From Caulobacteraceae bacterium (GTDB lineage: Bacteria; Pseudomonadota; Alphaproteobacteria; Caulobacterales; Caulobacteraceae), in NCBI GenBank assembly GCA_028290905.1, contig JAQGIW010000230.1, positions 1 through 42,823 of the forward strand: DNA of 42,823 nucleotides, read 5' to 3'. Positions 1-42,823 of the stretch are shown here, one piece after another (position 1 is the stretch's first letter; each line of letters begins with the position of its first letter). The notes under the pieces are model-generated. The model saw only the letters and a program-made list of their open reading frames with translations, did no database searches and was not told where the DNA came from. Position numbers and translations under genes: made by a program.

Positions 1-401
1 AGGCCACTGGCTTCGCCGAGCTGCTTGCGCCCCAGGCCCGAGGCCTTTCCACCGTTGAATGCGACAACCCCCAAGGATGGAAGCGTCGCCACCAGCGCCG
101 CCAACGCGTTCGGCTGGTGGCCGCGGATATTGGCGTCCAGGCTGCCCGCGCGATTGGCCGACTGAATGACGTCCCACAGGCCCACGCCGGCCGAGAGGAC
201 CGTGGCAAGGCGCGTCTCGTACGGCAGATCGGTCAGCGGGGCGGCGACCACCGACTCCATGAGCCGCCAGAACTGGTTGCGGGGATGGGCGTAGTATTGC
301 GCCTGCCTCAGCGAAACCTCGCCCGGAAGGCTGCCGAGAATCAGGATCCGCGTGTTCGCGTCCACGACAGGCGCGAACGATCGCTTGATCTCTGTGTCCA
401 G
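1..401 (-). CDS. Hypoxanthine/uracil-DNA glycosylase (HDG/UDG family 6), C-terminus beyond window edge
   Basis: This is a base-excision repair glycosylase that removes deaminated bases (hypoxanthine or uracil) from DNA. The minus strand reads continuously to base 1 and includes ILILGSLPGEVSLRQAQYY, then AHPRNQFW, then LPSLGVVAFNGGKASG. These are the family's GSxPG(E/D).S...QYYAHPRNxFW signature and the later AFNGGKA block. About 133 residues are visible; the family usually runs to about 160-170, so the end lies outside the window. The start is unresolved: no ATG lies in a sensible place. A CTG at 401 is preceded by GAAGGG six bases upstream, and the conserved part begins a few residues later (IKRSFAPV). 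A GTG further in would cut into conserved sequence. The gene follows the acyl-CoA ligase by about 10 bases on the same strand and so is probably cotranscribed, although its function is unrelated. Confidence 0.75.
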   Translation of the reverse strand, partial: MDTEIKRSFAPVVDANTRILILGSLPGEVSLRQAQYYAHPRNQFWRLMESVVAAPLTDLPYETRLATVLSAGVGLWDVIQSANRAGSLDANIRGHQPNALAALVATLPSLGVVAFNGGKASGLGRKQLGEASG

Positions 402-411
402 GGCGAACCCT

Positions 412-1950
412 TCAGATCCGGCGCCCCGCGCCTTCCCAGAAGGGTTCGCGGAGTTTGCGCTTGAAGATCTTGCCCGAGTCTTCGCGGGGGAGTTCGGCGT
501 GGAAATCAACGCGCTTGGGGACCTTGTAGCCGGCCATCTGGCCGCGCAGGAAGGCCTTCACCTCGGGCTCGGTGAGCGCGGCCCCGGGCGAGGGCTGGAC
601 GACGGCGCAGATCGCCTCGCCGTATTCCTCGTCGGGGATACCGAACACGCCGCAGTCGGCGACGCCCGGCATCTTGTGCAGCTCGGCTTCGATCTCGGCC
701 GGGTAGATGTTCACCCCACCGGAGATGATCATGTCCTTGGCGCGGTCGCACAGGTAGAGGAAGCCGTCCTCGTCGAAGTAGCCGATGTCGCCGGGGGCGA
801 TCAGCCCGGCCTTTTCGGCGTCGCGGCGCTTCTGGTCGTCGCCGTGGTAGGTGAAGTCGACCCCGGCCTTGACCCGCGCCACCACCTCGCCGATCTCACG
901 GGGCGGCAGGGTGTTTCCTTCAGCGTCGATCACGCGCACGTCCGCCTCGGGGTAGGGCCTTCCCACCGTGCCGGGGTGCGCCAGCCACTCTTCCGAGGTG
1001 CAGTGGACCACCGCGCCGGTCTCGGTCGCTCCGTAATATTCGGTGATCACCGGTCCCCACCACTCGATCATCGCCCGCTTGGTGGGCGCCGGGCACGGCG
1101 CGGCGGCGTGCACCACGACACGCAGGGACGAGAGGTCGTAGCGGGCCTTCACCTCGTCCGGCAGCTTGATCAGCCGGTTGAACATGATCGGCACCATGTG
1201 GATGTGGGTGATCCGCTCGGTCTCGATCAGCCGCAGCAGGTCCTCGGCGTCGAACCTGGCCTGCAGGATCACCTTCGCCCCCAGCCGGGCGGCGACCAGC
1301 CCGTAGGCGTTGGGGGCGGAGTGGTACATCGGACCGACCACCGCCGTGACGATCGTCTCGGGATCGTAGTCCAGGAAGCCGAAGGTGCGGCCGAGGATGC
1401 GGGCGCTCAGGGCCACCTGCTCGGGGGTCGGCGGGTGGCGGCGCACGCCCTTGGGCCGGCCGGTGGTGCCGGAGGTGTAGATGATCGTCCCAGGCGCCTG
1501 GGAGGCGTCCCCGGTGTGGGGCGGGAAGCCCTCCAGCCAGCGGCTCCAGTCGGTCATGCCCTCAGGGATGGTCCGGCGCTCGGGGGGAATGCCATAGGCG
1601 GCGGCGATCTCCGGCGGCGTCTCGACCACCATTACCGGCACGCCTGAAGGGATCGCGCTGCGCACCGGCCCCAGCAGGTCGGCGTGGATGACGATGGCCC
1701 GGGCCCCGGAGTTCTCGAACAGGTAGCGGGCCTCGTCCTCGGTGTAGTGCCAGTTTACCGGCGTCGGATAGGCGCCGATCAGGCCAGCGGCGTAGCTGGC
1801 CTCGAAGAACGGCAGGTCGTTGCGCAGATAAAGCGCCACCGTGTCGCCGCGCCCGACGCCCAGCGACTCCAGCCCCGACGCGGCCCGCGCCGCCCGCTCC
1901 ACGAGCGGCGCCGTCTGCAGCCGGCGCTCACCGCTGATCACCTCGCCCAT
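412..1950 (-). CDS. Acyl-CoA synthetase (AMP-binding, ANL superfamily)
   Basis: This cytoplasmic enzyme activates a carboxylic acid with ATP to an acyl-adenylate and then to the CoA thioester. It has 512 residues, typical for short fatty/aromatic acyl-CoA ligases. The AMP-binding P-loop IIYTSGTTGRPKGV is at about residues 156-169, the adenine-binding EYYGATETG motif follows mid-protein, then GDIGYFDEDGFLYLCDRAKD with the hinge, then IISGGVNIYPAEIE. The catalytic lysine is in PREDSGKIF at about residue 494. Its start is two bases after the stop of the upstream D-aminoacylase-type gene, so the two are translationally close and probably one operon. The neighbouring P450, enoyl-CoA hydratase and dienoyl-CoA-reductase-like genes suggest a role in degrading a hydrophobic acid. 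The sequence does not decide the substrate. Confidence 0.92.
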   Translation of the reverse strand: MGEVISGERRLQTAPLVERAARAASGLESLGVGRGDTVALYLRNDLPFFEASYAAGLIGAYPTPVNWHYTEDEARYLFENSGARAIVIHADLLGPVRSAIPSGVPVMVVETPPEIAAAYGIPPERRTIPEGMTDWSRWLEGFPPHTGDASQAPGTIIYTSGTTGRPKGVRRHPPTPEQVALSARILGRTFGFLDYDPETIVTAVVGPMYHSAPNAYGLVAARLGAKVILQARFDAEDLLRLIETERITHIHMVPIMFNRLIKLPDEVKARYDLSSLRVVVHAAAPCPAPTKRAMIEWWGPVITEYYGATETGAVVHCTSEEWLAHPGTVGRPYPEADVRVIDAEGNTLPPREIGEVVARVKAGVDFTYHGDDQKRRDAEKAGLIAPGDIGYFDEDGFLYLCDRAKDMIISGGVNIYPAEIEAELHKMPGVADCGVFGIPDEEYGEAICAVVQPSPGAALTEPEVKAFLRGQMAGYKVPKRVDFHAELPREDSGKIFKRKLREPFWEGAGRRI

Positions 1951-1952
1951 GG

Positions 1953-3683
<1,731 letters not shown>

Positions 3684-3708
3684 GTTCGGCCTCCAGGCGT
3701 TCTTCTCT

Positions 3709-3726
3709 TATGATGGCCTGATCATA
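3709..3726. promoter_or_regulatory. Palindrome in divergent promoter region (possible operator)
   Basis: TATGAT-GGCCTG-ATCATA is a perfect 6+6 inverted repeat with a 6-bp centre. It lies about 26 bases upstream of the GTG of the leftward D-aminoacylase-type gene and 160 bases upstream of the rightward amidohydrolase. Length and position suit a dimeric repressor, but no second copy was seen and no adjacent regulator is encoded. Confidence 0.3.
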
Positions 3727-3883
3727 GGTCGCCGCCGCCCGATCGCGCCATGGTTTTTTCATACGGATGTTCGAACTGGTGGGCCGGATTGGGACGCTTC
3801 GTCACACCCCCCAGGTCTAGGGCGGCGAGGGGATTCTGGCGTCCTTGATGTTAGGACCGATAATAACAGCCACAGAGTCACCC

Positions 3884-4987
3884 ATGTCGCTTGTCGTCGA
3901 TTGCGATTCCCATGTGATGGAGCCGGCCGACCTGTGGCAGACTTGGCTCGAGCCGCGTTATCGCGACCGCGCCATCCGGATCGAGCGGCGCGAGGGTGTC
4001 GAGCACCTGATCATCGGCGAAAAATCCGTGCTCTCGGGCGTGCTGGCGGGGCTCGGCGGCGCCCACCAGGATCGCTACCAGCTGTTCACCACGGGCCTCG
4101 GCTACGCCGACGGCTGCGAGCCGGCCAGTTGGCAGCCCGCCGCGCGCGCCGCCATGCTGGACGACTGGCAGGTCGACTGCGGCGTCCTCTTTCCCACCAT
4201 CGGCATCCTCCCCTTCCCCACCGACGACCAGGCGCTCTCCTCGGCCTACTGCCGGGCCTACAACCGCTGGCAGACCGCCTTCCTGGAAGAGGCGCGCGGA
4301 CGGGTTGCGCCGATCGCCCTGATCAACTGGTGGGACGTCGACGAAGCCGTCCGTGAACTGACGAAGCGCCTGAAGTCGGGCTTCCGGGGCCTGTTCGTGC
4401 CGCCGGAGATCATCGATGGCCGAAGGCCCAGCGACCCGCACTTCGATCCGATCTGGCGATTGTGCGAGGAGGCCGGGGTCCCGGGCTGCCTGCACGTGGT
4501 CGTGCGCTTTACCGGCGGGTCGTTCGGAGCCTGGAACGAGACGCGGCCGGGCACGGTGTTCAGCTTCGCCATGGGCGCGACCGGCCAGATCATTCCGGCG
4601 CTCAGCGCGATGGTCACCGACCTCCTGTTCGAGCGCTTCCCGGCGCTGAAGATGGTCAGCATCGAGGCCGGCTGCGGCTGGGCGGCCTATCTGATGGACC
4701 GGCTGGACGAGAAGGCGGACGTCTTCCGCCGCATCGCCCCGATGCCGATGAAGCCGTCGGAATACATCCGCCGCAACTGCTGGTTCGTCGCCGAGCCGGA
4801 GGAGCGCACGATCGGGGCCATGCTCGACCTGGTCGGCGAGGACCGCATCCTGTGGGGGAGCGACTATCCGCACGTCGACTCCACCCTGGACGCCTCCCGC
4901 CTGATCCGCCGGTCGGTCGCCGCGCTCAGTCCCGAGCGCCAGGCGGCGGTCCTGGGCGAGAACGCCCGCAAGGTGTTCGGGCTGTAG
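3884..4987 (+). CDS. Amidohydrolase family 2 (TIM-barrel metal-dependent hydrolase/decarboxylase)
   Basis: A 367-residue member of the amidohydrolase_2 family (ACMSD, gamma-resorcylate decarboxylase and lactonase relatives). Near the N-terminus VDCDSHVMEP supplies the D-x-H metal motif. CLHVVV in the middle has the barrel histidine, SIEAGCGWAAYLMDRLDE is the family's conserved helix, and LWGSDYPHVDS carries the terminal catalytic aspartate, followed by ENARKVFGL at the C-terminus. The ATG at 3884 gives the canonical N-terminus; ATG 3848 in the same frame would add 12 unconserved residues. No strong ribosome site is seen at either. It is divergent from the acyl-CoA ligase operon and two bases upstream of the sulfotransferase gene. 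Such proteins often accompany acyl-CoA ligases and P450s in catabolic clusters, and the substrate is unknown. Confidence 0.88.
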   Translation: MSLVVDCDSHVMEPADLWQTWLEPRYRDRAIRIERREGVEHLIIGEKSVLSGVLAGLGGAHQDRYQLFTTGLGYADGCEPASWQPAARAAMLDDWQVDCGVLFPTIGILPFPTDDQALSSAYCRAYNRWQTAFLEEARGRVAPIALINWWDVDEAVRELTKRLKSGFRGLFVPPEIIDGRRPSDPHFDPIWRLCEEAGVPGCLHVVVRFTGGSFGAWNETRPGTVFSFAMGATGQIIPALSAMVTDLLFERFPALKMVSIEAGCGWAAYLMDRLDEKADVFRRIAPMPMKPSEYIRRNCWFVAEPEERTIGAMLDLVGEDRILWGSDYPHVDSTLDASRLIRRSVAALSPERQAAVLGENARKVFGL

Positions 4988-4989
4988 GC

Positions 4990-6534
4990 ATGGCGGCGGG
5001 GGCGGCGGGCCGAAACGACCCGTGTCCGTGCGGCAGCGGCCGCAAGTACAAGCAGTGTTGCGCCGACAAGGACCGCGCCGCCGCCAGCGAGCGCGACCGC
5101 GTCACGGCTGAAGTCCGGCGCGGCCTCGCGCTGGAGCGCCAGGGCCGCATCGAGGAGGCGATGGCGGCCTACCACTTCATCGCCGGCGCCTCGGCCGAAG
5201 CCCGCAGCCGCATGGGCCATCTGCTGGTCTCCCTCGGCCGGCGGGGCGAGGCGGTCCAGGCCTTCCGCGCCGCCGCCGGCGGCGACGGCGCCGAGCGGCG
5301 AATGGACCTGGTCAGGGCGCTGCTTCTCGAGAACAGGAGCGGAGAGGCCGAGGCCGCCCTGCGCCAGATCACAGCCGACGATCCCAAGAGCGCCGACGCC
5401 TGGTGGATGCTGGCCCATGTCCGCACCGAGGCCGGCGCGTTCGACGAGGCGGCCGCGGCGCTCGAGCGCTCCCTCGCCCTGCAACCCCATCAGGGGGGCG
5501 CTTGGTACGACCTGGCCCGCAGCCGCAGGCTGGCCGAGGCCGACCGGCCGCTGATCGCCCGGATGCAGGCCGCCGCCCGGAGCCTCACCGTCGCCGACGA
5601 CCGGGTGAAGCTGCACCTCGCCCTTGGCAAGGCCTTCGACGACCTCGGGGACGCCGGCGCGGCCATGAAGCAGTTCACCGAAGCCGCCCGCATCAAGGGC
5701 GCCATGGCGCGGTTCGACCGCGAGCGGCTTGGCGGCCAGGTCGACGCCCTGATCGACCGCTTCACCCCGGCCTTCCTGGCCGCCCACGCCGCCGGGGGCG
5801 ATCCCTCGCCGCTGCCGGTGATGGTGCTGGGCCTGCCGCGCTCGGGCACTACCCTGGTGGAGCAGATCCTTTCCAGCCACCGCGCCGTGGCGGGAGCGGG
5901 CGAACTGCAGTTCTGGCTGGAGCGCGACCCTCTGTTCACCCAGGCGACGACGCCCGCGGCGATCGCCGACCTGCAGTCGCGGACCGCCCGGGCCTGCCTC
6001 GACCACCTGCGCGCCCTCGCTCCGGAGGCGGCGCGGGTCATCGACAAGAACCCGTTCAACCTCTTCCGGCTGGGTCTGATCCACCTGGTGTTTCCCAGGG
6101 CGACCATCATCCACTGCCGCCGCCAGCCGATCGACACCTGCCTGTCGATCCTGGCCACCTACTTCCAGCCGAGGGCCGACTTCCCCGCCGAGCCCGGCGA
6201 CCTCGTGTTCTACCACCAGCAGTGCGCGCGGCTCGCCGACCACTGGCGCGCCGTCCTGCCGCCAGACCGCTTCGTCGACGTCGACTACGAGACGCTGGTG
6301 GCCGAGCCCGAACCGGCAACCCGCCGCCTCGTCGCCGCCTTAGGCCTTGACTGGGACGACGCCTGCCTGCGGCCGGAGCTCAATCCCCGGGTCGTCAGGA
6401 CCTCCAGCAAGTGGCAGGTGCGCCAGCCGATCCACGGGGGGGCCGTGGACCGCTGGCGGCGCTATGAGCCCTGGCTGGGCGAGCTGGCGGCGCTGGTTCC
6501 GGATTCGAGCGCCACGGCCGCGGCGAGCGCGTGA
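4990..6534 (+). CDS. SEC-C / TPR / sulfotransferase fusion protein
   Basis: This is a predicted PAPS-dependent sulfotransferase of 514 residues with three parts. Residues about 8-25 hold a zinc-binding SEC-C motif (RNDPCPCGSGRKYKQCC). Residues about 40-200 are tetratricopeptide-type helical repeats (for example EEAMAAYHFI and FDEAAAALERSLALQPHQGG). From about 275 the sulfotransferase domain starts with the 5'-phosphosulfate loop MVLGLPRSGTTLVEQILSSH (GLPRSGTT at 281-288). IIHCRRQPIDTCLSI follows as the 3'-phosphate-binding segment. The ATG at 4990 begins two bases after the previous stop and gives an intact SEC-C motif. TPR-sulfotransferases are common in Caulobacterales and sphingomonads; their acceptors (protein or lipid) are mostly unknown. 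SEC-C usually binds partner proteins such as SecB, so the fusion may recruit the enzyme to a protein substrate (inference). Confidence 0.88.
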   Translation: MAAGAAGRNDPCPCGSGRKYKQCCADKDRAAASERDRVTAEVRRGLALERQGRIEEAMAAYHFIAGASAEARSRMGHLLVSLGRRGEAVQAFRAAAGGDGAERRMDLVRALLLENRSGEAEAALRQITADDPKSADAWWMLAHVRTEAGAFDEAAAALERSLALQPHQGGAWYDLARSRRLAEADRPLIARMQAAARSLTVADDRVKLHLALGKAFDDLGDAGAAMKQFTEAARIKGAMARFDRERLGGQVDALIDRFTPAFLAAHAAGGDPSPLPVMVLGLPRSGTTLVEQILSSHRAVAGAGELQFWLERDPLFTQATTPAAIADLQSRTARACLDHLRALAPEAARVIDKNPFNLFRLGLIHLVFPRATIIHCRRQPIDTCLSILATYFQPRADFPAEPGDLVFYHQQCARLADHWRAVLPPDRFVDVDYETLVAEPEPATRRLVAALGLDWDDACLRPELNPRVVRTSSKWQVRQPIHGGAVDRWRRYEPWLGELAALVPDSSATAAASA

Positions 6535-6561
6535 TGATCGCGCCATCCCCGCGCGATCATC
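6533..6561. terminator. Hairpin between convergent genes (bidirectional terminator candidate)
   Basis: GATGATCGCGC and GCGCGATCATC form a perfect 11-bp stem around a 7-base loop. The left arm starts inside the sulfotransferase stop codon and the right arm ends 39 bases before the P450 stop codon. There is no clear U-tract on either side. The convergent position and stem strength suggest transcription termination or mRNA 3'-end protection. Confidence 0.55.
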
Positions 6562-6600
6562 GCGGCCAGGGAGAGCGCCGACCGGCCGATTAGCGGGTGG

Positions 6601-7869
6601 TCAGGCAGCCTTGTCGAAGCGCATGTGGATGGCTTCGAGGGCCCGCATCCAGATCCCGTGGAGGTGGCGGTAGTCATTCTTCGCTTCCACGGGGCGGATA
6701 TTGGCCAGCCGCGCCAGCAGGATATCCCAGGCGCAGTACTGCTCAAACCGGCTCAGCGAAGCGCCCGGACAGTGGTGCTCGCCCAGGCTGAACGCCAGGT
6801 GCGTCCCGGCGTTGGTGCGGTCGAGGTCGACCATGTGCGGACAGCGATACTGGTCGGCGTCGCGGTTGGCGGCGCCGTAGCGCAGGCTGAGCATCGAACC
6901 CTTGGGGATCTTGCACCCGCGGATCTCCACGTCCTCGGTGACGTAGCGGTAGAGGCCCTGAGTCGGCGATTCCACCCGCAGCACCTCCTCGACGAACTGC
7001 CTGACCTTGCTGCGGTCGGCCGTGAGGCGCTGGTAGACGTCGGGGAACCGGAACAGCAGCCACAGGCCGTTGGAGAGCGCGAAGGTGGTGGTCTCGTTGC
7101 CGCCGATCAGCAGGTGGTCGGTGACGCCGATGATTTCGACGTCGGTCAGAGGCCGGGTCTCGCCGGTCTCCACGTCGTCGATTTCGGCGCGCAACAGGTG
7201 GCTGATGATGTCGTCCTTCGGGTTGCGCCGCTTCTCCTTCATGGTCTCGAAGATGTAGTTCTGCAGTTCGATGTGCTCGCTGACCGCCTTCATCTCCTGC
7301 TCGAGGGTGAGGCCGCGGGAGAAGGGCAGCACCCAGGCGGCCGACCACCGCTTCAGCGCCGGCAGGTCCATGCGCGGGAAGCCGAGCACCTCGGCGATGA
7401 CCAGCATCGGCAGCGGATCGGCGAAGTCGGCGATGAACTCGATCTCGCCCTTGTCGATCCAGCCGTCGATGAGCTCGTTGATCTGCGCTCGGATGAAAGG
7501 CTCGCGCTGCCTGACGGCCAGGGGCGTCAGGAAGGGATCGACGAGGCCCCGGTAGTGGCGATGCTTGGGAAGGTTCTCGCCCAGCGGCGTATAGCGTCGC
7601 CAGCCCTTCTGGTCGTAGAGCGCGCGGGCCTCAGGGAACTTGATCAGCGGCTCGGTCTGCTGGACGTCCGGCCCGACGGTGAAGCGCTCCGGCTGGCGGA
7701 CGATCTCGCGGATGTCCTCGTACTTGGTGATCACATACATGCCGATCTCCGGCATGAAGTAGATCGGCGCCTCGCGGTGCAGCACCTCATAGGCCGAGAA
7801 CCAGTCCTCCTGGACCCTGGGGTCCATGAAGTTGATCTGGTCGGGCCGGCTCAGCGATCCGTCATCCAT
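6601..7869 (-). CDS. Cytochrome P450 (soluble bacterial class)
   Basis: This heme-thiolate monooxygenase inserts oxygen into an unactivated C-H bond, with electrons from a ferredoxin/reductase pair that is not in the window. The I-helix oxygen-activation motif is LLIGGNETTTF, and the K-helix ExxR is in EEVLRVESP (ExLR). The heme loop FSLGEHHCPGASLSRFE puts the axial cysteine at about residue 367 of 422. There is no membrane anchor. I chose ATG 7869 because GGAGG stands five bases upstream; a GTG at 7887 in frame has no such site. It is 62 bases downstream of the enoyl-CoA hydratase on the same strand and probably cotranscribed. Together with the CoA ligase and beta-oxidation-type enzymes nearby it may hydroxylate a terpenoid, steroid or fatty substrate before or after CoA activation (inference). 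Confidence 0.95.
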   Translation of the reverse strand: MDDGSLSRPDQINFMDPRVQEDWFSAYEVLHREAPIYFMPEIGMYVITKYEDIREIVRQPERFTVGPDVQQTEPLIKFPEARALYDQKGWRRYTPLGENLPKHRHYRGLVDPFLTPLAVRQREPFIRAQINELIDGWIDKGEIEFIADFADPLPMLVIAEVLGFPRMDLPALKRWSAAWVLPFSRGLTLEQEMKAVSEHIELQNYIFETMKEKRRNPKDDIISHLLRAEIDDVETGETRPLTDVEIIGVTDHLLIGGNETTTFALSNGLWLLFRFPDVYQRLTADRSKVRQFVEEVLRVESPTQGLYRYVTEDVEIRGCKIPKGSMLSLRYGAANRDADQYRCPHMVDLDRTNAGTHLAFSLGEHHCPGASLSRFEQYCAWDILLARLANIRPVEAKNDYRHLHGIWMRALEAIHMRFDKAA

Positions 7870-7931
7870 GCGCGCCTCCGCATCCACTAATTACGGAACA
7901 GGTTACACTCTCATGGCGCCGGGCGCGACCC

Positions 7932-8762
7932 TTACCGCCCCTCGAACTTCGGGGCGCGCTTCTCGAAGAAGGCCTTGAGGCCCTCGCGGACGTCGGCGCT
8001 GGGGTTGGCGATCATCACGGCCATCTGGGCGTCGGCGACCGACTCCTCCAGGCTGAGGCCGGCGCTGCGGGCCATCATCATCTTGGTCAGGCGCACGGCC
8101 AGGGGCGCGCGGCCGGCCAGGGCCTCGGCGAAGGCGAGGGTCGCATCCTCCAGCGCATCGTCCTCGACAACCTCGGTCACCAGGCCCAGCTGTGCGGCCC
8201 GCGCCGCGTCGTAGACCTCGCTGAGCAGGGTCATGCGAAGCGCCTTGTCGAGGCCCATGGCGCGAGGGAAGAGCCAGGCGCCGCCCTCGTCCGGCAGCAG
8301 GCCGACCTTGCCCGAGGTGTCGCCGAGCCGCGCGCTGCGGCCGGCAAAACGGAAGTCGCACGCCATGGCGAGGGCGAGGCCGCCCGCCACCGCATAGCCG
8401 CGGATCATCGCCACGCTGGGCTTGTCCAGCGCCCGCAGGGCGAGAACCACCGCCTGCATGCCCTCGCGCATCTCCCGCCCGCGCCCCATGGGCTGGGCGG
8501 CGACCTTGCGACCGTGCTCGGCGTCTGCTCCCGAGATGTCGCCGCCCGTGCAGAACGCCCTCGTCCCCGCCCCGGTGACCACCAGGACGCGCAGGTCGTC
8601 GTCGTCACGATAGGCGGCGACGGCGCTCTGCAGCTCCTGGGTCATGGCGAAGGTGTAGGCGTTCATCTTCTCCGGCCGGTTGAGCGTGATACGCCCCACC
8701 GCGGGGCGGGGGACGTCGCAGACGAGCGTCTGGCAGGGGGCGACGAAAGTTGTCTCCGACAT
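7932..8762 (-). CDS. Enoyl-CoA hydratase/isomerase (crotonase superfamily)
   Basis: A 276-residue crotonase-fold protein, likely adding water to, or isomerising, a 2-enoyl-CoA in beta-oxidation-type degradation. The two oxyanion-hole segments are visible: AFCTGGDISGAD near residue 70 and RGYAVAGGLALAMACDFRFA near residue 120. These are followed by KVGLLPDEGGAW, where acidic residues occupy the catalytic region, and by the usual GLVTEVVEDDAL and C-terminal FFEKRAPKFEGR (FxEKRxPxFxGR). ATG 8762 is preferred because GGAGAA lies five bases upstream; 22 upstream in-frame residues are unconserved. It is followed by the P450 gene and is divergent from the SDR gene at 8942. The exact reaction (hydratase versus isomerase) is not settled. 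Confidence 0.92.
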   Translation of the reverse strand: MSETTFVAPCQTLVCDVPRPAVGRITLNRPEKMNAYTFAMTQELQSAVAAYRDDDDLRVLVVTGAGTRAFCTGGDISGADAEHGRKVAAQPMGRGREMREGMQAVVLALRALDKPSVAMIRGYAVAGGLALAMACDFRFAGRSARLGDTSGKVGLLPDEGGAWLFPRAMGLDKALRMTLLSEVYDAARAAQLGLVTEVVEDDALEDATLAFAEALAGRAPLAVRLTKMMMARSAGLSLEESVADAQMAVMIANPSADVREGLKAFFEKRAPKFEGR

Positions 8763-8807
8763 GGGGTTCTCCGGCGCGAAGCCTCTGGCTGTGACAAGGA
8801 TTTCTAC

Positions 8808-8837
8808 CACAGAGGACGCAGGGAACACGCAGGACGC
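8808..8837. repeat. Short ACAGAGGACGCAGGGAACACG-type repeat motif
   Basis: In the divergent hydratase/SDR intergenic region there is a run of three imperfect units of about ten bases, starting CCACAGAGGACG and going on as CAGGGAACACG and CAGGACGC. It resembles the CCACAGAGGACACAGAGGA-type dispersed motif I know from many proteobacterial genomes. Only one copy lies in this window, so the assignment as a dispersed repeat rests on that resemblance. Confidence 0.35.
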
Positions 8838-8941
8838 GGGGGATGGAAGCGCCTCCCGCTTTCGCCGGTTGACCTGACGCCGGGTGAAGGTGTGACGTGG
8901 CGGCGAGGGCCGGGCGCGAGAGGCGGCCCGAGGAGGAAACC

Positions 8942-9838
8942 ATGACGCGCGACGACCTGATGTTCAAGGAGGGCCTGTTGAAGGGCCAGCGGATCCTGAT
9001 CACCGGCGGCGGGACGGGGCTGGGCAAGGTCATGGCCGAGGGTTTCCAGCTGCTCGGCGCCGAGGTCTATATCTGCGGCCGGCGCGGCGGGGTGCTGGAG
9101 GAGACCGCCAAGGAGCTCACCGGCGCCCACGGCGGCAAGGTCGTCCCCATCGCCTGCGACATCCGCGTCCCGGAGGCGATCAGCGAGATGCTCGACCAGG
9201 TCTGGTCCGACGGCGGAGCGCTGACGGGGCTGGTCAACAACGCCGCCGGCAACTTCATCAGCCGCACCGAGGACCTCACGCCGCGCGGCTTCGAGGCCAT
9301 CTCCAACATCGTCTTCCGCGGTTCGTTCTTCGTCACCCTCGACTGCGGCAAGCGCTGGATCGCCGAGGGCAAGCCGGGCGCGGTGACCTCGATCCTGACC
9401 ACCTGGGTGTGGAACGGCGGACCCTTCACGGTGCCCTCCGCGATGTCCAAGGCGGGCCTCAACATCATGACCCAGTCCCTGGCCGTGGAATGGGGACCCA
9501 AGAACATCCGCTTCAACGCCATTGCCCCTGGCCCTTTTCCCACCGAGGGCGCCTGGGCCCGCCTCAATCCCACCAGCTCGACCGGAGAGTCGAGCGCGCC
9601 TGGCAACCCCATGGGTCGCGTGGGCCACATGCCGGAGCTGGCCAACCTCGCCATCTACCTGTTCGCGCCGGGCTCGGAATATGTGAACGGCCAGACCATC
9701 GCCATTGACGGCGCCGCGCACCAGGCCGGCGGCGGCGGCTTCAGCCGGCTGCGGGAATGGACCGACGAGCAGTGGGAGTCCGCCCGTACGGCCATCCAGG
9801 GCGCCAACCAGCGCGACCGGGCCAAGCGTACGGTATGA
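8942..9838 (+). CDS. SDR oxidoreductase, 2,4-dienoyl-CoA reductase-like
   Basis: A 298-residue short-chain dehydrogenase/reductase, likely NADP-dependent and acting on an unsaturated acyl-CoA. The cofactor motif ILITGGGTGLGKVMAEGF is at about residues 17-34 and LVNNAAGNF follows at about 97. The usual YxxxK is replaced by SAMSK: the lysine is present but serine takes the tyrosine position. That substitution, together with LAVEWGPKNIRFNAIAPGPF, is what the peroxisomal/bacterial 2,4-dienoyl-CoA reductase branch shows. The start at 8942 has AGGAGG five bases upstream. The stop overlaps the next start (ATGA), so it is translationally coupled to the acyl-CoA-dehydrogenase-like gene. Divergent to the enoyl-CoA hydratase; all fit one beta-oxidation-like route. 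A 3-ketoacyl reductase role cannot be excluded. Confidence 0.88.
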   Translation: MTRDDLMFKEGLLKGQRILITGGGTGLGKVMAEGFQLLGAEVYICGRRGGVLEETAKELTGAHGGKVVPIACDIRVPEAISEMLDQVWSDGGALTGLVNNAAGNFISRTEDLTPRGFEAISNIVFRGSFFVTLDCGKRWIAEGKPGAVTSILTTWVWNGGPFTVPSAMSKAGLNIMTQSLAVEWGPKNIRFNAIAPGPFPTEGAWARLNPTSSTGESSAPGNPMGRVGHMPELANLAIYLFAPGSEYVNGQTIAIDGAAHQAGGGGFSRLREWTDEQWESARTAIQGANQRDRAKRTV

Positions 9839-11001
9839 GCGGTGGGGAGACCCTGCGGGTCGCCGAGGTTCTCCCGGCCATCGCCGCCCAGGCGGCGGAG
9901 GCGGACGCCAGCCGCTCGATATCGCCGGCGGTCATCGGCGCGCTCAAGGCGAACGAGGTGATGAGGATGTCGGCGGCCCGGGAGATCGGAGGCCTGGCCG
10001 CCAGCGTCCTCGACATCGGCCGTGAACTCGAAGCGGTGGCGGGCGCCTGCGCCTCAACGGCCTGGTGCCTGTGGAACCACCTGGCGACCTTCCACCTGTT
10101 CTGCGGCCTGCTCGGCCCGGGCAACGCCGATTTTCTGCAGTCGGTGACCGAGAGGCGCGAGTGGGTCTGCCTGCCGGCCGGCGCGGGAACCGCCGTCAAG
10201 GGGCGGGTCGAGGGGGAGAGCGTCGTCCTCGGCGGCGTCGCCGCCTTCGGCACCGGCGCCCGCTACGCCGACCACGCCGGGGTGAGCTTCGTGTTCGAGG
10301 GCGAGCGGGCCGTGCGCTTCGCCCTCGTCGACCTGCGGCAGGACGGCGTCCGCATCGATCCGGACTGGCGGGCGATGAGCCTGCGCGCCTCGGCCACCGA
10401 CCATGTCCACTACCACGGCGCCCGTGCGCAACTGGCCCGCGTCGTTCCCTTCCCGCCGCGCTTTCGCGAACCCCTCCGCGATCCGGACTTCCCGGTGATC
10501 AGCGCCCGTTACCGCGAGGACTGGGTGGGCCTCTGCGACCTGTGGCTCGGCTGGATGGCGGTGGGCGTCGCCGACGCCGCCCTGACCGAGGCCTGCGCCG
10601 GCATCCAGGACCGCCGCGCCATCCTGGGCGTGAAGATGGTGGAACGGCCGACCATCCACGTGAACCTCGGCCAGGCCGGGGCGATGATCGGCGCCGCGCG
10701 CGCCGTGGTCCGGGACGCCTGCCGCGAGACCGACGGCCGCATCGCCGCGGGCGTCCTCCCCACCGAAACCGGCTATCTTGAGCAGATGGCGGCCGGCATG
10801 ACGGCGGCGCGGCTCAGCGACGAGGCCATGCGCCTGATCCTGCGGGTGCTGGGCGGCGCGGGGTTGCGGGAGGGGCCGGCCTTCGAACGCCGCTACCGCG
10901 ACCTTCAGGCCATGCCCCTGCACATCAACGCCCATCCGGACCGGGTCTGCGAACAGTTCGGACGAAACCTTCTCGGTCTTCCCACCGAGAACCCGTTTTG
11001 A
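9835..11001 (+). CDS. Acyl-CoA dehydrogenase-fold flavoprotein (dehydrogenase or flavin monooxygenase type)
   Basis: A 388-residue protein of the acyl-CoA dehydrogenase superfamily. The N-terminal helical part has IAAQAAEADASRSISPAVIGAL. The middle has ACASTAWCLWNHLATFHLF, the position where HsaA/HpaB/DszC-type flavin hydroxylases have a conserved ASxxW segment. Its C-terminal helical bundle ends with LRVLGGAGLREGPAFERRYRDLQAMPLHIN, equivalent to the GG.G......ERxxRD block. No clear catalytic base of ordinary acyl-CoA dehydrogenases could be assigned, so it may be an oxygen-using two-component monooxygenase that takes reduced flavin from a separate reductase. ATG 9835 overlaps the SDR stop by ATGA, a sign of coupling. 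It belongs with the left catabolic block. Confidence 0.75.
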   Translation: MSGGETLRVAEVLPAIAAQAAEADASRSISPAVIGALKANEVMRMSAAREIGGLAASVLDIGRELEAVAGACASTAWCLWNHLATFHLFCGLLGPGNADFLQSVTERREWVCLPAGAGTAVKGRVEGESVVLGGVAAFGTGARYADHAGVSFVFEGERAVRFALVDLRQDGVRIDPDWRAMSLRASATDHVHYHGARAQLARVVPFPPRFREPLRDPDFPVISARYREDWVGLCDLWLGWMAVGVADAALTEACAGIQDRRAILGVKMVERPTIHVNLGQAGAMIGAARAVVRDACRETDGRIAAGVLPTETGYLEQMAAGMTAARLSDEAMRLILRVLGGAGLREGPAFERRYRDLQAMPLHINAHPDRVCEQFGRNLLGLPTENPF

Positions 11002-11071
11002 GCCGCCCGGAGCACTCGCTTCCAGCCCGCCCTTTCTTGTGGAGCCGCTCGCGACGGTCGTGCAATAGAAT

Positions 11072-11089
11072 GCGGGCTGGGAAGCCCGC
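11072..11089. repeat. GC-rich hairpin, relative of dispersed palindromic element
   Basis: GCGGGCT-GGGA-AGCCCGC is a perfect 7-bp stem with a tetraloop in the 118-base gap before the DUF1993 gene. It is followed by GCGCTCC, as in the GAGCCCGCGCTCC element at 15775. It may act as a terminator for the upstream operon, or simply be one of the dispersed GC-rich palindromes of this genome. Confidence 0.45.
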
Positions 11090-11119
11090 GCTCCAGGCGG
11101 GCCAAGGGAGACGGACGAC

Positions 11120-11641
11120 ATGGCGATCTCGCTCTATGAGGCGACGGTGGAACGCTATCTGCAGACGCTGGGTGCAGTGGCCGGCGTGCTGGACAAGGGT
11201 GCGGCGCACTGCGCCGAGGCCGGGACCGATCCGCAGGAACTCGTGTCGACCCGGCTCTATCCGGACATGCTGCCCCTGGCCTTCCAGGTCTGGTCGGTCG
11301 AACACCACTCCAAGGGGGCCATCGACGGCGCGAAATCGGGTGTCTTTGGACCGCCCAGCTCCCTGCCGGAACTGAGCTACGCCGACCTGCAGAAGATCGT
11401 CGCCGACACCCGCGCGAAGGTCGGCGCTCTCACACCGGATGAGGTCAATGGCCTCGAGGGCCGCGACATGGTCTTCCAGATCGGCGAGCGGAAGATGCCG
11501 TTCGCCGCGGAGGGCTTCCTGCTCTCCTTCTCCCTGCCGAACTTCTTCTTCCACGCCGCCACCACCTACGACATCCTGCGCTCCAAGGGCGTGAAGCTCG
11601 GCAAGCGCGACTTCATGGGCCAGTTGCGCCTCAAGGCGTAA
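11120..11641 (+). CDS. DUF1993 family protein
   Basis: A 173-residue protein that matches the DUF1993 family, which has a DinB-like four-helix fold. Recognisable blocks are the N-terminal SLYEATVERYLQTLGAVAGVLDK, the VWSVEHHSKGA histidines, and the C-terminal LSFSLPNFFFHAATTYDILR. The last is the hallmark PNFFFHxxTAYxILR of the family. The family is widespread in Caulobacterales and sphingomonads, and its biochemical role is not established. GGGAGA lies about eight bases upstream of the ATG. It stands alone between the catabolic block and the convergent secreted protein, whose stop is only six bases away. Confidence 0.85.
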   Translation: MAISLYEATVERYLQTLGAVAGVLDKGAAHCAEAGTDPQELVSTRLYPDMLPLAFQVWSVEHHSKGAIDGAKSGVFGPPSSLPELSYADLQKIVADTRAKVGALTPDEVNGLEGRDMVFQIGERKMPFAAEGFLLSFSLPNFFFHAATTYDILRSKGVKLGKRDFMGQLRLKA

Positions 11642-11647
11642 CGCCCC

Positions 11648-12730
11648 TTACCGCTTGAGGTCGTCGCCGGCCTTGAACTGGCGCTGGAGGATGACCTCGA
11701 ACGGTTCGAACGCCTCGCCGCGGTCGGCAGGGTAGGTCAGGACGAGCCGCGCGAGGCCACCCTCGCGGTTGTGGTAGGCCCCCACGGTGACGACGCCGTC
11801 TTCCTCGAACCTGTACTCCAGGTCGCCGTTGACGCGGGTCGTATTGACGTGATTGCGGCCGGTGCGGTCGGCGGTGGCGGTGTCGACGAAGGCGTCGAAG
11901 GCATCCGAGCTCATCGGCGGATCGATGGCGATCACCAGCCGCGCCTTGCCGTCGGCGCTGGCCCAGCGCTGTTCGGCGCCGGCAGGGTCGGTCTTGGGCA
12001 GGAGGGCGGCGGGGTAGCCGCCGCTCCAGCCGTGGGCGGCGTCGCCCAGAGGGGTCCACCCCGTGTCCTTGGCCGCCGCGGCCCGCTCGGCGCGCAGCTG
12101 ATCGAGATCGGCCGCGAAGATCAGGCCGGTGGCGAGACGGCCCTTCGCCTGCTGCCACGTCGCCAGGGACTCGTGCTGGAAGCTGCCGGGGACCGGGTCG
12201 GTGGGCGCCGAGCCGGCGCTGACGGTCTCGTGAGCCCACATCAGCAGATCGTCGAAATCGGCCTGGTCGATGGCGCCGGGCGCCGCGAGGGCGCCCAGGC
12301 CCGGAACCGCCCCACCCAGGGGGGTCAGCGTCGCCGCGCCGTTCTGGGCGGACTTGTCCTGATCGTCCTTGACCACGTAGCGGGCAGGGACCGGGCCGGC
12401 GGCGTCGCCAAAATCGCCGGTCAGGGCCAGCTTGGCCCCGTCGAGGTCGACCGTCAGGGCGCAGTGCTTCTCGACACAGCTGCCAGACACCTCACCCGAG
12501 GCGGCCGGCGCGGCGACGGCGGCGAACCAGCCCTCGAGGGTGGTCTGGAACTCCCCATCGCCGGGCTTCAGCCGGGCGTCGATCACGAAGGCGGCCGGAA
12601 CCGGATCGTGGGCGTCCGGCGCCGCGCCGATGAGACGCAGCGAGCGGAACGGCGGCGGTTCGGCGAAGGCGGCGAAGCCGCAGAGAACCGCGCCTGTCGC
12701 AACGGCGGCGGCGAGATAGATCCCCTTCAT
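11648..12730 (-). CDS. Secreted protein of unknown function
   Basis: I do not recognise this 360-residue protein. It has a clear Sec signal peptide (MKGIYLAAAVATGAVLCGFA, cleavage probably after AFA near residue 23) and no later membrane span, so it is probably periplasmic. The first half contains a possible disulfide pair in GSCVEKHCALTVDLDGAKL, followed by GDFGDAAGPVPARYVVKDD, beta-rich by eye. The second half reads like a separate alpha/beta domain with LVIAIDPPMSSDAFDAFVD. GGGAGG lies about seven bases upstream of the ATG. Its stop is six bases from the convergent DUF1993 stop. It lies just downstream of the pseudouridine synthase gene on the same strand. Confidence 0.8.
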   Translation of the reverse strand: MKGIYLAAAVATGAVLCGFAAFAEPPPFRSLRLIGAAPDAHDPVPAAFVIDARLKPGDGEFQTTLEGWFAAVAAPAASGEVSGSCVEKHCALTVDLDGAKLALTGDFGDAAGPVPARYVVKDDQDKSAQNGAATLTPLGGAVPGLGALAAPGAIDQADFDDLLMWAHETVSAGSAPTDPVPGSFQHESLATWQQAKGRLATGLIFAADLDQLRAERAAAAKDTGWTPLGDAAHGWSGGYPAALLPKTDPAGAEQRWASADGKARLVIAIDPPMSSDAFDAFVDTATADRTGRNHVNTTRVNGDLEYRFEEDGVVTVGAYHNREGGLARLVLTYPADRGEAFEPFEVILQRQFKAGDDLKR

Positions 12731-12743
12731 GGAACGCCTCCCT

Positions 12744-13517
12744 CTAGCTTGACCGGACGCTCGAGAGGAGCGCAGCGCGCTCGGCCGCCGTCAATACCCG
12801 CCAGCGCCGTTCGGGCATGTCGCCGAGGCTGACCGGGCCCACGCGCACACGGAAGAGGTCGACCACCTTCAGATCGGCGAGTTCGCACATTCGGCGGATC
12901 TGGCGGTTGCGGCCTTCGCGCAGCACGATCCGCAGCCGCTGGTCGCCGATCATCGACACCTCGGCGCGCTTCAGCCGGCGCCCGTCCAGCTCCAGGCCAT
13001 GGCGCAGCAACTCGAGCCTCGCGTCGGTGACCTGCCCCAGCACCGCCACGCGGTATTCCTTCTCCAGCTCGGAGTCCGGTCCGATCACCGCCTTGGCCAC
13101 CACCCCGTCTTCCGAGAGGATCAGCAGGCCGCGCGAATCCATGTCGAGCCGGCCAACCGGCGCCAGGCGGGTGTCGCGATCCGGAATGACCGGGCTCTCG
13201 CCAACCAGGGCCGCCTGGGTGAGCAGCCGCACGGCGGGAACCTGGCCGGGCTCGGGCTGGGCCGAGACCACGCCCACGGGCTTGTGCAGTACCACGGTCA
13301 GGGCGCGGTCGAGTTTCGAGGCGGCGGCGTCCGCGAGGATCAGGGTCTGGCCCGGTTCGATCTTGTGGCCGGCGTCAGAGACGGCGTGGCCGTCGATGCT
13401 CACCAGCCCTTGGGCGATCAGGGCGTCGGCCTCGCGACGAGAGCAGACCCCGCTGCGCGCCAGCCAGCGATTGACGCGCTGCGGCTCAGGTTCATCGTAG
13501 CGTCGCGTCCAGGCCAT
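12744..13517 (-). CDS. rRNA pseudouridine synthase, RsuA/RluB/RluF family
   Basis: This enzyme isomerises a specific uridine of ribosomal RNA to pseudouridine. It has 257 residues from ATG 13517. The N-terminal S4 RNA-binding domain (RVNRWLARSGVCSRREADAL) is followed by LHKPVGVVSA and the catalytic motif APVGRLDMDSRGLLILSEDG, where the aspartate after RL is the nucleophile. The C-terminal EGRNRQIRRMCEL and RVRVGPVSLGDM are standard for the family. The start is uncertain. ATG 13517 overlaps the stop of an upstream reading frame (TGATG). A GTG at 13535 is in frame but sits one base from GGAGG. That GGAGG is well spaced only for an out-of-frame ATG at 13530 opening a 12-codon frame. I keep 13517 as translationally coupled. 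The target nucleotide is unknown. Confidence 0.92.
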   Translation of the reverse strand: MAWTRRYDEPEPQRVNRWLARSGVCSRREADALIAQGLVSIDGHAVSDAGHKIEPGQTLILADAAASKLDRALTVVLHKPVGVVSAQPEPGQVPAVRLLTQAALVGESPVIPDRDTRLAPVGRLDMDSRGLLILSEDGVVAKAVIGPDSELEKEYRVAVLGQVTDARLELLRHGLELDGRRLKRAEVSMIGDQRLRIVLREGRNRQIRRMCELADLKVVDLFRVRVGPVSLGDMPERRWRVLTAAERAALLSSVRSS

Positions 13518-13617
13518 CAAGGGCGGCCATACCACACCTCCGAGAGGCGGGGAGCCAGGGCGGCGGCGATCTCCTGCCGGTCGGTGTCGGTCAGGGCGAG
13601 GGGGTCGATCGCGAAGT
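13517..13617 (-). pseudogene. Orphan 3' coding remnant (about 33 codons, no start)
   Basis: Between the stop of the DHA2 transporter and the pseudouridine synthase start, one minus-strand frame reads as plausible protein: DFAIDPLALTDTDRQEI, then LAPRLSEVWYGRP and a stop. The stop overlaps the next ATG as TGATG, a typical operon junction. No ATG, GTG or TTG precedes it in frame before a TGA inside the transporter gene. It therefore looks like the tail of a gene whose 5' part was lost when the transporter gene arrived or rearranged. I do not recognise the family. It could also be chance coding-like sequence. Confidence 0.4.
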
Positions 13618-15141
13618 CTAGTCCACCACCTCCACCGGGCCGGTGGCTCCCCGAGCGGGCGGCCGGAGCAACAGCAACAGCGGGATCATCCCGATCACCA
13701 GGAAGATCATCAGACCGAACATCGCGTCATAGGCGATCATGCCGGCCTGCCGGGTCACCTCGCCGTTGAGGATCTGCACGCCGAGGGGGTCCATGGGGTT
13801 CATGAACGCGGGGTTGACCGCCATGAACACCGGATCGCTGGGCTGTATGTGTCCGGAGAGCACCGAGTGCGCCATGGCCGTCTGGTTGATCAACCCGGCC
13901 TGCATCACCGAGATGCCGACGCTGGAGCCAAGGCTGCGGGCCATGGTGCTGAGGACCGTGCCCTCGGTGCGGTGGACCGGCGACAGTGTCGCATAGGCCA
14001 GGGTGGTCAGGGGCGCGAACAGAAGGCCGGTGCCCAGGCCCTGCACGAGGCCCGAGATCATGATCGGGCCGTCGGTCATCGAAAGGTCGAAGCGGCTCAT
14101 CTGCCACAGTGCGACGATGGAGATGCACAGACCGGCGAACAGCACCGGGCGGGCGCCGAACCGTTGCAGCAGGAACGGCACCGACAGGAAGGCCAGGAGG
14201 GAGCCCACCCCCCGGGGCATGCTCGCGTAGCCGCTCTGCAGGGCCGAATAACCCATCAGGTTCTGCATCATCGACGGCAGCAGCGCGGAGGACGAGAAGA
14301 GCAGTCCGCCGGTCAGGAACCCGAAGATGGTGGTGGTGACGAAGTTGCGGTCCTTGGCGAGGTCGCGGTGGAAGAACGGGTGCTCGGTGGTCACCGTCTG
14401 GATGACGAAGACCCACAGGCCCACCGCCGCCATCGTCGCCTCGACCCAGATCTCCTTGGAGGAGAACCAGTCCTGGCTGGGCCCCCGGTCGAGCATCAGC
14501 TGCAAGCCGGCGATGAACGTGACAAGGGCGCCGAAGCCCAGGAAGTCGAAGGGTCGCTCGCGGCCCCCTTCGTCCTTGTCCATGAAGAAGTTGAGGCCGG
14601 CAAAGGCGAGGATGCCGATCGGGACGTTGATGTAGAACACCCATCGCCAGGAAAAATTCTCCGTCAGATAGCCGCCGATGGCCGGTCCGATGATGGGCCC
14701 CAGGATCACCGCCGAGCTCCAGATCGCCATCACCTGGGGAATCTGCCGCTGCGGATAGAGGTCGAGCATGACGCTTTGCGAGAGGGGCATCATCGAGGCG
14801 CCGGCGACGCCCTGCAGCAGGCGGAAGATGACGATCTCCGGCAGGCTGGTGGCGATACCGCACAGCATGGAGGCGATGGTGAAGCCGACGATCGAGTACA
14901 GGAACATCCGCTTGCGGCCGATCTTCTGCGCCAGCCAGCCCGACAGCGGCGTCATCAGCCCGGTGGCTATGATGTAGGAGGTCAGCACCCAGGTGATCTG
15001 GTCCTGGGCCGCCGAGACGCTGCCCTGGATGTGCGGCAGCGCGACGTTGGCGATCGTCGAATCGAGGGTGTTCATCAGCGTCGCCAGCATCAGCGCCGCC
15101 GTGATCGGCTTCCGATTCTCGATGTCCTTAGCCGAAGCCAT
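13618..15141 (-). CDS. MFS transporter, DHA2 (EmrB/QacA) family
   Basis: A 507-residue inner-membrane drug:proton antiporter-type protein with about 14 hydrophobic segments. Diagnostic sequence includes LMNTLDSTIANVALPHIQG in helix 1, GWLAQKIGRKRMFL (motif A), RLLQGVAGASMMPLSQSVM, and the DHA2 signature GYLTENFSWRWVFYINVPIG. EmrB-type pumps normally work with a membrane-fusion protein (EmrA/HlyD) and an outer-membrane channel. Neither is encoded nearby, so it may pair with a partner elsewhere or act alone. GAGG stands about four bases before the ATG. It is divergent from the NTF2/XRE pair across an element with three hairpins. Confidence 0.93.
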   Translation of the reverse strand: MASAKDIENRKPITAALMLATLMNTLDSTIANVALPHIQGSVSAAQDQITWVLTSYIIATGLMTPLSGWLAQKIGRKRMFLYSIVGFTIASMLCGIATSLPEIVIFRLLQGVAGASMMPLSQSVMLDLYPQRQIPQVMAIWSSAVILGPIIGPAIGGYLTENFSWRWVFYINVPIGILAFAGLNFFMDKDEGGRERPFDFLGFGALVTFIAGLQLMLDRGPSQDWFSSKEIWVEATMAAVGLWVFVIQTVTTEHPFFHRDLAKDRNFVTTTIFGFLTGGLLFSSSALLPSMMQNLMGYSALQSGYASMPRGVGSLLAFLSVPFLLQRFGARPVLFAGLCISIVALWQMSRFDLSMTDGPIMISGLVQGLGTGLLFAPLTTLAYATLSPVHRTEGTVLSTMARSLGSSVGISVMQAGLINQTAMAHSVLSGHIQPSDPVFMAVNPAFMNPMDPLGVQILNGEVTRQAGMIAYDAMFGLMIFLVIGMIPLLLLLRPPARGATGPVEVVD

Positions 15142-15182
15142 GTCGCCTCATAAGACTTTCCCAGCTCTCCGGCGCAAGGGGG

Positions 15183-15300
15183 CATCCTCCCTCCCCTTTC
15201 TGGGGAGGGACAGACGAAGTCAGGGTGGGGTACGGCGCCGCGGGCCCCACCCTGGCCGCCGACGCGGCCTATCCCTCCCCACTTCGGGGGAGGGAGGGCA
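15183..15300. repeat. Palindromic intergenic element with three hairpins
   Basis: A 118-base structured element. Hairpin 1 is CCCTCCCC (15189-15196) with GGGGAGGG (15202-15209). Hairpin 2 is CAGGGTGGGG (15221-15230) with CCCCACCCTG (15245-15254). Hairpin 3 is CCCTCCCC (15273-15280) with GGGGAGGG (15287-15294). The outer ends also pair with each other (CATCCTCCCTCCCC against GGGGAGGGAGGGCATG), so the whole element can fold as one long imperfect palindrome. It resembles a dispersed repeat I associate with Caulobacterales intergenic regions. It lies in the divergent promoter region of the DHA2 transporter and the NTF2-like gene. Confidence 0.75.
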
Positions 15301-15390
15301 TGACCTCCGAGGTAATCGACGGTCGGCGCTCTGGCCGGCAGGGTCGCGAAAGCCGGGACGTCCCCGGCGCCCTTTCACGGAGAGTCTCCC

Positions 15391-15750
15391 ATGACCGACG
15401 CCGCCCACATCGCGGAACGCTACATCGCCGCCTGGAACGAAACGGACGCGCAGAGACGCCAGCGCCTCCTCGCCGAAACCTGGACGCCGGATGCGACCTA
15501 TGTCGATCCGCTCCAGCGCGGCGTGGGCCTCGACCAGATCAGCGCCATGATCGGCGCCGTGCACGACCGCTTTCCGGGTTTCACCTTCACCCTGGCGGGC
15601 GAACCCAACGGCTATGGCGACTATGTCCGCTTCTCGTGGGGTCTTGGCCCCGCCGGCGCGGACGCTCCGATCAAGGGGAGCGACGTCGCCATGCTCGACG
15701 GCGGCCGGCTGCGCTCGATCATCGGTTTCCTCGACCAGGTTCCGGGATAG
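15391..15750 (+). CDS. NTF2-like (SnoaL-type) small protein
   Basis: A 119-residue protein with the cone-shaped alpha+beta NTF2/SnoaL fold. The N-terminal helix AERYIAAWNETDAQRRQRLL is followed by the characteristic W-x-P-DATYVDPL and by FPGFTFTLAGEPNGYGDYVRFSW. The fold serves as a small-molecule isomerase, hydrolase or ligand-binding domain and often stands alone in actinobacterial and proteobacterial genomes with no known role. GGAGAG is about six bases upstream of the ATG. It is 68 bases upstream of the XRE/MmyB regulator on the same strand; such pairings suggest that the regulator controls it (inference). Confidence 0.85.
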   Translation: MTDAAHIAERYIAAWNETDAQRRQRLLAETWTPDATYVDPLQRGVGLDQISAMIGAVHDRFPGFTFTLAGEPNGYGDYVRFSWGLGPAGADAPIKGSDVAMLDGGRLRSIIGFLDQVPG

Positions 15751-15772
15751 AGTTCGCTTGACCTTGGGGCCG

Positions 15773-15786
15773 GAGCCCGCGCTCCG
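15773..15786. repeat. GGAGCCCGCGCTCC palindrome-like element
   Basis: A short near-palindrome, GGAGCCCGCGCTCC, sits in the 68-base gap between the NTF2-like gene and the XRE regulator. It is related to the GGAGCGCCGGCGCTCC elements at 35764 and 38094. It could be a dispersed repeat unit or weak terminator. Confidence 0.35.
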
Positions 15787-15818
15787 GTCCCGCCCTCTCG
15801 GCCGTTCGGACCCCCCTG

Positions 15819-16631
15819 ATGTCCCAAGCCCATGTTCACACGATCGGGCCTGTCGGCGAGCATATCCGCGCCTGGCGGCTCCGCCGGCGTCGCAGCCAGC
15901 TCGACCTGGCCTGCGAGGCGGAGATCTCCTGCCGCCACCTGAGCTTCATCGAGACCGGCCGCTCGGCGCCCAGCCGGGCGATGATCCTGCGCTTGGCCGA
16001 AGAGCTTGAGGTACCGCCGCGGGAGCGCAACGTACTGCTGACCGCCGCCGGTTTCGCGCCGATCTTCCCGGAACACTCGCTGAGCGACTCCGCGCTCGCC
16101 CGCGCCCGCGAGGCCATCGACCGCATCCTCACCAGCCAGGCGCCCTATCCGGCCTTTGCCCTCGACCGCCACTGGCAGGTCGTGTCGTCGAACGGCGCCT
16201 TACCCGAGCTTTACGAGGGCGTCGCCCCCCACCTGCTCGCCCCGCCGATCAATGTGATGCGCCTGAGCTTGCATCCCGAGGGTATGGCGCCGCGCATCCT
16301 CAACCACGCCGAGTGGCGCGATCATCTGCTGATGCGCCTGCGCCGGCAGGTCGAACTGACCGCAGACCCGGCCGTCATCGCGCTCCTTGACGAGGTCTCG
16401 GCCTATCCCCGGCCCGCATCGAGCAAGGCCGTGCGCCTGGCGCCCGATCCCGGCGCCGTCGCCGTGCCGCTGAGGCTCGCCTCGCCTCTGGGCGAGTTGT
16501 CGTTCGTCAGCACCACCACGGTGTTCGGCACGCCGATCGACATCACCCTGTCGGAACTGATGCTGGAACTGTTCTTCCCCGCCGACGCCGACACCGCCCG
16601 GATCATCGCCGAAGCCGGCTCATTTAAATAG
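15819..16631 (+). CDS. XRE-family transcriptional regulator with MmyB-like ligand domain
   Basis: A 270-residue DNA-binding protein. Residues about 8-70 are a Cro/CI helix-turn-helix (HIRAWRLRRRRSQLDLACEA, then ISCRHLSFIETGRSAPS). Residues about 95-265 match the MmyB-type PAS-like ligand-binding domain, with PYPAFALDRHWQVVSSNGAL and NVMRLSLHPEGMAPRILN. MmyB regulators in actinobacteria bind fatty-acid-like ligands, and proteobacterial members usually control an adjacent oxidoreductase or NTF2-like gene. No good ribosome site precedes the ATG. Its stop codon is the first part of operator A of the flavin monooxygenase gene, so the next unit begins directly at its end. Confidence 0.88.
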   Translation: MSQAHVHTIGPVGEHIRAWRLRRRRSQLDLACEAEISCRHLSFIETGRSAPSRAMILRLAEELEVPPRERNVLLTAAGFAPIFPEHSLSDSALARAREAIDRILTSQAPYPAFALDRHWQVVSSNGALPELYEGVAPHLLAPPINVMRLSLHPEGMAPRILNHAEWRDHLLMRLRRQVELTADPAVIALLDEVSAYPRPASSKAVRLAPDPGAVAVPLRLASPLGELSFVSTTTVFGTPIDITLSELMLELFFPADADTARIIAEAGSFK

Positions 16632-16645
16632 ACCGTTTCGGTCAA
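16629..16645. promoter_or_regulatory. Operator A: TAGACC-N5-GGTCAA palindrome before flavin monooxygenase
   Basis: The 17-bp site TAGACCGTTTCGGTCAA is one of five copies of the same palindrome in this window (20569, 20603, 23646 and 31637 are the others). A possible promoter uses TAGACC (16629-16634) as a weak -35 and TAAGAT (16652-16657) as -10 with 17-bp spacing, so a bound repressor would block polymerase. The site overlaps the stop codon of the XRE gene. The most likely binder is the TetR protein encoded at 30966 (inference). Confidence 0.65.
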
Positions 16646-16682
16646 GATAGGTAAGATCCTTGGCGTTCAAGGAGGTCCGCCA

Positions 16683-18185
16683 ATGTCCGATGGCTCAATG
16701 TCCGGGGGATTCGACACCGACGTCCTCATCGTCGGCGCCGGCCCCGCAGGTCTGGTGCTGGCGTGCGAGCTGGCCCGCCGGGGCGTCGGTTTTCGTCTGG
16801 TCGAACAGCGCGGCGAGGCGCTCAGGGCCTCGCGCGGCAAGGGGGTGCAGCCGAGGACGCTGGAGATATTCGAGGACCTGGGGGTCCTCGACGCGTTCCA
16901 TGCCGTGAGCGGGGCCTACCCGCCCTTGCGCATGATGCGGGGGGAGACGGTTGTCGGCGAGCGTCCCTTCAATGTTCAGGTCGAGCCGACCGATGACATC
17001 CCCTATCCGAACATGATCATGTCCCCGCAGTGGCGGACGGATGAGGTGTTGCGCGGTCGGCTCACCGCGCTCGGCGGCCATGTGGAATACGGAACGGCGC
17101 TCTCGTCCTTTTCGCAGGACGACGCCGCCGTCACCGCCCAGCTCGACGTCTCAGGTGTCCTCCAGAGCGTGAGGTCCCGCTACCTGGTGGGCGCCGACGG
17201 CGGCCGGAGCTCGGTGAGAAGTGGGCTGGGCCTCGCCTTCGCCGGCGAGGCGCTGGACCAGCCGCGAATGCTCATCGGCGATCTCAGTGTCGACGGCCTC
17301 GCAAGGGACGCCTGGTGGATGTGGCCGTCGGACCAGGGAATGGCGGGCCTCTGTCCCCTGCCGCACGTCGAGAGCTTTCAGATGATTATCGCGCTCGCGG
17401 ACTCCGAAGAGCCGGAACTGACAGAGGCCGCGGCCGCCAGCCTATTCCAGAGCCGCACCGGACGATCCGATCTGAAGCTTCACGATCCGACCTGGCTGTC
17501 GATCTTCACGCCCAGCCTGCGCCTGGCGGAAGCCTATCGGCGGGGCCGGGTGTTCATCGCGGGCGACGCCGCCCACGTGCATCCGCCCACAGGCGCCCAG
17601 GGCCTCAACACCAGCGTCCAGGACGCCTACAATCTCGGCTGGAAGCTGGCGCTGGTGCTCACGGGCGTGGCGGGCGAGAGGCTGCTGGCCACCTACGAGT
17701 CCGAACGCCGCCCGATCGCCGAGGCGGTGCTGCAGATCAGCAACGCCATCGCCCAACAGGGGGGCGGCGCGGGGCCGCGGGGACGGCAGACCCAGCAGCT
17801 CGACATCAACTACAGATCTTCCGTCCTCTCATTGGAACGCGGGCGGCCGGATCGCGCTCTCGTCGCCGGCGACCGCGCCCCGGACGCCGTCTACTTCGGT
17901 GATCATGGCCGGCGGCGGCGGCTCTTCGAGACTTTTCGCGGTCCGCATTTCACGCTCCTGGCGTTCGGCGACGTGGACGTCCGGGCGCCGACGACGGGTC
18001 CGGAGCTCAAGGTCGAACGCCTGGCTACCGACGGCCAGCCCGCGCTCACCTACGGGATCAGCGGTCCGGCGATCGTCCTCGTCAGGCCCGACAACTACAT
18101 CGGCCTTATCGACGAGAACCCCGCCCCCTCCGCCGCGGCCGACTACCTCGCGGCCGCGCTCTCTACGACCCCGGTCGGGGCATGA
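16683..18185 (+). CDS. FAD-dependent aromatic-type monooxygenase (PheA/TfdB/MhpA class)
   Basis: A 500-residue group A flavoprotein hydroxylase that uses NAD(P)H and O2 to hydroxylate an aromatic or polyketide-like ring. The FAD-binding DVLIVGAGPAGLVLACELAR is at about residues 13-32. The DG motif GADGGRSSVR follows mid-protein, then the GD motif FIAGDAAHVHPPTGAQGLNT and QDAYNLGWKLA. The last hundred residues (DRAPDAVYFGDHG onward) match the thioredoxin-like C-terminal domain of phenol hydroxylase relatives. GGAGG lies seven bases upstream of the ATG. It is the first gene of the central island and is preceded by operator A. It ends 49 bases from the convergent TonB receptor. It probably performs an early oxidation step on the imported substrate (inference). 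Confidence 0.93.
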   Translation: MSDGSMSGGFDTDVLIVGAGPAGLVLACELARRGVGFRLVEQRGEALRASRGKGVQPRTLEIFEDLGVLDAFHAVSGAYPPLRMMRGETVVGERPFNVQVEPTDDIPYPNMIMSPQWRTDEVLRGRLTALGGHVEYGTALSSFSQDDAAVTAQLDVSGVLQSVRSRYLVGADGGRSSVRSGLGLAFAGEALDQPRMLIGDLSVDGLARDAWWMWPSDQGMAGLCPLPHVESFQMIIALADSEEPELTEAAAASLFQSRTGRSDLKLHDPTWLSIFTPSLRLAEAYRRGRVFIAGDAAHVHPPTGAQGLNTSVQDAYNLGWKLALVLTGVAGERLLATYESERRPIAEAVLQISNAIAQQGGGAGPRGRQTQQLDINYRSSVLSLERGRPDRALVAGDRAPDAVYFGDHGRRRRLFETFRGPHFTLLAFGDVDVRAPTTGPELKVERLATDGQPALTYGISGPAIVLVRPDNYIGLIDENPAPSAAADYLAAALSTTPVGA

Positions 18186-18212
18186 GCGAGCACGTTGTCA
18201 CGCTCGATGGCG

Positions 18213-18226
18213 GCGCGTCGACGCGC
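18213..18226. terminator. 14-bp palindrome between convergent genes
   Basis: GCGCGTCGACGCGC is a perfect palindrome in the 49-base gap between the convergent monooxygenase and TonB receptor genes. It could form a cruciform or a weak terminator hairpin; there is no U-tract. Confidence 0.35.
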
Positions 18227-18234
18227 GTCGGCGG

Positions 18235-20493
18235 CTAATAACGCGCGGTGAAATTGACCACCCATTGCCGCGGTCGATTGAGACTGGCGATGTTGTACGG
18301 AGCGCCTGTCTCCGACCGGTCCGCATAGAGCGTATTGAACCTCTCATCAAAGAGGTTCGAGACGTGCGCGCCGATCGTGAAGTGGGTCCCGATGTCGAGC
18401 GACACGCCGAGGTTGACGATCTGGTAGGGTCTTTGCACGGCGGTAAAGCCTTGAAACGGACAGGGCGGCGAGAGCGCGTTGCAGCCTGCCGCGGACCATT
18501 GGGCTTGGCCGACAAACCGCGAATCGACCCTGGCGTTCAGCACCAGCTTGTCACTCAGACGGTGTCGCCAATCGCCGGCCAGCGTGGCCTGATATTCGGG
18601 CGTGTTCGGTCCGGAGTGACCGTTTGTGTTCAGGGGGTTGTTGAACCCGTCGAGAACAACCGCGGGGCCAAAGGCCGCCCTCGTCACGCCGATGCCGCCC
18701 GACAAGCTGATTTCCGGCATCGGACGCGCGGCAAACTCCAATTCGAACCCGTAGTTCTTTGACGACCCCACATTTCCATTGAACGTGAAAATGCCCCCCG
18801 AAGCGCCAATTTTGCCAACCTCGAATATGCGATTGGTATAGTCAATGTAGAACCCCGCCGCGTTGAAGGTGAGGCGGTGGTCAAATAGCGATGTCTTCAC
18901 GCCCACTTCGTAACTCAGCGCATATTCGGTCTTGAAGGGTAAAACCTCATTCACGTTCTGATCGTCCGGATTGTCGGTGAGATCACCCTGTTCGTCTCCT
19001 CTCGCCACCGTGAAATACGCCATGACATCCTTTGAGAAGTGATAGTCTATCGAGCCCCTCGGCAACACTTCGGTTCCCCGTACAGTGTCCGAGCAATGCG
19101 TCACAGTCGGGGGTGTCTGGACACAGGTGAACGCCCCGTTCGTGACCTGACTGGCAATATCCGTCTCGCCGTTCTCGAAATGCCCAATTCTAAGGCCGCC
19201 TTCGAACGACCACTTGCCCAGATCATAAGTCGCATTGCCGAAAATGGCAAAGCTATGGTTGGTGTGCTTGTATGCGGTGAAAGTGTCCAGGAATGGCAAC
19301 GGTGTCACGCTGGCGGGGTCGCCAACAATCGCCGCGGCGCCGCCAGTCTGGATTTGAGTTGCGGTGCTGCCAATCTGCTGCACGAACGCGCCGACCAACC
19401 ATCTGAAGGGCGAGGTCCCGTTGGACGACAGTCGAACCTCCTCGCTCCAGACGCTTTTCCCGAAGTCCTGGGGATAGTTTATGAACAGCTTGCCTCCAAG
19501 CTCGGGTATGACAGGAAGTCCCCCCTTGTCCAGATTACCCACCGAAGTGGTTGCGGAGTGAAAATAGGACGAGATCGACATCAGTATTACATCGCCAAAA
19601 TCATGAGTGATCACAAGAGTGGGAGAATAGAGGAATCTCCTGAAGTGTGGGACGGTTCCATCGACACCGCCATTGTAGACGGATTGGTAGGTGTGGTCGT
19701 CTGGCGGCGTATAGTACAGATTCATATTCTCTGTGTCGAGATAATCCACCGAATAGTAAAATATAGCCTTCGTTCGCCCCGCGAGATACTCCAGCGTCAG
19801 TCGACCGCCATCCTCCTCTGATCCCGGGAGCTTTCTGTTGAAGATCGGGTCAAAGAGGTACCCGTCCGACTTGTCGCTGAAGGCGCTCAGCCGCGCGAGC
19901 AAATGCCCCGGAACGATGGGACCGGATATGACACCATCCACGGTCCGTTGATTGTAGGCGCCGTATTCGAACGAGAGCTCGCCCGTCGGTGTCTCGCTGG
20001 GGAGCTTCGTCACATATTTGATCGCGCCGCCGACGTTGCTGCCGCCAAACAGCGTGCCTTGCGGGCCCTTCAGGACCTCGATGCGATCGATGTCGTTCGG
20101 GCGCACCGATTGCCCGTCGAATTGCTGCACGTCGTTGACATAGAAACCGACGCCCTGCACGACTCCGAAAGTCCCCACGCCCCGTATCACCACGTCCGGC
20201 GTATTGTCCGCCCGTTGAACGATGTTGATGTTGGTGACCAGGGAATTGAAGTCATCCAGCGTTGTCAGGTGCGCGTCGGTGATTGTCCGCGAATCGATCG
20301 CCGTGATCGTTTCCGGTATGGATTGAACATTTTCCGCCTGCTTTCTGGCGGTGACGATGACCGCCTCGACCGCGGTCCCGGAATATTGCGGCGTGGACGC
20401 TTCCGCAGCGAATGCCGCGTGGCCGAGAGTCGTCGTGCCCAACAGCATGGCCAAGGCAGGCAGCCGTCGGCCGGCATTCCGCTGGATGATCAT
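18235..20493 (-). CDS. TonB-dependent outer-membrane receptor
   Basis: A 752-residue outer-membrane beta-barrel for TonB/ExbBD-powered uptake. A signal peptide ends near AAFAAEA (about residue 30), then comes the TonB-box/plug start VEAVIVTARKQAENVQSIPETIT. Plug motifs VVIRGVGTFGVVQGVGFYVN and DIDRIEVLKGPQGTLFG are typical of the IroN/FyuA-like receptors of alphaproteobacteria. The barrel ends in RPRQWVVNFTARY with the required C-terminal aromatic. ATG 20493 is chosen because GGGGAG stands just upstream; an ATG at 20505 and a TTG at 20511 are in frame. The gene is visibly less GC-rich than its neighbours. Operator B lies across its promoter. In this setting it probably imports a bulky organic substrate rather than a siderophore (inference). 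Confidence 0.95.
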   Translation of the reverse strand: MIIQRNAGRRLPALAMLLGTTTLGHAAFAAEASTPQYSGTAVEAVIVTARKQAENVQSIPETITAIDSRTITDAHLTTLDDFNSLVTNINIVQRADNTPDVVIRGVGTFGVVQGVGFYVNDVQQFDGQSVRPNDIDRIEVLKGPQGTLFGGSNVGGAIKYVTKLPSETPTGELSFEYGAYNQRTVDGVISGPIVPGHLLARLSAFSDKSDGYLFDPIFNRKLPGSEEDGGRLTLEYLAGRTKAIFYYSVDYLDTENMNLYYTPPDDHTYQSVYNGGVDGTVPHFRRFLYSPTLVITHDFGDVILMSISSYFHSATTSVGNLDKGGLPVIPELGGKLFINYPQDFGKSVWSEEVRLSSNGTSPFRWLVGAFVQQIGSTATQIQTGGAAAIVGDPASVTPLPFLDTFTAYKHTNHSFAIFGNATYDLGKWSFEGGLRIGHFENGETDIASQVTNGAFTCVQTPPTVTHCSDTVRGTEVLPRGSIDYHFSKDVMAYFTVARGDEQGDLTDNPDDQNVNEVLPFKTEYALSYEVGVKTSLFDHRLTFNAAGFYIDYTNRIFEVGKIGASGGIFTFNGNVGSSKNYGFELEFAARPMPEISLSGGIGVTRAAFGPAVVLDGFNNPLNTNGHSGPNTPEYQATLAGDWRHRLSDKLVLNARVDSRFVGQAQWSAAGCNALSPPCPFQGFTAVQRPYQIVNLGVSLDIGTHFTIGAHVSNLFDERFNTLYADRSETGAPYNIASLNRPRQWVVNFTARY

Positions 20494-20566
20494 TTCACTC
20501 CCCATCTCCAAGCCCGCACATTTTTATTGGCGCCAGGACAGACCGGCGCGTAAGCGATCGGGAATA

Positions 20567-20596
20567 AATAGACCACTTTGGTCAATATCGTGTCAA
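20567..20596 (-). promoter_or_regulatory. Promoter of the TonB receptor gene
   Basis: On the minus strand a consensus -35 TTGACA (20596-20591) is followed after 18 bp by TCTATT (20572-20567) as -10. Transcription would start about 65 bases upstream of the receptor ATG. Operator B covers the spacer and -10, a classic repression geometry. Confidence 0.6.
20569..20585. promoter_or_regulatory. Operator B: TAGACC-N5-GGTCAA palindrome in TonB receptor promoter
   Basis: TAGACCACTTTGGTCAA shares both half-sites with operator A. It covers the spacer and -10 region of the predicted leftward receptor promoter and lies 34 bp (about three helical turns) from operator C. This places it between two divergent transport genes. 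Confidence 0.68.
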
Positions 20597-20602
20597 GGCA
20601 AA

Positions 20603-20619
20603 TTGGCCGTTGCGGTCAA
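20603..20619. promoter_or_regulatory. Operator C: TTGGCC-N5-GGTCAA palindrome before DHA2-type MFS gene
   Basis: TTGGCCGTTGCGGTCAA differs from the consensus by one base in the left half-site. It is 27 bases upstream of the MFS start at 20646, immediately upstream of the -35 of the receptor promoter, and could control the rightward gene or act cooperatively with operator B. Confidence 0.6.
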
Positions 20620-20645
20620 GACCGGAGCCCCCTAGCGTCGCGATC

Positions 20646-22088
20646 ATGGGTCGATTCAGAATGGCTGTGGGGGCCGCAGCTGTGCCTCAATCGGCTGGCG
20701 GCGGGGGGTCCGGCGCGCGCCGCGTGGCGCTGATCGTCGCCGCCGCCTTTTTCATGCAGAACCTCGACGGCGTCATCATCAACACCTCTCTGCCCCAGAT
20801 GGCGAGCGTGTTCAGGGTGAGGCCCGCCGACCTCAACGTCGGGATCACGGCGTACATGCTGTCGACCGCCGCCTTTGTGCCGCTCAGCGGCTGGGTCGCG
20901 GATCGGCTGGGCGCCAGGCGCGTGTTTGCCGGCGCCATCGTGATCTTCACCCTGGCCTCGGTAGTTTGCGGTCTCTCGCAAAATCTGTGGGAATTCAGCG
21001 CCGCCCGCGTCGTGCAAGGTCTGGGCGGCGCGCTGATGACTCCGGTCGGCCGAATGGTCGTGCTGCGTAGCGCCGGAAAGGCCGATCTGCTGGCAGCGAC
21101 GGCGCTGCTCACCTGGCCCGCCTTGATCGCGCCGGTGATCGGACCGGTGCTGGGAGGCTTCATCACCACCTATGTCTCCTGGCGCTGGAACTTCCTGCTG
21201 AATGCGCCGCTCGGGGCCGTGGGCGTCGCCTTGGTGCTCGCCTTCGTGCCGAACAGCAGCCTTGCGGCAAGGACCCGGTTCGATCTGCCGGGCTTCGCGC
21301 TGACCTCGGCGGCGCTGGTGGCGATCCTCCTGGGTCTGGAAGGCATGACCGGACCGCACTGGGCCTGGGCCGGTCTGGCGGTGCTCGCCGGCCTTGGCCT
21401 TGGCGCCGCCGCGGTGCGCCACCTGAGCCGGCGTGAAGGTCCGCTGCTGGATCTATCGCCGTTGAAGGTGCCGACCTTCACCATCTCGACGGTGGATGCG
21501 GGCAATCTGTTTCGCCTGACGATCAGCGCCACGCCATTCCTGCTGCCGCTGATGTTCCAGGTGGCGTTCGGCCTGACGGCGTGGGCGGCGGGGCTCTATG
21601 TCCTCGCCTATTTCGCCGGAAACCTGCTGATGAAGACGGTGACCACGCCGGCGCTGCGGCGGTTCGGTTTTCGCAACGTGCTGGTCGGCAACGGCGTGCT
21701 TGCGGGCGCCGCGATCCTGGCGTGCGCCGCCCTCACCCCCACGACACCGGTCGTTGTCGTGGTCATCGTGCTGCTGGCCGCGGGCCTGACCCGCTCGATG
21801 CAGTTCACGGCGCTGGCGACGCTGACCTTCGCCGATATCGAGCCTCCCCTTCGGGGTTCCTCGTCGACCTTGTCCAGCATGCTGCAACAGCTCTCGATAG
21901 GCCTCGGCATCGCCCTCGCCGCTGTCCTGATCAATGTCTCCCAGAATCTCAGGGGCGCCGACCGGCTGGCGCTCCCCGACTTTCGGCTGGCCTTCATCGT
22001 GGTCGGCCTGATCGCCGTGGCGGCGAGCGCGCTGTTCCTGCGCCTGGACGCCGACGCCGGCGCGGAGGTGAGCGGCCATCGACCCTAA
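20646..22088 (+). CDS. MFS transporter, DHA2-like (14-TM type)
   Basis: A 480-residue major facilitator protein of the inner membrane. It shows NLDGVIINTSLPQMASVF in helix 1, GWVADRLGARRVFAGAIVIF (motif A), RVVQGLGGALMTPVGRMVVL, and the DHA2 feature TYVSWRWNFLLNAPLGAVG. ATG 20646 is chosen; a TTG at 20610 in frame lies inside operator C, and ATG 20661 is also possible. No strong ribosome site is seen. It is divergent from the TonB receptor with operators B and C between them. In a catabolic setting such a protein may import the substrate across the inner membrane or export a toxic intermediate; direction cannot be read from sequence. Confidence 0.92.
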   Translation: MGRFRMAVGAAAVPQSAGGGGSGARRVALIVAAAFFMQNLDGVIINTSLPQMASVFRVRPADLNVGITAYMLSTAAFVPLSGWVADRLGARRVFAGAIVIFTLASVVCGLSQNLWEFSAARVVQGLGGALMTPVGRMVVLRSAGKADLLAATALLTWPALIAPVIGPVLGGFITTYVSWRWNFLLNAPLGAVGVALVLAFVPNSSLAARTRFDLPGFALTSAALVAILLGLEGMTGPHWAWAGLAVLAGLGLGAAAVRHLSRREGPLLDLSPLKVPTFTISTVDAGNLFRLTISATPFLLPLMFQVAFGLTAWAAGLYVLAYFAGNLLMKTVTTPALRRFGFRNVLVGNGVLAGAAILACAALTPTTPVVVVVIVLLAAGLTRSMQFTALATLTFADIEPPLRGSSSTLSSMLQQLSIGLGIALAAVLINVSQNLRGADRLALPDFRLAFIVVGLIAVAASALFLRLDADAGAEVSGHRP

Positions 22089-22121
22089 AGCGCGGCGGCA
22101 TAGGGCGCATTCCTCAGACGC

Positions 22122-23504
22122 TCAGGGTGCCGTGACGATGTTCCGGGAGACCTCTGGATCGTTCTGCATGGTTTGGTGTGCGCTGGCGGTGATCCTGAAC
22201 GGGCGCCGGGTCCAGCTCAGCGTCAAGGCCGCGAGGGTGCAGACGACGCCCCCGACGATGCCGAACGACAGGTGAAGCTTGGCCTCATCGTGAAACACGA
22301 AATCGGTCAGAAGGGCGACCGTGGTCGCGGCGAAACCGCCGCCGATGAAGTTGGTGAAGAACACGTAGACGGCTGTCGCCTGCCCGCGCATGGCGTTGGG
22401 CATGATCTCCTGCAGCGCGCCTGGTGCGAGCGGCAGACTGAACGCGGCGAAGAACGTCAGAGAGCCGAGTTCCGCGACGATCAGACCCGGCGCCGGATCG
22501 AGCGCGATCATGGCGCAGGCCAGAACGCACATGCCGGCGGCGGCGATGCTGACAAGCAGTTTGCCGTCTGTTCGGCCGCGGCGTGCGAGCGCGTCGGCGA
22601 GAGTTCCCGCGGTTGCGGTTCCGAGTGGCCCCAGGATCAGGGTCATCAGACCGATCGTCAAGCCAACCCTGGGGATGCTCCAGCCCTCGGTGCGCACCAG
22701 CAGGGTCGGCACCCACGCGACGGCGGCCTGCCCCGAAAAGTTCTGCAGGCAGAAGCCGACGTTGTGACCGAACAGCGTCCGGGCGTGGGTCTTGTAATAC
22801 CGCGCCACGGCGGCCAGCGGGACGCCCCCCGTCGCCGCCCGTCGCCCGCCCTCTAGCCGCGGCGGCTCGGGGATCATCCTCGTGAGCGGCGCGACGATGA
22901 GGCCCAGCGAGCCGACCAGGATCAGGATGACCTGCCAGGAGTGGAGCGGCCCTACCAGTGGAAGCGCGATTTTCCGATCGCCGAGGCTGTGCCAGAGGAA
23001 TCCCCCGAAGATCCCCGCGCTTGCGCCGCCGACGACCAGCCCAGCGTAGAAAAGACCCATCGCGAGGCCGCGGCGCCTGGGCGGGAAGTAATCCGCCAGC
23101 AGTGACACGCCCGCAGGCGTCACCGAGGCCTCACCGGCGCCGAGGCCGACCCGAGCCAGGAACAGTTGCCAGAAATTGGCGGCCAGGCCGCAGCTCGCCG
23201 CGGCGACGCTCCAGACGGCAACGCCCAGCGCGGCGATCGTCCTGCGTCGCCCGCCGTCGATCCACCTCGCCACCGGCAGGCCGAACAGCGCGTTGAAGGC
23301 CGCGAAGGCAAAGCCAAGCAGCAGGCTGATCTGCGTATCAGTCAGGTGAAGATCCCTTTTGATCGGCGTGACAAACAGGCCGATAATCCCTCGATCCATA
23401 AAGGCCAGCGTGCTCCCCAAGAATAGAACGAAGCACGCGAACCAGGCTTGCGCGGGAGGGGGGTATAGTTTGTCGTCGTTTTCCGCGCCGGCATATGTCG
23501 ACAT
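22122..23504 (-). CDS. MFS transporter (12-TM, Spinster/anion-cation symporter-like)
   Basis: A 460-residue inner-membrane symporter-type protein. Helix 1 has STLAFMDRGIIGLFVTPIK, followed by LTDTQISLLLGFAFAAFNAL, GLPVARWIDGGRRRTIAALG (motif A), and GLGAGEASVTPAGVSLLADY. The last is a strong hallmark of the Spinster-like/hexuronate-carboxylate group common in sphingomonad and Caulobacter catabolic clusters. The last 60 residues form the final hydrophobic segments and a polar tail. The ATG at 23504 has GGGAGGG about 11 bases upstream, a long spacing. It is convergent with the other MFS gene (33-base gap) and divergent from the GMC oxidoreductase, sharing the region with operator D. It probably takes up an organic acid or alcohol of the pathway (inference). 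Confidence 0.92.
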   Translation of the reverse strand: MSTYAGAENDDKLYPPPAQAWFACFVLFLGSTLAFMDRGIIGLFVTPIKRDLHLTDTQISLLLGFAFAAFNALFGLPVARWIDGGRRRTIAALGVAVWSVAAASCGLAANFWQLFLARVGLGAGEASVTPAGVSLLADYFPPRRRGLAMGLFYAGLVVGGASAGIFGGFLWHSLGDRKIALPLVGPLHSWQVILILVGSLGLIVAPLTRMIPEPPRLEGGRRAATGGVPLAAVARYYKTHARTLFGHNVGFCLQNFSGQAAVAWVPTLLVRTEGWSIPRVGLTIGLMTLILGPLGTATAGTLADALARRGRTDGKLLVSIAAAGMCVLACAMIALDPAPGLIVAELGSLTFFAAFSLPLAPGALQEIMPNAMRGQATAVYVFFTNFIGGGFAATTVALLTDFVFHDEAKLHLSFGIVGGVVCTLAALTLSWTRRPFRITASAHQTMQNDPEVSRNIVTAP

Positions 23505-23645
23505 TATATTTTAACCCTCCCAAATTGTATTCTATACTTCACCGACAGCGCCCTTATTACATCCGACTCCAGCCGCTCGGGATGCGGCGGTGCGCGCCAG
23601 GATCACTGATAGGGTCTGTTGCGCCGCCGGTCGTTCATAGTTATC

Positions 23646-23662
23646 TTGACCAACTCGGTCAA
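23646..23662. promoter_or_regulatory. Operator D: TTGACC-N5-GGTCAA perfect palindrome before GMC oxidoreductase
   Basis: TTGACCAACTCGGTCAA has perfectly symmetric half-sites. It is 35 bases upstream of the GMC start and 142 bases upstream of the divergent MFS start. AT-rich sequence on both sides fits a promoter region. It matches the other four sites in spacing and half-sites. Confidence 0.68.
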
Positions 23663-23696
23663 TATTTTACGGCTGGCCCCATCCCGGAGGTCTGCT

Positions 23697-25454
23697 TTGG
23701 GCGACGGTTTCGACTACATCATCGCCGGAGGCGGGACGGCGGGGTGCGTCCTCGCCAACCGACTCTCGGCGCAGTCGCGCAATAGGGTGCTGCTCATCGA
23801 AGCGGGCATCGACACCCCGCCGGGGCGGGTTCCAGCCGACATCCTCGACCCCTACCCCCTCTCCTACGGCAATCCGCGCTACCGCTGGGCGCTCAGCGGA
23901 CACGCGCTCACCGAGCACACCTCACCGCCGATCCCCCTGCTGCACGGACGGGTCATGGGGGGCGGGTCCTCGATCATGGGCATGATCATGCTGCGGGGAA
24001 CGCCCGACGACTACGACGGCTGGGCGGACCAGGGCGCGGAAGGATGGCGCTGGCGCGACGTCCTTCCCTATTTTCGGCGGCTGGAGCACGACCTGGATTT
24101 CGGTGGAGAGTTGCATGGGGCGGAAGGTCCGACGGAGATTCGCCGTCATCGAGCCGAGGACTGGCCGCCGCTCGCCAAGGCCGCGGGCGCCTACGCCGCC
24201 CGCGTGGGAACGCCGTTCGTCGCCGACATGAACGGGGACTTCGAGGACGGCTATGGCGCCTTGCCGATCGCCGGCCCGGCGACGCGCCGAGCCTCCAGCG
24301 CCATCTCCTATCTCACCCCCGACGTGCGCTCGCGCCCCAACCTCGAGATCCTGGCGGAAGCGACCGTGGCGGACCTGATCTTCGACGGCGCCAGGGTTGT
24401 CGGCGTGCGGGCCAGGGTCGGGGGCCAGATCCTCCCGTTCCATGCGTCAGAGACCATTCTCTCGATGGGAGCCCTGCTGACGCCGATGTTCCTGCTCAGG
24501 CGAGGATTGGGCGATCCCGTCCAGCTGTCGGCCGCCGGCGTCCCCGTGCGACTCGCCCGGCCGGGCGTCGGGGCGAACCTGCAGAACCATGCGAGCCTGC
24601 TGGTGCTCGCCCATCTGCGCCCCGCCGCCGTCCAGCGGAGACCCGCGCGCAACCACAACAACACGATATTCCGCTACACCTCAGGCGTCGGCGGCGTCGG
24701 CCAGTCGGACATGGCCCTGGCGCTCGGCAGCCGGGCCAGTTGGCACGCCATCGCCCGCCGGATGGCGCACATCAGCCCGCTGGTGATGGCGCCGGCCTCG
24801 CGCGGGCGCGTGAGGCTGCGGCCGACGAACGAGGCCAACTCAGACTGTACGATCGAATACAACCTGCTGGGCGATCCGCGAGACGAAGCCCGGCTCACCG
24901 ACGCCCTGTCTCGAATCGCGCTGTTGCTGGTCTCCCCCGAGGTCTCTCCGCTTCTGGGCGTTCCCGTCGGCGCCAGCCGCCTCGCCAACGCTGCCCGGTT
25001 CAGCCTGCGGACGCCCCTGAACGCCGTCCGCGCCCAGGGAATCGCGACGCTGCTCGATATCGTCCCCGGCCTCGGGGATCGGGTCGTTGGCGCGATCGGC
25101 GGTCCGGGCGGAGCGCTCGCCGAGTTGCTCTCCGACTCCGCGCGGCTGGCCGAATTCGTACGCGCGAACGTCTCGCCGGTCGCCCATCACTCCGGGACCT
25201 GCAGGATGGGATCGGCGGAAGACCCGATGTCGGTGGTCGATCCCCAGGGCCGCGTCCATGGCGTCGCCGGCCTGCGGATCGCCGACGCCTCGGTGATGCC
25301 GACCGTGCCACGCGGCAACACCAACCTGCCCACGCTCATGGTCGCCGAGAAGATCGCGGACCTGATCCTGGGACGCGGCGCTCCCGCCGACGAGACCATC
25401 CGAGCGCGCGCCGGGGAGCCCTTGCCTCCCGCGCCCATGGCCGACAACATCTAG
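23697..25454 (+). CDS. GMC-family FAD oxidoreductase (choline/alcohol dehydrogenase-like)
   Basis: A 585-residue glucose-methanol-choline oxidoreductase that oxidises an alcohol to an aldehyde or ketone. The FAD-binding DYIIAGGGTAGCVLANRLSA is at about residues 5-24. GMC signature 1 is near residue 85 (GRVMGGGSSIMGMIMLRGT), then DDYDGWADQGAEGW. The C-terminal active site is VAHHSGTCRMG with the catalytic histidine, then ADASVMPTVPRGNTNLPTLM with the second active-site residue (N). I take TTG 23697 as start: GGAGG lies six bases upstream and translation then begins just before the FAD motif. Longer in-frame starts would read through operator D. The gene is two bases upstream of the GntR regulator and so cotranscribed with it. 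Confidence 0.92.
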   Translation: MGDGFDYIIAGGGTAGCVLANRLSAQSRNRVLLIEAGIDTPPGRVPADILDPYPLSYGNPRYRWALSGHALTEHTSPPIPLLHGRVMGGGSSIMGMIMLRGTPDDYDGWADQGAEGWRWRDVLPYFRRLEHDLDFGGELHGAEGPTEIRRHRAEDWPPLAKAAGAYAARVGTPFVADMNGDFEDGYGALPIAGPATRRASSAISYLTPDVRSRPNLEILAEATVADLIFDGARVVGVRARVGGQILPFHASETILSMGALLTPMFLLRRGLGDPVQLSAAGVPVRLARPGVGANLQNHASLLVLAHLRPAAVQRRPARNHNNTIFRYTSGVGGVGQSDMALALGSRASWHAIARRMAHISPLVMAPASRGRVRLRPTNEANSDCTIEYNLLGDPRDEARLTDALSRIALLLVSPEVSPLLGVPVGASRLANAARFSLRTPLNAVRAQGIATLLDIVPGLGDRVVGAIGGPGGALAELLSDSARLAEFVRANVSPVAHHSGTCRMGSAEDPMSVVDPQGRVHGVAGLRIADASVMPTVPRGNTNLPTLMVAEKIADLILGRGAPADETIRARAGEPLPPAPMADNI

Positions 25455-25456
25455 AC

Positions 25457-26131
25457 ATGGCGCCAGACACCGTTCTCCTCGCCCGCCTGGAAGAGTGTGT
25501 CGCGCGGGAAGCCTCGCCCAGGACGGGTCGCCTCCCCTCGGAGAGATCGCTTGCCCAGAGCCTCGGGGTCGGCAGGGCCGAGCTGCGCAAGGCGCTCGGC
25601 GTTCTCGAAGGCCAGGGACGCATCCGGCGTCATGTCGGCAGAGGCACGTTCCTGACAGGGATGCGAGAAACCGCGCACGAGATCGCCGACCGCGTCAGCC
25701 TCAAGACCAGTCCCGCGGCGGCCATGGAGGCGCGGCTTCTCATTGAACCCGGACTGGTGAGCCTGGCCGCCGAAAAGGCGACACCCGAGCAGATCATCGA
25801 GCTTCGCCGGCTCTGCGCGGAGATGAGGGCGGTCGACAGCTGGGACGCCTATGCCGAACTCGACTGGCGCTTCCACAACATGATCGCCGCGGCGACCGGC
25901 AACATCCTTCTCACCGAGATCCAGCAACTGCTCAACCAGGTCCGCCGCAACGTCGTCTGGGACGATCTGGACACCCCGCCGCCCCGGCCCCGGCCCGACT
26001 ACCATTCCTTCGCCGAGCACGAGGCGATCGTCGCCGGGATCGCCAGCCGAGATCCGCGCATCGCCGCCGCGGCGATGCGCCGGCACTTGGAAGCCACCCG
26101 CGACCGGTTGCTGAACAAGCCGTACGATTAG
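25457..26131 (+). CDS. GntR-family regulator, FadR/FCD subfamily
   Basis: A 224-residue transcription factor. The winged helix occupies residues about 1-70 (GRLPSERSLAQSLGVGRAEL, then RKALGVLEGQGRIRRHVGRG). The C-terminal all-helical FCD domain has MEARLLIEPGLVSLAAEKA and metal-ligand-type residues in LDWRFHNMIAAATGN, HSFAEHEAIVAGI and MRRHLEATR. FCD regulators respond to organic acids and metabolic intermediates and usually repress adjacent operons. It follows the GMC gene by two bases. A palindrome begins six bases after its stop codon in the gap before the Zn-dehydrogenase operon, the natural target region. It is the second regulator of the island, next to the TetR protein. Confidence 0.92.
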   Translation: MAPDTVLLARLEECVAREASPRTGRLPSERSLAQSLGVGRAELRKALGVLEGQGRIRRHVGRGTFLTGMRETAHEIADRVSLKTSPAAAMEARLLIEPGLVSLAAEKATPEQIIELRRLCAEMRAVDSWDAYAELDWRFHNMIAAATGNILLTEIQQLLNQVRRNVVWDDLDTPPPRPRPDYHSFAEHEAIVAGIASRDPRIAAAAMRRHLEATRDRLLNKPYD

Positions 26132-26136
26132 ATCAA

Positions 26137-26156
26137 AACCAATCTGGAAATTGGTT
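26137..26156. promoter_or_regulatory. AACCAAT-N6-ATTGGTT palindrome after GntR gene
   Basis: AACCAATCTGGAAATTGGTT is a perfect 7+7 inverted repeat. It starts six bases after the gntR stop and is about 100 bases upstream of the dehydrogenase gene. The half-site ATTGGTT recurs twice more just before that gene (26238 and 26249). TTGGT half-sites are frequent in GntR/FCD operators, so this is a candidate site of the adjacent regulator. Confidence 0.5.
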
Positions 26157-26197
26157 CTCAAGATCGACGGGCGCTTTTCTAGGCAAAAAGTGGTCAC

Positions 26198-26210
26198 GGC
26201 GCATTGCGCC
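26198..26210. promoter_or_regulatory. GGCGCA-T-TGCGCC palindrome in dehydrogenase upstream region
   Basis: A perfect 6+6 inverted repeat with one central base in the same intergenic region as the GntR-type sites. It could be a further operator or a small hairpin; there is no second copy in the window. Confidence 0.25.
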
Positions 26211-26235
26211 GCCTCTCAGTCCTGTAATAATGGTT

Positions 26236-26257
26236 GGATTGGTTCGGGATTGGTTCG
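26236..26257. repeat. Two tandem 11-bp units GGATTGGTTCG before dehydrogenase start
   Basis: GGATTGGTTCG is repeated exactly, head to tail, ending directly at ATG 26258. Each unit contains ATTGGTT, the half-site of the palindrome at 26137. The 11-bp period puts both on one face of the helix. They may be extra half-sites of the GntR regulator, or the start of translation may be further downstream (26285). Confidence 0.55.
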
Positions 26258-27403
26258 ATGGCCACACACACCCCCCTAAGGCAGATGGCGGCGCCCCCGC
26301 GCGACACGATCACGCCGGCGACCATGCGGGCATGGGTTCTGAACAATCCAGATGAACTCGAGCTCGTCACGAAGCCGGCGCCGCGCCCTGGGAACGCCGA
26401 GGTTCTCGTCCGCATCGACGCCGTGGCCGTCTGCGCCACGGACCTGGAGGTGATCAGCCAGGGACCGCCCGCCCTGATCAACGGCGGTCCGCCCTTCAAC
26501 CAGGCTTTCACGCCGGGCCATGAGTATATGGGCACGGTGGTGGGCCTGGGCCCCAATGTCGACGAATACCAGGTCGGCGACCGGGTCACGGTCGAGATTC
26601 ACGCCGGCTGCGGACGATGCAAGCGCTGCCGGGAAGGCATGTACACGGCCTGCCACAACTATGGGGCCAACTACCCCGGCAACGACAAGGGCCACCGGGC
26701 CAACGGCTTCACGACCAACGGAGGCTTCGCCCAGTACGCCGTCAACCACATCAACACCCTCGTGCGCGTTCCGGACTCGATGACCGACGAAGAGGCGGCC
26801 CTCGTGGTTACGGCGGGGACCTCGATGTACGGCTTCACCGAACTCGGCGGCCTGGTGGCCGGCGAGTCGGTGGTGGTCATCGGACCAGGGCCGATCGGAC
26901 TGCTGGGGGCGGCCATTGCCAAGACCCTCGGGGCGAACCCGGTCATTCTGACGGGGACCCGCCCGGATCGGCTCGCCATCGGCGCCAGGCTGGGCGCCGA
27001 TTTCATCATCGATTCCACCGCGGAAGATCCCGTCGAGGCGGTCATGCGCCTCACGGGCAAGGGCGCCGACTATGTGCTCGACTGCGCCGGCACCGAGGAA
27101 TCGGTGAACCAAGCGATCAGGATGACCAACCGGGGCGGCAGGATCTGCCTGGCGGCCTTTCCGCACGGCCCGGTGAAGATCGACCTGGCCTACGCCGTCC
27201 AGAACAACATCTACCTCTATGGCATCCGGGGCGAGGGCCGCAGCGCTACGCACCGCGCGCTGGCCTTGATGGCGGCAAAGCGGTTCGACCCGACCCTGAT
27301 CCACACCCACACCTTCGGCCTGGACGACCTGCCGGAGGCGCTGCGCCACGCGCGCGACCGCGTGGACGGCGCGATCAAGGTCGTCGTCAAGCCCCAACAG
27401 TAG
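26258..27403 (+). CDS. Zinc-dependent alcohol dehydrogenase (MDR superfamily, threonine/sorbitol dehydrogenase-like)
   Basis: A 381-residue NAD(P)-dependent dehydrogenase that oxidises a secondary or primary alcohol. The catalytic zinc site uses the Cys of AVCATD and the His-Glu of TPGHEYMGTV. The structural zinc site is CGRCKRCREGMYTAC with four cysteines. The Rossmann segment VVVIGPGPIGLLGAAIAKTL is near residue 210. Start choice is open: ATG 26258 abuts the tandem repeat and has no ribosome site; ATG 26285 has TAAGG four bases upstream; ATG 26324 would start just before the conserved MRAWVLNN. The gene begins a unit that continues with the cupin, aldolase and malate synthase-like genes. 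The product probably feeds a carbonyl intermediate to the aldolase (inference). Confidence 0.9.
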   Translation: MATHTPLRQMAAPPRDTITPATMRAWVLNNPDELELVTKPAPRPGNAEVLVRIDAVAVCATDLEVISQGPPALINGGPPFNQAFTPGHEYMGTVVGLGPNVDEYQVGDRVTVEIHAGCGRCKRCREGMYTACHNYGANYPGNDKGHRANGFTTNGGFAQYAVNHINTLVRVPDSMTDEEAALVVTAGTSMYGFTELGGLVAGESVVVIGPGPIGLLGAAIAKTLGANPVILTGTRPDRLAIGARLGADFIIDSTAEDPVEAVMRLTGKGADYVLDCAGTEESVNQAIRMTNRGGRICLAAFPHGPVKIDLAYAVQNNIYLYGIRGEGRSATHRALALMAAKRFDPTLIHTHTFGLDDLPEALRHARDRVDGAIKVVVKPQQ

Positions 27404-27421
27404 GCCGGAGGTCCGTCAGCC

Positions 27422-27907
27422 ATGCGCCACGAGATCGTCGAGATAGCCCCTGCGGGACCCGCGGCCGACCCGCGCCGGCATTGGCCGCAGCGCCTGCGCG
27501 ATGAATTCGAGCGCAACCAGTTCAGCGGCGCGGTCGGCAGCGTCCTGGTCTCCGAGACCGAACGCGTGCGCGTCTGGCACCTCGCCCTGCCACCCGGCGG
27601 CTGGCTCACGTTTCATCGGCATGTGCTCGACTATTTCTGGACCACCCCGACGGCCGGCGTGGCGCGCGGCTACTACGAGGACGGGCGGATCGTCGACGTC
27701 CACCACTACCCGGGCGAGACGCGGCACTTCCATCATGGGCTCGGCGAATACTTCGTTCACGCGGTCGAGAACGTCGGCGACACCGATCTCGTCTTCGTCA
27801 CGGTGGAGTTCCTGCAGGGCGACAACCCGCCGATCCCGCTTGCCGACACGGTGGGGCTCGACGCCAGCCCACGTCTCGAACGGGCCGATGCGGAGGCGAT
27901 CGGATGA
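27422..27907 (+). CDS. Cupin-fold small protein
   Basis: A 161-residue protein that reads as a single cupin barrel. VRVWHLALPPGGWLTFHRHV has the G(X)5HxH motif-1 histidines, and HHYPGETRHFHHGLGEYFVH gives further histidines. AVENVGDTDLVFVTVEF is the second cupin motif region. Such proteins bind a metal and act as isomerases, dioxygenases or sugar-acid-processing enzymes; no specific family could be named. GGAGGT lies eight bases upstream of the ATG. The stop overlaps the next start as ATGA, so it is coupled to the DapA-type aldolase. It may handle an unstable intermediate of the same pathway (inference). Confidence 0.75.
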   Translation: MRHEIVEIAPAGPAADPRRHWPQRLRDEFERNQFSGAVGSVLVSETERVRVWHLALPPGGWLTFHRHVLDYFWTTPTAGVARGYYEDGRIVDVHHYPGETRHFHHGLGEYFVHAVENVGDTDLVFVTVEFLQGDNPPIPLADTVGLDASPRLERADAEAIG

Positions 27908-28821
27908 GCAAGGCAATACGCGGGGTCGTCGCGGCGATCGCCACGCCCTTCCTGGAGACCGGCGAGCCTGACCTGCCAAGCCTGATCGCCAGGGCCGGCC
28001 GCTTGCTGGACGGCGGCTGCGACGGGCTGAACCTTCTCGGGACCACCGGCGAGGCCACGTCGCAGTCCGTCGAACAACGGATCGCTATCATGCAGGCGGT
28101 GGGCGGGTCGGGCCTGCCGCTCGAGCGGATGATCGTGGGCACGGGCGCGGCCGCGTTGCGGGATGCGGCGCGGCTGACCGGCGAGGCTGCGCGGATCGGA
28201 TTCTCGGCGGCGCTTCTCCTGCCGCCGTTCTACTACAAGCCGGTTTCCGACGAGGGGATGCTGCGCTTCGTCGAAACGATCGCGGAGGCGACGGCGTCGT
28301 CACCCATCCCCCTCTACCTGTACAACTTCCCGGCCCTGTCGGGCATTGCATACTCGCCGAAGCTGGTGGCGTTGCTGATCCGCCATCTCGGCTCCAGGAT
28401 CGCGGGCCTCAAGGATTCCTCGGGCGACGTCGCCTACGCCAGGGAAATCGCCGCCCTGTCTCCGTCCCTCGCGGTCTATCCCTCCAACGAGGCGATTCTG
28501 CTTTCCGCGAGAGCGGGCGGACCGTTCGCCGGCTGCATCTCCGCGACCGCGAACCTGAACGCGGCGGACTGCGCCCTCGCCTACCACCGCGGTGACGAGG
28601 CCGCTCTCGAGCGCGCGATCCGCCTGCGCGCCATATTCGATGGGCTTCCCCTCGTGCCGGGGATCAAGGCGATGATCGCGCGCCTGGAAAACGACGCCGC
28701 ACACGCGCGGACGCTGCCGCCGCTCGCGCCGCTGGAGGCCGAGCAACTCGACCTGCTCCTGAGCCGCTACGCCGCGCCTAATGGACGGGAGGGGGCCCTG
28801 CAAAATGCGCGCCGCGCCTGA
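27904..28821 (+). CDS. DapA/NAL-superfamily class I aldolase
   Basis: A 305-residue TIM-barrel Schiff-base lyase. The GTTGEA segment near residue 40 binds the keto-acid carboxylate. LYLYNFPALSGI carries the catalytic tyrosine and IAGLKDSSGD the Schiff-base lysine. YNxPALSG is the N-acetylneuraminate-lyase type signature. The arginine that dihydrodipicolinate synthase has just after it is missing, so this is not a lysine-biosynthesis enzyme. A reversible cleavage of a 2-keto acid to pyruvate (or glyoxylate) and an aldehyde is most likely. It overlaps the cupin gene by four bases and the malate synthase-like gene by 17, so all three are tightly coupled. A natural reading is that it makes a keto acid or aldehyde that the next enzyme consumes (inference). 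Confidence 0.88.
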   Translation: MSKAIRGVVAAIATPFLETGEPDLPSLIARAGRLLDGGCDGLNLLGTTGEATSQSVEQRIAIMQAVGGSGLPLERMIVGTGAAALRDAARLTGEAARIGFSAALLLPPFYYKPVSDEGMLRFVETIAEATASSPIPLYLYNFPALSGIAYSPKLVALLIRHLGSRIAGLKDSSGDVAYAREIAALSPSLAVYPSNEAILLSARAGGPFAGCISATANLNAADCALAYHRGDEAALERAIRLRAIFDGLPLVPGIKAMIARLENDAAHARTLPPLAPLEAEQLDLLLSRYAAPNGREGALQNARRA

Positions 28822-30871
28822 CGCCATTCTGGATAGCGTCGTCACTTTCGGTCGCCCCCTCAGGGCGTTCATCGAGGATGAAGTCCTTCCGGGGCTATCG
28901 CTGAATCGCGCGCGGTTCTGGCGAGGCTTCGAGGATATCGTCAACGCCTTCACGCCCGTCAACGCGGCCCTTCTCTTGGAGCGTGATCGGCTCCAAGGTC
29001 TGATCCGCGCCCGGCAGTCGCGGCTGGGCGGGACGTCGTCGGTCGGGGACGAGATACGGTTTCTCCGCGAGATCGGATACCTCCATCCGCGTCCGCGACC
29101 CTTCCAGATCGAGACCGCCAACGTCGACCATGAATTGTGCTCGATGGCGGCGCCCCAGGTCATCGCGCCGATCGACAATGCGCGCGCCGCCCTGAACGCG
29201 GCGAACGCGCGCTGGGGCAGCCTGCGCGACACCCTCTACGGTTCCGACGTCATTCGATGCCGAAAGCTGGAGGGCTGCTACGATGTGGTGCGCGGCGATC
29301 ACGTCGCGGCGTGGTTGGAGACCTTCCTCGACCAGACCTTCCCCCTGGAGGGTGGAAGCCATGCCGAAGTCTCCCGCTATGGGGTCGAGGGCGGACAATT
29401 GACGACCGACCGGGGGCGGTTGCGCAGCCCCTGGCAATTCGCCGGTCGTTCGGGCGCGGCGGACGCCCCGCGGGGCATCCTCCTGCGCAACCATGGCCTC
29501 CACCTCGAACTCAAGATCGAGCCTGATCATCCGCTGGGCCGACGCCACAGAGCCGGCCTCGCCGACGTCGTGCTCGAGAGCGCCGCCTCGGCCATCCTGG
29601 ACTTCGACGATGGCGTCGTGGCCGTGGACGCCGAGGACAAGATCGCCCTCTATCGGAGCTGGCTCCGCCTGATGGCCGGCGCCCTGGGGGCTCCCGACCG
29701 CACCTACAGGGGAAGCAACGGCGCGCCTCTCGTGCTGAAGGGCAGGTCCCTGATGATCGCCCGGACCGTCGGTATGCTGATGAACACCCCACTGGTCCGG
29801 GTCGACGGCCGGCAGGCTCCGGAGGGAATCATCGACGCCGTTCTGATCGCCCTGATCGCCCTGCACGACGTTCGGGGGCTTCGGCGAAACAGCGTCGCGG
29901 GGTCCATTTACCTGGTCATGCCCAAGCTGCACGGCCCGCATGAGGCGGCGTTTACGGCCCGCCTGCTGGACGCCGTGGAGGACCTGCTCGAACTCGATCG
30001 CCATACGATCAAGATCGGGCTGATGGACGAGGAGCGGCGGACGGGCCTGAACCTCATGGCGGTGATCGCGCCGTTGCGCCGCCGCATCGTGCTCATCAGC
30101 ACCGGCCTCGCCAACCGCACCGGCGACGAGATCCATACGGCGATGGCTCTTGGGCCGGTCGTGCGCAAATCGGAGATCAACGCCGGCGCCTGGCGAACAG
30201 CCTATGAGGCCGTCAATGTCGACACCGGCCTCGCCTGCGGCTTCCCGGGACGTGGGCAGATCGGCAAGGGGATGTCGCCCAGGCCCGACCCGCTGTCCGG
30301 CGCGAGCACGACCTGGGCGCCGAGCCCGGCGGCCGCCACCCTGCACGCCCTGCACTACCATCGCGTGGCCGTGGCCGCGCGGCAGTCCGAGCTGATCGAT
30401 CGCGACACCGAAACGAGCGCCCTCTTCTCATTCCCGATCGCCGATCGGTCCCGGTTGAACGATGCCGACATAACGGCCGAACTCGACGGCAATCTCCAGG
30501 ACGTGCTCGGCTATGCCGCACGCTGGGTCGGTGAGGGTGTCGGTTGCTCCAAAGCCCCCGGCCCGGACGGAACCAGCCTGATGACCGATCGGGCAAGCTG
30601 CCGGGTCTCCAGCCAGATCCTCGCCAATTGGCTCCTTCACGGCGTGCTGACCGCGGAGAGGGTCACCGAGGCGCTGGACCGCATGGCGCCCGTCGTGGAC
30701 GAGCGGAACGCGTCCGACCCCGCCTACGTCCCCCTGGGAAAAGATCCCCGGTCGAGCCACGCCTTCAGGGCCGCTCGCGACCTCGTTCTGACCGGCGCAA
30801 TCGAGCCCGGCGGCTACCCCGACCGCGTCCTGCGGGCCGCCCGCCTTCAACACAAGGCCGGCGCGCCTTAG
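28805..30871 (+). CDS. Malate synthase G-like enzyme (divergent paralogue)
   Basis: A 688-residue relative of malate synthase G, which condenses acetyl-CoA with glyoxylate to malate; GlcB is usually about 720. Homology runs through the protein: RAALNAANARWGSLRDTLYG, GILLRNHGLHLEL, ILDFDDGVVAVDAEDK, GRSLMIARTVGMLM, KIGLMDEERRTGLN and NRTGDEIHTAM. The catalytic Arg (in MIARTVG), Mg ligands Glu (LMDEERRT) and Asp (RTGDEIH), and the general-base Asp (LMTDRAS, near residue 595) are kept. Odd points: the DCEDS pocket motif is DFDDG, so the glutamate is aspartate. After QIGKGM the conserved tryptophan and a stretch of about 15 residues are missing (SPRPDPLSGASTTWAPSP). Start 28805 overlaps the aldolase gene by 17 bases; ATG 28781 is also possible. 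The changed pocket suggests a different acceptor (inference). Confidence 0.85.
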   Translation: MRAAPDAILDSVVTFGRPLRAFIEDEVLPGLSLNRARFWRGFEDIVNAFTPVNAALLLERDRLQGLIRARQSRLGGTSSVGDEIRFLREIGYLHPRPRPFQIETANVDHELCSMAAPQVIAPIDNARAALNAANARWGSLRDTLYGSDVIRCRKLEGCYDVVRGDHVAAWLETFLDQTFPLEGGSHAEVSRYGVEGGQLTTDRGRLRSPWQFAGRSGAADAPRGILLRNHGLHLELKIEPDHPLGRRHRAGLADVVLESAASAILDFDDGVVAVDAEDKIALYRSWLRLMAGALGAPDRTYRGSNGAPLVLKGRSLMIARTVGMLMNTPLVRVDGRQAPEGIIDAVLIALIALHDVRGLRRNSVAGSIYLVMPKLHGPHEAAFTARLLDAVEDLLELDRHTIKIGLMDEERRTGLNLMAVIAPLRRRIVLISTGLANRTGDEIHTAMALGPVVRKSEINAGAWRTAYEAVNVDTGLACGFPGRGQIGKGMSPRPDPLSGASTTWAPSPAAATLHALHYHRVAVAARQSELIDRDTETSALFSFPIADRSRLNDADITAELDGNLQDVLGYAARWVGEGVGCSKAPGPDGTSLMTDRASCRVSSQILANWLLHGVLTAERVTEALDRMAPVVDERNASDPAYVPLGKDPRSSHAFRAARDLVLTGAIEPGGYPDRVLRAARLQHKAGAP

Positions 30872-30916
30872 CCCGCCCGCGCGGCGCCTTTCGATCCGAC
30901 CGATTTCCGTGCGAGG

Positions 30917-30931
30917 ATCACCACGCGTGAT
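30917..30931. promoter_or_regulatory. ATCAC-N5-GTGAT palindrome upstream of tetR
   Basis: ATCACCACGCGTGAT is a perfect 5+5 inverted repeat in the 94-base gap before the TetR gene. It does not match the TWGACC-N5-GGTCWA operators. It is a weak candidate for an additional control site. Confidence 0.2.
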
Positions 30932-30965
30932 TTGAGCGGTCGAAGTCGCGCGGAGGTGAGAGCAG

Positions 30966-31640
30966 ATGAGCGCGACGGGATCGACGCAACCCAAGCCTGC
31001 GCGCCGCCGGCAGCAGCAGCGGACCGTCGACACGCGATTGAAGATCATTCGCGCCGCCCTCTCAGAGTTCGCCCTGCTCGGCTTCGACGGCGCCAGCACG
31101 CGGGGCATCGCGGAGGCAGCCGAGGCGCCGCACTCCCTGGTCATCTATCACTTCCACACCAAGGACGAGCTCTGGTACGAGACCGTCAAGGAAGCCGTGC
31201 GCTGGTACGCGAGACGCAATTTCGGCGTCATCGGCCCGGTCAGGGACGGCGATCCCGTCCGCCGCCTGAAGCGCAATTTCGCCCACTACATTCGCTTCAG
31301 CGCCGAGTATCCGGATTTCTTCCGGATGCTGACCCACGAGAACACCCTGGCCTCGGAACGTCTCGCCTGGCTCGTCACCAACCACGTGGGTCCGATGGCG
31401 AACCATATGACCGAGCTGATCCGGCGGGCCCAGGCGCTCGGGGCGTTCGTCGAGGGCGACCCTTTGAGCCTGCTCTATCTGTTTCTGGGTTCGGCCACGA
31501 GCCTCTACCGGTCGGCGCGCGAAATCGAGCTGCTCACGGGCGAGGCGCCGAACACCGAACCGGCCATTCGACGGCACATCGAACTTATCGAGCGGCTGTT
31601 CTTTCGAACGCCAAGCCCTTCCCAAACCGAAAAATATTGA
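30966..31640 (+). CDS. TetR-family transcriptional regulator
   Basis: A 224-residue repressor-type protein. The N-terminal helix-turn-helix runs over about residues 22-68: TRLKIIRAALSEFALLGFDG, then ASTRGIAEAAEAPHSLVIYH, then FHTKDELW. The C-terminal ligand-binding domain has HYIRFSAEYPDFFRMLTHEN and LLYLFLGSATSLYRS. TetR proteins bind short palindromes as dimers and release them on ligand binding. GGAGGTGA is about six bases upstream of the ATG. The stop codon lies inside operator E. Five matching 17-bp palindromes occur at the starts of other units of the island (16629, 20569, 20603, 23646, 31637). I infer that this protein is their repressor and that the pathway substrate or an intermediate is the inducer. 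Confidence 0.93.
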   Translation: MSATGSTQPKPARRRQQQRTVDTRLKIIRAALSEFALLGFDGASTRGIAEAAEAPHSLVIYHFHTKDELWYETVKEAVRWYARRNFGVIGPVRDGDPVRRLKRNFAHYIRFSAEYPDFFRMLTHENTLASERLAWLVTNHVGPMANHMTELIRRAQALGAFVEGDPLSLLYLFLGSATSLYRSAREIELLTGEAPNTEPAIRRHIELIERLFFRTPSPSQTEKY

Positions 31641-31653
31641 CCACAATGGTCTA
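31637..31653. promoter_or_regulatory. Operator E: TTGACC-N5-GGTCTA palindrome before alpha/beta hydrolase operon
   Basis: TTGACCACAATGGTCTA overlaps the tetR stop codon and lies 31 bases upstream of the hydrolase ATG. TATAAA at 31652-31657 overlaps its right half and could serve as a -10. It is the same palindrome type as operators A-D. Confidence 0.68.
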
Positions 31654-31684
31654 TAAATGAGGACGGGTGGGAGGATGAGACCCA

Positions 31685-32842
31685 ATGGGCGTGGCAGCCG
31701 ATCGAACGATGACGTCCGGCGTCATCATCCACCCGTTCTCCGGTAGGTCGCCGGCGGCGCGGGCGCCCGAGGGGCCGGATCGTCTCGAGGACAAAGCCGC
31801 TCTCGCGCAGTTCACCCTCGAACGCCTGATGGCTTATGGCGTGCATCACCCCGACGCGGTGGAGCTCAGGGGCCGGGTCACGGCTGGAGAGGCATGGCGG
31901 GCGGCTGCGACGGACCTCGCCGCCGACTGCCTGGCGCCACCGGAGGCGTCCGTCGCGCCCGCCAGCGCGGCGACGGAGGCCAATCGGTACTATCGCGCGT
32001 CGGCTCTGCTGAGGATGAGCCAGGTGATGATGCTCAGCGACGATGATCAGCGGCGCGACATCTTCGCGCGCGCGGCCGATCTCTACCGGCGCGCCGCCGC
32101 CCTGACCGGTGACCGGGAGCCGGTCATCGTCGAGACCGAGCAGGGCCCGCTCTCCGGCTGGTGGTTCCCCCGCCGGGGCGGGAACGCGGCCGGCTGCGCA
32201 GTGGTGATCGGCGGGCTCGAAGCCTGGGCAATGGACTTCGACGCCCTGGGGCTCGAGCTTGCGCACCGCAACGTCGATACGCTCGTGGTGGACGGGCCGG
32301 GCCAGGGGGAGAGCCGCATGGCCCATCGTCATTATCTCACGAAATCCTGGCTACGATCCTACCAGGGCGTCTTCGACCACCTCGCCGTCCGGACTGGCGG
32401 CGCGCCCTTGGCCGTGGTCGGAAACAGCCTGGGGGGCGCCACCGCCTTGCGCCTCGCCTCGCAGGACGCCCGCATCCTCGCCTGCTGTGACAACTGCGGC
32501 CCCAGGGCGATCGGACGACCGCCCCCCAATGTCAGTCTGCCTGGAAAGCTATTGGCCTTTTGTGGAGACGTGGCCCAGGAGGCCGCCGTCGAAATCCTGC
32601 AAACGCTCAACCCCATGGCGGCGGGCGCCGCGGTCAGCTGCCCGCTGCTTATCGTTCATGGCGCCTTGGATCACCTCGTCTCCACCGAGGACGCGCGGAG
32701 TCTGTTCGATTGGGCAGAGTCCATCGACAAGCAGATGGTCATCTATTCGGACGGCGATCACTGCGTCTACAACCACAGCGACGACAAGCATAACTTGATA
32801 GCGGACTGGGTTGCAGACCGCCTGGGCGCCGCTAACAAATAA
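31685..32842 (+). CDS. Alpha/beta hydrolase, 2,6-dihydropseudooxynicotine hydrolase-like (C-C hydrolase group)
   Basis: A 385-residue serine hydrolase with an extra N-terminal helical domain (residues about 1-140), which resembles the C-C bond hydrolase of nicotine breakdown and FrsA-like proteins. Oxyanion/strand segment AVVIGGLEAWAMDF comes before VDGPGQGES. The nucleophile elbow is VVGNSLGGATAL (serine in GNSLGG), the acid is in VHGALDHLVS, and the histidine in SDGDHCVYNHSDD. ATG 31685 has GGAGG about 12 bases upstream, a loose spacing; ATG 31709 is also in frame. It is the first gene of the three-gene unit after operator E. Within a catabolic island a 1,3-diketone or similar C-C cleavage is plausible (inference); an esterase role is the alternative. 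Confidence 0.85.
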   Translation: MGVAADRTMTSGVIIHPFSGRSPAARAPEGPDRLEDKAALAQFTLERLMAYGVHHPDAVELRGRVTAGEAWRAAATDLAADCLAPPEASVAPASAATEANRYYRASALLRMSQVMMLSDDDQRRDIFARAADLYRRAAALTGDREPVIVETEQGPLSGWWFPRRGGNAAGCAVVIGGLEAWAMDFDALGLELAHRNVDTLVVDGPGQGESRMAHRHYLTKSWLRSYQGVFDHLAVRTGGAPLAVVGNSLGGATALRLASQDARILACCDNCGPRAIGRPPPNVSLPGKLLAFCGDVAQEAAVEILQTLNPMAAGAAVSCPLLIVHGALDHLVSTEDARSLFDWAESIDKQMVIYSDGDHCVYNHSDDKHNLIADWVADRLGAANK

Positions 32843-32861
32843 CACGGGGGAGGAGAGTCTT

Positions 32862-33677
32862 GTGTTGATCGTCGACGCGCAGATTCATCTTTGGGATGGC
32901 GGCCAGGCGCCGCCACATCACCGGCAGAAGCCCTATTCGGCGGAGGAGGCTGTAGCCGACATGGACGCGGCGGGCGTCGACGGCGCCATCAACCATCCGC
33001 CGGGCTGGGATCAGGATTCCAACCGCTATGCGATCGAGTCCGCCCGGCGCTATCCGGACCGTTTCGCGACGCTCGGTTGGATGAAGCTGAACCGCCCGGA
33101 TGCCCCCGACCTGGTGCGGCGCTGGCGCTCGCAGCCGGGCATGATCGGCTTTCGGTTCCTTTGCGTCGCCGAAGACGAACGGAGCTGGCCGACGGACGGG
33201 ACGATGGACTGGTTCCTGCCGCTTGCCGAGGAACTGGGTCTTCCGGTGGCGGTGGCCGGCCCGATCCTCGTGCCTCACATCGAGCGGTGGGCGGCGCAGT
33301 ATCCGAACCTCAAGCTTACCCTGGACCACTTCGGTCTCGTCGGTCTCACCCCGACAGGCGGACTGATCCAGGCCGACGATCTGCTGTCATGGAGTCGCTT
33401 CCCGAACCTGTCGGTCAAGCTGACCGGAGGGCCGGACTACGCGTCCGATGACTACCCCTTCAGGAGTATGCACGACACGATCCATCGCCTCTACGACGCC
33501 TACGGTCCCGAGCGGCTGTTCTGGGGAACCGATATCACTCGTCTGAAATGTACCTGGCGCCAAGCCATCACGATGTTCACCGAAGAGCTGCCCTGGCTCT
33601 CCGAGAGGGACAAGGTCCTGATCATGGGCGAGGCCTTCTCCCGCTGGTTCAACTGGGCGCCGAGCCCGGCAAAGTGA
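32862..33677 (+). CDS. Amidohydrolase family 2 (lactonase/decarboxylase-like)
   Basis: A 271-residue TIM-barrel hydrolase. VDAQIHLWDGG at the N-terminus has QxH where many relatives have HxH, as in lactonase-type members such as 2-pyrone-4,6-dicarboxylate hydrolase and sulfomuconolactone hydrolase relatives. KLTLDHFGLV has the next active-site histidine, and LFWGTDITRL the terminal aspartate. The start is GTG 32862: GGGAGGAG ends six bases upstream and translation then opens directly on the barrel's first strand. It is 19 bases after the alpha/beta hydrolase stop. The stop overlaps the next gene's GTG (GTGA). It probably hydrolyses a lactone or other ring intermediate of the island's pathway (inference). 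Confidence 0.88.
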   Translation: MLIVDAQIHLWDGGQAPPHHRQKPYSAEEAVADMDAAGVDGAINHPPGWDQDSNRYAIESARRYPDRFATLGWMKLNRPDAPDLVRRWRSQPGMIGFRFLCVAEDERSWPTDGTMDWFLPLAEELGLPVAVAGPILVPHIERWAAQYPNLKLTLDHFGLVGLTPTGGLIQADDLLSWSRFPNLSVKLTGGPDYASDDYPFRSMHDTIHRLYDAYGPERLFWGTDITRLKCTWRQAITMFTEELPWLSERDKVLIMGEAFSRWFNWAPSPAK

Positions 33678-34723
33678 CCAGATTGGCCAGGGCGGCTTTG
33701 TGGGTCCTCGCCGTGCTGGTCGCGGTCTTGTGCGTCCTCACGGCCATGCTTGTCTTTCCCGGCCGGCCTAAGAATGCTCGCAGCCTTCGGTTCGAGGGCT
33801 ACATAAGCCTTCCGAAGGTGAAAAACGCGGGCGTTCTCACCGTGCTCGACTACCTCACCGTGTCCGGCGACGACCTGTTCGTCACCAGCGTGAGCACCGG
33901 CGCCGTCTACAAGGTTCCCTTGCGCGTACAGGCGTTGCCCGGCCCGGCCGACGTGTCCGTATTTGAATCGGAGCCCGCGGCCCATGGCGTCGTCGTCGAT
34001 CCGACGAGCGATCTCGCTTTCGTTACGCGCAGCGCGGCGAACGCCGTCGATGTATTCGATCCAAGGACGATGCGCCTGGTCAAGCGGATCCCGGTTGCGG
34101 AGGATCCGGACGGTATCTTCTATGATCCGTTGATCAAGCTGGCGTACGTCGCCAGTTCCGACGCCATGCTGGCGACCCTCATAGATCCTGCAAGCCAGAA
34201 GTCGGTCGGAACCATCCCGCTGGGCGGAAAGCCCGAGTTCGCCGCGTTCGATCCTGAGACCGGGCTGCTCTATCAGAACCTGGAGGACGCCAACGCCGTC
34301 GTCGCAATAGACTTGGCCAAGCGGAGGGTCGTGCAGCGCTGGCCCCTCACCGGTTGCGAGATGCCGACCGGCATGGCCGTCGACGCCGCGGATCGCAGGC
34401 TATTCATCGCCTGCGGCAAGAGCTCGAAACTGGTGATATTCGATCTCGGTCTGCACCGCGCCGTCGCCAGTGTTCCGATCGGTTTTGGGGCGGATTCCGT
34501 CGCGTACGACCCGGAATGGCGCCGCATCTACGTAACCGGATTTACGGGAGTGCTGACGGTAATAGACCAGGCGGCCCCCGATGCTTTTAAGGTGATGGAC
34601 TCCATTTACCTGCACTTCAACGCTCACACGCTGGCGATCGACCCGGTGACGCACAGGCTGTACGTCGGCTACACCAGCCTCGGCATCCCGCCGCGGCTGG
34701 CCGTCTTCACGCCAAATCGCTGA
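33674..34723 (+). CDS. Membrane-anchored or secreted YVTN-type beta-propeller protein
   Basis: A 349-residue protein. Residues about 1-32 are one hydrophobic helix (LWVLAVLVAVLCVLTAMLVF), an uncleaved anchor or signal peptide. The rest is repeated beta-sheet blades of the YncE/YVTN kind: SDLAFVTRSAANAVDVFDP, KLAYVASSDAMLATLIDP, RRLFIACGKSSKLVIFDL and RRIYVTGFTGVLTVIDQ. Propellers of this group act as lactonases, sugar-acid binding proteins or scaffolds outside the cytoplasm. The GTG start overlaps the amidohydrolase stop (GTGA), so it belongs to the same operon. Its periplasmic location suggests a role in capture or first processing of the substrate after the TonB receptor (inference). I cannot assign catalytic residues. 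Confidence 0.8.
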   Translation: MTRLARAALWVLAVLVAVLCVLTAMLVFPGRPKNARSLRFEGYISLPKVKNAGVLTVLDYLTVSGDDLFVTSVSTGAVYKVPLRVQALPGPADVSVFESEPAAHGVVVDPTSDLAFVTRSAANAVDVFDPRTMRLVKRIPVAEDPDGIFYDPLIKLAYVASSDAMLATLIDPASQKSVGTIPLGGKPEFAAFDPETGLLYQNLEDANAVVAIDLAKRRVVQRWPLTGCEMPTGMAVDAADRRLFIACGKSSKLVIFDLGLHRAVASVPIGFGADSVAYDPEWRRIYVTGFTGVLTVIDQAAPDAFKVMDSIYLHFNAHTLAIDPVTHRLYVGYTSLGIPPRLAVFTPNR

Positions 34724-34760
34724 CGAGGCGGCGACCTCCGCGAAAGCCTGTCGAGCGGAT

Positions 34761-34777
34761 ATTACCCCGGGCGTAAT
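34761..34777. promoter_or_regulatory. ATTAC-N7-GTAAT palindrome
   Basis: ATTACCCCGGGCGTAAT, a 5+5 inverted repeat with a GC-rich centre, lies in the 109-base gap between the beta-propeller gene and the Tat-exported hydrolase, 55 bases upstream of the latter. It might be an operator; no second copy was found. Confidence 0.25.
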
Positions 34778-34832
34778 CGCCTTCACTCACCGAGCCGCGC
34801 AGATTGGTCACACCCAGCAAGGAGGGATGACC

Positions 34833-35747
34833 ATGCAAAGACGAGATGTCCTGGTTTCCGCCGTCGCGGCCGCCACCGTCGGAATCGCGGCCCGGGCTCG
34901 GGCCACGAGCGCGACTCCTGGCGCCCCGGCGCGCCGTTCACCCCCCGCCGTTCGCGCCCGCGACGGCGTCGGGCTGTTCGTCAGGGACTGGGGCGAGGGA
35001 CGGCCGATGCTGTTCGTCCACAGCTGGGCCCTCAACAGCGCCATGTGGGCCTATCAGGTGGCCGACCTGAGCGACCAGGGTCTGCGCTGCGTCGCCTATG
35101 ATCGCCGCGGCCACGGGCGCTCGGACGTCCCCGCCGGCGGCTATGACATGGACACCCTGGCCGACGACCTCGCCGAGGTCATCGAACAGCTGGGCTTGCA
35201 CGACGTGGTCCTGGTCGGCCACTCCATGGGGTGCGGCGAGATCCTGCGCTATGTGGCCCGGCACGGATCGGCACGGGTGGCGAGGATCGCGTTCGTGGCG
35301 CCGGCGACACCCTTCCCGCTTCGCACCGCCGACAACCCGCACGGCGCGCCACGGGCCTACTTCGACCAGCTGTGGGCGACCTGGGCCAAGGACTTTCCGC
35401 GCTGGGTGGAAGAGAACAAGGGGCCGTTCTTCACCCCCCAGACCTCGCCGCAGATGGTCGACTGGCTCGTGCGCATGCTGGAGGAGACGCCGGCGCCGAT
35501 CGCCATCGCCACCAGCCACGCCATGGTGAACACGGACCTGCGAGGCGACCTTGCGAGGATCGACCGGCCGGTGCTGATCCTGCAGGGGGACAAGGACGCC
35601 TCGGCGCCCCTGGAGCTGACGGGGAGGCCCACCGCCGCCGGCATCCGCGGCGCGGTGCTGAAGGTCTACCCCGGCGCCCCGCACGGCCTGTTCGTCACCC
35701 ACATGGACCAGGTGAACCGCGACCTGCTGGCGTTCACCCGGGCTTAG
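34833..35747 (+). CDS. Tat-exported alpha/beta hydrolase (non-heme chloroperoxidase-like)
   Basis: A 304-residue secreted hydrolase. The N-terminus MQRRDVLVSAVAAATVGIAA is a twin-arginine signal, with cleavage probably after ARA near residue 24. The catalytic domain has the oxyanion segment LFVHSWALNSAMW, then YDRRGHGRSDVP, the nucleophile elbow VLVGHSMGCGEILRYVARHG, the acid in QGDKDASAP and the base His in PHGLFVTH. This pattern is typical of cofactor-free haloperoxidase/esterase relatives. ATG 34833 is preferred because GGAGG ends eight bases upstream; ATG 34827 would be too close. It lies outside the apparent TetR regulon, since no TWGACC-type site precedes it, and may be a separate periplasmic esterase. 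The substrate is unknown. Confidence 0.9.
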   Translation: MQRRDVLVSAVAAATVGIAARARATSATPGAPARRSPPAVRARDGVGLFVRDWGEGRPMLFVHSWALNSAMWAYQVADLSDQGLRCVAYDRRGHGRSDVPAGGYDMDTLADDLAEVIEQLGLHDVVLVGHSMGCGEILRYVARHGSARVARIAFVAPATPFPLRTADNPHGAPRAYFDQLWATWAKDFPRWVEENKGPFFTPQTSPQMVDWLVRMLEETPAPIAIATSHAMVNTDLRGDLARIDRPVLILQGDKDASAPLELTGRPTAAGIRGAVLKVYPGAPHGLFVTHMDQVNRDLLAFTRA

Positions 35748-35763
35748 GACCGTCGTAGAGCTT

Positions 35764-35784
35764 GGAGCGCCGGCGCTCCGGGCT
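35764..35784. repeat. GGAGCGCCGGCGCTCC palindrome with GGGCT tail, copy 1
   Basis: A perfect 16-bp palindrome GGAGCGCCGGCGCTCC followed by GGGCT. The identical 21-base sequence recurs at 38094. It lies between the Tat hydrolase and the acylase gene. It is a small dispersed GC-rich palindrome and could form a hairpin at a gene end. Confidence 0.6.
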
Positions 35785-35850
35785 CTTTGCGTCCTCGCCG
35801 CGTTCCGTCGTATCCGGGAGCCAGTCTCGGGGCATCTCCAGGAAACGCGC

Positions 35851-37971
35851 ATGGGTTGGCTGAAGCGGATCGCCCTCGGCCTGGGCGTTGTCGCGGTCTT
35901 GATCGTCCTGGCGCTGGCCGGGCTGATCGTCTCCGATCGGCTGGCCCAGCGGCCCGCGCCCGACAACCGGACCCTCCTCGCGGAGGCGGCGCGCTACCAC
36001 GCCCGCATCCGGCGGGACGAGTTCGGCGTCCCCCACATCACCGGCGCCACCGACGCCGACGTCGCCTTCGGCCTGGCCTATGCGCACGCCGAGGACGACT
36101 TCGCCACCATCCGGGACGTCACCCTCGCCACACGCGGGACCCTGGCAGCCGAGCAGGGCCTGAAGGCGGCTCCGACCGACTACGTGGTGCGACTGCTGCG
36201 TGTGTGGCCGACCGTGAACGCCCGCTACGAGCGCGACCTGCCCGAGGACCTGAAGGAGGTGCTGAGGGCCTATGCGACGGGGATCAACGCCTATGCCGCG
36301 CGCCATTCGGACAAGGTCGTTCCTGGCCTGCTGCCGCTGACCGGGCGCGACATCGCCGCGGGCTTTGTCTTCAAGACACCGTTCTTCTACGGCCTCGACG
36401 GCGTCCTTGCCCGCCTGAACGCCCCCACCCACGGCAAGCCCATGCCGCCGGTCGGCTCCAACGGCGTCGCCGTCGCCCCCTCGCGCTCGGCCGATGGGGC
36501 GACCCGCCTGCTGGTCAATTCACACCAGCCGTATACCGGCCCGGTCGCCTGGTACGAGGCGGTGCTGCAGAGCGGCGAGGGCTGGCACGTGGCCGGCGGG
36601 TTCTTCCCCGGCTCGCCGTTCATGCTGCACGGCCACAACGAGCACCTGGGCTGGGCCAACACCGTCAACGATCCCGACCTGGTCGACGTCTATCGGCTGA
36701 CCCTGAACCCCGCCGACCCCGACCAGTACCGGCTGGACGGCCGCTGGCGGTCCTTCGAGAAAAGCGACGCGGCGATCCGCGTGAAGATCGCCGGGCCCCT
36801 ATACTGGACGATCCACAAGCCGGTGCTGTGGTCCGCCCACGGCCCGGTGCTGAAAACCGACCATGGGGTGTTCGCCATCCGCTTCGCCGGCATGGGCGAG
36901 ATGCGTCAGGCGCTGCAGTACTATCGGCTGAACAAGGCGCGGACACTGGCCCAGTGGCGCGCCGCCATGGCCCTCCAGGCCCTGCCCAGCATCAACTACA
37001 TCTACGCCGACGAGGCCGGGAACATCGGCTATGTCTACAACGGCCTCTTCCCGGACCGGATACCGGGCATCGACCGGCAGGGCGTCCTCCCCGGCGACCG
37101 CTCGGACTTGATCTGGACGCGCTACCTGCCCTTCGACCGCGTGCCGCAGATCTGGAATCCGAAGAGCGGCTATGTGTTCAACTCCAACAACACGCCGTTC
37201 CAGGCGACCGGACCGGCGGACGCCCTGAAGCCCGCCGACTTCCCGGCGACCATGGGCCTGCAGACCAACATGACCAACCGGGCCTTCCGGGCGCAGGAGA
37301 CCTTCGGCGCCGATCCGAGCATCACCGCCGAGGCCTTCCGGCGCTACAAGTTCGATGTCGCCTACAGCGGCCGCTCGGATGTCGCCAGGATCGTCGCCCT
37401 GGTCCTCGCCCTCGATCCAAGCGGCGATCGCGACGTCGCCGCAGCCCAGGCGCTGCTGCGCGGCTGGGACCGGCGGATGGAGGTGAACAGCCGCGCCGCC
37501 GCCCTGGCCATCTCGGTCGCCGAGCCGATCGCCACCGCCTGGGAGGACAAGCGCCCGGCGCCGGACGCGCGCGCGACCCTCGTGAAGGCGATCGGCGCCC
37601 TGAAGCGGCGCTTCGGGCGGATCGATCCGCGGTGGGGCCAGGTGAACCGCATCATCCGCGGCAAGATCGACCTGCCGATCGACGGCGGCCCGGACACCTA
37701 CCGCGCGGTCTATGGCGAACCGCAGCCCGACGGGCGATTGAAGGCGGCGGCCGGCGACACCTTCATCATGTTCGTGACCTGGGACAGGGCCGGCCGGCTC
37801 AGCTCCGAGAGCATCCACCAGTTCGGCTCGGCCACCTTGGATGCGACCTCCCGCCACTACGCCGACCAGACCCCCCTCTTCGTCGCCATGAAGACCAAGC
37901 CCGGGCGCTTCACCGAGGCCGAACTGGCCGGCCACGTGGAGGCGGACTACGCGCCGGGGCAGGCGCACTAG
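35851..37971 (+). CDS. Penicillin/acyl-homoserine-lactone acylase family (Ntn hydrolase)
   Basis: A 706-residue N-terminal-nucleophile amidase precursor. Residues about 8-28 are a hydrophobic signal/anchor (ALGLGVVAVLIVLALAGLIV), consistent with periplasmic location. The alpha-chain starts with IRRDEFGVPHITGATDADVAFGLAYAHAEDDF, the family's DxxGVPHI..G.xxAxAxxxGYxxAxDR region (D in place of the usual R). Self-cleavage would occur before Ser203 in PPVGSNGVAVAP; the free serine becomes the nucleophile of the beta-chain. HGHNEHLGWANTVND and VFNSNNTPFQATGP carry the oxyanion/Asn elements. AGGAAAC is five bases upstream of the ATG. Homologues include QuiP/PvdQ-type AHL acylases, so quorum quenching or amide turnover is possible. 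It stands 103 bases after the hydrolase gene and ends in a strong palindrome. Confidence 0.92.
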   Translation: MGWLKRIALGLGVVAVLIVLALAGLIVSDRLAQRPAPDNRTLLAEAARYHARIRRDEFGVPHITGATDADVAFGLAYAHAEDDFATIRDVTLATRGTLAAEQGLKAAPTDYVVRLLRVWPTVNARYERDLPEDLKEVLRAYATGINAYAARHSDKVVPGLLPLTGRDIAAGFVFKTPFFYGLDGVLARLNAPTHGKPMPPVGSNGVAVAPSRSADGATRLLVNSHQPYTGPVAWYEAVLQSGEGWHVAGGFFPGSPFMLHGHNEHLGWANTVNDPDLVDVYRLTLNPADPDQYRLDGRWRSFEKSDAAIRVKIAGPLYWTIHKPVLWSAHGPVLKTDHGVFAIRFAGMGEMRQALQYYRLNKARTLAQWRAAMALQALPSINYIYADEAGNIGYVYNGLFPDRIPGIDRQGVLPGDRSDLIWTRYLPFDRVPQIWNPKSGYVFNSNNTPFQATGPADALKPADFPATMGLQTNMTNRAFRAQETFGADPSITAEAFRRYKFDVAYSGRSDVARIVALVLALDPSGDRDVAAAQALLRGWDRRMEVNSRAAALAISVAEPIATAWEDKRPAPDARATLVKAIGALKRRFGRIDPRWGQVNRIIRGKIDLPIDGGPDTYRAVYGEPQPDGRLKAAAGDTFIMFVTWDRAGRLSSESIHQFGSATLDATSRHYADQTPLFVAMKTKPGRFTEAELAGHVEADYAPGQAH

Positions 37972-38020
37972 CGCAAACGCCATCCAGGTGGAATCACCTG
38001 GATGGCGATAATTTTGCGCT
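37970..38020. terminator. Long nested hairpin at the end of the acylase gene
   Basis: CGCCATCCAGGTG (37978-37990) and CACCTGGATGGCG (37995-38007) form a perfect 13-bp stem on a GAAT loop. An outer stem AGCGCAAA (37970-37977) with TTTGCGCT (38013-38020) encloses it, with a short ATAAT bulge on one side. It overlaps the acylase stop codon and should terminate or stabilise that transcript. It appears to be half of a larger dispersed palindromic element. Confidence 0.7.
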
Positions 38021-38032
38021 GGATCTTATAGT

Positions 38033-38085
38033 TAGCGCACTCGCTCATCGCCAAACCAGTACCCACTTTGGCGGCGGGTGCGCTA
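38033..38085. repeat. Second nested palindrome of the same intergenic element
   Basis: TAGCGCAC (38033-38040) pairs with GTGCGCTA (38078-38085), and inside it GCCAAA (38050-38055) pairs with TTTGGC (38067-38072). The loop reads CCAGTACCCAC. The CCAAACCAGTACCCACTTT core resembles a dispersed repeat found in intergenic regions of many alphaproteobacteria (from memory). Together with the preceding hairpin it makes a 116-base structured unit. Confidence 0.6.
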
Positions 38086-38093
38086 GCGGAGAC

Positions 38094-38114
38094 GGAGCGC
38101 CGGCGCTCCGGGCT
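38094..38114. repeat. GGAGCGCCGGCGCTCC palindrome with GGGCT tail, copy 2
   Basis: Same 21 bases as at 35764. It overlaps the stop codon of the leftward 114-residue secreted protein and lies just right of the nested palindrome element. Confidence 0.6.
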
Positions 38115-38448
38115 ACTTGACCAGTACGCAGCCGTAGCGGCGGCTGTAGATCGCTTCGGCTAGGAAGGGGCCGAGGGTCACGCTTACCTTCGCCCGCTGC
38201 GGCAGGGCGTGGCGGTCGACGGCGACCCTGGTGGCGTCGATCTGGGGCTTGAACTCGGCGCGGCAGGAGGTCTCCGACCGGCCGGTGAGAAAGAGGCACG
38301 AGCAGAACTGCTTGGCGACATAGGCCGCGCCGATCTTCACCACCGCGGGGCTCGGCGGACCAGGCGGCGGCGCATCGGCCGCGCGCGCCATCGGCGTGAG
38401 CGCCAGCAAGCCGCTCGCGAACAGGTTCCCGGACCATTTGCGCCACAT
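38113..38448 (-). CDS. Small secreted cysteine-containing protein, unknown function
   Basis: A 111-residue protein from ATG 38448 (a GTG at 38457 in frame adds three residues). A signal peptide runs to about ARA, near residue 24, then a proline-rich stretch ADAPPPGPPSPAV. The mature part holds AYVAKQFCSCLFLTGRSETS with further Cys in SCRAEF and YGCVLVK, so disulfides in the periplasm are likely. I recall similar small proteins beside beta-lactamase-fold hydrolases in Caulobacterales, but cannot name the family. It is divergent from the Tat-exported serine hydrolase, 47 bases away, and may be its partner or inhibitor (inference only). Confidence 0.7.
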   Translation of the reverse strand: MWRKWSGNLFASGLLALTPMARAADAPPPGPPSPAVVKIGAAYVAKQFCSCLFLTGRSETSCRAEFKPQIDATRVAVDRHALPQRAKVSVTLGPFLAEAIYSRRYGCVLVK

Positions 38449-38495
38449 CGGCCTCACCCCCTAGAACCCGCCTCGTACCATCGGGGGGTAATGCC

Positions 38496-39614
38496 ATGAA
38501 GCGCCGCGACTTCAACATCGGACTTGCCGCCGCCGGACTTGGGGCCACCCTGGCCGCGGCGCCGTTCGCGGCGCGGGCCGACGTGAGGTGGGAGACGCCC
38601 GGCGCCGGTCTCGACACCTCCGCGCTGGACGCGGCCTGGGCGCGCGCGGCCTCCGGCGCCATTGCCGCGCTCGGCCAGACGGACGCCTTCCTCATCCTCC
38701 GCGATGGCGCCCTGCTCTACGAGCGCTACGGCCCGGACGGCGGCCAGGACGTGCGCCACGTCTCCTGGTCGATGGCCAAGTCGATCACCCAGGCCCTGAT
38801 CGGCATCGCGGTGGGCGATAGCGTCGTCGACATCGACCGGCCGCTCAAGACCCCGCACAGGAGCGACCCCAACCTCACCCTGCGCCACCTCATCACCCTC
38901 ACCGACGGCCTCGCCTGGGACGAGGGCGACTATGACCCGGCCCGGTCCGACGCCGCCCGCATGCTCTACGGCGAGGGTCGGTTCGACGGCGCCGCCTATG
39001 TCGCCGCCAAGCCCCAGGAGATCCCGCCCGGAACCCGGTGGCGCTATTCCACCGGCGCGTTCCACCTGGCCGCGGCCGAGCTCCAGGCCAATCTCTTCCC
39101 CCGTGCGAAGACCCCCGAGCGGCGCCGCGCCGCCATGGCCGACTGGATGGGGCGGCGCCTGTTCGACCCCATCGGCATGACCTCCGCCGTCCCCGAGTTC
39201 GACGCCGCCGGGACCTTCGTCGGCGGCTCCCTGCTCTACGCAACCGCCCGCGACTTCGCCCGCTTCGGCGAGCTCTACCGCAACCAGGGCATCTGGGACC
39301 ACCGGCAGGTCCTGCCCGAAGGGTGGGTGGCCTTCGCACGCCGACGCACCCTGCAACGAGCCTATGGCGCGGGCTGGTGGGTGGAGGCCAGGGCCGGCAA
39401 CGACGAGCCCTCGCTGCTGCGCGGCGCCGGACCGATGGACGCCTTCTCCGCCCAGGGCCACAACGGCCAGGTGATCCTGGTCGTCCCCTCCAAGGGCGCG
39501 GTGCTGGTGCGCCTGGGCCTTATGGACGACGGGGCGAAGGCCTGGGAGGCCCTTGGGCGGTGGCTGGTTCCGGTGGTCAATGCGTTGCCGGATCGGACCG
39601 CGCCGGGAGCGTGA
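38496..39614 (+). CDS. Tat-exported serine hydrolase (class C beta-lactamase/6-aminohexanoate-dimer hydrolase fold)
   Basis: A 372-residue periplasmic hydrolase. The N-terminus MKRRDFNIGLAAAGLGATLA is a twin-arginine signal, cleaved near AARA (about residue 28). The penicillin-binding-fold nucleophile motif SxxK is SMAKS (Ser92, Lys95). RYSTGAFHLA is the YxN-equivalent Tyr-Ser-Thr and GHNGQ is the third motif. Weak GGGGG precedes the ATG. Relatives include esterases, 6-aminohexanoate-dimer hydrolase and class C beta-lactamases; the sequence does not distinguish them. It is divergent from a small secreted protein and 70 bases upstream of the cNMP/TrxR fusion. Tat export suggests that it folds before export. 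Confidence 0.9.
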   Translation: MKRRDFNIGLAAAGLGATLAAAPFAARADVRWETPGAGLDTSALDAAWARAASGAIAALGQTDAFLILRDGALLYERYGPDGGQDVRHVSWSMAKSITQALIGIAVGDSVVDIDRPLKTPHRSDPNLTLRHLITLTDGLAWDEGDYDPARSDAARMLYGEGRFDGAAYVAAKPQEIPPGTRWRYSTGAFHLAAAELQANLFPRAKTPERRRAAMADWMGRRLFDPIGMTSAVPEFDAAGTFVGGSLLYATARDFARFGELYRNQGIWDHRQVLPEGWVAFARRRTLQRAYGAGWWVEARAGNDEPSLLRGAGPMDAFSAQGHNGQVILVVPSKGAVLVRLGLMDDGAKAWEALGRWLVPVVNALPDRTAPGA

Positions 39615-39684
39615 GGGGCGGGGCGGGCCACCTCGCCTGACTGTCGATCTCGCGTGCGCCGCGCCGGCGAACTATGGTGTGCGA

Positions 39685-41361
39685 ATGACCAGCGCAGACA
39701 CCCGCCCGGCGCCTGAGCTCGATCCCGACGATCCGTACGCGCGCGGGCCGCAGATCTTCCCGCGCCTGAGCGAGGAGATGGCCGGGCGGGTGCGGAGCTA
39801 CGGCTCCGAGGAGTCCGTGGCGGACGGAACGCTGCTGTTCGAGCAAGGCCAGCGCGGCGTCGACTTCTTCCTTGTGCTGGACGGATCGATCGAGATCTTC
39901 GACCTCGACGCGCACGGCCTGCCTCACGTGATCACGACCCACGGGGAGCGGCAGTTCACCGGCGAGATGGACCTGTTCAACGACCGCCAGAACCTGGTCT
40001 CCGGCCGCGCGCGCGGCGACAGTCGGGTGGTCCGCGTGAAGCGGGCCGATTTCCGCCGCCTGGTCGCAAGCGAGCCGGACATCGGCGAGATCATCATGCG
40101 CGCCTTCATCCTGCGGCGGGTCGGCATCATCCGCCACGCCGATGGCGGCGTCGTGCTGATCGGCGCCGGTCATACCGCGGACACCCAGCGGCTTGACCGG
40201 TTCATGATCCGCAACGGCTACCCCCACCGCCTGCTCGATACGGAGGCGGACCCGGACGCCGACGGGTTCCTGGCCTGCTTCGAGCTGAAACCCGAGCAGC
40301 TCCCGGTGCTGATCCTGCACGGCGGGAAGGTTCTCAGGAACCCCGGCAACGCCGAGCTGGCGGACGCGCTCGGCCTCACCGAGTCCCTCGATCCGGAGGC
40401 CGTCTGGGACGTGGCGGTGGTGGGCGCGGGGCCCGCCGGGCTGGCGGCGGCGGTGTACGCGGCCTCCGAGGGCCTATCGACCCTCGTCGTCGAGATCACG
40501 GCGCCAGGCGGTCAGGCGGGCACGTCCTCGAAGATAGAGAACTATCTGGGCTTCCCGACTGGGATCTCCGGCCAGGCGCTCGCCGGCCGCGCCCAGGCGC
40601 AGGCGCAGAAGTTCGGAGCGAAGCTCGCCGTCGCGCGCGGGGTGACGGCGTTGAAGTGCGGCGAGCACCCGTACCGGCTGGAGATCGAGGGAGGCCGGGC
40701 GGTCAGGGCCTGCGCAGTCGTGGTCGCGACGGGCGCGCGCTACCGCAAGCTCGATCTGGAGAACTACGCGAAATACGAGGGCCAGGGCGTCCACTACGCG
40801 GCCACTGCCATGGAGGCCCGCCTCTGCGCCGGCGAGGAGGTGGCCGTCGTGGGGGGCGGCAACTCGGCCGGGCAGGCGACGATGTTCCTGTCGCGCACCG
40901 TCCGTCACATCCATGTCCTCATCCGGGGCGCGGGGCTGGCCGCCACGATGAGCGACTACCTGGTCCGGCGGATCCAGACGTCGCCCAGGATCACCGTGCA
41001 TCCGTTCACCGAGGTCACGGCGCTGGAGGGCGATGCCCTGCTGCGGCAGGTGACCTGGACCAACCGCAGGAGCGGAGAGAGCGCCACACGCCCGATCGCC
41101 AACCTGTTCGTGATGATCGGGGCCGAGCCCAACACCGAATGGCTGGAGGGCTGCCTGCCGCTCGACGACAGGGGCTTCGTGGTGACCGGGCGCGACGGGA
41201 CCGGCCAAGCGCTCGCCTCGCCCTTCGCCACGACCAGGCCGGGCGTCTTCGCGGTCGGCGACGTGCGCGCCGGTTCGGTCAAGCGCGTGGCCTCGGGAGT
41301 AGGCGAAGGCTCGGTCGTGGTCCAGGCCATTCACCAGTTCCTCAACCCCGGCGTGGCCTGA
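39685..41361 (+). CDS. Cyclic-nucleotide-binding domain fused to thioredoxin reductase-like FAD oxidoreductase
   Basis: A 558-residue two-part protein. Residues about 20-150 are a CRP-type cNMP-binding domain (VADGTLLFEQGQRGVDFFLV, ERQFTGEMDLFN, and RVVRVKRADFRRLV). A linker with a thioredoxin-like stretch (DGFLACFELKPEQLPVLILH) follows. From about residue 240 the rest is thioredoxin-reductase-like: VAVVGAGPAGLAAAVYAASE, APGGQAGTSSKIENYLGFPT, VVATGARYRKLDL, EVAVVGGGNSAGQATMFLSR and GVFAVGDVRAGSVKRVASGV. The catalytic CxxC of TrxR (normally CATC) is replaced by HYAATAMEARLC, so it cannot reduce thioredoxin in the usual way. Similar fusions occur in several bacteria; their substrate is unknown. 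ATG 39685 gives the natural domain start. Confidence 0.9.
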   Translation: MTSADTRPAPELDPDDPYARGPQIFPRLSEEMAGRVRSYGSEESVADGTLLFEQGQRGVDFFLVLDGSIEIFDLDAHGLPHVITTHGERQFTGEMDLFNDRQNLVSGRARGDSRVVRVKRADFRRLVASEPDIGEIIMRAFILRRVGIIRHADGGVVLIGAGHTADTQRLDRFMIRNGYPHRLLDTEADPDADGFLACFELKPEQLPVLILHGGKVLRNPGNAELADALGLTESLDPEAVWDVAVVGAGPAGLAAAVYAASEGLSTLVVEITAPGGQAGTSSKIENYLGFPTGISGQALAGRAQAQAQKFGAKLAVARGVTALKCGEHPYRLEIEGGRAVRACAVVVATGARYRKLDLENYAKYEGQGVHYAATAMEARLCAGEEVAVVGGGNSAGQATMFLSRTVRHIHVLIRGAGLAATMSDYLVRRIQTSPRITVHPFTEVTALEGDALLRQVTWTNRRSGESATRPIANLFVMIGAEPNTEWLEGCLPLDDRGFVVTGRDGTGQALASPFATTRPGVFAVGDVRAGSVKRVASGVGEGSVVVQAIHQFLNPGVA

Positions 41362-41396
41362 AGGCCTCGCCTTCCCGCCCGAACGCCGCCAGGCCA

Positions 41397-41414
41397 AGGC
41401 CGGGCTCCCGGCCT
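41397..41414. terminator. Hairpin downstream of cNMP/TrxR gene
   Basis: AGGCCGG-GCTC-CCGGCCT (inner bases can extend it) forms a strong GC stem 36 bases after the stop codon and 40 bases before the leftward AKR remnant's stop. There is no U-tract. It is a candidate terminator between converging transcripts. Confidence 0.45.
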
Positions 41415-41453
41415 CTGCGTGGTCGAACCTGTTCCGGGAAAGGCTGTCGCCCC

Positions 41454-41786
41454 TCACCCCATCGGGTACATGATCTCCTTCGTCACTGCGTCGATCGCCT
41501 TCAGCACGTCGTCGCTCAGGGTCAGGTCGGCGGCGGCAAAGATGTCGTCCAGCTGGTCTTCGCGGGTGGCCCCGACGATCGTCGAGGCGACGAAGTCGTG
41601 CTGCTTGCTCCAGGCGGTGGCGAGGGTGACGACGCTCATCCCCGCCTCGGCGGCGATGGCCTGGAAGCGCTTTGTGGAGGCGATCGTCTTGTCGTTGATG
41701 AAGCGCCGGGCCATCGTCGCCTGGCGGCCGCCCAGCTTCATGTAGGCCGAGAACCGCGCGCCCTCCGGCGTCGCCCCAGACGACAT
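41454..41786 (-). pseudogene. Aldo/keto reductase, C-terminal remnant (5' part deleted)
   Basis: About 108 residues matching the last third of an aldo/keto reductase: ATPEGARFSAYMKLGGRQAT, then AAEAGMSVVTLATAWSKQHD, ASTIVGATREDQLDDIFAA and DDVLKAIDAVTKEIMYPMG. The SxIxGATxxxQLxxN-type NADPH-binding segment and final helix are intact, but the barrel core with the catalytic Asp-Tyr-Lys-His is absent. Upstream of the alanine-threonine-proline stretch the frame turns into arginine-rich sequence with no homology. An ATG at 41786 exists but no ribosome site. Full-length proteins have about 320-350 residues. The break at about 41783-41787 coincides with the start of a rightward remnant, so this looks like one deletion scar. 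Confidence 0.8.
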
Positions 41787-41872
41787 CGCCGGCTTTGGCC
41801 GACCAGTCCTACGGCCTCGTCTGCGCCGCCATGACCCGCAAGCAGCGCGCCGAGTTGCAAGCCCTCTCCTGA
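41786..41872 (+). pseudogene. C-terminal remnant of an unidentified rightward gene
   Basis: One plus-strand frame reads SPALADQSYGLVCAAMTRKQ, then RAELQALS and a TGA at 41870. The helix-like ending (AAMTRKQRAELQALS) is typical of the last helix of small regulators, but the family is not recognisable from 25-28 residues. There is no start codon or ribosome site except an internal ATG at 41831, which would leave 13 codons. It abuts the aldo/keto reductase remnant exactly where that one loses homology. Confidence 0.45.
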
Positions 41873-41914
41873 GGGCGCAAGCTGGCCCTCGGGGAGAGAC
41901 CGGGAGACTTCCAG

Positions 41915-42823
41915 ATGCACGTAGGCATGGCGCTCATCTTCCAGGGCCGTCACGACGGCGTCACCGACCGCGAGGTCTACGCCCGCGAGCTGGCCATGGG
42001 CGACCTCGCCGAGCCGCTCGGCTTCGAGTCGATCTGGGGCGTCGAGCACCACTTCACCGACTACACGATGTGCCCCGACGTGCTGCAGTACCTGACCTGG
42101 TTCGCCGCGCGCACAAAGACCGTGCAGCTGGGCTCGATGGTCGTGGTGCTGCCCTGGCACGACCCGATGCGGGTCGCCGAGCAGGTGTCCATGCTGGACC
42201 ACATGTCCAACGGACGCTTCATCCTTGGCCTCGGCCGGGGCCTCGGACGGGTGGAGTTCGAAGGCTTCGGCAGGGACCAGGAGCAGAGCCGGCAATACTT
42301 CGTCGAGGCGGCCCAGATGATCCTGGAGGGCCTGGAGACCGGGACCTGCGAATTCGACGGGCAGCTCGTCAAACAGGCCCGCCGGGACATCCGGCCCCGG
42401 CCGTTCAAGAGCTTCCGCGGCCGCACCTACGCGGCGGCGGTGTCGCCGGAATCCTCCGCGATCATGGCCAAGCTCGGCATCGGCCTCCTGATCATCCCGC
42501 AGAAGCCCTGGGAGGCAGTGGAGAAGGAGCTTTCCGACTACCGGCGCATCTACCGCGAGACGATGAACGCCGAGGCCCCGGCGCCGATCAACGCCGGATG
42601 GGTCATCTGCGACGAGGACGAGGGCCGGGCGCGCGACATGGCCGTCAGGCACATCGGCGGCTACTGGCAGTCGGTGGTGCGCCACTACGAGCTGAAGGGC
42701 ACGCACCTGCAGACCATGAAGGGCTACGAGGCCTACGCGCCGATGCAGGCGGCCATGAACCAGCCGGGCGGCGTCGACGCCATGGTCGAATTCTTCCTCG
42801 GCCTGCAGATCTGGGGCACGCCG
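41915..42823 (+). CDS. LLM-class (luciferase-like) flavin-dependent oxidoreductase, 3' end beyond window
   Basis: 303 codons are visible without a stop, so the gene continues past the right edge; the family usually has 330-380. It belongs to the bacterial-luciferase-like TIM-barrel enzymes that use FMNH2 or F420. The start MHVGMALIFQGRHDGVTDRE is followed by LGFESIWGVEHHFTDYTMCP, the WxxEHHF block typical of the FMN/alkanal monooxygenase group, and VQLGSMVVVLPWHDPMRVAE. Then come LDHMSNGRFILGLGRGLGRV, with the GRF.LG.GRG segment, and KLGIGLLIIPQKPW. GGGAGA lies about eight bases upstream of the ATG. It is next to the deletion scar but is itself intact as far as visible. Relatives are often in catabolic clusters with acyl-CoA ligases and P450s; the substrate is unknown. 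Confidence 0.9.
   Translation, partial: MHVGMALIFQGRHDGVTDREVYARELAMGDLAEPLGFESIWGVEHHFTDYTMCPDVLQYLTWFAARTKTVQLGSMVVVLPWHDPMRVAEQVSMLDHMSNGRFILGLGRGLGRVEFEGFGRDQEQSRQYFVEAAQMILEGLETGTCEFDGQLVKQARRDIRPRPFKSFRGRTYAAAVSPESSAIMAKLGIGLLIIPQKPWEAVEKELSDYRRIYRETMNAEAPAPINAGWVICDEDEGRARDMAVRHIGGYWQSVVRHYELKGTHLQTMKGYEAYAPMQAAMNQPGGVDAMVEFFLGLQIWGTP

Follow-up and report, generated by a model that had tools for sequence, protein, structure and literature searches.

The DNA examined here is a 42,823-nucleotide stretch of a Caulobacteraceae genome, referred to below as the window, and it contains a putative catabolic gene cluster with its own regulators. At one end lies the gene of an MmyB-like (MLTR) XRE-type regulator (15819..16631, + strand; present in 1/6 of the related clusters compared below, this one included), followed by that of a FAD aromatic-ring hydroxylase (FMO, with FAD_binding_3 and Rng_hyd_C domains; 16683..18185, +) and, on the opposite strand, by a TonB-dependent receptor gene (18235..20493, −), whose start at 20493 is placed from a GGGGAG ribosome site. 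Two transporter genes come next, namely MFSa, of the DHA2 type (20646..22088, +), for which no counterpart was found in any of the five related clusters, and MFSb (22122..23504, −; 6/6 clusters), which resembles galactonate/aromatic acid symporters. The GMC oxidoreductase gene (23697..25454, +; 6/6 clusters), whose product has 5-hydroxymethylfurfural oxidase as its best solved relatives, is followed by genes for a GntR/FCD regulator (25457..26131, +; 3/6 clusters), a zinc-binding alcohol dehydrogenase (26234..27403, +, the true start probably lying further in), a conserved 161-aa protein without a Pfam match that we take, by eye, to be cupin-like (27422..27907, +), a DHDPS-family aldolase/lyase (27904..28821, +), and a malate synthase G-like protein (28781..30871, +). 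A TetR-family regulator gene, encoding the proposed repressor (30966..31640, +), then precedes those of an alpha/beta hydrolase (abH; 31685..32842, +) and an amidohydrolase (Amidohydro_2; 32811..33677, +), both found in 6/6 clusters.

The MmyB-like and GntR/FCD genes had been missed by a first-pass annotation of this DNA. Three open reading frames, 25451-26197(−), 26617-27504, and 27501-27971, were discarded as wrong-frame shadows of the GntR/FCD, zinc alcohol dehydrogenase, and 161-aa protein genes, respectively; similarly, P450, SDR, and acyl-CoA dehydrogenase genes lie upstream, in frames other than those of some Pfam-less shadow frames.

Regarding the TetR protein, its assignment to the family is supported by both of its domains, TetR_N (34.1 bits, cut-off 24) and TetR_C_29 (34.5 bits, cut-off 26.2). 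Its predicted model is nearly all-helical, with a mean pLDDT of 77.6, and matches TetR-family structures at Z 14-17, while the recognition-helix residues PHSLV-YHF are invariant across six orthologues.

Five palindromes and their positions

The first-pass annotation had described five 17-bp palindromes with common half-sites and an exact 5-bp spacer, and all five were located, at 16629, 20569, 20603, 23646, and 31637. Compared with TTGACC-N5-GGTCAA, the site at 23646 is exact and the other four have one mismatch each. When exact TWGACC/GGTCWA pairs were counted in the window and 12 related loci at spacers from 0 to 12, 23 were found at spacer 5 and none at any other. The likeness extends beyond the pattern used in the search: the first spacer position is R and the last is Y in 31/32 collected sites, and the symmetry continues into A/T-rich flanks, covering about 25 bp overall. 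The fuller rule for the spacer proposed earlier, R-M-A-R/W-Y, describes four of the five sites and fails at the middle base of 23646 (AACTC).

The exact form TWGACC-N5-GGTCWA is rare. It occurs six times in the 5.23-Mb genome, four of them in the 15-kb stretch, and these four compare with 0.002 (order-1 Markov) to 0.014 (order-3 simulation, an estimate based on only 2 matches in 6 Mb) expected in the window. Of the other two matches, one falls within an MFS/BT1 coding sequence (C234) and one shortly before an antitoxin gene of the PhdYeFM type (C297). Forms with one mismatch show no excess genome-wide (51 matches, against 51 for a reversed-pattern control).

Operator 1 (16629..16645, +; TAGACC-GTTTC-GGTCAA) lies 37 bp 5' of the FMO start and provides the TAG stop codon of the MmyB-like gene; the identical 17-mer is found upstream of FMO in another genome (G314, L099:202). 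Operator 4 (23646..23662, +; TTGACC-AACTC-GGTCAA) occupies the divergent MFSb/GMC region, 34 bp 5' of the GMC start, and is conserved in L040, L093, L098, and L037. Operator 5 (31637..31653, +; TTGACC-ACAAT-GGTCTA), between the TetR gene and abH and 31 bp 5' of the latter, overlaps the TetR stop codon, as had been noticed before, and is conserved in L040, L041, L042, and, before abH, in L098. The earlier statement that every site is intergenic needs amending, since operators 1 and 5 overlap stop codons, and the sites at 20603 and 23646 fall within the longest mechanical open reading frames, being extragenic only if the downstream starts, 20646 and 23697, are the real ones; for 23697 this is favoured by a GGAGG immediately upstream.

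The remaining two operators bracket a predicted promoter of the TonB receptor, TTGACA-N18-TCTATT (20567..20596, −). Operator 2 (20569..20585, −) is promoter-proximal and covers the -10-like TCTATT, and operator 3 (20603..20619, −), 34 bp away and with a degenerate TTGGCC half-site, sits just upstream of the -35-like TTGACA. The same promoter is seen in L040, L093, and L094 and is absent from L097 and L037, so that it is clear in 4/6 loci, two of the four coming from one assembly. Promoters were sought at each operator, and the TonB sites alone showed sigma70-like ones; 2 of 11 other stretches tested reached 9/12 matches. Operator 3 also lies 26 bp 5' of MFSa, and had been attributed to that gene. 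More probably it serves the TonB-receptor promoter as a second operator, since three related loci without MFSa retain the same pair of sites at a distance of 34 bp.

Conservation in related genomes

Orthologues of the TetR protein (63-91%) occur in five other Caulobacteraceae genomes. These relatives were picked through a search with the TetR protein, so its presence in all six clusters is partly a matter of selection. As an independent check, the GMC protein was used as the query and recovered the identical set of six, and the GMC oxidoreductase and TetR genes co-occur in these same 6/368 genomes of the family. Exact sites in the six lie within cluster contexts in 23 of 26 cases: 4/6 in the genome studied here, 5/5 in G314, 7/8 in G315, 4/4 in G316, 2/2 in G317, and 1/1 in G318. 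The copies in G315 are not independent, given that this assembly has a completeness of 89% and a contamination of 7%, and that its TonB/MFSb pair appears twice. In the order sample, 59 other genomes of the family hold 18 exact matches altogether, and no TetR protein was found there at E<=1e-30.

The sites are kept before the same genes in the five other genomes, where the operators stand out as conserved blocks amid diverged intergenic DNA. In G317 the abH operator remains with abH, although this gene is not adjacent to the TetR gene. A matrix made from 19 sites, all taken from the other five genomes, its core partly circular because those sites were found by a window-derived pattern, scores the window sites at 38.7, 37.8, 36.9, 34.5, and 19.4 bits, and finds nothing further in the window at >=4 bits, including upstream of the TetR gene itself. 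The weakest score is that of the site at 20603, below the best background match (21.3 bits in 208 kb); its sequence by itself is insufficient, and it is the location that makes it credible. When 1.5 kb around the TetR gene was examined, a site at <=1 mismatch was present for only 3/5 orthologues, and in L043 a weaker site (18.4 bits) follows the gene. More distant TetR homologues, 30 with less than 40% identity, have no site at <=1 mismatch at their loci.

Candidate regulators

Which protein would bind these sites is suggested by the company they keep. The TetR gene is present in 6/6 clusters, the GntR/FCD gene in 3/6, and the MmyB-like gene in 1/6, and for this reason the TetR protein is the best candidate. 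The GntR/FCD protein is also a DNA-binding regulator encoded within the cluster, its gene flanked by those of the GMC enzyme and the alcohol dehydrogenase, and has orthologues in the G316 (69%) and G318 (56%) clusters; it was not found on the cluster stretches of G314, G315, and G317, which bear 5, 7, and 2 exact sites, and sites of FadR-type GntR proteins have their half-sites in the opposite order (GGTC..GACC) to that of the palindromes. We consider it an unlikely binder and reject it, less firmly than the others, as its absence covers the cluster stretches of three genomes. The MmyB-like regulator adjoins site 1, which contains its stop codon, and MltR-type proteins have been modelled on two-fold symmetric DNA (PMC3406030). 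It is nonetheless absent at E<=1e-20 from 3/5 of the site-bearing genomes and lies on different contigs in the remaining two, no exact site and two one-mismatch matches were found across 29 loci of homologues, and G315 keeps the FMO operator beside an aldehyde dehydrogenase gene without any MmyB-like gene. Its absence from most site-bearing clusters, and the lack of sites beside its homologues, make binding by this protein very improbable, and it is rejected.

An origin of the palindromes by chance, or as neutral repeats, could be argued from the one-mismatch forms, equal in number to their control, and from the degenerate fifth site; the four exact forms in the window far exceed expectation, and conservation before the same genes refutes this explanation for four of the five sites (not 20603), leaving it scarcely any probability. 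A further alternative accepts the TetR protein as the binder and makes it an activator, in line with the distal TonB operator just upstream of the -35. Set against this, the proximal operator covers the -10, and the others lie 26-37 bp 5' of start codons, a position at which the simplest effect of a bound dimer would be to block; activation is improbable, if somewhat less so than binding by the GntR/FCD protein.

A putative TetR repressor and its known relatives

We consider it probable (about 0.85) that the palindromes serve as operators for the TetR-family protein whose gene lies at 30966-31640, and which would repress the FMO, TonB receptor, MFSb/GMC, and abH units until released by an inducer. 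The operator is assigned to this protein solely by comparing genomes, and we infer binding, repression, and the role of a pathway compound as inducer alike; co-inheritance of the cluster, without binding, could also produce the co-occurrence of TetR gene and sites. The earlier proposal of one TetR repressor over about 15 kb gains from the confinement of the sites to the cluster in six genomes. A TetR dimer would bind TWGACC-R-N-W-N-Y-GGTCWA, a site of about 25 bp once its A/T flanks are counted, next to or on top of the four units' promoters and keep these units off, and the TonB promoter does appear to be overlapped by an operator, as a repressor would require. A pathway compound, either a substrate or an intermediate, would then bind the C-terminal domain, the dimer would leave the DNA, and the uptake and breakdown genes would be induced together.

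The best solved relative by sequence is RutR, the TetR-family repressor of pyrimidine utilisation in E. coli (6z1b, E 4.3e-9; 4x1e, 5.5e-9), and 4x1e shares the top rank among fold matches with DarR and others (Z 16.6, rmsd 4.4, 196 aligned). RutR recognizes TTGACC/GGTCAA half-sites in a 16-bp operator with a 4-bp spacer, whereas the cluster operator is 17 bp with a 5-bp spacer, and none of the exact pairs has the RutR-type spacing. The half-site of the cluster operator is best read as RutR-like. A paper on RutR (PMC10891134) describes binding to a ~16-bp palindrome and uracil contacts through W77, Y97, W167, Q171, and Q179. These residues align with W80, N104, L174, T178, and E186 of the TetR protein, only W77 being matched. 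W80 is not retained in L043. The two proteins share ~21% identity, and no rut genes were seen at the cluster. The RutR model TIGR03613 is the best NCBIfam match, at 36.5 bits against a cut-off of 368, and, with four of the five uracil residues unmatched, the identity of the TetR protein as RutR was rejected.

A likeness also exists to QacR IR1, which has A/T-rich flanks and TAGACC/GGTCTA half-sites, as the cluster palindromes do. QacR differs by a longer spacer, by a pair of dimers binding one palindrome, and by its partner genes. A figure legend in the RutR paper places QacR IR1 beside the RutR site (PMC10891134). Local TetR regulons of catabolic clusters likewise have an in-cluster regulator gene and several operators before divergent units; among the matches listed, a literature search found no published regulon with this operator.

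A broader reading, which we regard as possible and rather doubtful, is that of an undescribed catabolic pathway under a single TetR repressor whose 17-bp operator would be new, in which paired operators 34-35 bp apart would let two dimers jointly close the TonB promoter. Import would be served by the TonB receptor and an MFS importer, and breakdown by the FAD hydroxylase, the HMF-oxidase-like GMC enzyme, the zinc dehydrogenase, the DHDPS-type aldolase, hydrolases, and sometimes malate synthase; the GntR/FCD and MmyB-like regulators would be later recruits, adding signals in some lineages.

Local TetR regulons are well known as a class, and the gene control proposed here is of an ordinary kind. 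For an unstudied catabolic island, carried by 6/368 of the family genomes sampled, the sequence of an operator, its likely regulator, and a list of targets are now available.

The palindromes and the genes around them

The five 17-bp palindromes that the first-pass annotation reported at 16629, 20569, 20603, 23646 and 31637 are all present as described, and they are the only matches in the window to TTGACC-N5-GGTCAA with at most one mismatch; at up to three mismatches the window holds 24 matches versus a shuffled mean of 10.98. The exact form, TWGACC-N5-GGTCWA, occurs four times in the window, where 0.002 (order-1) to 0.014 (order-3 simulation, a value resting on two matches in 6 Mb simulated) would be expected. 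In the whole 5.23-Mb genome, four of the six exact sites lie here (the reversed pattern gives three matches) and two lie elsewhere; one-mismatch forms are as numerous as in the control (51 and 51). The outlying exact sites are one inside an MFS/BT1 gene and TTGACC-AATTT-GGTCAA on another contig (L006:1501-1517), 19 bp upstream of a PhdYeFM antitoxin gene, which may be that antitoxin system's own operator.

The island opens with an MmyB-like regulator (15819-16631) and a FAD hydroxylase (16683-18185), followed by a TonB receptor (minus strand, to about 20493), a DHA2-type transporter termed MFSa (20646-22088), a second transporter, MFSb (22122-23504, minus strand), and a GMC oxidoreductase (23697-25454). 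Counted to the start codons as chosen in this analysis, the operators stand upstream, 37 bp from the hydroxylase, 75 bp from the TonB receptor, 26 bp from MFSa, 34 bp from the GMC gene and 31 bp from an alpha/beta hydrolase (31685-32842). Between the GMC gene and a zinc alcohol dehydrogenase (ending at 27403) lies a GntR/FCD regulator (25457-26131). Then come a 161-aa protein (27422-27907), without a Pfam match, presumably cupin-like as judged by eye, and conserved at 74-83% identity where found (4 of 5 relative genomes); a DHDPS-family enzyme (27904-28821); and a malate synthase G-like protein (28781-30871), which passes one NCBIfam cut-off, scores under another, and is present in the clusters of the window and one relative (G318) only. 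The TetR gene (30966-31640) precedes the alpha/beta hydrolase, and an Amidohydro_2 protein (32811-33677) follows it. Downstream of the regulon are a protein of the penicillin-amidase family with a relationship to the acylase PvdQ (35851-37971; 174.9 bits, cut-off 950), near which a matrix scan of the window found no operator, and a cyclic-nucleotide-binding domain fused to a thioredoxin-reductase-like domain (39553-41361).

Conservation of the proposed operators in related genomes

Scanning species genomes with a TetR profile yielded five orthologues, from two Phenylobacterium assemblies (91% and 88%), a Caulobacter assembly (70%), an uncultured Caulobacterales assembly (63%) and Caulobacter sp. 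UNC279MFTsu5.1 (66%). These genomes, G314 to G318, hold 5, 8, 4, 2 and 1 exact sites, with 5, 7, 4, 2 and 1 in cluster contexts. Pooled over the six genomes, 23 of 26 exact sites are in such contexts (the reversed control gives 18 matches in total); the three others are the MFS/BT1 and PhdYeFM sites and a G315 site located in a 2Fe-2S/FAD dehydrogenase region. A single G316 site away from the shared genes is 68 bp upstream of an Abhydrolase_3 gene.

The sites are kept upstream of orthologues, before the hydroxylase, MFSb/GMC and alpha/beta hydrolase genes, and in intergenic alignments (L042 misaligned) the operators are the conserved blocks. The hydroxylase site is identical in G314 (17/17) and also occurs in G315. 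G314, G315 and G318 have the MFSb/GMC site, as does G317 with one mismatch, beside GMC; the TetR/hydrolase site is shared by G314, G315 and G316. In G317, a site precedes the hydrolase even though that gene is away from TetR, which is followed by a weaker form. In the Phenylobacterium clusters the alcohol dehydrogenase has an additional site in front of it (L040:7318, L041:699, L093:3779); the window has no site at that position, which is taken by the GntR gene instead.

Two sites precede the TonB receptor. Their distance is 34 bp in the window and in loci L040, L093 and L094, 35 bp in L097, and 32 bp in L037, one of whose sites has three mismatches. The first four share a TTGACA-N18-TCTATT promoter, with the -35 between the operators and the -10 within the nearer one; no similar promoter was found in L097 and L037. 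Site 20603 had been assigned to the MFS unit; because L040, L093 and L094 keep the pair and lack the MFSa gene, it fits better as the distal operator of the TonB receptor. The five related clusters gave no match to MFSa, which resembles an insertion separating MFSb from the TonB operators. The two G315 contigs bearing the TonB/MFSb operator pair (L093, L094) may reflect a strain mixture, the assembly being marked 7% contaminated.

A matrix was derived from 19 exact sites in the other five genomes, leaving out those of the window. It scores the window sites at 38.7, 37.8, 36.9, 34.5 and 19.4 bits; everything else in the window stays below 4 bits. Across 57 unrelated loci (208 kb), 23 positions score at least 4 bits and 8 at least 8, the top being 21.3. 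Beyond what the search pattern imposed, the 32 collected sites, degenerate ones included, are informative at the spacer ends (R/Y in 31 of 32), in an A/T centre and in A/T flanks.

The candidate regulator

In tblastn searches of the cluster stretches of six genomes, TetR is found in 6/6, the GntR/FCD gene in 3/6 (in G318 and G316 it has shifted to a place next to the TonB receptor or MFSb), and the MmyB-like gene in 1/6. Of the other five genomes, three lack the MmyB-like protein at E<=1e-20 and two carry it on contigs other than the cluster's; the 29 loci of its homologues contain no exact sites. Since the relatives had been found through TetR, the search was reversed with GMC: at E<=1e-150 it occurs in 6 of 368 family genomes, the same six that have TetR at E<=1e-60. 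In an order sample of 299, two genomes have the GMC protein, and the best TetR matches are in those two.

The TetR protein has TetR_N and TetR_C_29 domains. Its predicted model (mean pLDDT 77.6; four other models, 53.6-64.0) resembles many TetR-family structures with tied Z values, DarR and RutR being among the top matches; by sequence, the closest solved structures are those of RutR. RutR has the half-site TTGACC/GGTCAA. Identity with RutR was nevertheless rejected: the protein scores 36.5 bits versus a RutR cut-off of 368, four of the five uracil contacts are replaced, and the operator spacer is 5, unlike the 4 of RutR. The RutR site is described as an approximately 16-bp palindrome (PMC10891134).

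Regulation, substrate and distribution of the island

The TetR protein, as the putative repressor, would keep the units shut from the operators until a pathway compound releases them. We infer binding, sign and inducer, and repression is the simplest reading because an operator covers the -10 and the sites are close to start codons. For the GMC enzyme the nearest relative is 5-hydroxymethylfurfural oxidase, and the FAD hydroxylase is most similar to aromatic and polyketide oxygenases; these relatives suggest an aromatic or furan compound as substrate. A sugar acid would fit as well, given the DHDPS-type enzyme, the type of MFS transporter and the lactonase-like amidohydrolase. As TetR was found in none of 15 other genomes of the genus, the island is accessory.
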